DNA from: Rhodococcus opacus B4
GTDB taxonomy: Bacteria > Actinomycetota > Actinomycetes > Mycobacteriales > Mycobacteriaceae
Direction of reading: 5' to 3'
Length of the DNA: 64,000 bases
Assembly (NCBI RefSeq): GCF_000010805.1
Contig: NC_012522.1
Span: 6,014,001-6,078,000 of the forward strand
The notes below the pieces were generated by a model. It saw nothing but the letters and a program-made list of their open reading frames with translations, was not told the DNA's origin and ran no database searches. Below, one piece after another: positions 1-64,000 of the stretch. Numbering within the stretch: the first letter of the stretch is position 1; every line of letters begins with the position of its first letter. Position numbers and translations under genes: made by a program.

Positions 1-1014
1 GAACTGGGGATTGCGGTGGTCACCGCCGATCCCGATCAACTCGCGGCGCTGCGTGCGGCCGCGGCCACCGACAGCCCGGTGCTGTCCATCGAGCCCGAGC
101 TGATGCACTACGCGCTCTCGATCGGCACCGACCCACGTGTGGAGGCCGAAGCGGCGAGCTTCGGCGACACCGCGGAACTCACGTGGGGACTGCAGGCCAC
201 GAAGGTCACCACGTCGGCATGCAGTGGGTTCGGCGTCAAGGTCGCTGTCCTCGACACCGGCCTCGATCTGACGCACCCGGATTTCGAAGGCCGCGCCATC
301 ACAGCCCAGTCGTTCGTGCCGGGGGCCGGACCGCAGGACGGGCACAGCCACGGCACGCACTGCGTCGGAACCGCCTGCGGACCCAAGTCCCCGAGCGGCA
401 CCCGCCGCTACGGTGTCGCCCACAAGGCGGACATCTTCGTCGGGAAGGTGCTGTCCGATCAGGGACGCGGAGCCGACCGTAGCATCCTCGCCGGAATCGA
501 ATGGGCGATCGTCAACGGCTGCCAGGTCATCTCGATGTCCCTCGGGGCGAACGTCGAGGCGGTATCCGTGGCATACGAGACGGTGGGCAGCCGGGCACTC
601 GCGTCCGGGTCGCTGATCGTCGCGGCCGCCGGCAACAACGCGAACCGCGCGGCAGGGAACATGGGATTCGTGGGTCCACCCGCGAACAGTCCGTCGATCA
701 TGGCTGTCGCCGCGGTGGACGGGGCGCTCGGGCTGGCCAACTTCTCGGCCCGCAGCAACCCCGTCATCGGCGGTCAGATCGATGTGGCGGGGCCCGGGGT
801 GGGCGTGTTCTCCACCGTCCCGGTTCCGACGCGGTACGGCTCGAAGAGCGGGACGAGCATGGCCACCCCGCACGTCGCGGGCATCGCCGCCCTGTGGTGT
901 GAGGCAACCGGACGCACGGGAACCGACCTGTGGGCCGTCCTCACCCAGCAGGCCCGTCGGCTGATGCTGCCGTCCCTCGACGTCGGATCGGGATTGATCC
1001 AGGCACCCGCATGA
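1..1014 (+). CDS. S8 family serine peptidase (subtilase), 5' end outside window
   Basis: Subtilisin-type endopeptidase. The reading frame is open from base 1, so the N-terminus (any signal peptide and most of the propeptide) lies upstream; the GTG at 16 is internal. The first ~40 residues look like the end of a propeptide. The triad is visible: Asp in VAVLDTGLD (~nt 245), His in HSHGTHCVGTACG (~nt 350), Ser in SGTSMATPHVAG (~nt 850), plus the oxyanion Asn region AAAGNNAN (~nt 630). The catalytic domain seems complete and ends shortly after the Ser motif, with no C-terminal anchor. Its stop overlaps the next start (ATGA), so the two genes are translationally coupled. The S8 assignment is firm; substrate and cellular location are unknown because the N-terminus is missing. 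Confidence 0.93.
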   Translation, partial: ELGIAVVTADPDQLAALRAAAATDSPVLSIEPELMHYALSIGTDPRVEAEAASFGDTAELTWGLQATKVTTSACSGFGVKVAVLDTGLDLTHPDFEGRAITAQSFVPGAGPQDGHSHGTHCVGTACGPKSPSGTRRYGVAHKADIFVGKVLSDQGRGADRSILAGIEWAIVNGCQVISMSLGANVEAVSVAYETVGSRALASGSLIVAAAGNNANRAAGNMGFVGPPANSPSIMAVAAVDGALGLANFSARSNPVIGGQIDVAGPGVGVFSTVPVPTRYGSKSGTSMATPHVAGIAALWCEATGRTGTDLWAVLTQQARRLMLPSLDVGSGLIQAPA

Positions 1015-1244
1015 TCGACATCACCGTCACCGTCGACGCCGACCACCTCGACACCATCGAGGCGGTCGGCGCGGCGCTGCGGGAACGCGGAATGCGTGTC
1101 GATCAGGTGCACGGCACCATCGGAATCATCTCCGGCGCGGTCGGGGAAGAGGAACGCGCGGTGCTCGAAACCGTGCCCGGCGTGCTGTCCGTCGAAGCGG
1201 AGAACACCGTTCGGATACCGCCGCCCGACGCGAACCCGCAGTAG
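1011..1244 (+). CDS. Small stand-alone I9-propeptide-like protein, probable partner or inhibitor of the upstream subtilase
   Basis: 77-residue protein with its ATG inside the stop of the subtilase gene (ATGA overlap). No signal peptide is visible. The residue pattern reads beta-alpha-beta-beta-alpha-beta: a strand (IDITVTVD), a helix (HLDTIEAVGAALRERG), two strands (MRVDQVHGTIGIISGAVG) and a second helix followed by a strand with PGVLSVEAE. That closing PGV-x-x-VE pattern is typical of the inhibitor I9/subtilisin propeptide fold. Free-standing I9 proteins such as yeast PBI2 inhibit or chaperone subtilases in trans, so a trans-acting inhibitor or folding helper is inferred. No family was confirmed by search; another small ferredoxin-like protein remains possible. 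Confidence 0.72.
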   Translation: MIDITVTVDADHLDTIEAVGAALRERGMRVDQVHGTIGIISGAVGEEERAVLETVPGVLSVEAENTVRIPPPDANPQ

Positions 1245-1263
1245 CGGCGGTACCCGAACGGGA

Positions 1264-3156
1264 TCAGCTCCCGCAGTTCGGCACGTCGACCGTGACGTTC
1301 GGCGAATCCACCAACGGCTGCACCGGAACCCGCGCCTCCCCCGGCGCGGCGGGCTCGGTGAGCTGGTAAATGACCTCGGTTGTCTTGCCCCGGGGGATCA
1401 TGGGTCGGACGTTGAACACGGGATGTCCGAGTTCGCTTCCGGTGAAGACGAACTGCTGAGCACCGTTGACCGTCACCTTGTCGAGGGTCGCGCCCCGAGT
1501 GGCGAGCAACGACAGGTCGACCGAATTCGTGCCCTTCGGCGTGTTGCCGACGTTCTCGAACATCCCGGCGACGTAGTCGGGGAACTCGCCCGCAGGGGTG
1601 TTGTTGGTCAGGCGCACCGTGACGGTCGACGAGCGGGTGTCGCCGGCGCAACTGTCGGCCACGTACGAGATCTCACGTGTCAGGTAGTAGTCGAGCTTGT
1701 TGCCACCCTGGTTGTTCACCACGACCCCCGCGTATGGCGCCGCATCCTCCGGAACGACATTGCCGACCTTCGTCGTCGAAAGCACCTGCTGGAGTGCCGG
1801 GTCCGCGCTCCACACGGCGATGCGTCCCTCGCCGGCGGCCTTGCCCAATGCGTCGAGCAGGGCCTGCGGGGACGACAGCTTGCCGGTCATCTTGTCGACC
1901 ACCCGAGCCGCGACCGTCTGCAAGTACTGCTTGCGCGCCTTGTTGTCGTCGGCGAATCGCACATACGCGGTTGATTCGGTGAGCTCGACGACGTTGTCCT
2001 TGGTGATCACCTCGCCGTCCGGCATCGTGACCGGACCGATGGCGCCGAGAACATAGCTGAGGGCGACAGGGTCGGTCGCGACGACGCCGTCCACCTGCTC
2101 ACCGGATTCCTGTGCCCACAGCGACTTCCAGATCTGCGCGGCATACGGGAAGTGGGAGCTGAGGTTGCTGTTCCGGAAGTCGGTGGTGGGCCGGCTGGCG
2201 CCGTACCGTGCGTCGAATTCGGGACCGAGATCGAGTGGTTGCTTGTCCATCGACAGCTCCGAGTTCGCGCCGAGCGTGTCGACCTTCGCCGATCCGTCGC
2301 TGGCGCGGACGATGCCGAATCCACCCAGCAGGCCGCCGGTTCCACGTGCCTCGGCGTTCGTTTGGAAGCCGAGGAAATAGTTCCGCGGGCCGTCCCCGCC
2401 GAGCATCGCCGGCACGACCTTTGCGGCGATCGCGGTGTTGCCCAGCAGCTTCGACAGTTCGGCCGTCTGATCCTGCAATGCCGTTCGGGCCTCGTTCACC
2501 AAGCCGAGATACGCGGCCTCGTCGATGGAGCGCGCCTGATTCGACAGTGACTGCGCGGCAGTGGATGTCTGCTCGAGTACCGGGGTTGCGTCACGCAGCG
2601 ACTGCACGTTGACGCGGCCGCCACCCTCGATCAGCTGATCCGGAGCCAGCGTGCTTCCGGCGTCCACCGCCGGAGTCAGGACGTCGTGGGTGAGCCCCCG
2701 CACGACCTCGGAGATCTGCTGAGAAGTTGCCAGCGGGCTACCGAGTATCGGGATGGCGGCGGAAATGCTCCACGGGATCGAATGCGTGTTCTCGTAGGCC
2801 CGCGACGCGTACTTGTCGGCGTCGGCCGCCGACCGCTGCGCGTCGGCCGTGTTGCCGTCGAGCAGGGCGTCCTTGGCGAGCTGCGCGTGACCGCGCGCCT
2901 CCTCGAGATTCGCCTGCGCCTCGCGGGCGGTGAAGCCCAGCCACGCGCCGAAGGCGACGACGACCACGACGGCCACCGAGCCACCGATGATCACGCGGCG
3001 CCGCAAGCGATGCGCCCGTACCTGGGGTTGGTGTGTCCGGCGTTTACGGACACGTCGAAGCGGGGTGTCGCCTGCCGACTGAGCTCCGTCGTCCGAGCCG
3101 CGATTGTCCGGGCCTGACGTGCCGAAACCCGACGGGCCCGTGACGTTGTCGTCCAT
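1264..3156 (-). CDS. DUF4012 domain-containing membrane protein
   Basis: 630 residues. The N-terminal ~50 residues are polar and Gly/Arg-rich, followed by a basic stretch and one transmembrane helix (VIIGGSVAVVVVVAFGAWLG, about residues 54-73). The large remainder is predicted extracytoplasmic. It has an alanine-rich helical part (YASRAYENTHSIPWSISAAI) and a body with FLGFQTNAEARGTGGLLGGF, which I recognise as the DUF4012 signature. The biochemical function of the family is unknown; members often sit with exopolysaccharide genes in actinobacteria. It is transcribed divergently from the NRPS gene, and the Wzz/BY-kinase follows that gene, so an envelope role is an inference from context. The ATG at 3156 is supported by the conserved organisation (polar leader, then TM). 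Confidence 0.8.
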   Translation of the reverse strand: MDDNVTGPSGFGTSGPDNRGSDDGAQSAGDTPLRRVRKRRTHQPQVRAHRLRRRVIIGGSVAVVVVVAFGAWLGFTAREAQANLEEARGHAQLAKDALLDGNTADAQRSAADADKYASRAYENTHSIPWSISAAIPILGSPLATSQQISEVVRGLTHDVLTPAVDAGSTLAPDQLIEGGGRVNVQSLRDATPVLEQTSTAAQSLSNQARSIDEAAYLGLVNEARTALQDQTAELSKLLGNTAIAAKVVPAMLGGDGPRNYFLGFQTNAEARGTGGLLGGFGIVRASDGSAKVDTLGANSELSMDKQPLDLGPEFDARYGASRPTTDFRNSNLSSHFPYAAQIWKSLWAQESGEQVDGVVATDPVALSYVLGAIGPVTMPDGEVITKDNVVELTESTAYVRFADDNKARKQYLQTVAARVVDKMTGKLSSPQALLDALGKAAGEGRIAVWSADPALQQVLSTTKVGNVVPEDAAPYAGVVVNNQGGNKLDYYLTREISYVADSCAGDTRSSTVTVRLTNNTPAGEFPDYVAGMFENVGNTPKGTNSVDLSLLATRGATLDKVTVNGAQQFVFTGSELGHPVFNVRPMIPRGKTTEVIYQLTEPAAPGEARVPVQPLVDSPNVTVDVPNCGS

Positions 3157-3385
3157 TGCTGCTCGGCTCCTGTCTGAGGGTGTGGAGAGATTATCGTGAC
3201 GTATCGCTCACCGCCGCCCCTCGTGTGGAGGGCGGATGATTTGCCCAGTATTGTCTAGGGCGGGTAACGAACTACGCGGTGCCCACGATGTAAGTCCCGT
3301 CGAGGCGCTGCCTCATAATTTTCGAGGTACGGCTGAGTGGCGGGACAGATGCGTGTCAAGGCCCTATGAGGGCGGGGTGGGGGAA
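3157..3385. promoter_or_regulatory. Divergent intergenic region between DUF4012 gene and NRPS
   Basis: About 230 bp between the two divergent starts, less GC-rich than the flanks. Both promoters must lie here if the NRPS starts at 3386. TATTGT at 3247-3252 is a possible -10 element for the NRPS; I see no convincing -35 and no strong palindrome. The NRPS reading frame stays open back to an ATG at 3236, but the extra 50 residues do not look like NRPS sequence. Confidence 0.35.
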
Positions 3386-6300
3386 GTGAATCCTTTCCCG
3401 CTTTCGCGTGCGCAACAAGCGCTGTGGTTCGCTCAGCAGCTCGATCCCGACGTACCCCTGAATATCGCCCAATACGTCGAGGTCCGCGGGATCCTCGATC
3501 TCGACGCATTGGTCGCGGCCACTGAGCGCGCCTGCCGTGAACTGGAGTCCCCTGTCATTCGGTTGGTAGACGCGCCGGGGGAGCCATGGCAACTGGTGGA
3601 TCAGAGCATCAGCGATGCTCTCACCTACATAGATCTGCGTGAATCCGACGACCCGATTGGTGATGCACACCGCTGGATGATCGAGGCGTACAGCCGACCG
3701 CTCGATGTGCTCTCCGATCGGATGATTGCGGCCACGCTGCTGCATCTCGGCGTCGACCACTATTACTGGTACTCCCATGTACACCATCTGGTGATGGACG
3801 GGCACGGCGCGATGGTGCTGATGAACCGAGTCGCCGAGGTCTACACCCACCTCGTTAACGGAACCGAGCCGCCGCCGCCGTCCGCGCTGAGTCTGCGAGA
3901 ACTGTACGAGGCTGAGGCCTCCTACCGCACCAGCAGCAGGTTCACTCGCGATCAGGATCACTGGAAAGAGCGTATGGCGGAGTTGCCGGACCCGCGGCGG
4001 CTGACCGAGCGGACGGCGCGTCCCGTATCCCAGGCTCGGCTCGTCACTCGGCTGATGGACTCGGCGATCGCGACGCGCGTCGGGGAACTGGCAAAGCAAT
4101 GGACCTCTTCCGAGGTACCGGTAATCGTCGCTGCGTTCGCCGCCTACATGGGTCGGATGACCGACTCCACTGACGTGGTTCTCACTCTCCCCGTATCGGG
4201 ACGCACCACCGCCGCCGTACGGCGTTCGGCAGGCATGGTTTCGAATGTCGTGCCACTGCGGGTGCAGGTCGATCCGGACGTGGATGCTCGCGAGTTGGTA
4301 CGTCGAGTGCAGTTGGAACTGACCGGAGCGCTTCGGCACCAACGATTCCGGTACGAAGACATGCGGTCCGGGGGCGGTGATTCTGCTCGGCGTAGCTTCG
4401 GCCCCACCGTCAACATCATGAACTTTCACAACGAAATCGTTCTCGGCGACCTGGTGGGCGAGTTCGCGGTCCTCACCACCGGCCCCGTCGACGACCTGTC
4501 GCTCAATCTCTACCCGTCGGTGGCCGGACGTACCGTGCGCATCGATTTCGAGGGGAACCCCGGCTTGTACAGCGCCGAGGTTTTGAGCGATCACTACTCC
4601 CGATTCCTGGAATTCCTCGACAACTTCGTCGGGCCCGGGTGCGACGGTCCGATCGGGGACCTCCCGATTCTCAACACTGATGAACTAACAGAATACGTCC
4701 CGTGCGTCGGACCGTCGGCACCCGCGCCCGTGACGTTGGCGTCCCTGCTGCGCTCATCCGATCCGTCGGCGCCGGCAGTGAAATATGCCGGTGCGGAGAT
4801 CACTTACGGCGAGTTGGACGCCCGTTCGAACCGATTGGCACGCCGACTGATCGACCACGGCATCGGCCCCGAGGACGTCGTGGCCGCATTGCTACCGCGG
4901 TCGGTCGAATCGGTGGTCGCGCTGTGGGCGGTGGCTCGCGCCGGTGCCGTGTACATGCCAGTCGACCCCGGATACCCCGCAGACCGGATCGCGTTCATGC
5001 TCGCCGACTCCGGTGCGGCGGCGGCCCTGGCCCTCGATGCCGACGGCGTTCCCCAGGGTGTCTCGTGGATCGACATCGATGACCTCCCCGGGTCTTCAAA
5101 TCCCGTTTCCGATACCGATCGCGTGCATCCGCTGTCGCTAGACCACCCCGCCTATCTGCTCTACACCTCTGGTTCGACCGGCGCACCCAAGGGCGTGGTG
5201 GTCACGCACCGGGGGCTCGCGGCCCTGTCCCGGGCTCGCGATGACGTCTATCGCGTCGACACCGCTGCTCGTGTGGCGCATTTCGCGTCGCCGTCCTTCG
5301 ACATCTCGATCGAAGAATTACTGCTCGCATTCACTGCCGGCGCGTCCGTCGTGATCGTGCCGCCGGAGGTGTTGGCCGGCGACGAACTGACCGAACTGCT
5401 GCGGCGCGAACGTGTCACTCACGCAATTTTCACCCCTTCCGTCGTCGCGTCGATCACTCCCGCGGGGTTGCCCGATCTGGTCGTCCTCGACGTGGGTGGA
5501 GAGGCACTTCCCCCCGAACTGGTCGCGCGTTGGGCCGCCGGCCGCACCATGGTGAACAGCTACGGTCCCACGGAAGCCACCGTGACGACGCTGCTGAGCG
5601 GATCACTCGGCGCCGACTCGACAGTGTCCATCGGTCGTCCTGTTGCGGGCACCAGCGCCCTGGTGCTCGACAGCAGGTTGCGGCCGGTGCCCATCGGCGT
5701 GGTGGGGGAGTTGTATCTCGCAGGTCCTGCTTTGGCGCGGGGGTATGTGGGTGCGCCTGGGTTGACGGCCGAACGCTTCGTGGCCAACGTGTGCGGTTCG
5801 GGGCGGATGTATCGCACCGGTGATCTGGTGCGGTGGAGTGTTACTCGTGAACTCGAATTCGTGGGTCGTGTCGATGATCAGGTGAAGCTTCGTGGGTTCC
5901 GGGTCGAGCTCGGGGAGATCGACGCGGTGCTGATGTCGTTCGGCGGGGTCGACGCTGCGGTGACGGTGGTGCGTGGGAATGTGCTGACGTCGTATGTGGT
6001 GGGACCGCGGTTGCATGGGGAGTTGCTGCGGGAGTTCGCGAGTAAGCGTTTGCCGCGGTACATGGTGCCTGCGTCGGTGACGGTGTTGGGTGAGTTGCCG
6101 CTGACTCGCAGTGGCAAGGTGGATCGTGGGGCGCTGCCGGAGCCGGTATTGCCGTCGGTTCGCTCGCCGCGTGGCCCGCTCGAGGAGTTGGTGGCAGGGG
6201 TGATCGCCGACGTGCTGGGTGTGGGGGAGGTGGACGCGGAGACCGACTTCTTCACGCTCGGCGGCAACTCGCTGTCGGCGACGCGGGTGGTGTCTGCATT

Positions 6301-9300
6301 GTCCGCCGCCTCCGGCGTCCGCCTCGGAGTGCGGGAGCTGTTCGAGCAGCCGACTGTCGCCGGTCTGGCCTCCATCCTCGCCAAAGGTGGCGAGCGGCGT
6401 CCTCCGCTCGAGCATCGTCCCGGCCGGGGACCGGTGCCGCTCGCGCCCGCGCAGCAGCCGCTGTGGGTGCTCGACCGGGTCCAGCCGGAATCCTCGGCAT
6501 ACGCCGAGCCGTTTGTCGTGGATCTCGACGGCTACCTGGACGTGGACGCGCTACGGCTTGCTCTGACCGACGTGGTCGGCCGCCATTCCGTGCTGCGCAC
6601 CGTCTTCCCCGAAACGGATCACGGTCCAGTTCAAGATGTCACGGCCACTACGGTCGACCTGGTCTCGTTGAACCCGCACGAGATCTCCGACTTCACCGCG
6701 CGTGGGTTCGATCTGACTGCAGAACCGCCCATACGGGTGGGCTTGTGCACGCACGAGCCGGATCGGCACACACTCGCGATTGTCGTTCACCACATCGCTG
6801 TCGACGGGCTCTCAATAGCCCCACTCGTGCGAGACGTGACCTCGGCCTACGAAGCGCGGTCGAATGGCCGGAGCCCCGACTGGGCCCCGCTACCGGTCGA
6901 TTACGCCGACTACAGCCGATGGCAGCGCGAGCTGATGGGTGACCCTGCGGATCGCGGCAGTCTGGCATCCCGTCAACTCCACTATTGGACGACCACACTG
7001 GCAGACGCACCCACGCTGCTGGGATTGCCGACCGACAGGCCGCGGCTTTTCGGCGACGAGTCGAGCGCCGGGCAGGTGCGGTTCACGGTGCCTGCCGAGT
7101 TGCACCAGAAGATGGAGACACTCGCACGCGAGAAGAACTCGACGACATTCATGGTGCTACACGCGGCACTGGTCGTTCTGCTGCACAAGCTCACCGGTAC
7201 CGACGACATTGTTGTGGGAACTCCGACGTCGGGACGCACCGACCCCGCCTTGGACGAGGTCGTCGGGATGTTCGTGGGCATCGTGCCATTGCGCAGCCGA
7301 GTGAACCCGCGTGTCGTGTTCACCGAACTGCTCGCATCGGTGCAGTCGACGGATCTGGCGGCGTTCGCGAATTCGGACGTGCCGTTCGACATGATTGTGG
7401 ACGCGGTGACACCAGCCCGATCTGGCGGCCACCATCCGCTGTTCCAGGTGATGTTCGCCTTCCAGGATTTCGCCGACGTTGCCGTCGAGCTTCCCGGGAT
7501 CAGAAGTCAGGCACGTGAAGTCGGCACACGCGTCAGCCGTTTCGACCTCGAAGTGTCAGTACGCGAACGACGTTCCCAGGGCGGCGGCCCCGGTGGGCTG
7601 ACGGGGACGATGGCCTTCCCCGAGGCGCTGTTCGACCAGGAATCGGTTACACAGTGGGCCGAGCGACTGCTGCGTGTGCTGACGGCATTGACGGATGAGT
7701 CCGACATGCCCGTCGGAGCCATCGATGTGCTGAGCGCGGAGGAGCGCGCGTTCGCGCTGTCGAAAGCCGAAGGGGAAGCACTCGAAACCGACTCGCTTGC
7801 CGACCTTCTCGACGTGCAGGTGGCTCAGCGTCCCCACGCCGTCGCCGCGACTTTCGGCAGCGCAAACCTGACATACGCCGAATTGCATCGCCGTGCGGAA
7901 GAACTTGCCTGCCGGCTGCGCGACGTGGGCGTAGCAACGGAAGACGTCGTCGCCGTCGCGCTGTCACGGTCCATCGACCTGGTGATTGCCATCGTTGCCG
8001 TGGCGAAGGCAGGCGGCGTCTACATGCCCGTCGACGTCGACTACCCCGCCGAACGCATCCGTTACCTGTTGAGCGATGCGTCCCCTGCGGCGCTGCTCAC
8101 CAGCGAAGCCGATGCCGAGCGCCTTCCAGCAGTCGGCGTCCCCACCCTCATGGTGTCTTCGTCCGTGAGCGCCGACCACGCGCGGACCGTCGGCAAATAC
8201 GCACGCGGGCGCGGCGCCTACCTGATCTATACCTCGGGCTCGACCGGGCAGCCCAAGGGAGTGCTCGTCTCGCACGCGAATGTGCTGTCGCTGCTGGCCA
8301 ACACCTGTGCGGAGTTCGGATTCGGACCTGGGGACGTGTGGACCCTGTTCCACTCGTTTTCCTTCGACTTCTCGGTGTGGGAAATGTGGGGAGCGCTCAC
8401 CACCGGCGGCCGGTTGGTCTTGGTCGATCATTTCGTGGCTCGATCGCCCGACGAGTTCACCTCGCTGCTCGAGCGCGAAGGTGTCACGGTTCTCAATCAA
8501 ACGCCCTCCGCATTCGCTCAACTCGTCGACCGAGAGTTGCCGCTCAGCCTTCGACTGCTGATCTTCGGCGGGGAGCCCCTCGGTGCTGCAACGGTTGCTC
8601 CGTTGCTGGAGCGGCGCCCGGACATCCGAGCCGTCAACATGTTCGGCATTACGGAGACGACGGTTCACGTCACCCGTCACGATGTGACGGGCGTAGAGAC
8701 CCGGCCCTCCGTCGGCGTCCCGCTGCCGGGAGTCCGAGCGTATGTATTGGATGCGTCGCTGCAGCCTGTGCCGCCGGGGACCGTCGGCGAGTTGTACGTG
8801 GCCGGTACTCAGGTGTCCCGCGGGTACCATCAGCGGCCTGCGCTCACGGCTGCCCGCTTCGTCGCGTCGGTGGACGGTGGACGCATGTACCGCACGGGCG
8901 ACCGGGTCCGCCAATACCCGGACGGAACCATCGACTACATCGGTCGTGCCGATTCCCAGGTGGAGATCCGTGGTTACCGCATCGAGCCGGGGGAGATCGA
9001 GGCCGCACTGTTGCGGCACCCGTCTGTCGACGCCGCCGCGGTCGTATTGCGGGACGCCGCGCTCGGCAACCAATTGGTGGCGTATCCGGTCACCGCATGC
9101 GACGCGGCCATCCTGTACCGCCACCTCAGGGCAGTCTTGCCGGAACATCTGGTTCCAGGCGCGATCGTTCCAGTGACCGCTCTCCCGCTGACGGTCAACG
9201 GCAAGCTCGACGTGAAGGCGCTGCCGGAACCGGGCGTCGCGGCGGCGGACGGGCAGGGCACCCACACTCCGATCGAGGATGTGGTGGCGGATGTGTTCAC

Positions 9301-12300
9301 CGAGGTGCTCGGCGCCGCCGAGATGGGGACGCGGCACAATTTCTTCGACCTGGGCGGCAATTCGCTGCTCGCCACCCGGGTGTCGGCGCGGGTGAGTGCG
9401 GTGTTCGACATCGACGTGACGGTGAAGGACGTGTTCGAGGCGCCCACCGTCGCCGAGTTGGCGTCCCGGATCGAGGAGCGTTCCGGTGGCGAGCGTCGAC
9501 GCCCCCCGCTGCGGCCCGCGTCGAGCGTCGGGCGCATTCCGCTGTCGCCGGCGCAGCAGCGGATGTGGTTCGTCAACCAATTCGACACCGGGGCATCGGG
9601 ATACAACCTTCCGCTCGTCGTGCGCCTCGACGGCGAACTGGACGTGCACGCCCTGGCGTCCGCGGCCTCCGACCTGATCGAACGGCACCACACTCTCCGC
9701 ACGGTGTACCCGTCCGATGCCGAGGGCGTGCACCAGGTCGTGCTCGACGCGGGCGACGTCCCGCTGGACCTGACCCCGATCGCGCTGCCCGAGGATGCCG
9801 TCGACGCGCACCTGCGCGCGTTCGTCGACAGCGGATTCGACGTGTCCGTCGACGCACCCATCCGGTCGCGGCTGTATCGCGTCGGGCCCGAATCACACGT
9901 GCTCGCGCTCGTGGTGCACCACATCGCCGCCGACGCGTGGTCGCTGACCCCGCTGATCCGCGACACGATGACGGCGTACCAGGCGCGGCTCGACGGCGGC
10001 GGCCCCGAATGGCCTCCACTGCCGGTGCAGTACAGCGACTACAGCGTGTGGCAACGGGCCGTCCTCGACGACGCATCCGCCGACGCGCTGCAGCAGTACT
10101 GGCTCGACACCCTCGCAGACCTACCCGAGCGGGTCACCCTGCCGACAGATCACCCGCGCCCCGCCGCGGTCTCCGGTCGGGCAGGCACGGTCGGCATCGA
10201 ACTCGACGAACAGCTGCACGACGCGCTGAACACGCTGGCCCGCAACGGTCGGGCCACCACGTTCATGGTGCTGCACGCCGCGCTGGCGGCCGTCCTCTCG
10301 CGGTACAGCGGCAGTCGCGACGTGCCCATCGGCACCGCCGTCGCCGGGCGCACCGACCCGCAACTCGACGACATGGTCGGGATGTTCGCCGGCACCCTCG
10401 TGCTGCGTACCGCTGTGGACCCGTCGGCGACCTTCATGGAGCTGCTCGCCCACGTACACGAACGGGACATCGCCGCCTACACACATGCCGACATGCCGTT
10501 CGAGACTCTTGTCGAACTGCTGAACCCGGCGCGGTCGACGTCGCATCACCTGCTGTTCCAAGTGGCTCTGTCGATGCAGCGGAGCCGAATCGGCCAGGTG
10601 ACGCTGCCTGGGCTGACGGTGACGCCCGTGGGTGACGTGGTGGACCGGGCGAACTTCGATCTGCAGTTGACCGTCACGGAATCCGGGCCCGGCGGTCGGA
10701 TGCACCTCGACTTCGGTTACGACGCAGACCTGTACGAGCACGCGACGATCGAACAGTTCGCGTCGCGGCTGGTGCGGTTCCTCAGTGCCGTCGGCGCAGA
10801 CCCTCAGCTTCCCGTGGGCGACATCGACCTGTTCGACGCCGCCGAGCGTGCCGCACTGGTGCCCGCCGTCGGTCCCGCTGCCCCCGCGCCGTCGACGCTG
10901 CGCGAGATCCTGACCCGGGGCGTCGCCGTCGCTCCCGACGCCGTTGCGGTGATCGGTGGGGGCGTCGAACTCTCCTACCGTGAGCTGGACGCTCGCTCCG
11001 ACGTCATGGCACGGGAACTCGTCGAGAACGGTGCGGGGCCGGGAATCCTGATTCCGTGGGCCGAGCCGCGGTCGGTGGACTCGGTGGTGCGGCTCTGGGC
11101 CATCGCGAAGACCGGCGCGGCCCCCGTTCTCTTCGACCCCGCCCGCACCCCGTTCCCCCCACGTGAGTGGGAAAGTGTGCCGGGGCACGCTTTGCCGCTC
11201 ACGGGGGAGGTGGCGTACGTCGTCTATACCTCGGGAACGACGGGCACACCCAAGGGCGTCGTGGTCACTCACGACGGGCTCGCGGCCCTCGACGCCGACC
11301 TGCGCGAGCGGTATGCCGCCGGCCCCGGCTGCCGGATGCTGCACCGCGGCGCGGCCGGGTTCGACATGACGCTGCTCGAGGTCCTGGTCGCCGGGGCGTC
11401 GGGAGCCACCCTGGTGATCGCATCGGACGCCGAATACGCCGGCCCGCCGCTCGCCGACCTGATGGAACGCGACCGCATCACGCACGCGTGCATGACACCG
11501 ACGATCCTCGCGACCCTCGGCGAACGGGACCTTCCGGATCTGCAGGTGCTGATGGTGGGCGGTGAGCGACTCGGCAGCGAACTGGTGAACCGCTGGGCCG
11601 CCGGGCGCCGCGTGTACAACGCGTACGGTCCCGCCGAGGCCACCATGTACGCCGTCGCCACCGGACCGCTCGCGGTGGGGGAGCCGGTCTCGATCGGCGC
11701 ACCCGTGCGCGGTGTGTCAGCGCTGGTGCTCGACGACCGGCTCCGCCCGGTCCCGCCCGGCGTGCCCGGGGAGTTGTATCTGGCAGGCGGCGCGCTCGCC
11801 CGCGGTTACGCCGACCAACCAGGGCTGACGGCGGAGCGGTTCGTCGCGGCCGAAGACGGCGCACGCGTGTACCGCACCGGCGACCTCGTGCGCTGGCGGG
11901 TGACCGCCGCCGGACACGAGCTCGAGTACCTGGGCCGCAACGACTCTCAGATCAAGATGCGGGGAGTGCGCGTCGAGCCGGCGGAGATCGACACGGTCAT
12001 CGCGCGGCTCGCCGACGTCGTCTTCGCCGGCACCGTCGTGCGCACCACCGGCGCGGGCACCGAGATGCTGGTGTCGTACGTGCTGCCGACCGGCCACCTC
12101 GACGTCCACGACCTGCGACGCCGCCTCGCCGAATCGCTGCCGGCGTATCTCGTGCCGACCGCCGTGGTGATGCTCGACGCCGCGCCTCCCACCGTGAACG
12201 GCAAACTCGACCTGCGGTCGCTGCCGATGCCGGAACTGTCGGTCGCCGAGGACGAACCACCGCACACCGACACCGAACGCGCGGTGGCATCCGTGTTCGC

Positions 12301-15300
12301 GGACGTTCTCGGACACGAGATCGTCGGCCGCGGGACGCACTTCTTCGACGCGGGCGGCAACTCTCTCCTCGCCACCCAGCTGACGGCGCGGCTCACCGAC
12401 TCCGTAGGGCATGTGGTGCCGCTGCGCACCCTGTTCGCGCACCCGACCGTCGCCGAACTGGCCGAAGCGCTCGACGACGCGGTCCCGGAGACGGACCTGC
12501 GTCCCGTCCTCGTCGCCCGCCCCCGACCGGACCGCATTCCGCTGTCCCGCAGCCAGTACCGCATGTGGGTGCTGAACCGCACCGACCCCGGGTCGCCGAC
12601 GTACAACCTGCCCGCCACCGTGCGGATGGACGGCGCACTCGACGTCGATGCGCTGACCGCCGCCTTCGAGGACGTGATCCGGCGGCACGAGACACTGCGG
12701 ACGCGGTACCCCGTGGACGGCCAGCCCTACCAGGAAATCCTCGAGCCGGCCCCGCTCGACCTCCACCCGGTCGACGTGCGCGATCCCGACGAGTTCATGG
12801 AGCAGTTCGCCTCCCGCGGATTCGACCTGACCCGGGACCGCCCGATCCGGGTTGCGCTGCTGCGCCTGCACCCGCAGAGCCACGTGCTGGCCGTGAACAT
12901 CCATCACATCGCCGCCGACGGATGGTCGCTGACCCCGCTCGTCTCCGACGTGCTCAGTGCCTACGCCGCGCACTGTTCCGGGATTGCGCCGCACCAGGAT
13001 CCACTGCCCCTGCAGTACGCCGACTACGCCGTGTGGGAGCGGGAACTGCTGGACGGGGACTACGGGCAGCGCCGCGTCGAGCACTGGCGTCGCGCGCTGG
13101 ACGGCGTCGACAGCACGGCGCCGCTCCCGACCGACCGGCCGACGAGTACGACGGCTCGGGCCGGCGTCGTCGCATTCGACGTGTCGGCGGATGTGCAGCA
13201 GGCGGTGCACCAGTTGGCGGCGCAGCACCACGCGACACCGTTCATGGTGCTGCACGCGGCGCTGTCGGTGGTGCTGTCGAGGCACGGCGCCCAGCCCGAC
13301 GTCGTCGTCGCCACCGCCGTCGCGGGTCGCGGGGAGCGAGCACTCGATTCCCTCGTCGGCATGTTCGTGAACACGCTCGCGCTGCGGGCACAGGTGCTGC
13401 CGGACATGCCGTTCACCGGGCTCCTCGCGCAGGTCCGGGACTTCGACGTCGACGCCTTCGAACACGCCGATGTGCCGTTCGAGGTGGTCGCCGGGCTGCT
13501 CGGCGGCCGGACCCCGCAGGTCGCCCTGGCCCTGCACAACCTGCAGATCCCCACCGTCGAGGCCGCGGGCATGACGGTGACGGCCGCGGAATTCGACACC
13601 GGAACAGCGAAATTCGACCTCCACCTGACGCTCACCGAGACGTCGGACGACGGTGCCCCCACCGGAATGCGCGGCGCCGCGGTGTACGCGGACCTCTTCG
13701 ACGAGGCGTCGGTACGTGCACTCGTGAGCAACCTGGTAAGAGTGCTCCAGGCCGTCGGCGCCGACCCCGACCTGCCCGTGGACGACCTCGCGCTGCCCGG
13801 CGCGGAGCCGCTCGTCGGTGCGGAACCTGCCGACGAGCGCACGCTGGCCGAGATCCTCACGGCCACCGCCGCCGCGTTCCCCGACCACGCGGCCCTCACC
13901 GACGGCGACGTCACCCTCACCTACCGCGAGCTGGACGAGCGTTCCGACGCCAGGGCGCGCGAGCTGACGGCGCTGGGTATCGCGCCGGGCGACGTTGTTC
14001 CGATCGACCTGCCGCGGTCGCCGGACTTCGTGGTCGAGCTCTGGGCCGTCGCCAAGACCGGTGCGGCCTTCAGCCCCGTGAGCGGTTTTGGTAGCCAGAG
14101 CAACCAGAAGTGCGCACGAGACGTGGCGTACGTGATCCACACCAGCGGCTCCACCGGCACACCCAAGGCAGTCGCGGTCACCCATCGTGGGCTGGGACCG
14201 CTCACCGCCGAGGTGGTGCGGCGGTACCGGGTGGGCCCCGGCGACCGCGTCCTGCACGGCTACAACCCGGCCTTCGACGCCGCGCTGCTGGAGATGCTGC
14301 TCGCGTTCGGATCGGGAGCTTGCCTGGTGGTGGCGCCCGCTGACGTCTTCGCCGGGGCCGAGTTGCATCGGCTGCTGGTCGATCAGCAGGTCACGCACTA
14401 CCTCTCCACCCCGTCCGTCCTCGCCACGCTCGACCCGCGGGGGCTGGAGCCGGTGCGCGTCGTGGGGGTCGGCGGCGAGGCACTGAGCCCCGAACTGGCC
14501 GCCACCTGGTGCGCCGGACGGCTCCTGCTCAACGCCTACGGCCCGACCGAGTCCACGGTGGTCGCGACGCTGACCGAGATCGATCCGGCGTCCGCGGGAG
14601 GTGCGGTGACGATCGGGGCCCCGATCCCCGGAACGACCGCGCTCGTACTCGACACGAGGCTTCGGGCCGTCCCCGTCGGCGGTGTCGGTGAGCTCTACCT
14701 CGCCGGACCCGGACTCGCCCAGGGGTACCTCGACGCACCCGACCGGACGGCGGAGCGTTTTGTCGCGGCGCCGGGTGGAAGCCGCATGTATCGCACCGGC
14801 GACCTGGTGCACCGCCGGGCCGACGGCACCCTCTCCTTCGCCGGCCGGGTCGACCGCCAGATCAAGCTGCGCGGCATGCGCATCGAACCGGCACAGGTGG
14901 AGGCCGCCCTGCTCGAACTGCGCGGCGTCGAGCAGGCCGCCGTGTCGGTGCAGCGACACGACCTCGTCGCCTTCGTCGCCGGAACGGACCTTGATTCCCG
15001 GACTCTCCGAGAGGAACTGACCGGCCGCCTGCCCTCCTACCTGGTTCCGCCGCGCATCGTCACGATGGACGCGTTGCCCCTCACCGCCAACGGCAAGCTC
15101 GACGTCGCCGCGTTGGACGACTGGGACGACGACGTCATCGCGGCACCGCCGCGCACCGCCGTCGAGGAGATGGTGGCCGGAATCTTCGCCGACGTCCTCG
15201 GTTCCACTCGAATAGGCGCCGGGCACAACTTCTTCGACGCGGGCGGCGACTCGCTGTCGGCGACCGCGGTGACGGCCCGGCTGTCCGCGACGTTCGGCGT

Positions 15301-18300
15301 CGACGTGCCCGTGCGGGTGTTGTTCGAGAACCCGAGCCCAGCCTCGCTCGCAGGCTGGCTGGGCAGCCGGGCGTCGGGAGTCCCGCGGCCGGCGCTCACC
15401 CCACGCCCGCGCGGGGCGCGGGTGCCATTGTCTCCCGCGCAGCAGCGCATGTGGCTGCTCAGCCGGGCCAACCCCGATACCGCCCTGCACAACATGGTGT
15501 TCGTCACGCGGATCGGCAGCGACGTCGACGTCGACGCCCTCCGGCTGGCCCTGCGCGACGTGCTGCAACGGCATGCGGTGCTGCGCACGGTCTTCCCCGT
15601 CGACGCCGAAGGTCCACACCAGCTGGTTCTGCCCGTCGAGGCCGTGACCGAGGACGTCAGCGCGGAAGCGGGCTTTTCCGTCGACGCGTGGAGCACAAGG
15701 CCGTTCGATCTCACCACCGAGACCCCGGTACGGGTGATGCTGCGGCACAACGGTACCGGAGACTACACGCTCGGCGTCGTGGTTCACCACATCGCGCTGG
15801 ACGGCGGTTCGATGGGACCGCTGCTCGCCGATCTCGGCACCGCCTACCAGTGCCGTCTGGACGGGTCGGCGCCGCAGTGGGCGCCGCTGTCCGTCGACTA
15901 CGCCGACTACGCGATCTGGATGCACGAACTGCTCGGCGCCGGCTCCGACCCCGCCAGTGCGGCCCGCGCCCAACTCGACCACTGGGCGCAGGTGCTCGCG
16001 GGAGTGGGCGCCCCGCTCCCGCTGCCGACCGATCGTCCCCGGCCGGAACTGTCCAGCCACATCGGGTCGAGTGTGGAATGGACCCTCGACGACGACGTGC
16101 GGGAGCGCCTGGGCTCCCTGGCGCGGACTCGGGGAACAACCGTGTTCATGGTGCTCCACGCGGCACTCGCGGTCCTTCTGGCGCGCCTGAGCGGGCACTC
16201 CGACGTGGTGGTGGGCACGGCAGTCGGGGGCCGTCCCGACCCCGCGCTCGACGCCGTGGTCGGCATGTTCGCCGGCACCGTCGCACTCCGGACCCCGGTG
16301 TCGCCTGCGCAGTCCTTCGAGGACTTCCTCGCCGACGTCCGCACCGTCGACCTCGACGCACTCGCACACGCCGACATCCCGTTCGACGAGGTGGTGGCGC
16401 ATCTCGCCCCGGAACGGTCCCCGGCATACAACCCGCTGTTCCAGGTGATGCTGACGTACCAGCGTGCCGTCGAATTCCCGCAACTGTTCCTCGGCACCGA
16501 CGAGTGCCGAACCGACACGCAGGCAACGGAATTCGACCTCGCCTGGGACGTCACCGACGCGGCCGACGCGCTGACGGTGCGACTCGACTACGCCACCGAT
16601 CTGTTCGACCGGCAGACGGCACAGACGCTCCTGCGCCGGTTCGCCGCCGTCCTCGACGCCGCCCTCACCCACCCCGCGGCGGCCGTCGGCGACCTCGAGA
16701 TCCTGGGCGACGCCGAACGCGCCCACCTCGTGCAGGGACCCCGGACCGGGAGCACGCCGCGGACGCTCCGCGACATCCTGGAAACCCGGGCGCGCGCAAC
16801 CCCGTCCGCCGTCGCGGTGATCGACGGCGATACCGAGTGGAGCTACCGCGCACTCGACGAACTGTCGGACCGCTGGGCCCGCGCGCTCGCGTCCCGCGGC
16901 GTCGGTCCCGAGGACGTCGTCGCGGTCGCGACACCCCGCGGCCGGCACTGGCTCCTCGCGGTGTGGTCGGTGACCAAGGCCGGTGCGGCGTGGATGTCGC
17001 TGGATCCTGCCCATCCCGCCGAGCGGCTCGACTGGATGCTGACGGACTCGGGTGCCATCATCGGGCTGACCGCCGGTGGCGTCACGGATCTGCCGCGATC
17101 CTTCGACTGGATGAGCCTGGACGAGCAGCCCACCGGCGACGCGGACCCGGCGGCGCCCGACGTGGACAACGCGGCGTACGTGATCTACACGTCGGGGTCC
17201 ACCGGCCGGCCCAAGGGTGTCGTCGTGACGCACCGCGGGCTCACCGCTCTGCTCGCCACCCCCGCATACGACTCGGGCACAGACTATTCCGGCTCTGCGC
17301 GAGTGCTGCAATTGACCTCCCCGACGTTCGACGTGTCGGTGTTCGAAATGCTCTGGGCGGTGTCGCTCGGAGGTGCCCTCGTCGCCGCACCCGCATTCGG
17401 CTTCGCCGGTGACGAACTGGCCCGGTTCCTGACGTCGCAGAGGATCACCCACCTCACGCTCACCCCGACCGTGCTGGCCTCCCTCGACCCCGGGCGTATT
17501 CCTCCGTCGACGGTCGTCGTCGGGGGAGAGGCGCTGCCCGCGGACCTCGCCGACCGCTGGTCGCGGCGGCACCGGCTGTTCAACGCGTACGGTCCCACCG
17601 AGTTCACCGTCGACGCGTCCGTCGCGGGCCCCCTCGAACCCGGCCGCCCGATCACGATCGGACACGCCCTCGACGGCAACGCCGCGTTCGTCCTCGATGC
17701 GCGCCTGCACCCCGTGCCCGACGGCGTGACGGGCGAACTGTATCTCGCCGGCAGCGGCATCGCCCGCGGGTATGGAGGCCGAAGTGACCTCACCGCAGGA
17801 CAATTCGTCGCGCATCCCTACGGCAAGCCGGGGGAGCGGCTGTACCGCACCGGCGACCTCGTGCGGCGGGACCCGAACGGGGCACTGGACTACCTCGGAC
17901 GCAGCGACTCCCAGGTGAAGATTCGCGGAATCCGGGTGGAACCCGCCGAGGTCGACGCCGTGCTCCTGCGGCACCCCGGTGTCGAATTCGCCGTGACGAT
18001 CGCGGTGCCGACGCAGACGGACACCGTGCTGGCGTCCTACGTCGGCGGCGCGGGGGACCTCTCGGCCCGGGCACTCGCCGACTTCACCCGCGGACGGCTG
18101 CCGCGGCACCTGGTCCCGGCCCCGGTGACCGTAGTGGACGCACTGCCGCTCCTGCCGTCGGGCAAACTCGACCGCGCCGCGCTGCCGGCGCCGGCGATCG
18201 AGATCGTCGAATCCGCGCTGCCTGCAGGTGAACTCGAAGGGGCGATCGCCGCGGTGTTCGCGGAAGTGCTGGGCGTCGCAGACGTCCCCGCGGACGAGGC

Positions 18301-19147
18301 CTTCTTCACCCTCGGCGGAACCTCGATGGGAGCGGCCTCGGTGGCAACCGAATTGCGCCGCCGACTGGACCGCGACGTGCCCATCGAATGGATCTTCACC
18401 GACCCCACGGTGCAGCGCCTGGCCGCGCGGATCGACGACGGCGCCCGGCTCGACAGCTTCTTCGACACCCTCGTGGAACTCCGCCCCGGCGGTGCGGGAG
18501 CGCCCCTGTTCTGCGTGCACCCGCTCAGCGGATTGGCCTGGTGCTTCAGCGGTCTCGCCGATCACGTCGGCGACCGTCCGCTGTACGGCATCCAGGCGAC
18601 CGGAGTGCCGGACCTGCCCGGCACGCTGTCCGCGCTGGCCGCCCGGTACGTCGACGCGATCCGGGTGGTCCAGCCGGACGGCCCTTACCACCTGCTGGGT
18701 TGGTCGCTCGGCGGAACCGTCGCCCACGAGATGGCGGTCCAACTCCGCGAATCCGGCCACGAGGTGGCGGCGCCGGCACTCCTCGACACACTGCTGCCGC
18801 AGCACCTGCCACCCGAACCGGAAACCCTGACCGAGGACGAGTTGATCGCGCAGTTCGGCTCGTACGTGAGCGCCGACCGGCTGCGGGAGATCCGGGCCCT
18901 GATCGAGCGACTCGAGCTGATCGCATCGACCCACAGCCCCCGGCGGTTCGACGGCAACCTCGACCTGTTCGTCGCCGCCCGGGACCTGGACCGGCACCCC
19001 GACGTCGTCGACGCCTGGCGTGAGCACGCCGGCGGCGTCGTCACCGCACACCACATCGACACCACCCACTCCGAGATGGCAGACCCGGGACCGCTCGCCG
19101 AGATCGGCCGACTGCTACGGAGATCGGGGGACCACGGCGGACCGTGA
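3386..19147 (+). CDS. Five-module non-ribosomal peptide synthetase, C-A-PCP x5 with terminal thioesterase
   Basis: About 5250 residues. Modules by nucleotide: C1 3390-4690, A1 4730-6160, PCP1 6170-6390 (GGNSL); C2 6435-7740, A2 7790-9235, PCP2 9250-9480; C3 9530-10860, A3 10890-12230, PCP3 12250-12470; C4 12535-13810, A4 13840-15120, PCP4 15150-15360 (GGDSL); C5 15420-16730, A5 16760-18200, PCP5 18230-18440 (GGTSM); TE 18505-19140 (GWSLGG). C motifs are [28 protein letters not shown] and HHIALDG. The A2 specificity residues read DFWNIGMVHK, the classical threonine code; the other four codes were not assigned. There are no epimerisation domains and no MbtH-like gene in the window. An N-terminal C domain suggests an acyl starter or an upstream partner. 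The start is uncertain: GTG 3386 gives [11 protein letters not shown], the usual beginning; GTG 3377, GTG 3353 and ATG 3236 are alternatives. The product is unknown. Confidence 0.93.
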
Positions 19148-19268
19148 GGGCACGTGACGCCGACAGTGGACCTCATCACTACGATGTAGCGATTCAGTCG
19201 GGTCAGAACGATGTGAATGACAGCTCGATCGCGCCGCTGAGCGCGACGCAATTGGAAGAGACTCGATA

Positions 19269-20966
19269 ATGGAAATTCAGGACTACCTGCGAATTCTGCA
19301 GTCCCGTTGGAAAATCATCGCGATCACCACGGTGGTCGCGATTCTCGGTGCGCTCGGAGCATCGTTGATGACCACTCCGATCTACGAGGCGTCGACCCGG
19401 TTGTTCGTCTCGACGTCCGCCGGATCGTCGGTGAACGAGGTCTACCAGGGCAACCTGTTCTCGCAGCAGCGGGTGACGTCGTACACCAAACTGCTCACCG
19501 GCGAGACCCTCGCGCAGCGGACGATCGACAAGCTCGATCTAGGCGGCACCGCCGCGGCACTCGCCTCCCAGGTGAAGGCCAGCTCCGCGCCCGATACGGT
19601 GCTCATCGACGTGAAGGTGCAGGACCCGTCGCCGGAACGCGCCCGCGACATCGCCAACGCCCTGTCCGACGAGTTCGTCGTCATGGCCCGGGAGCTCGAG
19701 ACTCCGGAGAAGGGCGGCGCCCCCGCCGCCCGGGTCGTCGTCGAGCAGCAGGCGCAGACCCCGTCGACTCCGGTCTCGCCCAAGACACTGCGCAACCTCG
19801 CGCTGGGCGCGGCGGTCGGGCTTCTGCTCGGCATCGCCTTCGCCGTCCTGCGTGATCGCCTCGACAACACGGTCAAGGATCGGCGCACCGTCGAGGAATT
19901 GGCCGGATCCGCCCTGATCGGCACCATCCCGTTCGACAAGGAGCGGCAGACGCAGCAGGCCATCAATTTCGCCGAGGGCAACTCCTCGAGCGCGGAGGCC
20001 TACCGCGAACTGCGCACCAACCTGCAGTTCCTCGAGGTCGACAACCCGCCGCGGGTGATTGTCGTCACCAGTTCGCTGCCCACCGAAGGCAAGACCACCA
20101 CCGCGATCAATATCGCACTCGTGCTGGCGGAGGGCGGCCAGAACGTGTGCCTGGTCGAGGGCGACCTCCGCAAGCCGCGGGTGTCGAAGTACCTCGGCGT
20201 CGTCGGTTCCGTCGGACTCAGCAGCGTCCTCGCCGGCAAGGCCGACCTCGACGCCGTGCTCCAGCCGACCCAGTACACGGGCCTCACGGTGTTGGCCTCC
20301 GGACCGATCCCGCCGAACCCGAGCGAGCTCCTGGGTACGGAGACGGCCCGCCAGGTGCTGGCCGATCTGCGCGGACGATTCGACTACGTGATCGTCGACG
20401 CGTCCCCCCTGCTGCCGGTCACCGACGCGACCGTGCTCACCGCGATGTCGGACGGCGCGCTGGTCATCGCCCGGCACGCCGAAACCAAGCGGGACCAGCT
20501 GTCGCGGGCGGTGGGCAACCTGCACAGCGTCGGGGCGACCATCCTCGGAACGATCATCACGATGACGCCGAGCCGCGGCCGGGGCGTCTACGAGTACAAG
20601 TACTACTACGATACCGACAAGTCTCTGCCGCAGATGCAGCCGGCCGCTCCCGCGCAGCCTCCCGTCCCGCAGCCTGCACCTCAGCACCAGGCACCCCAGC
20701 CGGCGCCGCAGCAGCAGGCTCAGTACGTTCGCGACGAGTACCCGCCGCAGCCGTATGGGGGAGACCCGCAGGAAGTCCCGGCCTACCAGGGTGCCCCCGC
20801 GTACCAGGGCGACCAGGGCCAGCAGTGGTACGGAACGCCCGACCACTACGGCAACGAGCAGCAGTCGGGCGCGCCGATGCCTACCGCACCGAGACGCACC
20901 CGCCGCTACCGCGACGACCAGGAACCCTGGTCAGAGACGGACGCTCCGCGCGACCACACCCAGTAG
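19269..20966 (+). CDS. Polysaccharide chain-length determinant fused to BY-type tyrosine autokinase (Wzz-CpsD/CapB type)
   Basis: 565 residues. The N-terminal Wzz part has a TM helix at ~16-36 (IIAITTVVAILGALGASLM) and a second at ~176-194, with the loop between them predicted outside. The cytoplasmic kinase domain carries Walker A (SSLPTEGKTTTAIN, ~266-279), the A' motif in LVEGDLRKPR and Walker B YVIVDASPLL. A tyrosine cluster YEYKYYYDTD (~440) is the likely autophosphorylation site. It is followed by a Pro/Gln/Tyr-rich tail. Such kinases control capsule or exopolysaccharide polymerisation and phosphorylate UDP-glucose dehydrogenases. The ATG has GGAAGAG 7 nt upstream. It lies 121 bp after the NRPS; its end overlaps the convergent phosphatase gene by 36 bp. 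Family assignment is firm; the polysaccharide is unknown. Confidence 0.9.
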   Translation: MEIQDYLRILQSRWKIIAITTVVAILGALGASLMTTPIYEASTRLFVSTSAGSSVNEVYQGNLFSQQRVTSYTKLLTGETLAQRTIDKLDLGGTAAALASQVKASSAPDTVLIDVKVQDPSPERARDIANALSDEFVVMARELETPEKGGAPAARVVVEQQAQTPSTPVSPKTLRNLALGAAVGLLLGIAFAVLRDRLDNTVKDRRTVEELAGSALIGTIPFDKERQTQQAINFAEGNSSSAEAYRELRTNLQFLEVDNPPRVIVVTSSLPTEGKTTTAINIALVLAEGGQNVCLVEGDLRKPRVSKYLGVVGSVGLSSVLAGKADLDAVLQPTQYTGLTVLASGPIPPNPSELLGTETARQVLADLRGRFDYVIVDASPLLPVTDATVLTAMSDGALVIARHAETKRDQLSRAVGNLHSVGATILGTIITMTPSRGRGVYEYKYYYDTDKSLPQMQPAAPAQPPVPQPAPQHQAPQPAPQQQAQYVRDEYPPQPYGGDPQEVPAYQGAPAYQGDQGQQWYGTPDHYGNEQQSGAPMPTAPRRTRRYRDDQEPWSETDAPRDHTQ

Positions 20967-21449
20967 ATCGGCGATCTCGGACCCGATGGTCAGGAAGGTG
21001 TCCTCGTCCTGCCCCATCGGGTCCGGCACGTCCTCGGGGGTGTCGTCGGCCTTGTGTCTGGGACGTGCCGCAGCCAGGTCGGCCACCGACTTGGCATCCG
21101 CCGCCTCCGCGAGCCGAGCCGCCTCCCGGAGCGTGAACGTCTTCTTCAGCTGCTCGGGGGCCAGCGCCAGCACCTTCTCACGCTGACGCTCGGTCATCGT
21201 CAGCACCAGATCGGCGTCCGCCGCCAGGTCGGCGGTGAGCATCCGCGCGGTGAAATCGCTCGGATCGCCGCCGAGCCCTTCCAGGACCTGCGCGGCCGTC
21301 GGTTCCATCGGGCGTCCGACGGCGGCGCGTGTACCTGCGCTTTCGGCGGTCAGATCGGTGATCCCGAGCTCCTCGGCGTATGCCACTGCGAGGCGCTCGG
21401 CCGTTGGGGAGCGACAGACGTTTCCGGTGCAGACGAAGAGAACATGCAT
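20931..21449 (-). CDS. Low-molecular-weight protein-tyrosine phosphatase
   Basis: 172 residues. The catalytic P-loop CTGNVCRSP (residues 7-15, C-x5-R-S) sits right after the first strand MHVLFV. The general-acid region is DVPDPMGQ near residue 140, matching the conserved DP of the family. Length fits cytosolic LMW-PTPs (about 150-170 residues). It would remove phosphate from the tyrosine cluster of the BY-kinase, whose gene it faces and overlaps at the 3' end (36 bp). The frame stays open far upstream of 21449, but the P-loop position fixes the start at ATG 21449. Its promoter must lie in the ~105 bp shared with the divergent UDP-glucose dehydrogenase gene. The substrate is an inference from context. 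Confidence 0.9.
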   Translation of the reverse strand: MHVLFVCTGNVCRSPTAERLAVAYAEELGITDLTAESAGTRAAVGRPMEPTAAQVLEGLGGDPSDFTARMLTADLAADADLVLTMTERQREKVLALAPEQLKKTFTLREAARLAEAADAKSVADLAAARPRHKADDTPEDVPDPMGQDEDTFLTIGSEIADLLGVVARSVRL

Positions 21450-21554
21450 GGGCGAAGCATAGGGTCTCGCCCCGCACCGTCCGTACACGCACTGTTGGCT
21501 TCGAACATCTGCCGGGTAAATATCGCGCTCACCTGCACTGGTTATCAAGGGTGC

Positions 21555-22877
21555 ATGCGCTGCACCGTGTTTGGAACCGGATACCTGGGAGCCACCCACG
21601 CCGCCTGTATGGCGGAACTGGGCCACGACGTCCTGGGCGTCGATATCGATCCCGGAAAAGTGGCGAAGCTCTCCTCTGGAGAGGTGCCGTTCTACGAGCC
21701 CGGTCTGGCGGACGTGCTGCGCCGGAACATCGACGCAGGCCGGTTGCACTTCACCACGTCGTACGCCGAGGCCGCGGCGTTCGCGGACCTCCACTTTCTC
21801 GGTGTCGGCACCCCGCAGAAGAAGGGGGAGTACGCCGCCGACCTGCGGCACGTGCACTCGGTGATCGACACCCTCGCGCCGCTGCTCGACCGTCCCGCCG
21901 TCATCGTCGGCAAGTCGACCGTTCCCGTCGGGACGGCGGCCGATCTGGGTGCGCGGGCCCGCGCACTCGCGCCCGCGGGTGACGCCGTGGAGGTGGCGTG
22001 GAACCCGGAGTTCCTCCGGGAGGGCTTCGCCGTCCACGACACCCTGCACCCCGACCGCATGGTGCTGGGGGTGGACCGGCAGCGCCCCGGACGCGCGGAG
22101 ACCGAGTTACGTGAGCTGTACGCTCGCCTGCTCGACGAGGACATTCCGTTCCTGGTCACAGACCTCGCCACCGCGGAACTGGTCAAGGTCTCGGCCAACG
22201 CGTTCCTCGCCACCAAGATCTCCTTCATCAACGCCATCTCCGAGGTGTGTGAGGCCACCGGCGCCGACGTCACCCAACTCGCCGACGCCCTCGGCTACGA
22301 CGCGCGGATCGGCAGGCGGTTCCTCAACGCCGGGCTCGGGTTCGGCGGCGGCTGCCTGCCCAAGGACATCCGCGCGTTCATGGCCCGGGCGGGTGAGCTG
22401 GGCGCGAACCAGGCACTGCACTTCCTGCGGGAGGTGGACAGCATCAACATGCGCCGACGCACCCGGATGGTCGAGTTGGCGGCGCAGGCGTGCGGAGGGT
22501 CCCTGCTCGGCGCCAACGTGGCGGTGCTCGGCGCGGCGTTCAAACCGGAATCCGACGACGTCCGCGACTCCCCGGCACTCAACGTCGCGGGAATGATGCA
22601 GCTGCACGGGGCTGTCGTCAGCGTCTACGACCCGAAGGCGCTCGACAACTCGCGGAGGCTGTTCCCGACGCTGAACTACGCGACGTCGGCGGTCGAGGCG
22701 TGCGACAACGCGGACGCGGTGCTGCTGCTCACCGAGTGGGCGGAGTTCGCCGCCCTCAAACCGGAGGATCTGAACGGCGTGGTGCGGGCGCGGGTGATCG
22801 TCGACGGCCGCAACTGCCTCGACGCCGTGGACTGGCGCGCCGCCGGGTGGGTCTACCGGGGGCTCGGCAGGGGATAG
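21555..22877 (+). CDS. udgA: UDP-glucose 6-dehydrogenase
   Basis: 440 residues. It oxidises UDP-glucose to UDP-glucuronate with two NAD+, supplying uronic acids for polysaccharides. The N-terminal Rossmann motif is VFGTGYLGATHA (residues 5-16) with acidic VDIDPGK. Other marks are VGKSTVPVGT, WNPEFLREGFAVHD and the catalytic cysteine in FGGGCLPKD (~residue 266), then a C-terminal UDP-binding domain with AAFKPESDDVRDSPA. Length is normal. ATG 21555 has AAGG 5-8 nt upstream and starts directly at the Rossmann strand. A longer open frame upstream is non-coding in character. It lies beside a BY-kinase and tyrosine phosphatase, a known control set for this enzyme. M. tuberculosis udgA (Rv0322) lies in the same order relative to aspC and iniBAC. 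Confidence 0.93.
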   Translation: MRCTVFGTGYLGATHAACMAELGHDVLGVDIDPGKVAKLSSGEVPFYEPGLADVLRRNIDAGRLHFTTSYAEAAAFADLHFLGVGTPQKKGEYAADLRHVHSVIDTLAPLLDRPAVIVGKSTVPVGTAADLGARARALAPAGDAVEVAWNPEFLREGFAVHDTLHPDRMVLGVDRQRPGRAETELRELYARLLDEDIPFLVTDLATAELVKVSANAFLATKISFINAISEVCEATGADVTQLADALGYDARIGRRFLNAGLGFGGGCLPKDIRAFMARAGELGANQALHFLREVDSINMRRRTRMVELAAQACGGSLLGANVAVLGAAFKPESDDVRDSPALNVAGMMQLHGAVVSVYDPKALDNSRRLFPTLNYATSAVEACDNADAVLLLTEWAEFAALKPEDLNGVVRARVIVDGRNCLDAVDWRAAGWVYRGLGRG

Positions 22878-22982
22878 CGCCCAGATCACGGAACGCCCCG
22901 CGATAACGGGTTTGACGATCCCGGCTGCCGATGGCATCGGCGGGCGGTAGCGTCAGCCTCAATCGCAACGGAGGGCTGGGCG

Positions 22983-23942
22983 ATGTCGAAGGCACGTCAC
23001 GGATCCCTACTCGCATTCCTCGCTGCCGTGATCTGCCTGCTCGGAGCTGCGCCCGCTCACGCGGCGGAAGTCCCGACCCTGCCGGGGCCTCCGCAATCCG
23101 ATGCCGGGACCGCGATCGCGTACGCGAAGCGCCACCCGCACACCGCGCCGCCCGGTGCCAACGACTTCTCGTGCCGACCCGACGCCGCGCACCCCCGCCC
23201 CGTGATTCTCGTGCACGGCAGCGACGGCAGCGCCTACGCGAACTGGGCCGGGCTGAGCCCGAAACTGAAAGCCGCCGGCTACTGCGTGTTCGCCCTGAAC
23301 TACGGTCAGAAGCCGGGCACCGAGCACTACGGGATGCAGACGATGACCCAGGGCGCCGCCGAACTCGAGGTGTTCGTCGACGACGTGCTGTCCGCGACCG
23401 GTGCCGACGAGGTCGACCTGATCGGGCACTCGCAGGGCGCGACGGTGGCCCGGTACTACGTGAACAGGCTCGGCGGAGCATCGAAGGTGCACCACTGGAT
23501 CGGTCTGGCGTCGCCCACCTACGGGGGCACGTTCTTCGGGATCGCGACGGCGGTGACGTCCGTTCCCGGGGGCACCGAACTCATCGAAGCGATCGGTTCG
23601 GAGGCGCTCGCCGAGCAGGTGCAGGGCTCGCCGTTCCTCACCGCCCTCAACGCCGGCGGCGACACCGTCCCCGGCGCCGAATACACCACGATCGGCACGC
23701 GCTACGACGAGGTGATCCAGCCGTACACCAACGTCGCGCTGCACGACCCCGGCGCCACCAACATCCTCGTCCAGGACCTGTGCCCGATCGACCAGACCGG
23801 GCATTTCAACCTGCCCTACGACCCGTTCTCCCAGCAACTGGTGCTCAACACTCTCGATCCCGCCCACGTGGTCGTGCCGCCGTGCACGTTCGTGCCGCTG
23901 GGAACGGGCATTGCGGGAGTGATCATCGCGAGCAACTTCTGA
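22983..23942 (+). CDS. Secreted alpha/beta-hydrolase, lipase class 2 type
   Basis: 319 residues. The signal peptide spans residues 1-28 (basic start, hydrophobic LLAFLAAVICLLGAAPAHA, cleavage after AHA). The mature enzyme shows the oxyanion-hole strand PVILVHGSDGS and the nucleophile elbow IGHSQGA (~146-152). Acidic and histidine partners are likely in the second half (a late GHFNLPYDP may hold the His). The pattern fits actinobacterial triacylglycerol lipases/esterases that act outside the cell on acyl esters. GGAGGG lies 7 nt before the ATG. It stands alone between udgA and an Hsp70-like gene on the same strand, with ~105 bp on each side. The exact substrate cannot be read from sequence. 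Confidence 0.88.
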   Translation: MSKARHGSLLAFLAAVICLLGAAPAHAAEVPTLPGPPQSDAGTAIAYAKRHPHTAPPGANDFSCRPDAAHPRPVILVHGSDGSAYANWAGLSPKLKAAGYCVFALNYGQKPGTEHYGMQTMTQGAAELEVFVDDVLSATGADEVDLIGHSQGATVARYYVNRLGGASKVHHWIGLASPTYGGTFFGIATAVTSVPGGTELIEAIGSEALAEQVQGSPFLTALNAGGDTVPGAEYTTIGTRYDEVIQPYTNVALHDPGATNILVQDLCPIDQTGHFNLPYDPFSQQLVLNTLDPAHVVVPPCTFVPLGTGIAGVIIASNF

Positions 23943-24053
23943 GTTCTCGCCGCCGAACGGTTGCCCGGTTGCCGTGTCGGACCGCTTCGCTAGACTGCGG
24001 GCCATGGAGTGGGGGGATTCCGGATCGAACCCGTGCACAGTCGAAGGCGGCCC

Positions 24054-25469
24054 ATGAGTTCGGTTCTAGGTGTGTCGGTCGGTGCGAGCGCTGTGCGCTT
24101 GGCACGACCCGACTCCGTGAACCGTGACGACGCCGCGAGCCGGCACGTCCCCGACTTCCGGGCCCAGGTCGTCGCCGCAGGCCGGGACCTGCCGGAGGAA
24201 CTGGCGGCCGAATCGATCGGCGTGGTCCTCGCCGGGGCACCCGACGCGGGACAGGTGCGCGCCACCGGCGTCGCCTACCGCGACGAAGCGCAGGCGGGTG
24301 CCGTCCAGGCGGCGATGGCCCGGCAGCAGCTCGCCAACTACCAGCTCGTCACCGAGGCCTCCGCCGCGCTGAAATTCCTCGACGTCTCGGGCGCCCTCGG
24401 CGACCACGCGACGCTCGTGTTCTACGACCTGGGCAGCTCCGGCCTCACCGTGAGCGTCGTCGACCGGGTGACCGGTGAAGTGGTCGAGACGGTCCGCACC
24501 GACACCGTGAGCGGCGACGTCTTCGACCGGCTGGTTCGTGCCAATCAATTGGAGAACCACCGCATCGAGGCGCCCCGCGACGCGGCCGAGAGCCTGGCGC
24601 TCGACCTCCGCTGCCGTGAGGCGAAGGAGCGGCTCTCCACCGGCGGCGCCGTCGCCGTGCCCGGCGAGGGTGGTCTGCTACTGCTGTCGCGTGATGTCTT
24701 CGACTCGCTCATCGGTGTCACCGTCGAATCGTCGGCGCGCCTCGCCCGCGACGTGATCACCCGGTCGGGACGAACCCCGGATGCCGTGGTGCTCACCGGT
24801 GGCGGTGCGCGCATACCACTCGTGCGCACGGTCCTGGAGTCGTGGCTCGGGTTGCCGGTCATCGTTCCCGATCATCCCGAACTCGTTGCGGCACAGGGTG
24901 CTGCGCTGCTCGCCCAGCAGGTGGTGCCGCCACCCGTCGAGGTCGCCCGCGTCCTCCCGCCGCCGCAGTACAGGCCCGGTCCCACGGTCGAGGCGACCGT
25001 CTCCCGGCACGCGCCGACCGCGGTCGTCGCGCGCAGCGGTGCGCCGTCGAGTACTCCGTCCTGGCTGAGCGCCGCGGCGCCGCCGCCGAGTCAGCAGGTG
25101 GCCAAACTCCAGATCCGCGGCGCTGCGCTGGCAGGGACCGCGCTCGCCGTGGTCGCGGTGATCGGTCTCGGTCTCGGGTACGGCAAGAACCTGCTGTCGC
25201 GCACCGAGGGGTCGTCGCAGCCGGTGACCACGCAACTCACCACCGAACCGCCGGTCGTCACCGAGATGGCCACACCGTCACCGACGACGCCCCCGCCGCC
25301 TCCGACGTCCGAGATCGTCGAGGCGCCCGTGCAGACGGCGTCGCAGATCCGGATTCCCGAGGCGGAGCCCGCGCCGCCGCCGCCGCCCATCCCGGTGTTC
25401 CCCGGACTGCCGCAGATCCAGTTGCCGTCGATCCAGCTGCCCGAACTTCCCAGGTTCCCCGGAACGTAG
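24054..25469 (+). CDS. Hsp70-like (actin-fold ATPase) membrane protein with Pro-rich tail, copy 1
   Basis: 471 residues. The actin/Hsp70 fold is shown by phosphate-1-like LGVSVGASAVRLA at the N-terminus, phosphate-2-like VFYDLGSSGLTVSVVD (~residue 123) and adenosine-type VVLTGGGARIPLV (~244). It has no Hsp70 substrate-binding domain. Instead there is a Pro/Ser linker, one TM helix (ALAGTALAVVAVIGLGLGYG, ~355-375) and a Thr/Pro-rich tail predicted outside the membrane. The ATG at 24054 has GAAGGCGG just upstream; an in-frame GTG at 24009 is less likely. It is one of four such proteins in the window (also 40132, 51827, 55080). Two of the others are divergent from dynamin-like operons; this one is not. 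The function is unknown; ATP-dependent sensing or cell-wall/membrane scaffolding is only inferred. Confidence 0.8.
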   Translation: MSSVLGVSVGASAVRLARPDSVNRDDAASRHVPDFRAQVVAAGRDLPEELAAESIGVVLAGAPDAGQVRATGVAYRDEAQAGAVQAAMARQQLANYQLVTEASAALKFLDVSGALGDHATLVFYDLGSSGLTVSVVDRVTGEVVETVRTDTVSGDVFDRLVRANQLENHRIEAPRDAAESLALDLRCREAKERLSTGGAVAVPGEGGLLLLSRDVFDSLIGVTVESSARLARDVITRSGRTPDAVVLTGGGARIPLVRTVLESWLGLPVIVPDHPELVAAQGAALLAQQVVPPPVEVARVLPPPQYRPGPTVEATVSRHAPTAVVARSGAPSSTPSWLSAAAPPPSQQVAKLQIRGAALAGTALAVVAVIGLGLGYGKNLLSRTEGSSQPVTTQLTTEPPVVTEMATPSPTTPPPPPTSEIVEAPVQTASQIRIPEAEPAPPPPPIPVFPGLPQIQLPSIQLPELPRFPGT

Positions 25470-25528
25470 TCGCGGCCGCTATCCGGGCCTACGATGGGAA
25501 TGGTTCCGGCGTAGAGAGGATGTGTGCA

Positions 25529-25750
25529 GTGACTGCAAATCCCGCGGAGTTCCACAGCACTCCCAACGTTCCCCCGTCTTCGGCGGCCGCGCCGGCAGAG
25601 ACCCGTCTGGTCGCGTACACGAAGCCGATCCTGAAGATGTTCCCGCCCACCAGCGAACATGCGGCCAAGGTGACGATGCTGACCGTCTACGCGCTGATGG
25701 TGATCGCCATCATCTTCATCGTCCTCCGGGAGGTCGGACTCTTCAGCTAG
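25529..25750 (+). CDS. Small single-pass membrane protein, function unknown
   Basis: 73 residues. The N-terminal half is polar and proline-rich; a C-terminal TM helix is clear (VTMLTVYALMVIAIIFIVLR) and the protein ends with EVGLFS. The chosen start is GTG 25529, with GAGAGGA 8 nt upstream. An in-frame ATG at 25520 overlaps that Shine-Dalgarno and is less likely. It lies ~60 bp after the Hsp70-like gene and 13 bp before the end of the convergent YibE/F gene. I do not recognise the family. It may belong to the same transcript as the Hsp70-like gene. Confidence 0.65.
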   Translation: MTANPAEFHSTPNVPPSSAAAPAETRLVAYTKPILKMFPPTSEHAAKVTMLTVYALMVIAIIFIVLREVGLFS

Positions 25751-25762
25751 CGGTCTCGTCCG

Positions 25763-27064
25763 CTACTTGGAGTGCCGGCCACCCCGTGACGGCCTGACCG
25801 CGGGCGCAGTGCCGCTGGTACCCGCGCCGATCGGGCGCGCCAGCATCACCGCGATCGCGGTGGTCAGCGGCACCGACAGCGCCAGGGCGATGCCACCGAC
25901 CGCGGAACGCACGATCTCGATGGCCACCGCGTCGCTGAGCAGCACGTCCTGGATCGACCGGCCCGCCACACTGAACAGCAACAGCAGCGGCAGCGCCCCG
26001 CCGGCATACGCCAGCACGAGGGTGTACACGGTGCTGGCGATGTGATCGCGGCCGACGCGCATCGCCGAACCGAAGATCTGTCGCCTCGACGCGTCCGGGT
26101 CGAGCGAGGCCAGTTCGAACGCCGACGCCGCCTGCGTGATGGTGACGTCGTTGAGCACACCCAGCGAGCCGATGATGAAGCCGGCCAGCAGCAGGCCGGT
26201 GATGCTGACGTGCTGGATGTACGTCTGGACGTTGGTGTTCTGCTCCTCGGACAGCCCGGTCAGGCGCGTCATTTCGATGGTGGCCCAGGAGAGGACCGCT
26301 GCCAGGGCCATCGACGCGAGGGTGCCCAGCAACGCCGAACTGGTGCGCAGTGACACGCCGTGCGCGAGATACAGCACGGCATACAGGATGACGGCGCCGG
26401 ACACGAGCGCCACCGGGATCGCCGGTTGTCCGTCCAGCAGTGCCGGGAGCGTGAACAGGACGAGCACGCCGAACGAGACGACGATGCCGACGAGCGCCCG
26501 GAACCCGCGCCACCGCGCGACCACGATGACGACGACCGCGAACGCGAGAGCGATGAGGGTGACGGGCAGACCGCGCGCGTAGTCCTCGAACGAGTACTCC
26601 GTCGTGCCGTTCACATCCGTCTGGCGGGACAGCCGGATGTCCTCACCCACCCGGAGGTCGGGCTGGCCGGGTCCGGGGATGATCTCGAGCAGCGTCTGGG
26701 TGCCGGTGTTGGGGCCGGACTCGATGTCGACGATGCTGCGCTGGCACTCGTAGGCGCCGGCGGGCGGGGGCAGAGGGGAGCCGGTGAAGACGCGTCCGGC
26801 CGACGGACTTCCGCAGTCGCCGATGTTCTGCATCGTGACCGTGCCCGACTCCGTGACGACCGCGCCGCCCTGCGCGCTCTGGAACGGCTGTTCGACGTCG
26901 ACGCTCGGCTTGCCGGGCCACAACGCGACGGCGCCGATGAGCACCGCGACACCGATGGCGACGAGGAGCCCGACCACCACCTTGGCGGCGACGGGGCCCA
27001 TCGGGGCCGGTCCGTCGCTGTGGCCGTGGCCGTGTCCGTGGCCGTGTCCGTGGAATTCGCTCAT
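25763..27064 (-). CDS. YibE/F family multi-pass membrane protein with His-Gly repeat N-terminus
   Basis: 433 residues from ATG 27064; the frame stays open to a GTG at 27109 that lacks a Shine-Dalgarno. The start is followed by a HGHGHGHGHGH repeat, then TM1 (VVVGLLVAIGVAVLIGAVAL). An extracytoplasmic domain follows with a VEQPFQSAQGG segment and Cys-containing QNIGDCGSPS and YECQRSIVD. About seven more TM helices follow, including LIALAFAVVVIVVARWRG and SITGLLLAGFIIGSLGVLND. The order (one TM, beta-rich outer domain, TM bundle) fits the YibE/F family. The family's transport role is not established. The His repeat suggests metal binding at the cytoplasmic face, which is inference. Confidence 0.85.
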   Translation of the reverse strand: MSEFHGHGHGHGHGHSDGPAPMGPVAAKVVVGLLVAIGVAVLIGAVALWPGKPSVDVEQPFQSAQGGAVVTESGTVTMQNIGDCGSPSAGRVFTGSPLPPPAGAYECQRSIVDIESGPNTGTQTLLEIIPGPGQPDLRVGEDIRLSRQTDVNGTTEYSFEDYARGLPVTLIALAFAVVVIVVARWRGFRALVGIVVSFGVLVLFTLPALLDGQPAIPVALVSGAVILYAVLYLAHGVSLRTSSALLGTLASMALAAVLSWATIEMTRLTGLSEEQNTNVQTYIQHVSITGLLLAGFIIGSLGVLNDVTITQAASAFELASLDPDASRRQIFGSAMRVGRDHIASTVYTLVLAYAGGALPLLLLFSVAGRSIQDVLLSDAVAIEIVRSAVGGIALALSVPLTTAIAVMLARPIGAGTSGTAPAVRPSRGGRHSK

Positions 27065-27567
27065 CGTCCGCGTCGCGCCGGCTGCTGGAAGGATTGTCTC
27101 CGCACGCACGACAGGGTAGCCGGAAGCGGACCGGCAACGCTGTGACGGAAGTGCCTTGTGGTGCCGGTGTTGCTACGCCGTCTGGTGCGTATTGCTCTCG
27201 TGTCGCTTATATGTCGCCGGTGTGATTAGATATCGGAACACGGCACGCAGCAGCTAATCCGCAGCGAACGCCGAGCTTCATTGCAAAGGTGGTCCGGAAC
27301 TCCGAACGAGGGGTGTGTTCCGCGGGCGACGAGCCGCTGCGTGGAGAGAAGTGCCGAGCTGGGTGGCGGGGTACAGGGGGGGTTGACCCCGCCACCAACC
27401 TGGCGCCCACAGGGGGGAGGGGCGACAGGTGCTCGCGGCACTCGAGGTGCCGGTTGCCAATCTACCGACACATGAGGGGTATTCGTCAACCGGGTAGGTG
27501 AAATCGCCCACATGTCGTGACCTCGAACACCGACAGCCTAGGATTATGGCCGTTCGGAGGTGTTCCA
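27065..27567. other. 503-bp intergenic region with strong G-rich hairpin, candidate RNA leader
   Basis: No coding frame is convincing here. The left part (27170-27240) is AT-richer and holds GTGTCGCTT (27200-27208), a 9-mer that is also the right arm of the dyad upstream of the XRE genes at 30441. At 27362-27396 a perfect 11-bp stem (GGTGGCGGGGT / ACCCCGCCACC) encloses a 13-nt loop with a G run, followed by another G run (27411-27421). The region feeds the metallopeptidase operon on the right and the YibE/F gene on the left. It may be a structured 5' leader; it does not match a riboswitch I can name. Confidence 0.4.
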
Positions 27568-28086
27568 GTGCGAATCTCGCGGCCGTCGCGACCCAGCAAC
27601 CATCTTCGCCGGATCGTGGCGGAGATGGGTATTCCCGTGCCCTGGAACAGGGATCAGCTGATCGACGGTGTCGCCGCCCGCCGGTGTCGCCCGATCCACC
27701 TGGTCCCCGTGTCGCACGCCCTGGTCCAGAGCGGGCATTCCGGACTCTGGCTCGCGCGGGCCGAGGACGACGTGATCCTGTACGCAACGGGGATGTCGGA
27801 CGTGCACGCCACCCACATCATCTGCCACGAACTCGCGCACATGGAACTCGGCCACGACCGCGACGCCGTCGGAGACACCTCCGTCGACTCGACGGTGCTG
27901 TCGGCGGCCGCGCCGTCGGTCGACGCGACCGGCGTGGTCAAAATGCTCGGCCGGTCGAACTATTCGAACGACCAGGAATACGAGGCGGAACTGCTCGCCA
28001 CCCTGATCATGGCGGGTCGCCGCGCGACAGCGAACGGCGACACCGCCGGTGACGCGCGGGTGTCGCGGATGCTCGGAACGTTCTGA
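27568..28086 (+). CDS. ImmA/IrrE-like metallopeptidase-domain protein
   Basis: 172 residues. The zinc-peptidase motif HELAH is at 87-91, in the context THIICHELAHMELGHDRD. A later acidic helix NDQEYEAELLATLIMAG supplies the likely third ligand region. Length and layout fit the ImmA/IrrE family, which often cleaves or controls XRE repressors. The start is GTG 27568 with a perfect GGAGG 7 nt upstream; a longer frame from 27517 has none. The next gene follows after 4 nt, so the two form an operon. Two XRE-type regulator genes face this operon and are natural candidates for its target. No signal peptide is present, so the protein is cytoplasmic. Confidence 0.82.
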   Translation: MRISRPSRPSNHLRRIVAEMGIPVPWNRDQLIDGVAARRCRPIHLVPVSHALVQSGHSGLWLARAEDDVILYATGMSDVHATHIICHELAHMELGHDRDAVGDTSVDSTVLSAAAPSVDATGVVKMLGRSNYSNDQEYEAELLATLIMAGRRATANGDTAGDARVSRMLGTF

Positions 28087-28090
28087 CGCC

Positions 28091-29272
28091 GTGTACGAAC
28101 CGCCCACCTATGTGAGTTGGCCGCTGCTCGCCGTCGTCTGGGGGACCACCCTCCTGCGCGTGGCCCTGGTCCGGTCGACCGTCGCCGAACGCCGGATGAA
28201 CGCCGCCCTCGTCTTCGCCTCGCTCTCGCTGGTCCTCCAGCGGTCGCTGGCGCAGCACTGGCTCGACCTCTGGTTCGGGCACGGATTCGCGAACACCCTC
28301 AGCAACGTCTGCATCATCCTCACCGCGGCGTCGCTGATCAGCCTCTTCTCCGCGTGGGCGCTCGGCCCGGCGCGCCTGCCCCGCATCCACGTCGTGTCGC
28401 TGTCGGTGTGCCTCGTCGCGGGGGCGATCCTCATCGCCCTCAGCGCCCCGGCGCGGTCGCGGGGCGTCGCCATCGCGGACGAGGGCGGCTGGCTCTTCGC
28501 GGCCTATTGCATCACGTACGCCGTTCCGATCCTCGCCGTCGCCGTGCTCAACCTGTGGATCTCGCTGAAGGCCGTGCGCAGCGCGACCCCGGGACACGAG
28601 CGCCGGGTGTTCCTCGCCGTCATCGCGCTGTCGCTGTTCGAGGTGTTCGACATGGGTGTCGTCATGACGACCGGAGTGGTCAACGCCGTCAGCGAAGACA
28701 ACGCACTGACCGAATCGCACAGCGACTCGGGGGCGTTCATCCGCGTACTCGTCGTGTCGGCGGGCGCGATCATCTCCGCGGGGCCGGTGATCCGGGTGCT
28801 CGGCCACCGGTGGCGTACGCGGCGGGTCACCCGCCGGCTGCAGCCGATGTGGCGGACCCTGACCGGCGCGGTCCCCGAGGTGGTCCTGGAACTGCGTCCC
28901 GCCGACCGCCGGGCGCTGTCCGTCCGCGGCCGCCTCGACCGGATGAGCGTCGAGATCCGCGACGCGATCATGGTCCTCGATCGGCACGTCGTGTTCGAAC
29001 TCGGCGACTCCACCGGCCACGCGCCGCCGGTGGTCACGGCGGCGCGACTGCACCTTGCGTGCCTGGCGCGCAACGCCGGTCACCGGGCGCACGGCGCGGG
29101 CGGGACGACGCACCGGTTCGCGGCCGACATCGGCGGCGAACCGTGGGAACTGGCACGGCTGGCCAACCACTGGAAGGACGGCGAGCGCGTGGCGGCGGCG
29201 CTGTGGGCGCGGCGCCTCCCGCAGTTCGGCGGGCCCGAGGATCCGTCGGCGCGCGTCCCCGCTCAGGTCTGA
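28091..29272 (+). CDS. Seven-TM protein of the MAB_1171c-like type, partner of the metallopeptidase
   Basis: 393 residues from GTG 28091, 4 nt after the previous stop. Seven hydrophobic helices fill the first ~240 residues (for example YVSWPLLAVVWGTTLLRVAL, NVCIILTAASLISLFSAW, VSLSVCLVAGAILIALSA, WLFAAYCITYAVPILAVAV). A ~150-residue cytoplasmic domain follows with LQPMWRTLTGAVPEV and IRDAIMVLDRHV. I recognise this as the actinobacterial protein annotated 'MAB_1171c family putative transporter', usually found with an ImmA/IrrE-type gene and XRE genes. Transport has not been shown for the family; a membrane sensor fits equally well. Its 3' end overlaps the convergent XRE gene by 10 bp. Confidence 0.78.
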   Translation: MYEPPTYVSWPLLAVVWGTTLLRVALVRSTVAERRMNAALVFASLSLVLQRSLAQHWLDLWFGHGFANTLSNVCIILTAASLISLFSAWALGPARLPRIHVVSLSVCLVAGAILIALSAPARSRGVAIADEGGWLFAAYCITYAVPILAVAVLNLWISLKAVRSATPGHERRVFLAVIALSLFEVFDMGVVMTTGVVNAVSEDNALTESHSDSGAFIRVLVVSAGAIISAGPVIRVLGHRWRTRRVTRRLQPMWRTLTGAVPEVVLELRPADRRALSVRGRLDRMSVEIRDAIMVLDRHVVFELGDSTGHAPPVVTAARLHLACLARNAGHRAHGAGGTTHRFAADIGGEPWELARLANHWKDGERVAAALWARRLPQFGGPEDPSARVPAQV

Positions 29273-29703
29273 CCGGGGTCCGGCGACGCGAGCGGCAGCG
29301 GGCCGTGGCTCTGCCGCAGATTCTCCAGAAGCGGGATCAGCGATTCCATCTCGGCGGTGGTCGGCTCCGCGTCCGCGTCGAGCGATCGCATCGACAGGTG
29401 CCGCACCCCGGCCTCGCGGACGGCGATCTTGAACCGGACCAGGGTGTCGTAGTCGTGGTAGCCGTCGGCCGCGAGGTACTGCTCGGGGGCGTGGAAGTGC
29501 TGCGCGACCGCCCTCAGGACGTCGGGCTCGGGAGGCTCGTGATCGTTCGTGCGCAGCGACTCGATCTCGGACGGCGCGACGGGGCGGCCGAGGATCCGCG
29601 ACACCCCCGCGGCGACGGCGTCCTCGCCCGGTTCGGGACCGTCGAGTTCGTGGGCGAGGGAGAACAGGCGGTTGACCCGCACCGACAACGGCACCCCGGT
29701 CAT
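29263..29703 (-). CDS. XRE-type helix-turn-helix regulator (second gene of pair)
   Basis: 146 residues. The N-terminal ~80 residues form an HTH-like region (SVRVNRLFSLAHEL, AAGVSRILGRPVAPSEIESL, DVLRAVAQHFHAPEQYL), a pattern of XRE domains with an extended recognition segment. The rest is helical and polar (DYDTLVRFKIAVREAGVRHL). The ATG overlaps the stop of the preceding XRE gene (ATGA), so the two are translationally coupled. It is convergent with the MAB_1171c-like gene. Predicted role: DNA-binding regulator of the metallopeptidase/7-TM operon, possibly as a heteromer with its coupled partner; this is inferred from context. Confidence 0.75.
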   Translation of the reverse strand: MTGVPLSVRVNRLFSLAHELDGPEPGEDAVAAGVSRILGRPVAPSEIESLRTNDHEPPEPDVLRAVAQHFHAPEQYLAADGYHDYDTLVRFKIAVREAGVRHLSMRSLDADAEPTTAEMESLIPLLENLRQSHGPLPLASPDPGQT

Positions 29704-30419
29704 GCGGTCACCTCCGCGTCTCCGCTGCGTTCGGGATCGTCGGTGGCGACGAGTTTCACCGCGTCCTCCCATCGACGCCAGAACCGCTCCCGGGTGGCCG
29801 CGTCGAGATCCTCCCCCCGGCCGTAGAGGAAACGGCGGTACCGCGCCTCCTCGAGTTCGCGGGGGTCGGTGACGGTCGACGGTTCTTCCAGTAGGTGGCC
29901 GAACGCGAACTCCACCAGCGGCTGGCGCGGCCCCGCGGGTCCTCCGTTGACTTCCAGCAACCGCGTGACGTAGGCGCCGGTGATCTTCGAGACCACACGG
30001 CTCAGTTCGCCCGCCGCCTCGACCAGCCCCGGAACCTCGGGGTGCGCCGCGCTCAGCCTCGTGAGCTGGGTATGCGGCCCCAGGATCTCGATGATCGTGT
30101 CCAGATCCAGCGGAATCTCCGACGGTCCGAGCGTCAGCGGGCGCGACGCCGGCACCCGCTCGTCCCCGTCGAGCGCCTCGAGGGGAGTCGGGTGACCGCC
30201 GTCGAGGGTGCGGGCCGCGCTGCCCGGCGCCCACCGCAGCGCGACGTCCAGTTTGCGGAGGGTCTCGATGCTCGGATCCGGGCCGGTCCCGTTCTCGGCG
30301 CGTGTCTGAGCTGCGTCGGAGGGGCCACCGGCGGCCGTGACCTGGTCCTGTGTGAGGTTCAGCAAACGCCGTCGCCGGTGGACGAATTGTCCGAAACGCG
30401 CGCGGGTGCTGGTGACCAT
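29700..30419 (-). CDS. XRE-type helix-turn-helix regulator (first gene of pair)
   Basis: 239 residues. The HTH is at ~8-60: FGQFVHRRRRLLNLTQDQV, then SDAAQTRAENGTGPDPSIET and LRKLDVALRW. The C-terminal half has a helical region of unknown function (LVEAAGELSRVVSKITGAYV, ERFWRRWEDAVKLV). The chosen start is ATG 30419, preceded by a purine-rich GGGGGAAAAG; an in-frame codon at 30443 falls inside an upstream dyad and is unlikely. It overlaps the next gene by 4 nt. A perfect 8-bp dyad lies 22-43 bp upstream and would suit autoregulation. With the facing metallopeptidase and 7-TM genes it makes a four-gene signalling module. Confidence 0.8.
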   Translation of the reverse strand: MVTSTRARFGQFVHRRRRLLNLTQDQVTAAGGPSDAAQTRAENGTGPDPSIETLRKLDVALRWAPGSAARTLDGGHPTPLEALDGDERVPASRPLTLGPSEIPLDLDTIIEILGPHTQLTRLSAAHPEVPGLVEAAGELSRVVSKITGAYVTRLLEVNGGPAGPRQPLVEFAFGHLLEEPSTVTDPRELEEARYRRFLYGRGEDLDAATRERFWRRWEDAVKLVATDDPERSGDAEVTA

Positions 30420-30440
30420 TCTTTTCCCCCAGGAGACACG

Positions 30441-30462
30441 CAAGCGACGCGCGTGTCGCTTG
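30441..30462. promoter_or_regulatory. Perfect inverted repeat, probable operator of the XRE regulator pair
   Basis: CAAGCGAC-N6-GTCGCTTG, an 8-bp perfect dyad with a 6-bp GC-rich spacer, placed between the aspC end and the XRE start. The arm sequence GTGTCGCTT recurs at 27200-27208 upstream of the facing metallopeptidase operon. A terminator for neighbouring transcripts is possible but there is no T tract. Confidence 0.55.
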
Positions 30463-30475
30463 CTGTGTCTCGATC

Positions 30476-31738
30476 CTACTGCTTGTAGCTGGTGAGGAAA
30501 TTACCGAACCGCTCGATGGCGACGGCGAGATCCCGCGCCCACGGCAGCGTCACGATCCGGAGGTGGTCGTGGTCCGGCCAGTTGAATCCGGTGCCCTGCA
30601 CCATCAGGATCTTCTCCTGCAGCAGCAGGTCCTGGACCAGCTTCTCGTCGTCGTAGATCTCGTAGACGTTGGGGTCGAGACGGGGGAACGCGTACAGCGC
30701 GCCCTTCGGCTTCACGCACGAGACGCCCGGGATCATGTTGAGGCGTTCCCATGCGACGTCACGCTGCTCGAGCAGCCGGCCACCCGGCAGGATCAGGTCT
30801 TCGATGCTCTGGTGCCCGCCGAGCGCCACCTGGATGGCGTGCTGACCCGGTACGTTCGGGCACAGACGCGTCGACGCCAGCAGGTCGAGTCCCTCGAGGA
30901 AACCCGCGGCGTGCTCCTTCGGGCCGGTGATGGCCACCCAGCCGGAGCGGTAACCCGCCACGCGGTACGCCTTCGACAGGCCGTTGAACGTCAGGCACAG
31001 CAGGTCCGGGGCCAGCGTCGCCAGCGAGATGTGCTTGGCGTCGTCGTAGAGGATCTTGTCGTAGATCTCGTCCGCGAGGAGCAGCAGCTGATGCTTGCGC
31101 GCCAGGTCGACGAGCTGCTGCAGCACCTCCATCGAGTACACCGCACCCGTCGGATTGTTCGGGTTGATGACGAGGAGCGCCTTGGTCTTGTCGGTGATCT
31201 TGGACTCGATGTCCGCGATGTCGGGGTTCCAGTCGTTGCCCTCGTCGCACAGGTAGTGCACCGGGGTGCCGCCGGCGAGGCTCGTCATCGCGGTCCACAG
31301 CGGGTAGTCCGGCGCCGGGATCAGCACCTCGTCGCCGTTGTCGAGGAGCGCCTGCATCGTCATCGTGATGAGCTCGGACACGCCGTTACCCAGGTAGATG
31401 TCGTCGACGTCGAGTTCGGGGAACCCGGCGACCAGTTCGTAGCGGGTTACGATCGCGCGGCGCGCCGACAGGATGCCCTTGGACTCGGAGTACCCCTGCG
31501 CGTACGGGAGCGCGGCGATCATGTCGCGCATGATCACGTCGGGCGCATCGAAACCGAACGGCGCGGGGTTGCCGATGTTGAGCTTGAGGATCCGGTGACC
31601 TTCCGCCTCCAGCCGGGCGGCGTGGGCATGTACCGGTCCACGGATCTCGTAGAGCACGTTCTGAAGCTTGGTGGACTGCTCCAGCTTGCGATGCGGCATG
31701 CGGTGGTGGCCGTGGTCTGGGTTGCTCACGACGGTCAT
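30476..31738 (-). CDS. aspC: PLP-dependent alanine/aspartate-type aminotransferase
   Basis: 420 residues, fold-type I class I aminotransferase. Marks are LKLNIGNPAPFGFDAP near the N-terminus, GNGVSELI, ALLVINPNNPTGAVYS, YDKILYDDA and the PLP lysine in FNGLSKAYRVAGYR (~residue 255). Length and sequence style match Rv0337c of M. tuberculosis (AspC, an alanine aminotransferase), which also sits beside the etfD/iniBAC region. ATG 31738 has GGGAG upstream; the longer frame to 31918 runs into the divergent gene. It converts pyruvate and glutamate to alanine and 2-oxoglutarate, or the reverse, in the cytoplasm. Substrate preference cannot be read directly. Confidence 0.9.
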   Translation of the reverse strand: MTVVSNPDHGHHRMPHRKLEQSTKLQNVLYEIRGPVHAHAARLEAEGHRILKLNIGNPAPFGFDAPDVIMRDMIAALPYAQGYSESKGILSARRAIVTRYELVAGFPELDVDDIYLGNGVSELITMTMQALLDNGDEVLIPAPDYPLWTAMTSLAGGTPVHYLCDEGNDWNPDIADIESKITDKTKALLVINPNNPTGAVYSMEVLQQLVDLARKHQLLLLADEIYDKILYDDAKHISLATLAPDLLCLTFNGLSKAYRVAGYRSGWVAITGPKEHAAGFLEGLDLLASTRLCPNVPGQHAIQVALGGHQSIEDLILPGGRLLEQRDVAWERLNMIPGVSCVKPKGALYAFPRLDPNVYEIYDDEKLVQDLLLQEKILMVQGTGFNWPDHDHLRIVTLPWARDLAVAIERFGNFLTSYKQ

Positions 31739-31877
31739 TCTCCCACTCCCGGGCAACCGGATTTCTACTGGTGGGTATCGGACCGTCGTCGTGTCGTCGA
31801 AACACGCCGCCCGCGCACACGCCCGTCGTACCCTCGAGAGGGGGTCGTGATCACCGCGCCCGGAGGGAAAGACCCAC

Positions 31878-33278
31878 ATGTCAGCACCGGTAACCCGTCG
31901 TCCCGGACCCGTCGACATCGCGCACCACAGCCATCTCGTCGGGGTGTTCGAGCCGCAGCGGGAGGAGGTCGACGTCCGGGATCTCGAGGTGATCGGCGAG
32001 CTGCCCTCCGACCTGCACGGCGCCTATCTGCGCAACGGTCCCAATCCGCGGTTCGACCCGATCGGCACGTACGTCTATCCGCTCGACGGCGACGGCATGG
32101 TCCACCGCATCGAGTTGGCCGACGGCGCCGCCCGGTACACCAACCGATTCGTCCGCACCCCCATGGTGAAGGCGGAAGAGAAGGCCGGACACGTCATCTG
32201 GGCCGGTGTCACCGACCTCTACACTCCGACCGAGGACGAGGTCGGACCCGAACTCGCGGGCACGTCGCGCGAATTGCCGGACATCAACATCGTCCGGCAC
32301 GGCGGACGGCTGCTCGCGATGGCCGAGACCACGCTGCCGTTCCGCCTCGACCCCGCCGACCTGAGCACGGTGGGACGGGAGAACTGTGACGGCGCCATGG
32401 GAGTGGGGAGCACCGCGCACCCCAAGATCGACCCGGTCACCGGACAGATGGTGCTGTTCAACTACATGTTGGAAGCTCCGTACCTGACGTGGTCGGTGGT
32501 CAACCCCGACGGCTCGGTGGCGCGAACACCGACGCCCGTCGAGGGTGCGGACACGCCGCTGATGATCCACGACATGGCACTCACCGAGCGCTACATCGTC
32601 CTGATGCTGTGCCCCCTGGTCTTCGACATCGCCGCCGTGCTGACCGGCGGATCCGTGCTGGACTGGCGGCCGGACGACGGTACGAGGATCGCGCTGATCC
32701 CCAGAGACGGCGGTCCCGTGCGGTGGACGACGCACGACGCGTACTGGGTGTGGCACTTCGCGAACGCGTTCGATCTGCCCGACGGGAGGGTGAGCGTCGA
32801 CTACGTGGAATGGACGTATCCCGGCGGGTTCGCGAAGGCCCCGGCGCCGTCGCTGGGCTCGCTGGTCCGCGCCGTCGTCGACCCCGGCAGCGGGCGGGTG
32901 ACGCGAGAGGTGGTGTGCGACCGCGACGTCGAGTTCCCGCGGGTCGACGACCGCGAACTGACCCGTGGGCACCGCACCGTGGCGACGGTCGGCAAACTCG
33001 ACCGCAGCCAGGGACGGCAGGATTCGCTGTGGTTCTTCGACACCGCCCGCGGCACCGAGACGCACTGGGACCCGGGCAGTGTGTCGGTGGGCGAACCGAT
33101 CTTCATGCCGGGCGCCGAGCACGAATACTGGGGGATGATCGGCACCGACCGCGCCGACATGTCGTCCTGGTTCTTCGTGCTGCCCGCCGACGACCCCGGG
33201 TCGGGGCCGATCGGGAAGGTGCGACTACCGATTCGGGTTCCGGCGGGCCTTCACGGCGCGTGGCTGCCTGCGGAGTAG
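31878..33278 (+). CDS. Carotenoid oxygenase family protein (non-heme iron dioxygenase)
   Basis: 466 residues. These seven-bladed beta-propeller enzymes cleave C=C bonds in carotenoids, stilbenes or lignin-derived compounds. The four iron-ligand histidines are in place: STAHPKID (~178), MIHDMALT (~229), WHFANAF (~291) and GLHGAW (~457). Other family marks are YLRNGPNP and LDGDGMVHRI near the N-terminus. Length is normal. GGAGGG lies 8-13 nt before ATG 31878. It is divergent from aspC and followed 24 bp later by an S9 peptidase on the same strand. The substrate is unknown; rhodococci hold several such genes. Confidence 0.9.
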   Translation: MSAPVTRRPGPVDIAHHSHLVGVFEPQREEVDVRDLEVIGELPSDLHGAYLRNGPNPRFDPIGTYVYPLDGDGMVHRIELADGAARYTNRFVRTPMVKAEEKAGHVIWAGVTDLYTPTEDEVGPELAGTSRELPDINIVRHGGRLLAMAETTLPFRLDPADLSTVGRENCDGAMGVGSTAHPKIDPVTGQMVLFNYMLEAPYLTWSVVNPDGSVARTPTPVEGADTPLMIHDMALTERYIVLMLCPLVFDIAAVLTGGSVLDWRPDDGTRIALIPRDGGPVRWTTHDAYWVWHFANAFDLPDGRVSVDYVEWTYPGGFAKAPAPSLGSLVRAVVDPGSGRVTREVVCDRDVEFPRVDDRELTRGHRTVATVGKLDRSQGRQDSLWFFDTARGTETHWDPGSVSVGEPIFMPGAEHEYWGMIGTDRADMSSWFFVLPADDPGSGPIGKVRLPIRVPAGLHGAWLPAE

Positions 33279-33302
33279 CGGGCGGCGGAATATCCTCGGC
33301 GG

Positions 33303-35252
33303 ATGACCTCTGCGCCCTACGGTTCCTGGCCCTCTCCGATCGCGGCGGCGGATCTCGCCTCCAGCGGCCACCCCGTCGAGGGTGGCCGCTACGTGGGCGA
33401 CGACGTGTGGTGGTCGGAGCTGCGGCCCAGTGAGGGCGGGCGGGTCGCGGTGCGGCGCCTCGGCCTGGACGACGAACCGGAAGACGTCCTGCCCGCACCG
33501 TGGAACTCCCGCACCCGGGTCCACGAGTACGGCGGCGGCGCCTGGACCGTCACCGACGCCGGCCGCCTGGTGTTCGCCGAGTTCAGCGACCAGCGCCTGT
33601 ACCTGTTGGAGGGCGGGACACCGGTGCCGCTGACCCCGGAGCCGCCGCAGCCGTGCTCGCTGCGGTACGGCGACCTGTCGGTGGTCGACGGCGAGGTGTG
33701 GGCGGTCCGCGAGACGCACGACACCGAGGGCGGCGTGTCCCGCGACATCTGCGTGATCCCGCTGGACGGGTCGGCGGCGGACGACCCGCATCGGGTGCGG
33801 TCCGTCGTGGCCGGCTCGGATTTCCTGGCCAATCCGCGGCTGTCCCCGGATCGCAGGCACCTCGCCTGGATCGCGTGGGATCACCCCCAGATGCCGTGGG
33901 ACGGCACCGAGCTCAGGGTCGTGGCCGTCGAGGGCGGCCGCGTCACCGGCAAGGTGCGGACCCTTCTCGGCGGTACCGAGGAATCGGTGCTGCAACCCGA
34001 ATGGGTCGGGACCACCGAGCTGTACACGATCAGCGACCGCAGCGGCTGGTGGAATCTGTACCGGGTGGACGTCGACGATCCCGAGCCGGTGGCGTTGTGC
34101 CCGATGGACGCCGACTTCGGTGGTGCGCTGTGGATGCTCGGCGGCCGCTGGCACACCCGCCGCGACGACGGCACCCTGCTGACCGTGCGCACGTTCGGCA
34201 CCGACACCCTCGCCGTGCTCGATCCGGGCAATGGTTCGCTGGTGGACATTCCCCTCGACGGACTCACCAGCATCGGTCTCGGGGATCGCAACGGCAGCCG
34301 GATCCTGTTGCTCACCGGCGGCGCGCAGACGCCGGCGGGTCTGCGGGAACTGGACCTCGACACCGGTGAACTCCGCACCGTCCGGTTGTCCGTCACCGAA
34401 CTGCCGGAGTCGGCGTATCTCCCCGAGGCCCGGCAGCTGACGTTCCAGGGCGCCGAACGCGAAGTCCACGCGATCGCCTACCCGCCGCGGCACCCGCGGT
34501 ACCAGGGGGAGGACGGGGAACTGCCGCCGTACGTGGCGTTCGTGCACGGCGGACCGACGTCACGGGTCGCGCCGTTGCTGAATCCCGTGTTCGCGTTCTT
34601 CACCAGCCGCGGCATCGGCGTCGTCGACGTGAACTACGGCGGCTCGACGGGTTACGGCCGCGAATACCGCAACCGGTTGCGGGGCCAGTGGGGCGTCGTC
34701 GACGTCGAAGACGTGGTAACCGCGGTGACCGGTCTCGCGGAGGCGGGGATGGCGGACCCCCGCCGGCTGGCGATCGAGGGCGGATCTGCCGGCGGGTGGA
34801 CCGTGCTCGCGGCGCTGACGACTTCGGACGTGTTCGCCTGCGGCGCCTCCTACTTCGGTGTCGCCGAACTCGACGGTTTCGTGAAGGAGACCCACGACTT
34901 CGAGTCCCGGTACATCGACGGCCTGATCGGCCCGCTGCCGGAGGCCGCCGACCTCTACGCCGAGCGGGCACCGCTGAACAACGTCGCCGGGCTGAACTGC
35001 CCGGTGCTGCTGCTGCAGGGGCTCGACGATCCGATCGTGCCGCCGTCGCAGGCGGAACGGTTCCGGGATGCGCTCGTGGAGAAGGGCATCCCGCACGCCT
35101 ACCTCGCGTACGAGGGGGAGTCGCACGGCTTCCGGAAGCTCGCCACGCTGATCAGCTCACGCAACGCCGAACTCTCCTTCTACGGTCAGGTACTGGGCTT
35201 CGAGCCGCCGGACGTCCCGCGGCTCGAACTCTGGCGACCCGAGGAGGGGTAG
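33303..35252 (+). CDS. S9 family (prolyl oligopeptidase-type) peptidase
   Basis: 649 residues. The N-terminal ~390 residues are a beta-propeller (for example WDHPQMPWDGTELRVV, TISDRSGWWNLYRVDV). The C-terminal alpha/beta-hydrolase domain follows, with VAFVHGGPTSRVAP, the nucleophile motif EGGSAGGW (~493-500), the acid in LLQGLDDPIVPPSQ (~573) and the His in GESHGF (~607). The layout matches cytoplasmic dipeptidyl or acylaminoacyl peptidases of family S9. No signal peptide is visible. It follows the carotenoid oxygenase by 24 bp and ends 10 bp before the convergent iniC-like gene. Physiological substrate unknown. Confidence 0.9.
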   Translation: MTSAPYGSWPSPIAAADLASSGHPVEGGRYVGDDVWWSELRPSEGGRVAVRRLGLDDEPEDVLPAPWNSRTRVHEYGGGAWTVTDAGRLVFAEFSDQRLYLLEGGTPVPLTPEPPQPCSLRYGDLSVVDGEVWAVRETHDTEGGVSRDICVIPLDGSAADDPHRVRSVVAGSDFLANPRLSPDRRHLAWIAWDHPQMPWDGTELRVVAVEGGRVTGKVRTLLGGTEESVLQPEWVGTTELYTISDRSGWWNLYRVDVDDPEPVALCPMDADFGGALWMLGGRWHTRRDDGTLLTVRTFGTDTLAVLDPGNGSLVDIPLDGLTSIGLGDRNGSRILLLTGGAQTPAGLRELDLDTGELRTVRLSVTELPESAYLPEARQLTFQGAEREVHAIAYPPRHPRYQGEDGELPPYVAFVHGGPTSRVAPLLNPVFAFFTSRGIGVVDVNYGGSTGYGREYRNRLRGQWGVVDVEDVVTAVTGLAEAGMADPRRLAIEGGSAGGWTVLAALTTSDVFACGASYFGVAELDGFVKETHDFESRYIDGLIGPLPEAADLYAERAPLNNVAGLNCPVLLLQGLDDPIVPPSQAERFRDALVEKGIPHAYLAYEGESHGFRKLATLISSRNAELSFYGQVLGFEPPDVPRLELWRPEEG

Positions 35253-35262
35253 GCGCGGCGCG

Positions 35263-36711
35263 TCATCGGGCGAGCAGGGCCTCGCAGGACCGCGCCGCAC
35301 ACGCGCACGCCTGCACCGTCGCGGTGTCGATGGTCGGGCGTCCGGCCTGCGACCGCCAGAACCGCAGGGCCGTCAGCGCGACGCGGGAGATCTGCTCCGG
35401 GGCGGCGTCGGCGGGCATCCCGAGGCGGGTGTGCGGCGACATGCCCTCCCCGCCGAGCACCCGCTCGAGCAGGACGACGTCCGAGTCCCGTAGCTGCAGA
35501 CCACTCGAGCGCAGGCCCGACAGCACCCGCAGCTCCCGGAAGACGTGGGTGTCGGCGAGCAGGCGGTCCGCCGCCCGGCTCAGGGTGCGGCTCGCCGACG
35601 ACGGGGTGCGGGCCAGCACCGCCTTCAGCGTCCGGAGCGCCGAGTGCGCCTTCAGTTCCGTGCTGCGCTGACCGAACTGCAGGTGCAGCGTGCGGCGCAG
35701 GTCCTCGAGGCCGCTGTGCGCCGTCAGCTCGCGGGCCAGCACGGGCGCGTCGGTCGCGCCTGCGCGGATCAGCACGACCGCGAACCGGATACCGAACAGG
35801 CCGAAGGAATCGAGAAGGTCGCGCCGCTGCCCAGGCGACAGGACGAGGTCGGTGTTCTCCGCCCCGAACCGGGTGATCGAGCGCAGGGCGGACTCGAGCA
35901 CGCTGTCGGGAACGGTGGCGAGCACCGCCAGGTCGTCGAACTCGGTCTGACGCAGCGTGCGACCACGCAGCGCGAGAAGCCCCGACACGGGCAGCAGGCT
36001 GCGTTGCACCCGCCGACCCGCGTCGTCCGCGGCGGCCCGGGCCGCGTCGAGGGTGCGTTCACGTCCACCCTTCACCTCGTCGGCCCGCGACAGCACCCCG
36101 ACGATGCCGAGCGGCCCGGCGGCCGTGCCGACCCGGGTCTGCAACTGGTCGAGCAACCGCACGTCCGCGCCGTCGGTGCCCCGCGTCAGGTAGACGACGG
36201 CGTCGACGTCGCACGGCCCGTCCTCGGGGAGGAGCAGCGCCCGGGTGCGCGCCGACACGTCCCGCGAGTTCGACGACGTCCCAGGCGTGTCGACGAGCGT
36301 GAACTCGCCGAGCAACGCCGACGGCCACCCCACCTGCAGCCGCTCCACCCGGTCCGCGGTAACCGCGCCGAGGTCGAGCGAGAGCCTGCCCTCGTCCCGG
36401 TGCACGGGCAGTCGCGTCCGGCGTCCGGAGTCGTGGGTGAGATCGATTCGCGGCGTGGTGGACTGCTCGAACCAGGTGACCACCCGGGTGCACTCGGTGG
36501 CGTCGGTGGGCGCGATCTCCTCGCCGACGAGGGCGTTGAGCAGCGTCGACTTACCGGCCTTCAGCGTGCCGGTGAGCGCGACGCGGAGTGGTTCCTCGAG
36601 GCGGGCGCCGCAGTGCCGGAGTTCTTCGACAGTGGCGGGGTCGCTGCGCAGTTCGTGCCGGGCGGCATCGATCAGCTGGCGGGTCTGGGAGCCCAGACGG
36701 GTGACGCTCAT
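35263..36711 (-). CDS. IniC-like dynamin-family GTPase, copy 1
   Basis: 482 residues. The G1 P-loop is intact: LTGTLKAGKSTLLNALVG (~45-62). G2-like TDATECTRVVTW, G3 VDTPGTSSNSRDVSART and G4 SRADE are all present. Helical C-terminal half; no strong TM helix. It matches the IniC-like protein at 62699 closely in motif text and order (M. tuberculosis IniC is about 490 residues). The start ATG 36711 overlaps the stop of the IniA-like gene (ATGA), so it is the last gene of a three-gene operon. Dynamin-like proteins of this type act in pairs at the membrane; a partnership with the upstream IniA-like protein is inferred. Confidence 0.87.
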   Translation of the reverse strand: MSVTRLGSQTRQLIDAARHELRSDPATVEELRHCGARLEEPLRVALTGTLKAGKSTLLNALVGEEIAPTDATECTRVVTWFEQSTTPRIDLTHDSGRRTRLPVHRDEGRLSLDLGAVTADRVERLQVGWPSALLGEFTLVDTPGTSSNSRDVSARTRALLLPEDGPCDVDAVVYLTRGTDGADVRLLDQLQTRVGTAAGPLGIVGVLSRADEVKGGRERTLDAARAAADDAGRRVQRSLLPVSGLLALRGRTLRQTEFDDLAVLATVPDSVLESALRSITRFGAENTDLVLSPGQRRDLLDSFGLFGIRFAVVLIRAGATDAPVLARELTAHSGLEDLRRTLHLQFGQRSTELKAHSALRTLKAVLARTPSSASRTLSRAADRLLADTHVFRELRVLSGLRSSGLQLRDSDVVLLERVLGGEGMSPHTRLGMPADAAPEQISRVALTALRFWRSQAGRPTIDTATVQACACAARSCEALLAR

Positions 36712-38453
36712 GCCGCGACCTGACCCGCGAATCCGGCGGCCTGCAGTCGGATCTGCCGCAAGGTGTCGAGTTCCGTGCGGATCTCCGCGGACCGCGTCGC
36801 ACGGTGATCGTCGTGCATCTTCGACGCGTCCGTCGCCGCGCGCAGCGAATGGTCGACGGAACGGAGCATCTCGTTCGCCAGGTCGGTGAAGTGGTCGCGC
36901 AGGACGCGTTGCACCTCCCGCAGTCGCTGCTTCGATTCCTTTCCCACCTGGAAGATCACGTCGTCCATCAGCCGCGACACCGCCACCTTCGCCTCCGCCT
37001 GCCTGCGGGCGGTGCGCGCCTTGCGGTCCTCGCGGTACGTGTTGGCACCGAGCAGCACTCCCGCGCCGATCGAGAAGGGATTCACCAGCGCCAGGCCGGC
37101 CAGGCTCGTGACGAGACCGACCATCAGCACGCCGCCGTACGACCCGCGCATGCTGGACAGGACGCGCTGGGTGAAACCCTGCGCACTCTCCAGGGATTCG
37201 AGAGTGTTCACGGGTTCGAGCACGTGATCCACGTTGTCGATGCGCAGCGCGGGCACCGGGACCTTGCCGTCCTCGGCGAAGCGTTGCGCGACCGACAGCG
37301 CCAGATCCTGCGAGCGGGTGTGGGCCATCACGAAGTTCTCCCGCACGCACGTCGCGATCTCGCCGTCGAGCCAGGAACCGAACTCCTCCCATCGCGGTGC
37401 CGGGTCGGACTTGCCGATGTCCTCCTCCGCCGCGCGGATGACGGTGCGCAGACGATGGCGCAGGTCGTGCTCGATGTCCGTCATCAACTCGATCGCGCCG
37501 TCGGCCAGCGTGTACTGCCAGTTCGCGGATCGCTGGCGGAGCTGATCCGCCGCCGTGCGGGCCCGGGTCATCTGCTCGACGAGAGCGGCGCCGCGCTGCG
37601 GATCACGCAGCGTGTCCAGTTCGGCGCTCAGCGACAGCGACAGGTGGTCGGTGACGGTGCGGACATCGGCGATCACCGAATTGCGGAGCACGACATCCGC
37701 TTTCGCAACCACCTGGGCGCGGAGATAGTCGACGAGCTGCGGGATGCCGGATTCGACGTCGAGTGCGTCTTCGCCCGACTCGAGCGCGTCCGCGTGCATC
37801 ACCGCGGACACCGGCAGCAGTGGCAGCGCGAGATCCGCATTCTGCAAGTGGGTGCGGTTGGCTTTCTGGATGTCTGCCCACCGCGGATAGAAATCGATCT
37901 TGTTGACGACGCAGATCACCATCGGGCACAGCTTGTACACCTGCGTGAGCAGGGCGACCTCGGGTTCGGTGTATTCCTGACTCGCATCGGACACGAACAG
38001 CACCGCATCCGCCGTGGGGACCAGCGCCAGCGTGTCCGCCGCGCGGGCCGGAGCGTGACCGGAGAAACCGGGTGCGTCGACCAGCACCAGACCCTCCGCG
38101 AGCAGGTCGTGGGGGAGGGTCACCGTCGAATCCGGGTCCGGCGCGACAGGTCCGTACTCGACGACCACCGGCTCGTGCCGCGACCGTGCCGCCGCCGACA
38201 CGTCCGCGTCGACGAGCGCACCGGCCACGGAGCTCACACCCTTGTCGGTCAGTCCGAGCACCACCACCCGCGTCCGCGGATCGGCGAGGCGAGACTCGGT
38301 GTGCGACAGCCGGGTCAGGAGATCACCGCGGCCCGCGGTTCGGGTCAATGCCGCCAACTGCGACAGCAGCGCCGCCATCGACGCGGTGGTCTCGGCGGGA
38401 AGATTCGGACGCACTGGGGCGCCCACGGCTGGGGATTCGAGGGTGGCGTTCAT
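36708..38453 (-). CDS. IniA-like dynamin-family protein with degenerate P-loop, copy 1
   Basis: 581 residues. It aligns by eye along its length with the IniA-like protein at 60858: VLVDAPGFSGHAPARAADTL, DAVLFVSDASQEYTEPE, VNKIDFYPRW, the helix TRARTAADQLRQRSANW, a membrane hairpin (GGVLMVGLVTSLAGLALVNP, ~437-475) and a terminal helix bundle. M. tuberculosis IniA is a dynamin-like protein that fissions membranes. The G1 motif is degenerate: VVVLGLTDKGVSSVAG lacks the Gly-Lys-Ser of GxxxxGKS, although G3 (DAPG) and G4 (NKID) persist. Start ATG 38453 has GGAG 5-8 nt upstream. It is coupled to iniC by a 4-nt overlap. GTP hydrolysis may be lost, leaving a partner role. Confidence 0.85.
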   Translation of the reverse strand: MNATLESPAVGAPVRPNLPAETTASMAALLSQLAALTRTAGRGDLLTRLSHTESRLADPRTRVVVLGLTDKGVSSVAGALVDADVSAAARSRHEPVVVEYGPVAPDPDSTVTLPHDLLAEGLVLVDAPGFSGHAPARAADTLALVPTADAVLFVSDASQEYTEPEVALLTQVYKLCPMVICVVNKIDFYPRWADIQKANRTHLQNADLALPLLPVSAVMHADALESGEDALDVESGIPQLVDYLRAQVVAKADVVLRNSVIADVRTVTDHLSLSLSAELDTLRDPQRGAALVEQMTRARTAADQLRQRSANWQYTLADGAIELMTDIEHDLRHRLRTVIRAAEEDIGKSDPAPRWEEFGSWLDGEIATCVRENFVMAHTRSQDLALSVAQRFAEDGKVPVPALRIDNVDHVLEPVNTLESLESAQGFTQRVLSSMRGSYGGVLMVGLVTSLAGLALVNPFSIGAGVLLGANTYREDRKARTARRQAEAKVAVSRLMDDVIFQVGKESKQRLREVQRVLRDHFTDLANEMLRSVDHSLRAATDASKMHDDHRATRSAEIRTELDTLRQIRLQAAGFAGQVAA

Positions 38454-38541
38454 GATCTCCGCAAGTGTCGGTGACGGGCATTCGAGAGAGGGGAGTGGCG
38501 GGCCCGCATGCAGGGGAGTCGGCGGACCCGCCACGTCGGGG

Positions 38542-39909
38542 TCAGAACACGTGCTGGTCGACGGTCGTCGTCGCAGTCAGGCTCTGATCGTGGGTGTCGA
38601 GCGTGGTGCCGGAATCGGCCGTCAGCCCGGACGAGAGGCTCGTCGCGCTCGTCGAATCCAGCGATGTGCCGGTGTCGAGTGTGGTGCTCGAGTCGTACGA
38701 GGTGGTCGAGTCGTATGAGCTTGTGGTGTCGGTGGTTGCCGCGGTACCGGTGTCGGTCGTTGCGGTGTCGTGGCTGAGACCCGTGTCCGCTGCCATGTCC
38801 GTGAGGGTGCTGATCGCGGAACTCTGGTCCGTCGACGTGGGATCACTGCTCGCCGTCGTGGTGGTGGACGGGGTTGCCTGCGACTGGCCCAGGTCGGCGG
38901 TCGGCGCCGTCGCCGTGGTGGCCGCCGCCGTCTGCGTCGCCGTGTTGTCGTCGGCCGTGCTGTGGGTCGTGTTGTTCTCGGTCGTCCCGGTGGAAGTGGG
39001 GGTCGTCTGCGATCCGCCGAGATCCGCGGTGGGTGCTGTCGCATTCTGCGTGGTGGCGGCGGACGTCGCGCCGGCCGCAGTGGCCGTGGTCTGCGAGGCG
39101 TGCGCCGCCTCGTCGCCGGAGGCCGTTGCTGCCTCCGGGCTCCGCGTATTCTGCTGCGTCGTAGAGGTTTCCGAAGTTGCGGTTGTGCTCGTCTGCCGGA
39201 TCGTCGTGTCGAGAGGCTGCGACGTCGCAGCCGCATCGGAATGGGTCGACACCGGAGTCGCCGTGATCGGCTGGGCCGCGGACGTCGCCGTTGCGGGCGC
39301 AGTATTCGCGGCCGGAGTGGCGGCGGCAGGCTGCATGGCAGAGGCGGTCGGCGAGGACACCGACGCCGTCTGGCTCAGCGTCGTCGGCTGCGTCGCAACC
39401 GGGCTGCCCTGGTTGAACGAGGGCTGAGTCGCGGAAGGGCCTCCCGAGTTCACCGACTCGCCGCGGCCCGGGTTGCCGAACGACGCCGACGCGCCGGGCT
39501 GCGCGTTCTGGTGACCTGACCCCGCTCCGACGGACGCTCCCGAGTTCGACGCGCCGTGTGCGTCGGTCGCGGTGTCGTTTCGGTGGGCGGTGTTGTCCTC
39601 GTGGACCTGGTTGCCGGAGGGTGCGTGGTTGTCGTGGCCTGTGCTGTCGAGACCACGGCTGTCGTGGTCGCGGGTTTCGCCGGCAGGGCGCGAATTCTGT
39701 TGCGGCTCATCGTGCTGAGCAGGCTGTCCGCCGGTCGGGTTGATGGGACGGAGGTCGCGCAGGAGCCCGTCGAGTCCGTCGCGCAGAAGGTCCGCCGCAT
39801 GGGGCGCGCCGCCCAGGTCGGGCTGCGGTGCCCGGGCTTCGGTCGCGGCGTGCAGGGCGGGAACATCGTGTTCGATGACGGCCGTGGGGTGGACTTCGCT
39901 TCTCGTCAT
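38542..39909 (-). CDS. Thr/Ser/Ala/Asp-rich low-complexity protein in the IniB position, copy 1
   Basis: 455 residues. The first ~60 residues are normal in composition (a helix with DLLRDGLDGLLRDLRPINP). The rest is low complexity: Thr, Ala, Ser, Gln, Asp, with many TTD, ATT and SSYDSTTS-like units. No signal peptide or TM helix is visible. AAGGAG lies ~8 nt before ATG 39909. It is the first gene of the operon that continues with the IniA-like gene 88 bp on, the place held by iniB in the other operon (57286). Its composition differs completely from that Gly/Ala/Leu-rich protein and I see no shared repeat. The function is unknown; a disordered scaffold or surface protein is inferred. Confidence 0.72.
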   Translation of the reverse strand: MTRSEVHPTAVIEHDVPALHAATEARAPQPDLGGAPHAADLLRDGLDGLLRDLRPINPTGGQPAQHDEPQQNSRPAGETRDHDSRGLDSTGHDNHAPSGNQVHEDNTAHRNDTATDAHGASNSGASVGAGSGHQNAQPGASASFGNPGRGESVNSGGPSATQPSFNQGSPVATQPTTLSQTASVSSPTASAMQPAAATPAANTAPATATSAAQPITATPVSTHSDAAATSQPLDTTIRQTSTTATSETSTTQQNTRSPEAATASGDEAAHASQTTATAAGATSAATTQNATAPTADLGGSQTTPTSTGTTENNTTHSTADDNTATQTAAATTATAPTADLGQSQATPSTTTTASSDPTSTDQSSAISTLTDMAADTGLSHDTATTDTGTAATTDTTSSYDSTTSYDSSTTLDTGTSLDSTSATSLSSGLTADSGTTLDTHDQSLTATTTVDQHVF

Positions 39910-40131
39910 GAGTGTGCTCCTTCATCTCGGGTTGCCTTCGAGGCGACTGCCGACGACGGTATGGACCATTCCTGGGAAGACCATGGGAGGACGCTGCACC
40001 TTCCCTAGGGGCGTTCGCCGCCACGCACACAGGAACATCGCAGGAAGCGCACAGCGGTCGGTACAGGAAGGCGGTCTAGCGTTTCGATCGGCAGGAAAGT
40101 CGCCTGCCGTACACGGAATGGAGATCACGGC
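39910..40131. promoter_or_regulatory. Divergent control region between iniB-like copy 1 and Hsp70-like copy 2
   Basis: 222 bp between two divergent starts. It contains a 7-bp perfect dyad CGGCAGG-N7-CCTGCCG at 40089-40109, 22 bp before the Hsp70-like ATG, placed like an operator over a promoter or leader. No clear -10/-35 pair was fixed by eye. Confidence 0.4.
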
Positions 40132-41646
40132 ATGCGGACATCGATGGGGATCAGCATGGGTTCCGACTCGTTCGTGTCCGCACAGGTGCACGGTGAATCG
40201 CAGGCGCACCACGAGCACGACGGCTTCACGGTGGTTCGGCACTCCGCCGAACTGGCGTTGTCGTCGAGCAGCGCACCCTCCCTCGGGCCGCATCGTGCCG
40301 GTCCGCTTCCCCAGGGCAGCATCGTCTTTCGCGACTTCATCGACCGAGTCGGTGACCCCGTTCCGGTGATCGGCGACGACGGGACCCGCACCCCGGCCGT
40401 GCAGTTGGTAACCACCGCGCTCGACTGTCTGATTCGGGGCCGCGCCCCCGCGCCCGACCAGGTGGTGGTCGCGGCTCCGGCAGGCTGGTCGGGGTATGCG
40501 GTGGAGGAACTCGAGGACGAGATCCGCCGCTGGGGTCTGCTGCAGAACCGCACCGTCACCGTCATCCCCGAAACCACCGCGGCACTCACGTGGATCACCC
40601 GGGTCGAGAAGCTCGACGATTGCGACACCGTACTGCTGTGCGACATCGGAGCCCACTCCCTCGACCTGACCCTGGCCACCAGGCGCGGCGCCGAATTCGG
40701 TGTGCTCCCGTCGACGCGGAGCACCCACTTCAGCGGCGACCACGCCGACCGGCTCCTGATGGGACATGTGGTCGCGTTGGTGCAGAACGCGAACCCGGAC
40801 TTCGACGTCGACGATCCCGCGCACCGCGGAGCGGTGGCCGAACTCGCGGCCCGCTGCCGGATCGCGAAAGAACGGTTGTCGCAGGACACCTCCGCCGTGG
40901 TGACCGTCGAGCTTCCCGGCATCCGCCGCCAGATACGGGTCATGCGTTCCGAATTCGAGGACCTCATCCGCGGGTCGCTCACTCACGCCGCGAACACGGT
41001 GGCACGCGAACTCGAACGACTCGCCGAGACCGGCACCCCCGCCGACGCCGTCGTCCTCCTCGGCGGCGGAGCGGCGGTTCCCCTCGTGACCGAACTGCTG
41101 TCGACCGCCGTGGACGTCCCCCTCGTCGTCTCGCCGGACCCGGCGACGGCCTCCGCCCGCGGCGCGGCGGTCATCGCCGAGCGCGCATCGCTCCGGCCGT
41201 CGGGTTCCCGGGTGATGTCGGCGCCGGGACCGCGGGTGCAGCCGCCGGCGGCGCCGCGACCGATCGCGTCGGCAGCGTCGCGTGTGCTGCCTCCGTCGGC
41301 ACCCGCCGCGGTGCCGACCAGGGACGTTTCCCCTCCCAGAACGCTTGTCACACCGGCTGCCGCCCCGGCCGCGAAGACGCCGAGGTCGGGGATCCGGGGC
41401 TGGATGGTCGCGGCGAGTGCCGCCGCGCTCGTGCTCCTGGGCGCCGGCGCGGCAGCGACCCAACTGATCGGCCAGGACGACACACCCTCGGCAACGACGA
41501 CGACCACCTCGTCCGTGGAACAGGCATCGTCCGCCGACCAGACCGCGCAGGACGACACGTCGCAGGAATACACCGTGCAGAACCCGGCGCCCGCTCAGCC
41601 GATGGGCGGCGGTGCACCGGGACGCGGCGGCGCCGGACCGCGGTAG
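40132..41646 (+). CDS. Hsp70-like (actin-fold ATPase) membrane protein, copy 2
   Basis: 504 residues. The phosphate-2 motif VLLCDIGAHSLDLTLA (~165-180) and adenosine motif VVLLGGGAAVPLVTELL (~304-320) are clear. The N-terminal phosphate-1 region is only weakly kept (MGISMGSDSFVSA). A helix RIAKERLSQDTSAVVTVELPG corresponds to the Hsp70 subdomain II style. There is no peptide-binding domain. Instead there is a Pro/Ala/Ser linker, a TM helix (MVAASAAALVLLGAGAAATQ, ~424-445) and a Thr/Gln/Gly-rich outer tail. GGAG lies ~10 nt before ATG 40132. It is divergent from the iniB-like gene, mirroring the pair at 55080/57286. Motif similarity to copies at 24054 and 55080 supports one family; function unknown. 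Confidence 0.82.
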   Translation: MRTSMGISMGSDSFVSAQVHGESQAHHEHDGFTVVRHSAELALSSSSAPSLGPHRAGPLPQGSIVFRDFIDRVGDPVPVIGDDGTRTPAVQLVTTALDCLIRGRAPAPDQVVVAAPAGWSGYAVEELEDEIRRWGLLQNRTVTVIPETTAALTWITRVEKLDDCDTVLLCDIGAHSLDLTLATRRGAEFGVLPSTRSTHFSGDHADRLLMGHVVALVQNANPDFDVDDPAHRGAVAELAARCRIAKERLSQDTSAVVTVELPGIRRQIRVMRSEFEDLIRGSLTHAANTVARELERLAETGTPADAVVLLGGGAAVPLVTELLSTAVDVPLVVSPDPATASARGAAVIAERASLRPSGSRVMSAPGPRVQPPAAPRPIASAASRVLPPSAPAAVPTRDVSPPRTLVTPAAAPAAKTPRSGIRGWMVAASAAALVLLGAGAAATQLIGQDDTPSATTTTTSSVEQASSADQTAQDDTSQEYTVQNPAPAQPMGGGAPGRGGAGPR

Positions 41647-41650
41647 AGGA

Positions 41651-41688
41651 CAGCGATGCCCCCACCGATCACGGTGGGGGCATCGCTG
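41651..41688. terminator. Bidirectional hairpin terminator between convergent genes
   Basis: Perfect 17-bp stem (CAGCGATGCCCCCACCG and its complement) with a 4-nt ATCA loop, between the ends of the Hsp70-like gene (41646) and etfD (41703). It is symmetric and suits both strands; T tracts are short. Confidence 0.85.
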
Positions 41689-41702
41689 TTCACTGCTGTC
41701 GG

Positions 41703-44700
41703 CTAGCTCTTCCGGCCCGGTGCCTTCGCGCCTGCCTTGAAACCGAGTCCACCGGGCTTGGCCTGCGGCGGGGCCTGCCCCGTCTGCGGTGCCTTGCCGT
41801 TGGTCCCGTCGCCGTTCGACTCCTCTACCTTCGGAGCCTCGGCCGCGGGAGCTTCGGTCTTCGGCGCTTCCGCCTGGGGTGCTTCAGCAGGCGACGCCTC
41901 GGGTGCCTCGGCCTTCGGCGCTGCGGCCTTGGGAGCCGCGGACTTGCGGGCTCCGGGAGCCTTGGCGCCGCTCTTGAATCCGAGTCCACCGGCCTTCGCC
42001 GCCGGGGGTGCCTTCGGAGTCTCCGCCGCGGGTGCCTCTGCCGCGGGTGCCTCCGGGGTCGCGGAGGTGTCGGCGACCTGGGGCTCGGCGGCAGCCGGCT
42101 CGGCCGGTGCGTCCGCGGGAGCGGCCTTCGCCCCGGGAGCCTTCGCCTTGCCCTTCATCTGCAGACCCTTACCGGGAGCCTTGGCCCCGGACGCCAGACC
42201 GAGACCCTTCGGCTTCGCCGCGGGGGCGTCCTGAACGGGGGTTTCCGCGACGGGAGCCGCTGCGGCCGGTGCATCGGCAGCCGGAGCGGCGGCCTTCGCG
42301 CCGGGAGCCTTGGCGGCACCCTTCATCTGCAGACCCTTGCCGCCCGGTGCCTTCGCACCACCGGCGAGCCCGAGGCCCTTCGGCTTGGGTGCCTCCGCTG
42401 CCGGAGCGTCGGAGCCGCCGTCGGCGGCCGCAGCGGGAGCGGCCTTCTTGGCGCCGGGCGCCTTCGCGCCGCCCGCCATGCCGAGACCCTTGCCGGGAGC
42501 CTTGGCACCGGGAGCTTTCGCGCCGCCCGCCATGCCGAGACCCTTGCCGGGTGCCTTCGCCCCGGGTGCCTTCGCGCCGGGAGCTTTCGCGCCCGGTGCC
42601 TTGGCCAGGCCCTTCATCGCCAGACCCTTGCCCGCCGGAGCTTCGGTGGCGGCCGGCGTTGCGGCGGCCTCCTCGACCTCTTCGACGCGCTCCTTCTCGA
42701 CGACCTCGGCCTTTGCTTCGGCTGCCACGGGTGTCGCCGGCTTCTCGCGGGGGACGACCTTGATGTTCTCGGTCAGCTTCTCGGGCTCGAGACGCGTGAT
42801 GGACGAGAGCATCAGCTGGGCGACGTCCACGACCTCGACGCCCTCACCCTGGCCGGACTCCTGGCGGGCGGTGACGCCGTCGGTGAGCATGACGCGGCAG
42901 AACGGGCAGCCGGTCGCGATCTTCTTCGGATCGGTGCTGAGCGCCTCGTCGACCCGGTCGATGTTGATGCGCTTGCCGATGTTCTCTTCCATCCACATGC
43001 GGGCGCCACCGGCACCACAGCACATGGATCGTTCGCCGTGACGCGGCATTTCCTTCAGCTTCGCGCCGGACGCTTCCATCAGCTCGCGGGGAGCGTCGTA
43101 CACCTTGTTGTGGCGTCCGAGGAAGCAGGGGTCGTGGTAGGTGATGTCCTCGCTGACGGACGCGACCGGAATCAGCTTCTTCTGGCGGACCAGACGGTTG
43201 AGCAGCTGGGTGTGGTGAACCACCTCGTACTCGCCGCCGACCTCCGGGTACTCGTTGCCGAGCGCGTTGAAGCAGTGGGCGCAGGTGACGACGATCTTGC
43301 GCTTGCGCTGCTCGACGCCGTCGAAGACCGAGTTCAGCAGCTCGATGTTCTGCATGGCGAGCTGCTGGAACAGGAATTCGTTTCCGGCGCGGCGAGCGGA
43401 GTCGCCGGTGCACGTCTCGTCGGCACCGAGCACCATGAACTTCACGCCTGCGGTGGCGAGGAGTTCGGCGACGGCCTTCGTGGTCTTCTTGGCGCGGTCC
43501 TCGTAGGCGCCGGCGCAGCCGACCCAGAAGAGGTACTCGTAGTCCTCGAAGCTGTCCGCATCCTGGCCGAACACGGGGATCTCGAAGTCCATCTCACTGA
43601 TCCAGTTGAGACGGTCCTTGGAGTTCTGACCCCAGGGGTTGCCCTTGTTCTCGAGGTTCTTGAACAGGCCGGCCAGCTCGGACGGGAACTCCGACTCGAT
43701 CAGCACCTGGTAGCGGCGCATGTCGATGATGTGGTCGACGTGTTCGATGTCGACGGGGCACTGCTCGACGCACGCGCCGCAGTTGGTGCAGCTCCACAGC
43801 GTCTCGGCGTCGATGACCGGGGCCAGTTCGCCTTCGACGGTCTCGCCGACCAGCTTGCGCTCGGCCTCCTGACGGGCCGCCTCGGGGATCGCCGCCAGCT
43901 TGGCGTCGTCGACGGCGCCTTCGCCGTTCACCAGGCCGACTTCGTCGCCGCCCATGTCCTTGCGGCCTCCGGCGAGCAGGTACGGAGCCTTGGCGTAACC
44001 GTGGTCGCGCAGCGACGTGATGAGCAGCTTCGGAGACAGCGGCTTGCCGGTGTTCCACGCGGGGCACTGCGACTGGCAGCGGCCGCACTCGGTGCAGGTG
44101 GTGAAGTCCAGCCAGCCCTTCCAGGAGAAGTCCTCGATGTTGCCGGCGCCGAACGTGTCGGTGTCGGGATCGGCGTCCTCCATGTTGATGGGCTTGCCAC
44201 CGGACATCATGGGCTTGGCGGCGCCGAGTGCGACGTCGCCGTCGTCCTCACGCTTGAAGTAGATGTTCGCGAACGCCGCGAACCGGTGCCAGGCGACACC
44301 CCAGGTGATGTTGCGGCCGACGACGTAGAGCCAGATCATGCCCGACATCAGCTTGACGAAGGCGAAGAACGCCACCATGTTCGGGCTCGCGGGAAGCAGC
44401 TTCGCGAGGTTCATCGTGAAGAAGTCGGTCCACGGGTTCGAGTGGCCGTAGGTGGCGATCTTGCCGGCCTTCACGAAGATCATGCCGAGGCCCTCGATGA
44501 GGACGACGGCCTCGACGAAGTACGCGGCCCGGAAGTCGGAGCCACCGAAACGGGACAGCCGCGCGGGCACGCGGGGGTGGTTGAGCTGGCGGATCACGAT
44601 CAGCGTGGTGATACCGATGACCGTGCCGAGACCCAGGATCTCGTCGATGAAGTGGTAGACGGCCGTGTTACCGACCAGCGGCCAGTGGAACGCCGGGTCG

Positions 44701-44987
44701 AATGTCTGCCCGTACGCCTCGAACCACACGACGGCTCCGAGCATGAAGCCGACCATGACCAGCCAGTGAGCCCAGCCGACGGTGCGGAACTTGCTCATGC
44801 GCGTGTGGGCGATGAATTCGACACACATCTGCTTGAAGCGCGGGAAGAACGGGCGCCATCGATCCGGGGCCGACTGGCCGATCCGGACGACGTTGACCAT
44901 CTTCAATGCGCCTGTGATGAAGGAGAACCAACATACGAGGCTCAGCAGCACGCCGATGGTGCCCAACGTGATCGTCAGGGCATTCAT
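41703..44987 (-). CDS. etfD: Membrane Fe-S oxidoreductase, electron-transfer flavoprotein dehydrogenase type (EtfD, Rv0338c homologue)
   Basis: 1094 residues. Five TM helices lie in the first ~260 residues (first ALTITLGTIGVLLSLVCWFS). Two 4Fe-4S motifs follow: CTECGRCQSQCP and CTNCGACVEQCP. Two CCG (heterodisulfide-reductase) modules come next: VTCAHCFNALGNEYPE, DPCFLGRHNK and MCCGAGGARMWMEE. The C-terminal ~300 residues are Ala/Pro/Lys/Gly-rich with repeated KGLGMAGGAKAPG units. M. tuberculosis Rv0338c has the same order and was reported to pass electrons from EtfBA, fed by acyl-CoA dehydrogenases, into the respiratory chain. AAAGG precedes ATG 44987. Operator-like dyads lie at its promoter. 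It sits where Rv0338c sits relative to aspC and iniBAC. The extra C-terminal length (Rv0338c is ~880 residues) is unusual. Confidence 0.9.
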   Translation of the reverse strand: MNALTITLGTIGVLLSLVCWFSFITGALKMVNVVRIGQSAPDRWRPFFPRFKQMCVEFIAHTRMSKFRTVGWAHWLVMVGFMLGAVVWFEAYGQTFDPAFHWPLVGNTAVYHFIDEILGLGTVIGITTLIVIRQLNHPRVPARLSRFGGSDFRAAYFVEAVVLIEGLGMIFVKAGKIATYGHSNPWTDFFTMNLAKLLPASPNMVAFFAFVKLMSGMIWLYVVGRNITWGVAWHRFAAFANIYFKREDDGDVALGAAKPMMSGGKPINMEDADPDTDTFGAGNIEDFSWKGWLDFTTCTECGRCQSQCPAWNTGKPLSPKLLITSLRDHGYAKAPYLLAGGRKDMGGDEVGLVNGEGAVDDAKLAAIPEAARQEAERKLVGETVEGELAPVIDAETLWSCTNCGACVEQCPVDIEHVDHIIDMRRYQVLIESEFPSELAGLFKNLENKGNPWGQNSKDRLNWISEMDFEIPVFGQDADSFEDYEYLFWVGCAGAYEDRAKKTTKAVAELLATAGVKFMVLGADETCTGDSARRAGNEFLFQQLAMQNIELLNSVFDGVEQRKRKIVVTCAHCFNALGNEYPEVGGEYEVVHHTQLLNRLVRQKKLIPVASVSEDITYHDPCFLGRHNKVYDAPRELMEASGAKLKEMPRHGERSMCCGAGGARMWMEENIGKRINIDRVDEALSTDPKKIATGCPFCRVMLTDGVTARQESGQGEGVEVVDVAQLMLSSITRLEPEKLTENIKVVPREKPATPVAAEAKAEVVEKERVEEVEEAAATPAATEAPAGKGLAMKGLAKAPGAKAPGAKAPGAKAPGKGLGMAGGAKAPGAKAPGKGLGMAGGAKAPGAKKAAPAAAADGGSDAPAAEAPKPKGLGLAGGAKAPGGKGLQMKGAAKAPGAKAAAPAADAPAAAAPVAETPVQDAPAAKPKGLGLASGAKAPGKGLQMKGKAKAPGAKAAPADAPAEPAAAEPQVADTSATPEAPAAEAPAAETPKAPPAAKAGGLGFKSGAKAPGARKSAAPKAAAPKAEAPEASPAEAPQAEAPKTEAPAAEAPKVEESNGDGTNGKAPQTGQAPPQAKPGGLGFKAGAKAPGRKS

Positions 44988-45055
44988 GTCGCGGCCTTTC
45001 GTTTCAGGGCGGCAGGGCGGCCACCTCGGGACTGCTCGTGATCCTAACGCTTGCT

Positions 45056-45102
45056 AAGTTACCCGTCGGTAACTTATTAAGCCTACCTGCGGGTAACTTA
45101 CC
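45056..45102. promoter_or_regulatory. Double palindromic operator upstream of etfD
   Basis: AAGTTACC-CGTC-GGTAACTT at 45056-45075 is a perfect 8-bp dyad. GGTAA-C-TTACC at 45092-45102 is a second palindrome of the same half-site. On the minus strand a TAGGAT (-10-like) lies just downstream of the first dyad, so a bound repressor would cover the -35 region of etfD. The pattern is typical of TetR-family sites; the regulator is not in the window. Confidence 0.7.
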
Positions 45103-45608
45103 GGGTTCGAGTGGGATATCTGCAGCTGGGGCGCCGATGAGGCATGTGGTGCATGCCACACTCGGACTTTCTGTTTGCCACGTTAAAGGGTCGAAATTGC
45201 GGCGTTCACCCAAGGTCGCCCTAACTTCGGCAGACGGCTGCACGAGACCGTTCGAGACCTCTCTGCAGACGCACTTCGGCGGCCATTTCGGTCACGAATT
45301 CAGCGCGGTTACGTTGCGGTGGGATAACGATGGGCCAAATATTCCGCGGATGGAAGTCGCGGTTACCGGAAATCGGTCCGACAGGACTAATTCACGCCAT
45401 GTAATTCGTGCGAATTACGTTGCGTTCGGCCAACTGCCGACCGGCGCCCTTCGCGCCGATGAATTTTTCGTCAATGAACAATTCGGCCGTGATTCCGCTG
45501 TTACTCTGAGCGTGTTTTCCGGCCCTGGTCAGCGGTCGCAACGGGGGTCGTGCAGTGCGCTTCTACCACATCGGTACTTCGTCGCGTCGGTCCTGAAATG
45601 AGGCATCA
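45103..45608. other. Gene-poor AT-richer intergenic region with palindromes
   Basis: No supported gene. An open frame covers 45038-45601 on the plus strand but has no Shine-Dalgarno, coding composition or domain. Two dyads stand out: GGCATG-N5-CATGCC at 45141-45157 and the perfect GTAATTCG-TG-CGAATTAC at 45401-45418. The latter is ~190 bp before the first secreted-protein gene and operator-like. TTACTCT near 45500 may contain a -10 element. Confidence 0.45.
45401..45418. promoter_or_regulatory. Perfect 18-bp palindrome, candidate operator
   Basis: GTAATTCG-TG-CGAATTAC. Its low GC content in a very GC-rich genome and its perfect symmetry make chance unlikely. It is nearest to the secreted-protein gene at 45609; MarR- or TetR-type binding is possible. 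Confidence 0.5.
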
Positions 45609-46052
45609 ATGATCGTGAGAAGAGCTGCAGTAACGGCAGGCATGGCGGTCGCCGCCATGGGTCTCGCCGCCGGGGTTTCCCACGCGGGGCCGGCGTCGGC
45701 ACCCGCTCCCGCGGCGCCCGCGCCGACAGCGTCGGCGCCCGCCGTGCTCCCGCTGCCGTTCCACGACGTCGCGTCCCGGGAGGAGAACGACAGGGCGTTC
45801 GCCCAGTTCGGTGCGCAGGTGGGAATTGCCGTCACCGTTGGAAGCTTGGTTGGAACGATGGCCGGCGCCGGAATTGGCTGCGTTGCAACGCTTCCTGCTT
45901 GCGTTCCCGGCCTCGTCACCGGGGCGGGTATCGGCGGGGTGGTGGGAACCATCGTTGCCGGTGGTCCCACTCTCGGCGTCAGTGCGTACCAGTTGTGGGA
46001 AACCTACAACGCCGCCCCGGGGACCTCGATCTACGCGGACAGGGACGAGTAG
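45609..46052 (+). CDS. Small secreted glycine-zipper protein, family member 1 (short)
   Basis: 147 residues. The signal peptide is residues 1-26 (MIVRRAAVTAGMAVAAMGLA, cleavage near SHA), followed by an Ala/Pro linker. The conserved part begins with PFHDVASREENDRAFAQFGA and continues into a Gly-rich hydrophobic stretch (GSLVGTMAGAGIGC, GLVTGAGIGGVVGTIVAGGP), ending with GVSAYQLWETYN. It shares the DVAS...F-QQ...GG...GGPTL pattern with the next three family members but lacks their ~70-residue beta-rich region. GAGG lies 6-9 nt before the ATG. Two Cys in the glycine-rich part may form a disulfide. Function unknown; a membrane-inserting or pore-like role is a guess from the glycine zipper. Confidence 0.78.
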   Translation: MIVRRAAVTAGMAVAAMGLAAGVSHAGPASAPAPAAPAPTASAPAVLPLPFHDVASREENDRAFAQFGAQVGIAVTVGSLVGTMAGAGIGCVATLPACVPGLVTGAGIGGVVGTIVAGGPTLGVSAYQLWETYNAAPGTSIYADRDE

Positions 46053-46345
46053 AACCCTCGCCCAGTCGCCCGGCCCCGTCGTGTCTCACACGGCGGGGCC
46101 GAGTCGTGCGCGGACGCTCCCCGTGAAGAAACCGACCGGTTCCCCGCTTTGTATAGGAATTACTACATGAATGATTGGTGCCATTCTTGGAAATCGGTCG
46201 CAGTGTCGTTCTCGATGGACACTTTCATAGCCCTTCGTCGACTATTGGTGACGTGCATTTTCTCGAGTCGAAACTCAATTGGGATCTGTCAGAGCATCAA
46301 GTTACTGTTTAGCAACGGATGGGGTTGGAACCTTAAGGGGATGGA
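46053..46345. other. Intergenic region between family members 1 and 2
   Basis: Begins with the terminator at 46071-46101. The rest (46140-46340) is markedly AT-richer and carries the promoter of the next gene; no operator-grade dyad was found. An open frame at 46149-46349 has no coding signal. Confidence 0.4.
46071..46101 (+). terminator. Hairpin terminator after the first secreted-protein gene
   Basis: CGGCCCCG-T-CGTGT, loop CTC, ACACG-G-CGGGGCCG: 13 paired bases with one internal mismatch, starting 18 bp after the stop at 46052. There is no T tract, as is common in actinobacteria. Confidence 0.75.
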
Positions 46346-47014
46346 ATGAAGTTGCGTCGTTTCGTTACGACTTCGGCACTTTTGGTGGGTGCCCTCGCGG
46401 CCGGATATGGGGTAGCGGTCGCGGAACCGGCGGCCGAGCCTGGAGCCGACATCGCATACGAGACCCGGGTCGAGGATCGGGCAGTCGTCACGAAGATCGA
46501 TGCAGGCGCGTTCGTGGTGTCGTCGGATCGGCAGTCGGTCGCGCTCGAAGACGGCGCGGGAAACGCCGTCCTCTCGTTGCCCCTCGCGTACCGCTTCGAC
46601 GGACTGCAGTTCCCCTTCGAGGAGAAGGTCAGTGAGGACGGCAAGACCCTCACGTTGACTCCGGTCATCGATCGCGCAAAGGCGACACCGATCGCGGACA
46701 CAGATCTCCCGCTGAGTGACGTTGCCTCGGTCGAGGAGAACACGCGTGCGCAGGCCAATTTCGGACAGCAACTTGCACTGGCCTCGGCGGTCGGTGGGCT
46801 GGCCGGCACGGTCGTCGGTGGCGCGATCGGATTGGTCGGTCTGATTGCGGGACCCGTCGCGCTGGCGACGGTCCCGGTGTTCGCGGCGGTCGGTGCGATC
46901 GCCGGAACCGTCATCGTCGGCGGGCCGACCCTGGTCATCGCGGGGATTCAGCTTGCGCAGACGCTGACGGCGCCCGAAGGCACCACGGTCTGGGCGAAAA
47001 ACGACAAGAAGTAG
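46346..47014 (+). CDS. Secreted glycine-zipper protein, family member 2
   Basis: 222 residues. Signal peptide ~1-27 (TTSALLVGALAAGYGVAVAE). A beta-rich region follows: ETRVEDRAVVTKIDAGAFVV, EDGAGNAVLSLPL and GKTLTLTPV. Then LSDVASVEENTRAQANFGQQ, a Gly/Ala hydrophobic region (SAVGGLAGTVVGGAIGLVGL) and the closing GTVIVGGPTLVIAGIQLAQT. The IDAGAF, DVA, QQL and IVGGPTLVI-GIQ blocks recur in the genes at 47348 and 48085, defining one family. AAGGGG lies 6-11 nt before the ATG. Exported; not recognised as a named family. Confidence 0.8.
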   Translation: MKLRRFVTTSALLVGALAAGYGVAVAEPAAEPGADIAYETRVEDRAVVTKIDAGAFVVSSDRQSVALEDGAGNAVLSLPLAYRFDGLQFPFEEKVSEDGKTLTLTPVIDRAKATPIADTDLPLSDVASVEENTRAQANFGQQLALASAVGGLAGTVVGGAIGLVGLIAGPVALATVPVFAAVGAIAGTVIVGGPTLVIAGIQLAQTLTAPEGTTVWAKNDKK

Positions 47015-47060
47015 TCCAGTTTCCAAGGGCGCGTGCGCCCAGTGAAAGGTGTGAGTGTTC

Positions 47061-47141
47061 ATGGCGGGACTGTTCGGAATCTTGGCCGACATCTTCGGCT
47101 ACGTGATCACGATCGTGACTGTCGGCCCGAAGCTGTTCTGA
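47061..47141 (+). CDS. 26-residue hydrophobic amphipathic peptide (small ORF)
   Basis: Sequence begins MAGLFGILADIFGYVITIVT and ends with a single basic residue close to the C-terminus (VGPKLF). A purine-rich GAAAGGTGTGAG lies upstream of ATG 47061. The frame starts 47 bp after family member 2, and a hairpin terminator follows ~58 bp after its stop. The peptide is almost all hydrophobic with one Asp and one Lys and could form one membrane helix. It is too short for usual gene finding. It resembles modulin- or toxin-like membrane peptides only in general character; translation is unproven. Confidence 0.5.
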   Translation: MAGLFGILADIFGYVITIVTVGPKLF

Positions 47142-47198
47142 GGGACTTTTCGGCACCACGAAGTGGGTGACGTAGCCGCACGGCTGTAGTGCCCCACG

Positions 47199-47226
47199 CC
47201 GCCCGCCTCCTTTCGGAGGTGGGCGG
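47199..47226 (+). terminator. Hairpin terminator after the second secreted-protein gene and small ORF
   Basis: CCGCCCGCCTCC, loop TTTC, GGAGGTGGGCGG: 12 paired bases including one G-U, followed by TTCGTCG. Confidence 0.75.
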
Positions 47227-47299
47227 TTCGTCGTCTGCGCGCCTTCCGGAAGTGAACCTCGTCACAGCAGCGGGACTGACCTGTTAGGTTCGCCAATGC

Positions 47300-47311
47300 T
47301 TAGGCTAACCT
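47300..47311. promoter_or_regulatory. Partial IdeR/DtxR-type iron box
   Basis: TTAGGCTAACCT matches 12 consecutive positions of the 19-bp IdeR consensus (TTAGGTTAGGCTAACCTAA) but the left and right ends do not fit. A TTAGGTT also lies 15 bp upstream. It sits 36 bp before the ATG of the gene at 47348, a suitable place for repression. Confidence 0.4.
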
Positions 47312-47347
47312 TCGTCCGTCACAGCGCTGCTCTCGAAACGGGTCTCG

Positions 47348-48088
47348 ATGAACCTCCGACGGTTTACTGCCATATCCATGCTCGTCGTCGCGGCAATGGG
47401 GGTCGGGGCAGCCACCTCATACGCCGATCCCGCCGCCGCACCCGCGGCGGCAGAGGAACAGGGCGTCCCGAACATCAACTACCAGACCGCCCGTGACGGT
47501 GACGCCGCTGTGGCCACGCTGGACGCCGGCGCCTTCTCCATCAACGCCGCGAACGACACCGTCGACGTGATCGACGACGGAGGCCGCGTCGTAGCGTCCA
47601 TTCCCACGTTCTTCCGGGTCGACGACCTGCAGCATCCCTTCGCTGTCGCGGTCGACGAGTCCGCGCGCGTCCTGCGGCTCGTCCCGAACATGGATCCGTC
47701 CGCAGCGACACCCGTCCCCGTGTCGGAACGGATCACCCTCGCCGACGTCGCCGCACCGCAGGACAAACAGGAACGCGACGACCGCGCGCTCGACGACTTC
47801 CAGCAGCAACTCGGAATCACGAGCGCGATCACCGCGATCGTCGCCGCCATCATCGGCGGCGCGATCGGCTGCGCGATCGGCGTCATCCCCGGCACCGCTG
47901 CCCTGGTGATTCCGTTCCTCGGCCTCGCCGGGCCGGTGGCAGGGTGCATCGGCGGTGCGCTGATCGTCGCGCCCGTCGTCGCGCTCGCGGGCACCATCGT
48001 GGTCGGCGGCGGCGCCCTGGTCGTCCTGGGTATCCAGTACCTGAACACCGTGAACAGCCCGTTCGTCGCACCGGAACCCGCGGCATGA
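47348..48088 (+). CDS. Secreted glycine-zipper protein, family member 3
   Basis: 246 residues. Signal peptide ~1-27 (AISMLVVAAMGVGAATSYAD). The family blocks are present: ATLDAGAFSINAANDTVDVI, DDGGRVVASIPTF, LADVAAPQDKQERDDRALDD, FQQQLGITS, a Gly/Ile-rich stretch with two Cys (IIGGAIGCAIGVIPG, GPVAGCIGGALI) and TIVVGGGALVVLGIQYLNT. No strong Shine-Dalgarno is seen. The candidate iron box at 47300 lies upstream. Its stop overlaps the start of member 4 (ATGA), so these two are coupled and probably made together. Confidence 0.8.
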   Translation: MNLRRFTAISMLVVAAMGVGAATSYADPAAAPAAAEEQGVPNINYQTARDGDAAVATLDAGAFSINAANDTVDVIDDGGRVVASIPTFFRVDDLQHPFAVAVDESARVLRLVPNMDPSAATPVPVSERITLADVAAPQDKQERDDRALDDFQQQLGITSAITAIVAAIIGGAIGCAIGVIPGTAALVIPFLGLAGPVAGCIGGALIVAPVVALAGTIVVGGGALVVLGIQYLNTVNSPFVAPEPAA

Positions 48089-48780
48089 GCGGCCGGTACG
48101 GCCGGAACCTACGGGCACTCACCGGATCGGCGCTCCTCGTCGTCGCGGCCCTCGGCGTCTCTGCCGGGACCGCTCACGCAGCCCCAGTGGCGCAGCACGA
48201 ATCGTCCGGCATCGGCTATGAGGCCCACGCCGAGGGCACGTCCGTGATCACGACGATCGATGCGGGCGCCTTCCGGGTCACCGACACCGGTGACGCGATC
48301 GAGATGGTCGACGACAGCGGCAACGTCGTGGCCGCGCTGCCCCTCACCATTCGTATCGAAGACGCCGTCTATCCGATCGACGCCGACCTCGACGGGCGGA
48401 CCGCGACGCTCACCCCGCACGTCCCGGAGGATGTCGCGTCGTCGCTGAAGTCGGTGGCGCAGAGCGGATTCGACACGCAGAAGGAGCGCGACGATTCGGC
48501 ACTGGCCGATTTCAACAGCTACCTCGGGTACGCGACCCTGATCGGCGGCCTGGTCTTCGGGGTGATCCTCGGTGCGGTCGGTCTCGCGGTCGGATGCGGA
48601 CTGCTCGCCTGGACCGTGGTCGGCACGCCGGTCGGCTGCCTCGGCGGACTGCTGGCGGGATTCGCCGCCGGCGGGCTGGCCGGAACCATCTTCGTCGGCG
48701 GTGCCGCGCTCGTGATCCTCGGAATCCAGTACCTCGTCACCATCAACACCCCGTTCGTGCCGCCCGCGCCCACGGCCTGA
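48085..48780 (+). CDS. Secreted glycine-zipper protein, family member 4
   Basis: 231 residues from the ATG overlapping the previous stop. Signal peptide ~1-32 (ALTGSALLVVAALGVSAGTA). Family blocks are ITTIDAGAFRVTDTGDAIEM, DDSGNVVAALPLTIRIED, KERDDSALADFNSYLGYATL, a Gly/Leu/Cys hydrophobic stretch (LAVGCGLLAWTVVG, GCLGGLLAGFAAGGLAGT) and FVGGAALVILGIQYLVTINT. It is closest to member 3 in the closing block, suggesting a recent duplication. A strong terminator follows at once. The pair may act as a two-component complex, an inference from coupling. Confidence 0.8.
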   Translation: MSGRYGRNLRALTGSALLVVAALGVSAGTAHAAPVAQHESSGIGYEAHAEGTSVITTIDAGAFRVTDTGDAIEMVDDSGNVVAALPLTIRIEDAVYPIDADLDGRTATLTPHVPEDVASSLKSVAQSGFDTQKERDDSALADFNSYLGYATLIGGLVFGVILGAVGLAVGCGLLAWTVVGTPVGCLGGLLAGFAAGGLAGTIFVGGAALVILGIQYLVTINTPFVPPAPTA

Positions 48781-48797
48781 CTTCGTAACCGGCAACA

Positions 48798-48831
48798 ACG
48801 GCCCGCCTCCTTGGAGAAGGAGGCGGGCCGT
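48798..48831. terminator. Bidirectional hairpin terminator
   Basis: Perfect 15-bp stem (ACGGCCCGCCTCCTT and its complement) with a GGAG loop, between the convergent ends at 48780 and 48850. Confidence 0.88.
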
Positions 48832-48849
48832 CGTCGTTGCGGGGGTGCG

Positions 48850-50160
48850 TTACGAGGTGCGCACGCGCAGACCCGGGTTCTCCGCCAGCACCTCGTTGAT
48901 CGGCGTCGCGAACAATTCGGGGCTCTCGCCGAGGACGAACGTGACGACGTCCGCGACCTGGCAGATCGGGTACTGCCCGACGTTGGAGGCGCTCGAGATG
49001 CCGAGTGCCAGCGTGCCGGTCACGATCGTGCCGCCGCTGTCGCCCTGCAGGGCGCACATGCTCGTCGAGAAGCTGTCGGCGAGCGTGCGCTCACCGACGG
49101 AGACGGTCTGCGCGACGGACGTGACGCGACCGCAGGTGAAGCCGGTGGTCAGACCCGACTTGCACACCGGTGCGCCGACGACCGGGTCGGCGGTTCCGGT
49201 GATCGCGACCGGCGCCGCACCGGGAACCCGGACGCCGTTGTTCTCGAACCGCCGTGCCGCATTGTCGTCGGCGCGGATGATCGAGTAGTCGTGAATATCC
49301 AGGCTGGTCTTGGCGAACGTGCCGATCCGCGGACCGGTGCCACCCCCGACGAGCGAGAACGCCTCCGACGCCTCCGCGGTGCCCGCAGCGGCCCGGTTGG
49401 GGTCGCAGTGCCCTGCCGTGATGTTCACCGGCCGGCCCGAGCCGTCGGTGCCGTTGAACCCGAGCGAGCAGCGCAGTCCGACTCCGCCGCCGAGCGAGCC
49501 GTACGCGTCGCCGCCCAGCAGGGCGTCGGCGGGAAGCGGTTCGGCGATGGGGGTGAGGTCGGTGGACGGCAGCGGAGCGGCCGTGGCAGGCGACTGCACG
49601 ACGCGGGCGCCCTTCAGGAAGTCCGGAAGCTGCAACCCGCCCGCGTTGTCGGCGCGGAGCACGAGATCGTTGTTCACGATGTCGATGGCGACGCCGCGCA
49701 CGAGATCGGCGACGGCGGGCGGCTGGGTGTCGAGCCATCCGTCGAGCGACTTCACCTGCTCCTGCAGGCTGCTCTCGCTCTGTGCCACATCCTTCACCTG
49801 GAAGCCGGCCTTCTCGGCTGCGGCGACGGCGGCCTCCTTGTCGGCGCCGTCGGCGAGCCCCACGATCGGGGTGCCTGCGTCGTCGAGCCACGTTCCGGCG
49901 AAGGCGTCCGGGAACTGGGTGCGGGCGATCTTCGCGAACTCGGCCAGCTTCTGGCCCAGCTCGGAGTGCTCCAGGTACTGATCCGGGCTCAGCGACAGAT
50001 CACGCGAAATTGCGTCGATCAATTCCGCTGGCAGCTTGGCGGCCTGGCCGGACACTCCCGGCTCGACCGGATCGGCCTGAGCGGAGGCGGTGACCGGACC
50101 GAGGAGCAGCAGCGCGGCGGAGCCGAACACGGCGGCACGACGTGCGATGGAGCTTCGCAT
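48850..50160 (-). CDS. Secreted S1 family serine protease with prodomain, paralogue A
   Basis: 436 residues. Signal peptide ~1-29 (RRAAVFGSAALLLLGPVTAS). A ~175-residue prodomain of alpha-lytic/streptogrisin type follows, then a chymotrypsin-like domain. The triad is His in NITAGHCD (~249), Asp in DIHDYSII (~290) and Ser in LQGDSGGT (~372). Cys pairs fit conserved disulfides (RCS...GHC, PVCKSG...FTCG, MCALQ...PICQ). ATG 50160 is the last Met before the signal peptide; the open frame beyond it is not coding. It is a tandem paralogue of the next gene. Expected to be exported and self-processed; substrate unknown. Confidence 0.88.
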   Translation of the reverse strand: MRSSIARRAAVFGSAALLLLGPVTASAQADPVEPGVSGQAAKLPAELIDAISRDLSLSPDQYLEHSELGQKLAEFAKIARTQFPDAFAGTWLDDAGTPIVGLADGADKEAAVAAAEKAGFQVKDVAQSESSLQEQVKSLDGWLDTQPPAVADLVRGVAIDIVNNDLVLRADNAGGLQLPDFLKGARVVQSPATAAPLPSTDLTPIAEPLPADALLGGDAYGSLGGGVGLRCSLGFNGTDGSGRPVNITAGHCDPNRAAAGTAEASEAFSLVGGGTGPRIGTFAKTSLDIHDYSIIRADDNAARRFENNGVRVPGAAPVAITGTADPVVGAPVCKSGLTTGFTCGRVTSVAQTVSVGERTLADSFSTSMCALQGDSGGTIVTGTLALGISSASNVGQYPICQVADVVTFVLGESPELFATPINEVLAENPGLRVRTS

Positions 50161-50335
50161 GGGGGCCTTTCTATGTTGTTTGTTCGCAGTTGCCTCGCGG
50201 GCGCACGCGAATACGACCCCCCTGACAGGTAAGGCCGTACACAGTCGGAGTCGACTATATGGGTTCGCCCCGTCTATTCCCACCTGTAACACTTTCGGTG
50301 GATGACGCAGCTGGACAAAGCGGACACCGGAACCG

Positions 50336-50377
50336 CCTGCGCCCGGTGTCCGAGAGGAAACGGACACCGGGCGCAGG
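50336..50377 (-). terminator. Hairpin terminator after protease paralogue B
   Basis: Perfect 17-bp stem (CCTGCGCCCGGTGTCCG and complement) with an 8-nt loop, 18 bp beyond the stop of the gene ending at 50395. An extra copy of one arm fragment (CGGACACCGG) lies at 50321-50330. Confidence 0.85.
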
Positions 50378-50394
50378 ATGAAAACCCTGGGGTA

Positions 50395-51714
50395 CTAGTC
50401 GGAGACGGTGCGCACGCGCATCCCGGAGCCGACGGTGTCCACGATGTCCGCGACCGGGATCCCGAGGCTGGCCGTGCCACCCTCCGGTGCCAGCACCAGG
50501 TTCGCCTCCGTGCAGTTGGGGGCGCCGCTGGCGTTGGAACCGCTCGTGATTCCCAGCGCGAGGGTGCCGGTGACGATGGCGCCGCCGCTGTCACCCGCGA
50601 GAGTGCAGGCGGTGCCCGCGAAACCGTTGATCACGCGGCTCGAACCGTCGGCCACGAACAACTGCGTCTCGACGTGATCCGCCGCGACCACACCACACGT
50701 GAACGACGACGTCTGACCTGACTTGCAGATCGGGGCACCGACGACGGGACGGGCCGTGCCGGTGATCTCCAGGGTGGTGCCGTTCGCGCCGCGGACCGCC
50801 GGACGGTCCAGACCGGCCTTGACGCCCGCGTCGTTCAGCTTGATCACCGAGTAGTCCAGCTTGTCGGCCGGGTTGCCCACCGACGACTTCGAGAACGCGC
50901 CGATCTGCTGGCTGTCGTCGACGTTCTGGTGATTGGGAAGGAACACCGGCGACGGCTGACCCTCGGCGGGGTTGCAGTGCCCGGCGCTGATGTTGACGGC
51001 CTGGCCGCTGTCGTCGACGGCGTTGAAGCCCAGCGAGCAGACGGAGATCTCGGAGATCGGCGTCTTCGGCAGTTCACCCGCGGTGGTGATGTACGTGTCG
51101 CCGGCGAGGGGGCCCCGCTCCACCGGACCGCCGCCGCCGGGGCTCAGCATCACCTTGACATTGGCGAGCAGCGTCGGCAGGTTCAGCGCCTGGCCGATGG
51201 GGCTGTTGACGACGTCGATGACGACACGGTTCTCGAGAACGTCGATCGACGCGGAGTTGACCTGGGACGCCACGTCCTTCGGCAGTCCCGCGATCCAGCC
51301 GTTCACGTCGGAGAGGGTCTTCTCCAGGCCGTTCGCGGACACCGGCGCAATGCGGGTGTCGTACCCGGCCTTCGCTGCGGCGTCGGCGGCCTCGTTCGTG
51401 GTGACCGCGACGACGGGCTTGCCGTCGAGGCCGATCCACGCCCCGGCGTAGTCGTCGGGATGCTGCTCCCGGAAGTCCTCGGCGTAACTACCCAGCTCCT
51501 GTGCCTTCGCGGCGCGGTCGAGGTACTCCTGCGGGCTGATCTTCAGGTCGCGGGTAATGGCCTCGACGAGTTCGGCCGGCAACTTGTCGGGGCTCAGCTG
51601 CGTGGTGTCGGGCTGCGTAACAGGGTCGGCCTGGGCGGCGGTGGAAAACGGAAAGAGAAGGAGCATTGCCGAGGCGCCTACAACAGCGGCGCGGTGCGCC
51701 AGCACGTTACGCAT
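50395..51714 (-). CDS. Secreted S1 family serine protease with prodomain, paralogue B
   Basis: 439 residues, same plan as the gene at 48850: signal peptide ~1-30 (AAVVGASAMLLLFPFSTAAQ), prodomain (LPAELVEAITRDLKISPQEY echoes LPAELIDAISRDLSLSPDQY of paralogue A) and catalytic domain with NISAGHCN (~243), KLDYSVIK (~286) and LAGDSGGA (~372). Cys positions agree with paralogue A. The proteins end alike (GMRVRTVSD versus GLRVRTS). It lies upstream of A on the same strand with ~235 bp and its own terminator between, so each is probably transcribed alone. Exported protease; substrate unknown. Confidence 0.88.
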   Translation of the reverse strand: MRNVLAHRAAVVGASAMLLLFPFSTAAQADPVTQPDTTQLSPDKLPAELVEAITRDLKISPQEYLDRAAKAQELGSYAEDFREQHPDDYAGAWIGLDGKPVVAVTTNEAADAAAKAGYDTRIAPVSANGLEKTLSDVNGWIAGLPKDVASQVNSASIDVLENRVVIDVVNSPIGQALNLPTLLANVKVMLSPGGGGPVERGPLAGDTYITTAGELPKTPISEISVCSLGFNAVDDSGQAVNISAGHCNPAEGQPSPVFLPNHQNVDDSQQIGAFSKSSVGNPADKLDYSVIKLNDAGVKAGLDRPAVRGANGTTLEITGTARPVVGAPICKSGQTSSFTCGVVAADHVETQLFVADGSSRVINGFAGTACTLAGDSGGAIVTGTLALGITSGSNASGAPNCTEANLVLAPEGGTASLGIPVADIVDTVGSGMRVRTVSD

Positions 51715-51826
51715 GAAATCCCTTCTGCACGGAATCCGTTCACTGAGGATTCCTTCTGGGGTGGGTATCAGCGCCCCACCTTAAGCTACGGACGGGCCGG
51801 CCCGTCGGGGAGGTGTGAGCGAAGCG

Positions 51827-52993
51827 TCACTGACCTGGACTTATCGCAGCCGGCGGTGTGGTCGTCGTCGTGGTGGTGACCGCGGCCGCGGGTGCCTTCA
51901 GCGTCGTCGTGGTTGTTGTCGTAGCGGTGGTGGTGGTCGTCGTCACCGGCGGAGTCGTCGTGGTCGTCGCGGCGGTCGTCGTCGTGGTGGTCTGGGGAAC
52001 CGTGGGGATCGAGGGCAGGGTGATCACCGGCGTCGTCGTCGGCGGAGGCGGGGGCGGAGGCGGCGGCACGAACACGGATGTCGTCACGACCGGTGCCGGC
52101 GGGGGAGCGACCGGGGCCTCCACCTCCGTCGTCACGGCCACCTCCTGCGTGCTCGCCGTCGGGAAGACCGCGGGCGCGACCGGAGTGGGTCGCGCGGCCG
52201 ACGTCGTCGTCACCGACGCGGTCTGGGCGTCCTGGATCGACGGGACCACGGTGCTGCCGTTGCTCGTGAGCGCGAACGCGACCGCCCCACCCGCCACCAC
52301 GAGTGCGGCCGCGGCGACGCCGGCGATGATCAGCGGACGGCGGTCGGGGCGCTTGGCGGGTGTGGTCGGTGCGGACGCCCCCGTCGCGGCGGGCGGAACC
52401 GCGTCGGCGGACGCCGCAGCAGCGGCCGGCACCGCCGTCACGGCGGAGTACGCGGTGTGCAACGGGGCCTCGACGACGGGAATCGACTCGGTGTCGGCGC
52501 TCGTGTCCTCGTCGGTCAGCGCCAACCCGGCCGCCAGCAGCGCCGCCCCGTGCGCCGGGGACTCCGGTGACGCGGCGAGTGCCACCGACTCCGGGATCAG
52601 CGTCGCCTCGCCCAGACCCATGTAGTCGAGCGATTCACGCAGCTTGGTGACGATCTCCGGCGCCCAGTCCGACGGATGGGTCGCCGTGACCTTCACCGTC
52701 CCGGACAATCCGTCCGCCGCCTCCCGGAACAGACAGAACATCGCCGTCGCGACGAGGTCCTCGGCGCGGGTCAGGGAACCCGCGTACTCGATGCCCGCGG
52801 GCTCCCCGACGCGTGCGAGGAAGTCGCGGACGGCGCCGGTCGACTCCGTGCCGGGATCGCCGAGCTGCACGGAGCCGTCCGGGGCCGTGAACAGGACGGA
52901 TGGGTGTTCGATCGTCCTCACGTCGGTTCCGGAAGCGGTCACCACCGCTGTGGAAACCGAATCGCCGACGGTGAGTCCGACTCCGGTGGTCAT
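51827..52993 (-). CDS. Truncated Hsp70-like membrane protein with Thr/Pro-rich tail (copy 3, degenerate)
   Basis: 388 residues. The first ~150 residues match the N-terminal lobe of the other Hsp70-like proteins: VGLTVGDSVSTAVV (phosphate-1 region), DFLARVGEPAGIEY, DLVATAMFCLFREAADG, TATHPSDWAPEIV and GEATLIPESVALA. After that the phosphate-2 and adenosine motifs are absent. A short Ala/Pro linker leads to a TM helix (LIIAGVAAAALVVAGGAVAF, ~221-244) and a tail of poly-Pro and poly-Thr runs. AAGGA lies 6 nt before the ATG. It could not bind ATP as an actin fold does; a pseudo-sensor or partner of the copy at 55080 is inferred. It is downstream of the LuxR gene but separated by a hairpin. Confidence 0.75.
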   Translation of the reverse strand: MTTGVGLTVGDSVSTAVVTASGTDVRTIEHPSVLFTAPDGSVQLGDPGTESTGAVRDFLARVGEPAGIEYAGSLTRAEDLVATAMFCLFREAADGLSGTVKVTATHPSDWAPEIVTKLRESLDYMGLGEATLIPESVALAASPESPAHGAALLAAGLALTDEDTSADTESIPVVEAPLHTAYSAVTAVPAAAAASADAVPPAATGASAPTTPAKRPDRRPLIIAGVAAAALVVAGGAVAFALTSNGSTVVPSIQDAQTASVTTTSAARPTPVAPAVFPTASTQEVAVTTEVEAPVAPPPAPVVTTSVFVPPPPPPPPPTTTPVITLPSIPTVPQTTTTTTAATTTTTPPVTTTTTTATTTTTTTLKAPAAAVTTTTTTTPPAAISPGQ

Positions 52994-53083
52994 GGAAGAT
53001 CCTTACTGGCACGGTTCAGAGGGGTGCATCATCGCACCATGTGCACAGTGTGTCGCGCCCCGCAGTCGATTGGTTACATGCGG

Positions 53084-53133
53084 CACCCGTGAGTACTTGT
53101 CAACCGCGGGCGGTCAAGAAGTACTCACGGGTG
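53084..53133 (-). terminator. Hairpin spanning the LuxR stop codon
   Basis: 15-bp perfect arms CACCCGTGAGTACTT (53084-53098) and complement (53119-53133) enclose 20 nt that hold a further ACCGC/GCGGT pair. One arm lies inside the last LuxR codons and the stop at 53114 is in the loop. Probable terminator between the LuxR gene and the truncated Hsp70-like gene. Confidence 0.65.
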
Positions 53134-55072
53134 GCGGAGCCGCAGATCCGTGGCCCATCGCACGCAGCATCGACAGCAGTTCCGACCGCGATCCGGCGCC
53201 CAGTCGCCGCCGGATCCGGGCCACGTGGTGCTCGATCGTCTTCGCAGAGATGTAGAGGCGGGACCCGATCTCCCGGTACGTCAGCCCCTGGACGAGCAGG
53301 TCGGCGACCTCCGCCTCGCGGTCGGTGAGCGACCCCGGGGTGCTCGGGCTCGACACGACCGCGGAGTCGGCGCCGTTGCCGGGGGACGTCGGCTGGCGCA
53401 GGGCCCGCGCGACCTGGAGCAGGGTCGTCGCCACCCTGGTGTCGGAGGCGCGCAGCGCGGCTTCGCCGGCGAGGCGCGCGCCGTCCCATGGCAGGCCGAT
53501 CCGGTCGAGGGTGCGGGCGGCGTCCTCGACGGACGCGGCGTCGATGTCGCCCTGCAGCACGCGCAGCCAGGCGCGACCGGCGGTGGCGAGCCCGGACGCG
53601 TACGGGCTGACCTTGGCGGCCTCACCGAGCGCGCGGGCGTGCGGCATCAGATCGGCGGGGCATTCGGCGAGGATCGAGGCCTGCACGCCGTACCAGTGCA
53701 GCGCCGACCCCCATATCGCCGGTTCGCCGAGGGTCCGCAGCAGCGACTGGGCATCGTCGACGAGGTGGGTGATCCGCCCGGGTTCGCCGACCCGGATCGC
53801 GGTGAGCCACAGTTCGCCGAGCGGCAGCAGGCTCAGCAGGTCCACCGAGTACTCGGCGAGCACACCCTGCGCGCCCGCCCACGCCTGGAGCAGTGCCGCG
53901 TTGTCGCCGGTGCGCCGCGCCAGCCCGACCCGCAGGCCGTGGACGAACAGCAGATCGCGCTGGTGCATCGACGCGGCGTCGAGACCGTCGAGCCGGGACT
54001 GCGCCGACGTGAGGTCGCCGCGGACCATCGACGTCCAGGCGGTGAGCAGTTGGTGCCGGTTCGCGGTGACACTGCCGGGACGCTCGGTTTCCCGGGCCCG
54101 GGTGAGGACGGCGTCGGCGTGGGCGAGTTCGCCGCAGTGGAGTGCGGCGAGGGCGGTGATCGCGGCGGGGGAGTCGGGCAGCATCCGGGGCCGCGACGCG
54201 CGGCCGGGCATCGACAGGGCGCGAGTCAACGAGTTCAGTGCCGCATTCGCGGACGCGGTCACCGACTGCACGAGTCCGGTCGCGACGAGGGCGGCGCCGG
54301 CGGTGGCGGCGGTGGGGGGTGCGCCCGCGCTCGTCGCGAGGACGGCTTCGGCGTCGTCGAGCCGGCCCGCGACGACGAGGACGGAGGCGGCGAGGGACGC
54401 GTCGGCGCCGGCACGGTCCGCACCGAGCCAGGCGTACAGTTCGGCGCTGCGGTCGATCATGCCGCAGAACGCGGCGCCGGCGGCCGAAATGCGAACGGCC
54501 GCAGCGAGTTCCGGACAGTCGACGGTCGCGGATCGTTCGAGGACGGAATCGGCCAGGCCGACCGCGGTGTCGAGGTCACCGCCCAGGGCGCTCGCCTCGG
54601 CGTACGCGACGACGGCGGCGTCGTGGAGCCTGCCGACCCGGCCCGCTTCGGCATACAGTGCGGCGGCCAGAGCCGGTTCGGCGAGTTCGGCCTGGGCGCA
54701 GAGGAATTGGCTCAACTCCTCGCTCGGTGTGCCGGTCGAGGCCACCGCGCGGGCGACGGGAAGCGTGAGCGTTCCGCCGTCGACGTGGTGGGCAAGCAGG
54801 CGGCGGGCCAGCGTGTGCAGGCGGTTCTCGCCGAGCGTCGTCGTGAGATGCGTGTGGTCCGTGAGAAGGAGCGTGTCCCGTTCGTCGACCCAGCCGTCCG
54901 AACGGAGCGAGTCGACCGCCGCGCGGGCCCGGTCGGGTTCGACGTCGAGTACCCGGGCGACCACGGTCTCGTCGAGGTCGCTACCGAGCAGAACCAGTGC
55001 GAGAGCGGAGAGTTGCGGGCCGTCGAGCTCCGCGAGTTCCGTGGGAGGAAGCGGTGAGGGCAGCGTGGACAC
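53114..55072 (-). CDS. LuxR-family transcriptional regulator, LAL-like without the ATPase domain
   Basis: 652 residues from GTG 55072, 7 nt after the Hsp70-like stop. The C-terminal HTH (~580-640) is textbook: LTDREAEVADLLVQGLTYRE, IGSRLYISAKTIEHHVARIR, RRLGAGSRSELLS. The N-terminus has a winged-helix-like part (LDETVVARVLDVEPDRARAA) and a long helical, TPR-like middle. No Walker A/B P-loop is present, so it is the C-terminal half of a MalT/LAL regulator plan. The frame stays open to 55900, but that part overlaps the Hsp70-like gene. In M. tuberculosis a regulator (IniR, Rv0339c) lies next to iniBAC; control of the divergent iniB operon here is inferred. ATP sensing might come from the upstream Hsp70-like protein. 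Confidence 0.82.
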   Translation of the reverse strand: MSTLPSPLPPTELAELDGPQLSALALVLLGSDLDETVVARVLDVEPDRARAAVDSLRSDGWVDERDTLLLTDHTHLTTTLGENRLHTLARRLLAHHVDGGTLTLPVARAVASTGTPSEELSQFLCAQAELAEPALAAALYAEAGRVGRLHDAAVVAYAEASALGGDLDTAVGLADSVLERSATVDCPELAAAVRISAAGAAFCGMIDRSAELYAWLGADRAGADASLAASVLVVAGRLDDAEAVLATSAGAPPTAATAGAALVATGLVQSVTASANAALNSLTRALSMPGRASRPRMLPDSPAAITALAALHCGELAHADAVLTRARETERPGSVTANRHQLLTAWTSMVRGDLTSAQSRLDGLDAASMHQRDLLFVHGLRVGLARRTGDNAALLQAWAGAQGVLAEYSVDLLSLLPLGELWLTAIRVGEPGRITHLVDDAQSLLRTLGEPAIWGSALHWYGVQASILAECPADLMPHARALGEAAKVSPYASGLATAGRAWLRVLQGDIDAASVEDAARTLDRIGLPWDGARLAGEAALRASDTRVATTLLQVARALRQPTSPGNGADSAVVSSPSTPGSLTDREAEVADLLVQGLTYREIGSRLYISAKTIEHHVARIRRRLGAGSRSELLSMLRAMGHGSAAPPPVSTS

Positions 55073-55079
55073 CGGCGCC

Positions 55080-56927
55080 CTATCCGCCGTTGCCGAGGAC
55101 GCCGGGCACCAGGCCGGTGACTCCGCCGACGACGCCGCCGACCGTGCCGCCCACCCCGGTGACGGTGTCGCCGACCGCGCCCGCGCCACCGACGATGGTG
55201 TTGGCGATCGCGGCGCCGCCGTCGGACGGAACGCTCGGTGCCGGGGCGGGCGCGGGTGCGGGCGCCGGCGCGGGGGCTGGGGCCGGCGCGGGTGCCGGTG
55301 CCGCAGCGACGGGGGCCGGGGCGGTGCCGGGCGCAGCGGCGACCGGTGGGGCCGCGGCGGGTGCGACGGTGCCGGGCGGGACGGTGCCGGGGGCGGCGAC
55401 CGGAGTCGCGACACCGGCCGCGGTGCCGGGAACACCGGTCGCGTCGGCGACACCCGCAGCCTCGGTGCCGGGTGCGACGGCGCCCGTCGCGGCGGCCTCC
55501 GCCGGAACACCGGACGTGGAGGCCGAACCGGCGGACGTGCCCGACGACTGCGAGGTGGTCGAACCCGAACTGGACGCCGGTGCGACGTCGAAGACCGTCC
55601 CGAGCGACAGCCCACCTGCGGCGAGCAGGGCGATGGCGGCGGCGGACGCGGTGATGATCCCAGCCTTCTTCTTGCGGGACATCCCGGTGGGGCCCGGGTC
55701 GACGGGTCTCGGTGCGGGCGGCCGGGCGGCGAGGACGACGGTATCGGCGTCCGACCCGACCGCCGGGACCGCCGGGACAGCCGGGGCGGCGGCGGGCGCT
55801 GCCGTTGCCGGCGCGGCGGTGGGAACGACGACCGGCATCCGCGCGACGGTCGGGGCGGCGGCGTGTCCCGCATCCCGGTCGGCGGCGAGCAGCGCCGCAC
55901 CGAGGGCCGCGGTGTGGCCCGGACGTTCGGCCGCGACGACGGGAACCCGCAGTTCCGCGGACAGGAGTTCGGCGACCAGCGGGATCGCGGCGCTGCCGCC
56001 GGTGAGCACCACCTGCGTGACCTCGCTGGATTCGAGACCGGCGGCGTGGATGCTCTCGCGGACCAGCGTCACCGAGTCCTGCAGCGGTTCGCGGATGAGG
56101 TCTTCGAGTTCCGAGCGCACCAGCCGCACGTCGGTGGAGATGCCGGGCAGTTCGATGCCGATGGTGGCCTCGGTGTCGGAGGACAGAGCCTCCTTCGCCG
56201 CGGTGCACCGGGTCCGCAGGCGGGTCAGCGCGGCGACGGTGTCGGGGGCGAACGGGTCGATGTCGCCGAACTCCTCGGCGACGTTGCCGAGGACGTACTG
56301 CATGGTGGCGTGGTCGAAGTGGGCGCCGCCGAAGTCCTCGGACCGCACCGGCTTGCCGAGGACGCCTGTCTCGGTGCCGTGTGCGTCCGAACGGAACAGG
56401 GTGATGTCGAGTGAGGTGCCGCCGAGGTCGTAGATGACGGTCAACGCGTCGCCGAGGGTGCCGCGGGTCCGTTCGAGCCACGTCATCACCGCCTGCGCCT
56501 CCGACACGAGGGTGGCGTCCGCGACGCCGGCCTGCTCGAGCGCCTCGGCGAGGACCCCGACGGTGTACGGCGGCCAGACGGTCGGGTGGGCGACGACGGT
56601 GGCCGGGAGACCGTGCCTGCCCGACGCCGCCTCGTGCACGATGCAGCTCACGGCGGTGGCCACGAGGTCTTCGCCCGAGTAGGTCGAGCCGTCGTCGGTG
56701 AGGATCCCGACCGGGTCGCCCACACGGTTCGCGAAGTCGGACACCATCACCGCATCCGGCTCGCCGCCGTCGCCGCCGAGAACGGGTGCGCGGTCGGGGG
56801 AGAGGTGCAGAACACTCGCACGGGACAGGACGGTGAGGTCGGCGGCATCCGTCACGCTCGCCCCGTCCGTGTCGACGGCGGCCACCGTATTGACCGATCC
56901 GACACCGATGCCGAGCGCTGCAGCCAT
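55080..56927 (-). CDS. Hsp70-like (actin-fold ATPase) membrane protein, copy 4, with long Ala/Pro/Gly tail
   Basis: 615 residues. All three nucleotide-site motifs are seen: AALGIGVGSVNTVAAVD at the start, VIYDLGGTSLDITLF (~162) and VVLTGGSAAIPLVAELL (~305). A TM helix (AGIITASAAAIALLAAGGLS, ~420-442) separates this cytoplasmic part from a ~170-residue Ala/Pro/Gly-rich outer tail with repeated PAPAPA units and a final Gly/Val part. AGGAG lies 6 nt before ATG 56927. It is divergent from the iniB-like gene and co-transcribed with the LuxR gene (7-nt gap). Best candidate among the copies for an active ATPase. It is not a chaperone DnaK, since the peptide-binding domain is missing. Function unknown. 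Confidence 0.83.
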   Translation of the reverse strand: MAAALGIGVGSVNTVAAVDTDGASVTDAADLTVLSRASVLHLSPDRAPVLGGDGGEPDAVMVSDFANRVGDPVGILTDDGSTYSGEDLVATAVSCIVHEAASGRHGLPATVVAHPTVWPPYTVGVLAEALEQAGVADATLVSEAQAVMTWLERTRGTLGDALTVIYDLGGTSLDITLFRSDAHGTETGVLGKPVRSEDFGGAHFDHATMQYVLGNVAEEFGDIDPFAPDTVAALTRLRTRCTAAKEALSSDTEATIGIELPGISTDVRLVRSELEDLIREPLQDSVTLVRESIHAAGLESSEVTQVVLTGGSAAIPLVAELLSAELRVPVVAAERPGHTAALGAALLAADRDAGHAAAPTVARMPVVVPTAAPATAAPAAAPAVPAVPAVGSDADTVVLAARPPAPRPVDPGPTGMSRKKKAGIITASAAAIALLAAGGLSLGTVFDVAPASSSGSTTSQSSGTSAGSASTSGVPAEAAATGAVAPGTEAAGVADATGVPGTAAGVATPVAAPGTVPPGTVAPAAAPPVAAAPGTAPAPVAAAPAPAPAPAPAPAPAPAPAPAPSVPSDGGAAIANTIVGGAGAVGDTVTGVGGTVGGVVGGVTGLVPGVLGNGG

Positions 56928-57285
56928 GTTCCACTCCTGTGGTCCGGGCGGGCGTCACGCCGCCTGTGTCAGACGGACGGTACCGCCGTCGTATGTGACG
57001 GCCGGGGCCGTCGTGGTCACTCGAATTGTCGCGTGCGGCGGCCGTTTCGTTACGCCGATGCGCAGGTCGACGGCAGTTACGGGGCCGAGCCCCTAATGCC
57101 CCCCTATCCCCTAACGGCGGGGGCCCGACCCCCGGTGGGAGATCCCCGATGCCGGGGTCCGCGAGTAGGGGGCGCCGCCCCGTTGGGAAGGGGGCCGCCG
57201 ATCCATAACGTGTATTTCACTCGCCGTCACAGCAGTTGTGGTGGCCACCCGAACTCCCCGAACCTCGACCACAGGAGAGATTGCC
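56928..57285. promoter_or_regulatory. Divergent control region of Hsp70-like copy 4 and iniB-like gene, with hairpin cluster
   Basis: 358 bp. At 57081-57181 four short GC hairpins stand in a row: GGGGC-N3-GCCCC (57081-57093), GGGGG-N5-CCCCC (57119-57133), CCCCG-N4-CGGGG (57144-57157) and GGGGC-N3-GCCCC (57169-57181). An AT-richer stretch (57200-57240) before iniB is the likely promoter. ACAGGAGAG is the iniB Shine-Dalgarno. No gene is supported here. Confidence 0.5.
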
Positions 57286-60200
57286 ATGGCTACCAACGCC
57301 GTCCTCGACTTCATCCTCGGCCTTCTTCGCGACGAGCAGGCTGCGGCGGCCTACTGCGCCAACCCGGCCGACGCGCTGTGCGCCGCCGGCCTGCAGGGTG
57401 TGAGCCACGCGGACATCGTCTCCGTCGCTCCCCTGGTCGCGGAGTCGGGACTGTTCGCAGGCAGCGGGGCCGACCTGGCCGCGATCGTGAACGCCGGTGC
57501 GGATGTCGCCGGTGACGTCGCCGGCGGTCTCGGCGCAGGTGTCGGTGGCGCCCTCGGCGGGGGTCTCGGCGGCGGCCTCGGTCTCGGCGGCGGCCTCGGC
57601 GGTGCGGTCGGAATCGGCGCCGGCGCAGGCCTCGGTCTGGGCGCCGGCCTGGGCGGCGACTTCGACTTCGCCGCAGAACTGGCGGCCGGTCTGAGCGCCG
57701 CGCTCGGCGCCGCGCTGGAAATCGGCGGCGAGATCGGTGCGCAGCTCGGTGCCGCGCTGGGTGCGGCCCTCGACGCGGCACTCTCCCTGACCGGTGGCCT
57801 GGACCTCGGCAGCGCCCTCGACCTCGGTGCCGTGATCAGCGGAGCCCTCGGGGGAGCGCTCGGACTGGGCACCGACCTGACCGCGCAGCTCGCCACCACC
57901 CTCACCGCGGCGATCACGGCCCTGCCGGTGGTCGACGTGGCCGGTGGTCTCACCGGGATCCTCGCGCCCGCACTGTCGATCGGCGGCGACCTCGGCGCCG
58001 ACCTGGGTGCGGCTCTCGGTGCCGCCCTCGGAAGCGTCGTCGACCTCGGTGGCAGCGTGGACGGCGACATCCTCGCCGGACTCGGAGCCGGCCTCGACCT
58101 CGGCGGCGTGCTCGGAACGACCCTCGGCAGCGTGCTCGGTGTGGACGCCGGTCTCGGTGGCGCGCTGGGCGGCGCCCTCGACGCGGCGATCGGCGCCGGC
58201 GGCGGACTGGGTGCGACCCTCGACGGCCTGCTCGGCGGTGAACTGCTCGGCGACGTCGCCGGTTCGCTCGGTGGTGTCCTCGGCACCGACCTCAGCGCGG
58301 TCCTCGGTGGCGCGCTCGGCGGTGTCCTCGGTGCGGGCGGCGACCTCGGCGCAGACCTCGGCGGCGCGCTCGGCGCGACGCTCGGGTCGATCGCGGACCT
58401 GGGCGGCGGACTGGACCTCGACGCGATCCTCGGTGCGGGCGGCAGCCTCGGCGGCGCGCTGAGCGGTCTGCTCGGCGGCGAACTCGGAGTCGGCGGCGAC
58501 CTCACCGCCGGTCTGGGCACCGCGCTGGACGCGGTCCTGGGTGCCGGTGGCGGACTCGACCTCGGTGCCGTGCTCGGTGCCGAAGGTGGCCTGGGTGGTG
58601 CGCTGAGCGGCATCCTCGGTGGTGTCCTCGGCGCCGGCGGCGACGTCAGCGGTGATCTCGGTGGAGCCCTGGGCGGTCTGCTCGGCGGCGCGCTCGACCT
58701 GGACGGCGGCCTCGGCGGCGCACTGTCCGGTGCACTCGACAGCGGTCTCGGACTGGATGCCGCACTCGGCACGGTCCTCGGCGGCGCCCTCGGCCTGGAC
58801 GGTGGCCTGGCCGCCGAACTGGGCAGCACCCTCGACGCCGCGCTCGGTGCCGGCGGCGTGACGGGCATCGACCTCGGTGGCCTGCTGGACGGCGGACTGG
58901 ACCTCGGTCTGGGCGGCGACCTCGGCCTCGGCGGAGAACTGACATCGGAGCTGACGACGGCGCTGAGCGGTGCCCTCGGTCTGGGCGGCGAGGCAGGGGC
59001 GAACCTGGGAACGGTTCTGGGCGGCGCGCTGGAGAGCGGCCTCGGGCTGGGCGGTGTCCTCGACACCGGTGCCGATCTGGGAACCACGATCAGCAGTGCG
59101 CTCGGCGGCGCCCTCGGAGTCGACGGTGACGCGACCGCCGGTCTGGGCGCGGCGCTCGACGCGGTGCTCGGTGCGGACGGCGGGATCGACCTCGGCGGCG
59201 CGACCGACCTGGGTGGCGTGCTCGGCGGTGCGTTCGGTGCCGGTGGCGCCGCGGGCGCCGATCTCGGCGCGGCCCTCGGCGGAGTGCTCGGCGGTGCGCT
59301 GGAGACCGGCGGCGCTCTCGACCTCGACAGCGTCCTCGGTGCGGAAGGCAGCATCGGCAGCACGCTGGGCACCGCACTCGGCGGCGTCCTCGGAGCGGAC
59401 GGCGACCTCAGCGCGACCCTCGGTTCCGCACTGGAGACGGCGCTGGAGGCCGGCGGCGGGCTCGACCTCGACTCCGCCCTGGACGCCGATCTCGGACTCG
59501 ACGCGGCGGCCGGTGTGGGTGGCGCCCTGGACGGTGCGCTCGACGCGGGCACCGGACTCGCGGGTGGCTTGACGAGCGGCATCGACGGTGCGCTGGGCGG
59601 ACTGCTCGACGTGGGTAGCGACGTCACGGGCAACGTCGGCGGTGCCGTCGGCGGCGGGGTGGCGGGCGGCGCGGACGCTGCGGCCGGCATCGGGGCCGGT
59701 GTCGCGGCGGGTGTCGGTGCTGTTGCCGACGCCGGAGCGGACCTGGGCGGCAGCCTCGGAACCAACCTGGTCGGCGGACTGGACACGGCCGGTGGCCTGG
59801 GTGCCGGTCTGACCAGCGGCCTCACCGGTGGTCTCGGCGGAATCTTCGACACCGGTGCGGGCCTCGGCTCCGCACTGACCGGCAGCGTCGGCGGTGCCGT
59901 GGACGCGGTCGGCGAGGCGGGCGCCTCGGTCGGCGCGGTCGCCGACGCCGGTGCGAGCCTGGACGCGAACCTCGGTGGCGCCCTGGACACGGCGGCCAAC
60001 CTGGGCGGCACTGTCGGTGGCGCCCTGGACACGGCCGCGAACGTCGGCGGAAGCCTCGGCGGCACCGTGGACGCCGCTGCCGGAATCGGCGGCGACGTGG
60101 CCGGCGGAATCGAAGGCAGCGTGGACAGCGCCGTCGACGCCACCGCAGGTCTGACCGGTGGCCTGGACGCCACCACCGACGCGGCCGCCGACCTCGGCGC

Positions 60201-60687
60201 CGGATTGTCCGGTGGCGTGAGTGGTCTCGGATCGCTCGGCACCTCGGTCGGCGGCGCCCTCGACGGTGCCGTCGGTGGCGCGGTCGACGGTGCCGTCGGT
60301 GGCGCGGTCGACGGTGCGGTCGACGGGGGAGCCGCTGTGGGTGGCGCTCTCGACGGCGCAGCATCCGCCGGTGGATCGGTCGCGGGTGGCGCTTCCGCCG
60401 GCGCGGATGCCGCCGCGGACGCCGGCACGGACGGTTCCGCGGACCTCGGAGCGGTGGGCGGCGCCGTCGCCGACACCACCGGTTCGATCGCCGGCGGCCT
60501 GGGATCCACCCTGGGCGGTGCCGTCGACACCGGGGCCGACACCTGGTCGTCGATCGACGCGGACAACGCGTTCGGCGCCGACTCGGGCCTGCACGCGGAC
60601 ACCGACGGTTCGCTGTTCGGCGACACCGACTCCTCGGTGGACCTTTCGCACGACGTCACGGGCGTGGTCGATCACCTCGAGCCGTGA
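57286..60687 (+). CDS. iniB: IniB-like protein with conserved N-terminus and very long Gly/Ala/Leu/Asp repeat region
   Basis: 1133 residues from ATG 57286, AGGAG 9 nt upstream. The first ~60 residues (NAVLDFILGLLRDEQAAAAY, CANPADALCAAGLQGVSHAD) match the IniB N-terminal pattern of mycobacteria. The remaining ~1070 residues are low complexity: short units such as GGDLGADLGGALGAT and GLGGALGGVLG repeat with drift, later changing to GNVGGAVGG and GAVDGAVGG forms. No signal peptide or TM helix is seen, though the repeats are mildly hydrophobic. M. tuberculosis IniB is ~480 residues, so this one is more than twice as long. It heads the iniB-iniA-iniC order, separated from iniA by a hairpin. Induced by cell-wall drugs in mycobacteria; molecular role unknown. 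Confidence 0.82.
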   Translation: MATNAVLDFILGLLRDEQAAAAYCANPADALCAAGLQGVSHADIVSVAPLVAESGLFAGSGADLAAIVNAGADVAGDVAGGLGAGVGGALGGGLGGGLGLGGGLGGAVGIGAGAGLGLGAGLGGDFDFAAELAAGLSAALGAALEIGGEIGAQLGAALGAALDAALSLTGGLDLGSALDLGAVISGALGGALGLGTDLTAQLATTLTAAITALPVVDVAGGLTGILAPALSIGGDLGADLGAALGAALGSVVDLGGSVDGDILAGLGAGLDLGGVLGTTLGSVLGVDAGLGGALGGALDAAIGAGGGLGATLDGLLGGELLGDVAGSLGGVLGTDLSAVLGGALGGVLGAGGDLGADLGGALGATLGSIADLGGGLDLDAILGAGGSLGGALSGLLGGELGVGGDLTAGLGTALDAVLGAGGGLDLGAVLGAEGGLGGALSGILGGVLGAGGDVSGDLGGALGGLLGGALDLDGGLGGALSGALDSGLGLDAALGTVLGGALGLDGGLAAELGSTLDAALGAGGVTGIDLGGLLDGGLDLGLGGDLGLGGELTSELTTALSGALGLGGEAGANLGTVLGGALESGLGLGGVLDTGADLGTTISSALGGALGVDGDATAGLGAALDAVLGADGGIDLGGATDLGGVLGGAFGAGGAAGADLGAALGGVLGGALETGGALDLDSVLGAEGSIGSTLGTALGGVLGADGDLSATLGSALETALEAGGGLDLDSALDADLGLDAAAGVGGALDGALDAGTGLAGGLTSGIDGALGGLLDVGSDVTGNVGGAVGGGVAGGADAAAGIGAGVAAGVGAVADAGADLGGSLGTNLVGGLDTAGGLGAGLTSGLTGGLGGIFDTGAGLGSALTGSVGGAVDAVGEAGASVGAVADAGASLDANLGGALDTAANLGGTVGGALDTAANVGGSLGGTVDAAAGIGGDVAGGIEGSVDSAVDATAGLTGGLDATTDAAADLGAGLSGGVSGLGSLGTSVGGALDGAVGGAVDGAVGGAVDGAVDGGAAVGGALDGAASAGGSVAGGASAGADAAADAGTDGSADLGAVGGAVADTTGSIAGGLGSTLGGAVDTGADTWSSIDADNAFGADSGLHADTDGSLFGDTDSSVDLSHDVTGVVDHLEP

Positions 60688-60751
60688 TGAAACGGCGGTT
60701 CCGGCATCCCCCAGACGGGGCGGCCGGGACCGCCGTACGATGTAACGAAAT

Positions 60752-60786
60752 CAGCCCCGGACGCGTTATGCGTGCGGGGCTGTTTT
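60752..60786 (+). terminator. Intrinsic terminator or attenuator between iniB and iniA
   Basis: CAGCCCCG-G-ACGC, loop GTTAT, GCGT-G-CGGGGCTG then TTTT: 12 paired bases with a single mismatch and a T run, a rare textbook form for this GC-rich DNA. It lies 64 bp after iniB and 71 bp before iniA, so transcription into iniAC would be partial. Confidence 0.75.
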
Positions 60787-60857
60787 CCACAGTCGGGTGT
60801 CGGGGCGCCGAACAGGTGCCCGCACGAGGTCGGAAGAATTGCGGGTCAACGAAGCTC

Positions 60858-62702
60858 ATGGACAGTGCAGCCGCCGAGAAGAGTCCAGCCGGGTCGCAGT
60901 CGATGACGGCGTTGCTCGAGCAGGCCCTGGGCGTGGCGAAGCGGTTCGGTCGCGGCGACCTGGCGCAGCGCCTCGACTCCGCCCGGACCCGCGTCCAGGA
61001 CCCGCGGATGCGGATCGTGGTGGTCGGGCCGCTCAAGCAGGGCAAGAGCCAGTTCGTGAATTCCCTGCTCAATCTCACCGTGTGTTCGGTGGGGGACGAC
61101 GAGACCACCGCGATCCCCACCGTCGTCCAGAATGCGGAGACCGCGTCGGCCGAACTCGTCCTCGCCGATCCGGGTGCCGACCCGATCCGGGTGCCCCTGC
61201 CCCTCGACGAGCTGAACGGCATCACCCCGGCCTCGCCCCGCGCCGGGGGCCGTGAGGTGCTGCGGGTGGAGGTCAACGTCCCGAGTCCACTTCTCGCCGA
61301 CGGGCTGGTCCTCGTCGACACACCCGGGGTGGGCGGCGCCGGCAACCCGCACGCCGCGAGCACACTCGGGCTGATTCCGGCGTCCGACGCCGTATTCGTC
61401 CTGTCCGACGCCAGCCAGGAATTCACCGAACCGGAGCTCGGTTTCATCCGTCAGGTCACCAGCCTGTGCCCGTCGGTGGCGTGCCTGATCAGCAAGACCG
61501 ACCTGTACCCGCACTGGCGCGAGATCGTCGAGGCCGACCGCGGGCACCTCGCGCGCGCGGGCCTCGACGTTCCGCTCATCCCGATCTCGTCGGTGCTGCG
61601 TTCGCACGCGCTGCGACTGCAGGACGAGGAACTCAACACCGAATCCGGTTTCGTCGAGCTGTACGCCTTCCTGCGCGACCGGGTGGTGGCCCGGGCCGAG
61701 GCGAACACCCGCCGGGCCGTGTCGCTGGACGTGTCGTCGGCGGCCGAGCACCTCACCCTGGGGATCGGCAGCGAGCTTGCCGCCCTGCGTGATCCGGCGA
61801 AGGGCGCCGCCGCGGTGGCGGAACTGCAGAAGGCGAAGGCCGCCGCCGAGGAACTCCACAAGAAGACGTCGCTGTGGCAGCAGACGCTCGGCGACGGCAT
61901 CGCCGACCTCGCCGCGGACATCGACCACGACCTGCGGGACCGGTTGCGCCGCGTCACCCGGGAGGCGGAGGAGACCGTCGACGAGGGCGACCCCGGCAAG
62001 GACTGGGACGCGCTGGGGCAGTGGCTCGAGCAGGAGTTCGCGACCGCGATCGGCGACAACTTCGTCTGGGCGCACGACCGCGCCCTCTGGCTGGCCGAGG
62101 TGGTCGCGCAGCATTTCGCGGAGACCGGTTCCGTCGAACTGCCGCATCTGGACGTCGCCGACGTGGACGGGGTCCTCGAACCCGTGGCCTCGCTCGCCGA
62201 CCTCGAGGCGGGACGCATCGGCATCACGCAGAAGGTCCTCGTCGGTATGCGCGGGTCCTACGGCGGCGTCCTCATGTTCGGTCTGATCACCACCATGATG
62301 GGCATGGCCCTGGTCAATCCGATCTCGATCGGCGCCGGAGTCCTGCTGGGCACCAAGGCGTACCGGGAAGACCGGGAGAGCCGGATCCTGAAGCGCCGGG
62401 CGGAGGCGAAGACAGCGATCCGGCGGTTCGCCGACGACGCCAGCTTCCAGGTCGGCAAGGAGTCGAAGGATCGGCTCCGGTCGATCCAGCGGCTGCTGCG
62501 CGATCATTTCACCGCCATCGCCGAGCAGGCGCTGCGTTCGATCAACGAGTCGCTGCGGGCCGCGCAGGAGGCGGCGAACCTCGAATCCACCGAACGGACC
62601 CGCCGCATCGCGCAGCTCGAGAAGGATCTGCACGTCGCGTCCGCACTGAAACAGCAAGCGGCGCAACTCGTCGCGGGCGACGCGGGAGCGGTCACGGCAT
62701 GA
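60858..62702 (+). CDS. iniA: IniA-like dynamin-family GTPase, copy 2 (intact P-loop)
   Basis: 614 residues from ATG 60858; the frame is open back to 60684 but that part crosses the terminator. Motifs are G1 VVVGPLKQGKSQFVNSL (~56-72), G3 VDTPGVGGAGNPHAA, G4 SKTDLYPHW, DAVFVLSDASQEFTEPELGF, the helix AAEELHKKTSLWQQTL, a membrane hairpin (GGVLMFGLITTMMGMALVNP, ~470-505) and a C-terminal helical bundle. M. tuberculosis IniA (~640 residues) is a bacterial dynamin-like protein that binds membranes through such a loop and fissions them. Its stop overlaps the iniC start (ATGA). The gene is the intact counterpart of the degenerate copy at 36708. Cytoplasmic, membrane-associated. Confidence 0.9.
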   Translation: MDSAAAEKSPAGSQSMTALLEQALGVAKRFGRGDLAQRLDSARTRVQDPRMRIVVVGPLKQGKSQFVNSLLNLTVCSVGDDETTAIPTVVQNAETASAELVLADPGADPIRVPLPLDELNGITPASPRAGGREVLRVEVNVPSPLLADGLVLVDTPGVGGAGNPHAASTLGLIPASDAVFVLSDASQEFTEPELGFIRQVTSLCPSVACLISKTDLYPHWREIVEADRGHLARAGLDVPLIPISSVLRSHALRLQDEELNTESGFVELYAFLRDRVVARAEANTRRAVSLDVSSAAEHLTLGIGSELAALRDPAKGAAAVAELQKAKAAAEELHKKTSLWQQTLGDGIADLAADIDHDLRDRLRRVTREAEETVDEGDPGKDWDALGQWLEQEFATAIGDNFVWAHDRALWLAEVVAQHFAETGSVELPHLDVADVDGVLEPVASLADLEAGRIGITQKVLVGMRGSYGGVLMFGLITTMMGMALVNPISIGAGVLLGTKAYREDRESRILKRRAEAKTAIRRFADDASFQVGKESKDRLRSIQRLLRDHFTAIAEQALRSINESLRAAQEAANLESTERTRRIAQLEKDLHVASALKQQAAQLVAGDAGAVTA

Positions 62703-64000
62703 GCGCCGCGCCGCTGCACGAAGCCCGCGCGCTGATCGCGTCCGCTCGCCGGCTGTACGCGGGCAGTCCCGACATCCGGGATCAGCTGGGCGGATGCGCC
62801 CGGCGACTGGAACAGCCGCTGCGGGTGGCGCTGGCCGGCTCGCTGAAGGCGGGCAAGTCCACGCTGCTCAATTCCCTGGTGGGGCAGGACATCGCGCCCA
62901 CCGACGCGACCGAGTGCACCCGCGTCGTCACCTGGTACCGCAGCGGGTCGACGCCCACCGTGACGGCGTGGTACCAGCCCGAGCCGGGCACCGGGGCACA
63001 GCGTTCCGCCAACGTGCCGGTGCTGCGCCGGGACGGACACCTCACGTTCGACCTGGGCCACCTCACCGCCGATCAGGTGGACCGCCTCGATGTGGAGTGG
63101 CCGTCGTCCGCGCTCGCGCACACGACCATCATCGACACCCCCGGCACGTCCTCGCTGTCGCGGGACGTCTCGGCCCGCACCCTCGAGATGCTGACCCCGG
63201 ACAACGAGGCGTCCGGCGCCGACGCCGTGGTCTACCTGCTGCGCACCCTCAACGCGACCGACGTCCAGTTCCTCGGCCAGATCGGCGACCACGTGGGCGA
63301 CGAGTCGGGGCCACTCGGCGTGGTCGGTGTCGTGTCGCGCGCCGACGAGGTGGGGGCGGGCCGGCTGGACGCCATGATGTCGGCGAAGGAGGTGGCGTCC
63401 CGGTTCGCGGGCGAACTCGAACGGACCGGGCTGTGCCAGGCCGTCGTCCCCGTCGCGGGTCTGCTGGCGCTCGGTGCCCGCACGATGCGACAGGCCGAGT
63501 TCGCCGCGTTCCAGCACCTCGCCGAGGTCCCGGTGGACGATCTGAACCTGGCGATGCTGTCGGCCGACCGGTTCGCGCGGGAGGACAGTCCGCTGCCCGT
63601 GGACGCGCGGATGCGGGCCCAGCTGGCAGACCGCTTCGGGCTCTTCGGGATCCGGATGGCCGTCACCCTGATCCGGCTGGGCACCAAGGACTCGCCGACG
63701 CTGGCGGCCGAACTGGTGGAACGCAGCGGGCTCGACGAACTGCGTCAGGTGATCGACATCCAGTTCGGGCAGCGGGCCGATCAGTTGAAGACCCACTCGG
63801 CGCTCGTGGCGCTCAAGCGGGTCCTCACCGCGCATCCGCTGCCGGGGGCGAGCGACATCCTGATGTCGGCCGAACGGCTGCTGTCCGACGTGCACGGTTT
63901 CCAGGAACTGCGCCTGCTCGGGCGGCTGCGGTCCACCGAGGTGGGACTGCCCGCCGACGACGTCGCCGAGCTGCAGCGCCTGATCGGCGGGTTCGGAATC
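62699..64000 (+). CDS. iniC: IniC-like dynamin-family GTPase, copy 2 (3' end beyond window)
   Basis: 434 codons are visible and the frame is open at the window end. The ATG overlaps the iniA stop. Motifs are G1 LAGSLKAGKSTLLNSLVG (~46-63), TDATECTRVVTWY, G3 IDTPGTSSLSRDVSARTLEM and G4 SRADEVGAG. It shares nearly the same text with the IniC-like protein at 35263 (KAGKSTLLN, APTDATECTRVVTW, GLFGIR, LIR). By comparison with the 482-residue copy only ~50 residues are missing. Together with IniA it makes a dynamin-like GTPase pair. Confidence is high for the family, less for equivalence to M. tuberculosis iniC. Confidence 0.88.
   Translation, partial: MSAAPLHEARALIASARRLYAGSPDIRDQLGGCARRLEQPLRVALAGSLKAGKSTLLNSLVGQDIAPTDATECTRVVTWYRSGSTPTVTAWYQPEPGTGAQRSANVPVLRRDGHLTFDLGHLTADQVDRLDVEWPSSALAHTTIIDTPGTSSLSRDVSARTLEMLTPDNEASGADAVVYLLRTLNATDVQFLGQIGDHVGDESGPLGVVGVVSRADEVGAGRLDAMMSAKEVASRFAGELERTGLCQAVVPVAGLLALGARTMRQAEFAAFQHLAEVPVDDLNLAMLSADRFAREDSPLPVDARMRAQLADRFGLFGIRMAVTLIRLGTKDSPTLAAELVERSGLDELRQVIDIQFGQRADQLKTHSALVALKRVLTAHPLPGASDILMSAERLLSDVHGFQELRLLGRLRSTEVGLPADDVAELQRLIGGFGI

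Follow-up and report, generated by a model that had tools for sequence, protein, structure and literature searches.

The closest described system is the mycobacterial IniR-IniBAC system (Rv0339c, Rv0341-0343), which is induced by isoniazid and ethambutol. IniR is a MalT-like protein that binds upstream of iniBAC, and its overexpression is sufficient for induction; activation of iniBAC was shown for IniR of both M. marinum and M. tuberculosis (Boot 2017). That work compares IniR with MalT, which it describes as attached to the uptake system and subsequently released (Boot 2017). Two signals have been put forward, trehalose and ATP (Boot 2017; Shetty and Dick 2018); ATP is proposed to act via the ATPase domain of IniR, and induction of iniBAC follows the level of ATP (Shetty and Dick 2018).

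The right-hand ini locus of Rhodococcus opacus B4 analyzed here matches this system in gene content and in divergent layout. In contrast to the mycobacterial locus, it adds a gene for an Hsp70-like membrane protein directly upstream of iniR, its IniR is without the ATPase domain, and a truncated Hsp70-like gene, often present in the taxonomic family, lies downstream. The likeness to MalT-MalK of E. coli is that an activator of MalT type, with helical repeats and a LuxR domain, has a nucleotide-fold partner associated with the membrane. However, MalK is an ABC ATPase, whereas the candidate partner here would have an actin/Hsp70 fold, its own transmembrane (TM) anchor and an outer tail. Its nucleotide-binding domain is homologous to that of the DnaK/Hsp70 chaperones, but the family carries a TM anchor, lacks the substrate-binding domain and has lost D8 and K70. 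The right-hand IniA matches the solved membrane-fission dynamin (PDB 6j72, 6j73) over its length, in contrast to the left-hand IniA, the P-loop of which is degenerate. Apart from a single published sentence that mentions a 'dnaK-like' gene next to iniR, the Hsp70-like gene is undescribed in the literature searched.

Two ini-type sets in the R. opacus B4 window

The window, i.e. the whole 64,000-nt stretch of DNA analyzed (NC_012522.1, positions 6,014,001 to 6,078,000), contains every gene of both ini sets at the place given in Table 1. An earlier note on this DNA had described two ini-type sets, both of which face a membrane Hsp70-like protein head-to-head, and the coordinates together with the Pfam and NCBIfam matches bear this out.

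Table 1. Features of the two ini-type sets (positions in the window)
Feature	Position	Strand	Remarks
Left-hand iniC-like, dynamin-family GTPase	35263 to ~36720 (start approximate)	-	P-loop intact; Dynamin_N E 1.1e-11; IniC profile 35269-36690
Left-hand iniA-like	36708-38534	-	P-loop degenerate; Dynamin_N matched only at 91-167
Low-complexity gene in iniB position	38542-39909	-	47% identical in G023, where iniA is 94% identical
Hsp70-like membrane protein, copy 2	40132-41646	+	Divergent from left set; HSP70 E 3.2e-17; TM-like stretch at 425
Truncated 'half' Hsp70-like gene	51827-52993	-	3' of iniR; phmmer E 4.7e-18 to copy 4, over its first ~150 residues only
iniR without N-terminal ATPase domain	53114-55072	-	~652 aa; winged-helix/helical-repeat part + LuxR DNA-binding domain
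Hsp70-like membrane protein, copy 4	55080-56927	-	615 aa; Pfam HSP70 E 8.9e-22; directly upstream of iniR, operon-like
Domains of copy 4	1-350; ~424-442; tail		Degenerate Hsp70 nucleotide-binding domain; TM-like stretch; Pro/Ala-rich tail
Candidate IniR operator CCCCTAA-N11-CCCCTAA	57090-57114	+	Hsp70-like/iniB intergenic region; 18-bp spacing
iniB	57286-60687	+	IniB_NTERM (NF038175) E 1.7e-20, then long Gly/Ala/Leu-rich repeats
Right-hand iniA, dynamin-like GTPase	60684-62702	+	Solved IniA PDB 6j72 E 7.4e-187; Dynamin_N E 1.6e-13
Right-hand iniC, dynamin-like GTPase	62699-64000 (start approximate)	+	Runs past window end; IniC profile match from 62717

The right-hand set contains the IniB N-terminal domain, IniA and IniC in iniBAC order, divergent from the regulator unit. 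The conserved core of its IniA spans 60894-62672, and the true start is probably later than that of the listed open reading frame. The gene that had been labeled 'LuxR' was placed correctly, but the label needs to be changed: the protein is IniR-like, with a match to NF038181 at E 8.7e-146 (profile positions 186-824 of 827) and to GerE at E 3.6e-14, and it has both the LuxR-type C-terminal DNA-binding domain and the homologous central region. Its score of 487.4 bits is below the curated equivalog cut-off of 750 bits, which appears tuned to a narrow group since only 6 of 151 genomes of the taxonomic family pass it. Because this gene is iniR, and IniR is the published activator of iniBAC (Boot 2017), the right-hand set is a standard, known ini locus. 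For the window protein itself, position and candidate operator make it a candidate iniBAC activator. The half Hsp70-like gene gave no match in the Pfam scan; its ~150 domain residues are followed by a TM-like stretch and a P/T-rich tail, and 29 of the 31 Hsp70-like genes directly 3' of iniR in the family loci align no further than position 183 of the 350-position profile.

The CCCCTAA pair occurs a single time in the 8.83-Mb genome (0 for the reversed-pattern control), and CCCCTA is present in 109 of 112 homologous intergenic regions. The pair is therefore likely to be the operator of IniR. When the left-hand intergenic region was searched, the pair was absent and a single CCCCTA half-site was found within CCCTAGGGG; the same half-site is present in G023, a genome of the R. 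wratislaviensis group, and is uninformative since this region hardly differs between the two genomes.

The left-hand set is a paralogue, as the word 'duplicated' in the earlier note implied, but it is divergent and narrow (2 of 10 genus genomes) and is without iniR, IniB domain, intact IniA P-loop and operator pair. Its low-complexity gene has no IniB N-terminal domain and no Pfam or NCBIfam match. The P-loop lysine of its IniA is lost compared with the right-hand IniA, as in G023, so that this protein probably has no working GTPase. For these two reasons the left and right sets are not equivalent. The listed open reading frame of the left iniC-like gene extends to 37392, over iniA, and a 94% identical gene exists in G023. 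Copy 2 has a long branch in the Hsp70-like tree.

Pairing of the Hsp70-like gene with iniR across genomes

Among 75 usable family loci, 73 have the Hsp70-like gene immediately upstream of iniR, and in 71 iniB is divergent. For nine Hsp70-like places in a genome, only about 0.001 genes would be expected, by arithmetic, within 2 kb upstream of iniR on the same strand. Of the usable loci from the rest of the order, 35 of 40 show the same position (five of them through weak matches), as do 7 of 8 further loci of the Mycobacterium group (g29) and all 64 named loci with iniR in view (80 fetched; largely the same species as the family set). Of the 45 IniR matches outside the family, 41 were fetched, the omitted ones being the main copy of G218, and G230, G212 and G200. 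In ten IniR genomes from other orders an Hsp70-like gene was always found within 6.3 kb of iniR, in six of them 4.6-6.2 kb downstream. The functional tie between Hsp70-like and ini genes claimed earlier is thus far stronger than the two copies in the window suggested, and the proposed check, whether the adjacency exceeds chance, came out in its favor.

Presence lists for IniR, IniA and Hsp70, compiled by hand, gave 75 genomes with both IniR and the Hsp70-like protein, 5 and 5 with a single one and 66 with neither among 151 (Fisher p 3e-30, which is optimistic because the genomes are related). Of the five IniR-only genomes, four have iniR close to or at the end of a contig, and the fifth shows a partial Hsp70-like match; of 71 IniR-negative genomes, 66 have no Hsp70-like gene. 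At four rearranged loci the Hsp70-like gene is away from iniR: in L087, L093 and L175 it lies beyond iniC, while in L142 it stays head-to-head with iniB and iniR has moved. For the IniR copies at L160, L166, L167 and L180 no Hsp70-like gene was in view. M. tuberculosis is not known to have an Hsp70-like gene upstream of Rv0339c; since its IniR works, IniR presumably can do without one.

The Hsp70-like protein was also considered as a general partner of any IniA-type dynamin, and this rule was rejected because in genus g23 there are divergent IniA paralogues without an adjacent Hsp70-like gene. In several g23 genomes the Hsp70-like genes lie 9-15 kb from the divergent IniA genes; in L181, the only g23 stretch read, ~13 kb of unrelated genes (AsnC-type regulator, transport genes) lie between. 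In four g23 genomes whose sole IniA is of the divergent type, no match to IniR or to the Hsp70-like protein was obtained at E 1e-50.

Evolutionary rates were compared as partial correlations of branch lengths over 157 branches (81 loci, four genes, without a control gene). The value for Hsp70-IniR was 0.53 (0.40-0.64), followed by IniA-IniC 0.43, Hsp70-IniA 0.38, Hsp70-IniC 0.28 and IniR-IniA 0.12. In the 32 loci usable with a control gene, an Fe-S reductase homologue detected at 61 of 134 loci (full-length at 51), IniR was not singled out (Hsp70-IniR 0.25, Hsp70-IniC 0.43). The control-gene branches included two extreme outliers; after dropping the four branches with a ratio >3 (57 of 61 kept), correlations were 0.70-0.77 between control and ini proteins and 0.88-0.93 among the ini proteins.

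Loss of catalytic residues in IniR and in the Hsp70-like family

The window IniR is without the N-terminal AAA+/STAND ATPase domain, and the conserved core follows the stop codon of the Hsp70-like gene too closely to leave room for it; the likely start is the GTG at 55072, 7 bases past that stop codon. Among 91 family IniR pieces the P-loop G/A-x4-GK[S/T] is present in 62 and missing in 12, while 17 are short (contig ends truncate L086 and L089, and L146 is an artefact of in-frame overlap); the region is poorly aligned in L164 and L165. All 15 family pieces without the ATPase domain have the Hsp70-like gene upstream. In the named-locus table 18 rows were listed as ATPase-less, from which L214 is to be left out, its negative gap being an artefact. 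On the tree, with L086 scored P-loop-positive despite its cut-off N-terminus and L052 so scored by eye, at least six changes of the ATPase domain were found, 10 with dead P-loops counted. As judged from these alignments, the ATPase domain or P-loop of IniR is lost repeatedly while the Hsp70-like gene is kept.

The Pfam HSP70 match of copy 4 ends at profile position 373 of 599 and is followed by the TM-like stretch and a low-complexity tail. The protein has an Hsp70-type nucleotide-binding fold as judged from sequence (PDB Hsp70 chains E ~1e-16) and no substrate-binding domain. A TM-like stretch is present in all 70 iniR-linked members, with inside-positive charge in 64; the earlier description as TM-anchored and without a peptide-binding domain therefore stands. 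The catalytic residues D8 and K70 of DnaK are lost in 69/70 and 70/70 members, respectively. The phosphate-2 Asp, both adenosine-loop Gly and G202/D206 are retained in all 70. E240 is lost and R319 replaced by A or S in most, and because the adenine pocket is thus also altered, nucleotide binding by this domain is uncertain. An ATPase cycle seems unlikely in the window genome, since both folds, IniR and Hsp70-like, are without catalytic residues. In the tree the family forms its own supported clade, separate from DnaK, with peculiar invariant residues (RVGDP, AKExLS); its basal member (L087) retains D8, K70, T11, T176 and R319. A search of the 8.83-Mb genome with copy 4 listed ten matches, of which one was a tail-only low-complexity match and one DnaK itself, the authentic dnaK lying ~18 kb beyond the window end.

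Possible roles of the Hsp70-like protein

Since the Hsp70-like gene stands upstream of iniR in an operon-like arrangement, its position suggests a regulatory role no less than one in organizing the dynamins. Conserved beside the response, membrane-anchored, and without the chaperone half and key catalytic residues, the protein is a good candidate for the missing sensor; as the only nucleotide-binding fold left beside an ATPase-less IniR, it is also the first candidate for the ATP dependence. The explanation that we prefer, with about an even chance of being right, is that it is a dedicated envelope-stress part of the Ini system, a membrane-anchored pseudo-Hsp70 made together with IniR and relaying envelope or nucleotide state to it in a MalK-like way. 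Such control is a candidate mechanism, suggested by gene order and correlated branch lengths. The N-terminal domain would be cytoplasmic and the Pro/Ala/Thr-rich tail outside, in the wall. The cytoplasmic domain may bind the helical-repeat region of IniR and either keep it inactive or prime it, in the fashion of MalK and MalT. Damage to the envelope would alter the complex, the sensing element being the tail, the nucleotide state of the domain or the adjoining dynamins; IniR would then bind the CCCCTAA repeats and switch on iniB-iniA-iniC, possibly also its own operon.

Alternatively, the Hsp70-like protein may be a structural partner that recruits or orders IniA and IniC (and IniB) at damaged membrane sites, its cotranscription with iniR being incidental. 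Copy 2, which faces an iniA-iniC set without iniR, counts against the relay to IniR and in favor of this partnership. Also speaking against the relay are the 32-locus subset, the IniR copies with no Hsp70-like gene in view, the M. tuberculosis case and the altered adenine pocket. L142, where the Hsp70-like gene still faces iniB away from iniR, fits the partnership as well, as do the genes beyond iniC at L087, L093 and L175, the downstream positions in six of the ten other-order genomes and the partial correlations with IniA and IniC, which remain above zero. Yet by far the commonest layout puts the gene in the transcription unit of the regulator and not in that of iniBAC, and IniR gives the strongest correlation over the 157 branches. 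Moreover, the g23 loci with divergent IniA have no adjacent Hsp70-like gene, L181 included, and IniR and Hsp70-like matches are both absent, at the threshold used, from the four genomes with that IniA type only. We consider such a partnership rather unlikely, though well ahead of the two explanations that follow.

It seems improbable that the protein is a client-specific chaperone or assembly factor, acting through its Hsp70 fold on the long, repetitive IniB or on the dynamins. Its Hsp70 ancestry, the very long, low-complexity IniB and the residues retained in the basal L087 member would agree with this, but the substrate-binding domain is absent, D8 and K70 are lost in nearly all members, and no dedicated J-domain gene was found among the families searched, which cover part of the neighbors. 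Least probable by a wide distance is a neighborhood without function, in which an old tandem duplicate simply remained because dnaK is near ini in many genera. The flanks fetched for the 81 family loci do include authentic dnaK (MARAVGIDLGTTN) in 12 cases, and it lies near the window here; however, the Hsp70-like proteins form a supported clade with invariant residues of their own, remain beside ini in other orders and despite several rearrangements, and are missing from nearly all IniR-negative genomes.

Returning to the relay to IniR, a broader form of it is possible but doubtful: in the Mycobacteriales and in certain further orders of actinobacteria, a catalytically dead Hsp70 in the membrane may serve as an actin-fold receptor that senses envelope stress, reads ATP or cell-wall state and signals to the MalT-type activator, replacing its ATPase domain in several lineages, with the half-Hsp70 as a modulator. 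The ATPase domain of IniR was lost several times and the Hsp70-like membrane protein retained, which provides a concrete candidate for the missing ini sensor, and a candidate operator for IniR is now predicted in Rhodococcus, a harmless bacterium. The main model organism seems to be without the Hsp70-like gene in its usual place, and this may explain why it was overlooked. If the broader form of the relay is true, the Hsp70-like protein would be a new kind of transmembrane signaling receptor built on the Hsp70 fold, an unusual use of that fold.

The Hsp70-like gene is conserved beside iniR

All genes named in the earlier note were found in the window (see the table below). The host genome measures 8.83 Mb, and the window IniA is 98-99% identical to IniA of Rhodococcus koreensis, R. 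jostii, R. opacus and R. wratislaviensis, which places the genome among these species. The gene that had been described as a LuxR gene beside Hsp70-like copy 4 is present, and its label can be refined: it matches NCBIfam NF038181 (E 8.7e-146, under the curated cut-off), from profile position 186 only, and judged by its sequence it is IniR. A very large NRPS gene lies at 3236-19147, with condensation, AMP-binding and PCP domains in its first 2000 aa. Hsp70-like copy 1 lies to the left of the left-hand ini set, at a distance of about 10 kb; its N-terminal part is without match to the Hsp70-like profile.

Features of the two ini loci and of Hsp70-like copy 1 in the window
Feature	Position	Strand	Locus	Remark
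Hsp70-like gene (copy 1)	24117-25469			divergent; HSP70 E 7e-11, TM-like stretch
iniC, iniA, low-complexity gene		-	left-hand	face second Hsp70-like gene
Second Hsp70-like gene (copy 2)	40132-41646	+	left-hand	
Half (truncated) Hsp70-like gene	51827-52993	-	right-hand	
iniR	53114-55072	-	right-hand	
Hsp70-like gene (copy 4)	55080-56927	-	right-hand	
iniB	57286-60687	+	right-hand	followed by iniA, then iniC, also +

IniR was searched for in 151 genomes of the GTDB family, the 18-kb surroundings were fetched, and genes were mapped with profiles built for this analysis. This gave 81 loci from 80 genomes, of which six end less than 3 kb upstream of iniR, leaving 75 usable. The co-occurrence and divergent adjacency proposed previously were borne out: an Hsp70-like gene lies directly upstream of iniR on the same strand in 73 of the 75, with iniB divergent from it in 71 of those 73 (the matches in L052 and in L045, which a contig end truncates, are partial, and L060 matches profile positions 52-342 only). 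In the two exceptions, L087 and L093, the Hsp70-like gene is elsewhere within the ini locus. Both genes occur in 75 of the 151 genomes, IniR alone in 5, the Hsp70-like gene alone in 5 and neither in 66 (presence thresholds E 1e-50 for Hsp70-like, E 1e-30 for IniA; Fisher 3e-30, uncorrected for kinship). Among the IniR-only genomes, iniR lies at a contig end or close to one in G091, G098, G132 and G133, and G011 has a partial match. IniA is present in 80/80 IniR genomes of the family; in four genomes with a divergent IniA only (G022, G082, G096, G109), neither IniR nor the Hsp70-like gene was found. A second IniA type, divergent at about 40% identity and without adjoining IniR, is carried by genus g23 (L181, G082).

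Further Mycobacterium-group loci show the layout in 7 of 8, L175 having its Hsp70-like gene beyond iniC. The order-wide search covered 200 genomes, and 41 of the 45 hits from outside the family were fetched. Here the Hsp70-like gene is upstream of iniR in 35 of 40 usable loci; in five of the 35 the match is weak (E 1e-21 to 6e-28). In the exception L142 it is still divergent from iniB, with iniR beyond iniC; L160, L166, L167 and L180 contain no Hsp70-like gene in the fetched view, and L166 and L180 are second iniR copies in their genomes. Class-wide, IniR was detected at E 1e-30 in 27 of 296 genomes. Ten belong to other orders. Each of these has an Hsp70-like match at E 1e-52 or better that shares contig and strand with iniR and is at most 6.3 kb away from it, upstream in four genomes and downstream in six. 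In the named-genome collection (80 loci fetched, 16 not reaching iniR), the layout was seen in 64/64 loci with iniR in view, a set that overlaps the first and is not independent of it. Comparative sequence evidence demonstrates a conserved link between the Hsp70-like gene and the ini locus.

A degenerate Hsp70 fold and a dispensable ATPase domain

The view of this protein as membrane-anchored and lacking a peptide-binding domain held: the Pfam HSP70 match covers the nucleotide-binding half only, and a TM-like stretch at residue 372-464 is present in 70/70 full-length iniR-linked members, followed by a P-, A-, T-, G-, S- and V-rich tail 84-312 residues long. Because net charge is more positive ahead of this stretch in 64/70, the sequences suggest a cytoplasmic nucleotide-binding domain and an outer tail. 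Members were aligned against the authentic DnaK proteins encoded in these loci, and positions are those of L062 DnaK. The catalytic residues of DnaK, D8 and K70, are retained in 1/70 and 0/70; phosphate-2 Asp D171 with G173, adenosine-loop Gly 315 and 316, G202 and D206 are retained in 70/70, and position 148 is E or D in 68/70. Invariant residues of the family's own include R-V-G-D-P at 72-76. At the adenine site most members have other residues in place of E240 and R319, so ATP binding is only plausible. The basal ini-linked member L087 (G031, 792-3062) retains D8, K70, T176 and R319, in a locus where IniR has lost its P-loop lysine; this single case may represent a stage between DnaK and the degenerate family. 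Authentic dnaK lies inside the fetched flank in 12 of 81 family loci, and the Hsp70-like proteins may have arisen by duplication of a local dnaK. An authentic dnaK (MARAVGIDLGTTN; L179, 12389-13444) stands about 18 kb right of the window, near ini.

In the family loci 31 Hsp70-like genes stand immediately downstream of iniR, and for 29 of them the match stops by profile position 183 of 350; a downstream copy occurs in 35 of 64 named loci. This half-Hsp70 is possibly a decoy or modulator.

According to Boot 2017 (PMC5760070), M. marinum IniR consists of an AAA+ domain (24-247), a MalT-like region (470-731) and a DNA-binding domain (745-812). The window IniR, whose match begins at profile position 186, therefore lacks most of the ATPase domain. 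Only 7 bases separate the end of the upstream Hsp70-like gene from the likely GTG start of iniR, so there is no space for that domain before it. Among 91 family IniR pieces, the P-loop is intact in 62, its lysine is lost in 12 and the domain is absent in 15, two more being cut by contig ends. A quick tree built from 92 IniR cores carried long-branch warnings and one mislabelled row; on it no fewer than 6 changes are needed to explain the missing domain, and no fewer than 10 when dead P-loops are counted as well. As these changes are repeated and 15/15 domain-less loci keep the upstream Hsp70-like gene, the IniR nucleotide switch is, on these comparisons, dispensable in several lineages retaining that gene. 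In L049 and L054 iniR stands in tandem with a further, shorter iniR-like gene, whose P-loop is intact but which carries a central deletion.

The shared promoter and the left-hand set

For 112 loci, 71 of them from the family and 41 other or extra, the Hsp70-like/iniB intergenic region could be extracted. CCCCTA occurs in 109 regions and CCCCTAA in 93, against 3.65 expected from composition shuffles. The motif lies mostly 100-200 bases ahead of iniB, and its commonest arrangement is a direct repeat with 18-base spacing (37 neighbouring pairs). CCCCTAA-N11-CCCCTAA occurs once in this genome, at window 57090-57114, and the reversed-pattern control gave zero matches in the genome. Since Boot 2017 (PMC5760070) maps an IniR ChIP peak to the DNA just ahead of iniBAC and finds that operon alone induced, this pair is likely the IniR operator.

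The idea of a duplicated system stood in part. A second iniC/iniA with an Hsp70-like gene is present, but the operator pair is missing, its low-complexity gene lacks an IniB domain, and its IniA (36708-38534) has lost the P-loop lysine, here and in the R. wratislaviensis-group genome G023. IniC keeps its P-loop, and this IniA is possibly a pseudo-GTPase paired with a working IniC. Traced by IniA, the set is found in this genome and G023 and is absent from the other 8 of 10 genus genomes sampled. Its low-complexity gene evolves fast (47% identity vs 94% for iniA) and its Hsp70-like protein forms a long branch. The left-hand set is a divergent side system, not a plain duplicate.

A possible relay to IniR

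Branch lengths of the four proteins were fitted to a single 81-locus tree, with 157 branches retained. The partial correlation of Hsp70 was 0.53 (0.40-0.64) with IniR, 0.38 (0.15-0.54) with IniA and 0.28 (0.17-0.40) with IniC; IniA-IniC gave 0.43, IniR-IniA 0.12 and IniR-IniC 0.13. Taken at face value, these values would make the Hsp70-like protein the link between the regulator and the dynamins. In a smaller, 32-locus subset with a control gene, IniR was not singled out as the partner.

In open-licence full text, a single relevant sentence was found, on a 'dnaK-like' gene beside iniR; neither dnaK nor Hsp70 occurs in the main text of the HpoR paper of 2026 (PMC13413693). IniR is a MalT-type activator, and Boot 2017 (PMC5760070) likens it to MalT held by the maltose transporter. 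In Shetty and Dick 2018 (PMC6104191), iniBAC induction tracks ATP level and the IniR ATPase domain is suggested as sensor. Because that domain has been lost repeatedly, we propose the Hsp70-like membrane protein as a conserved relay, which would hold or prime IniR at the membrane and would respond to nucleotide, wall state or the dynamins. Such a relay to IniR, of which we infer every mechanistic step beyond the conserved link, has in our judgement about an even chance of being correct.
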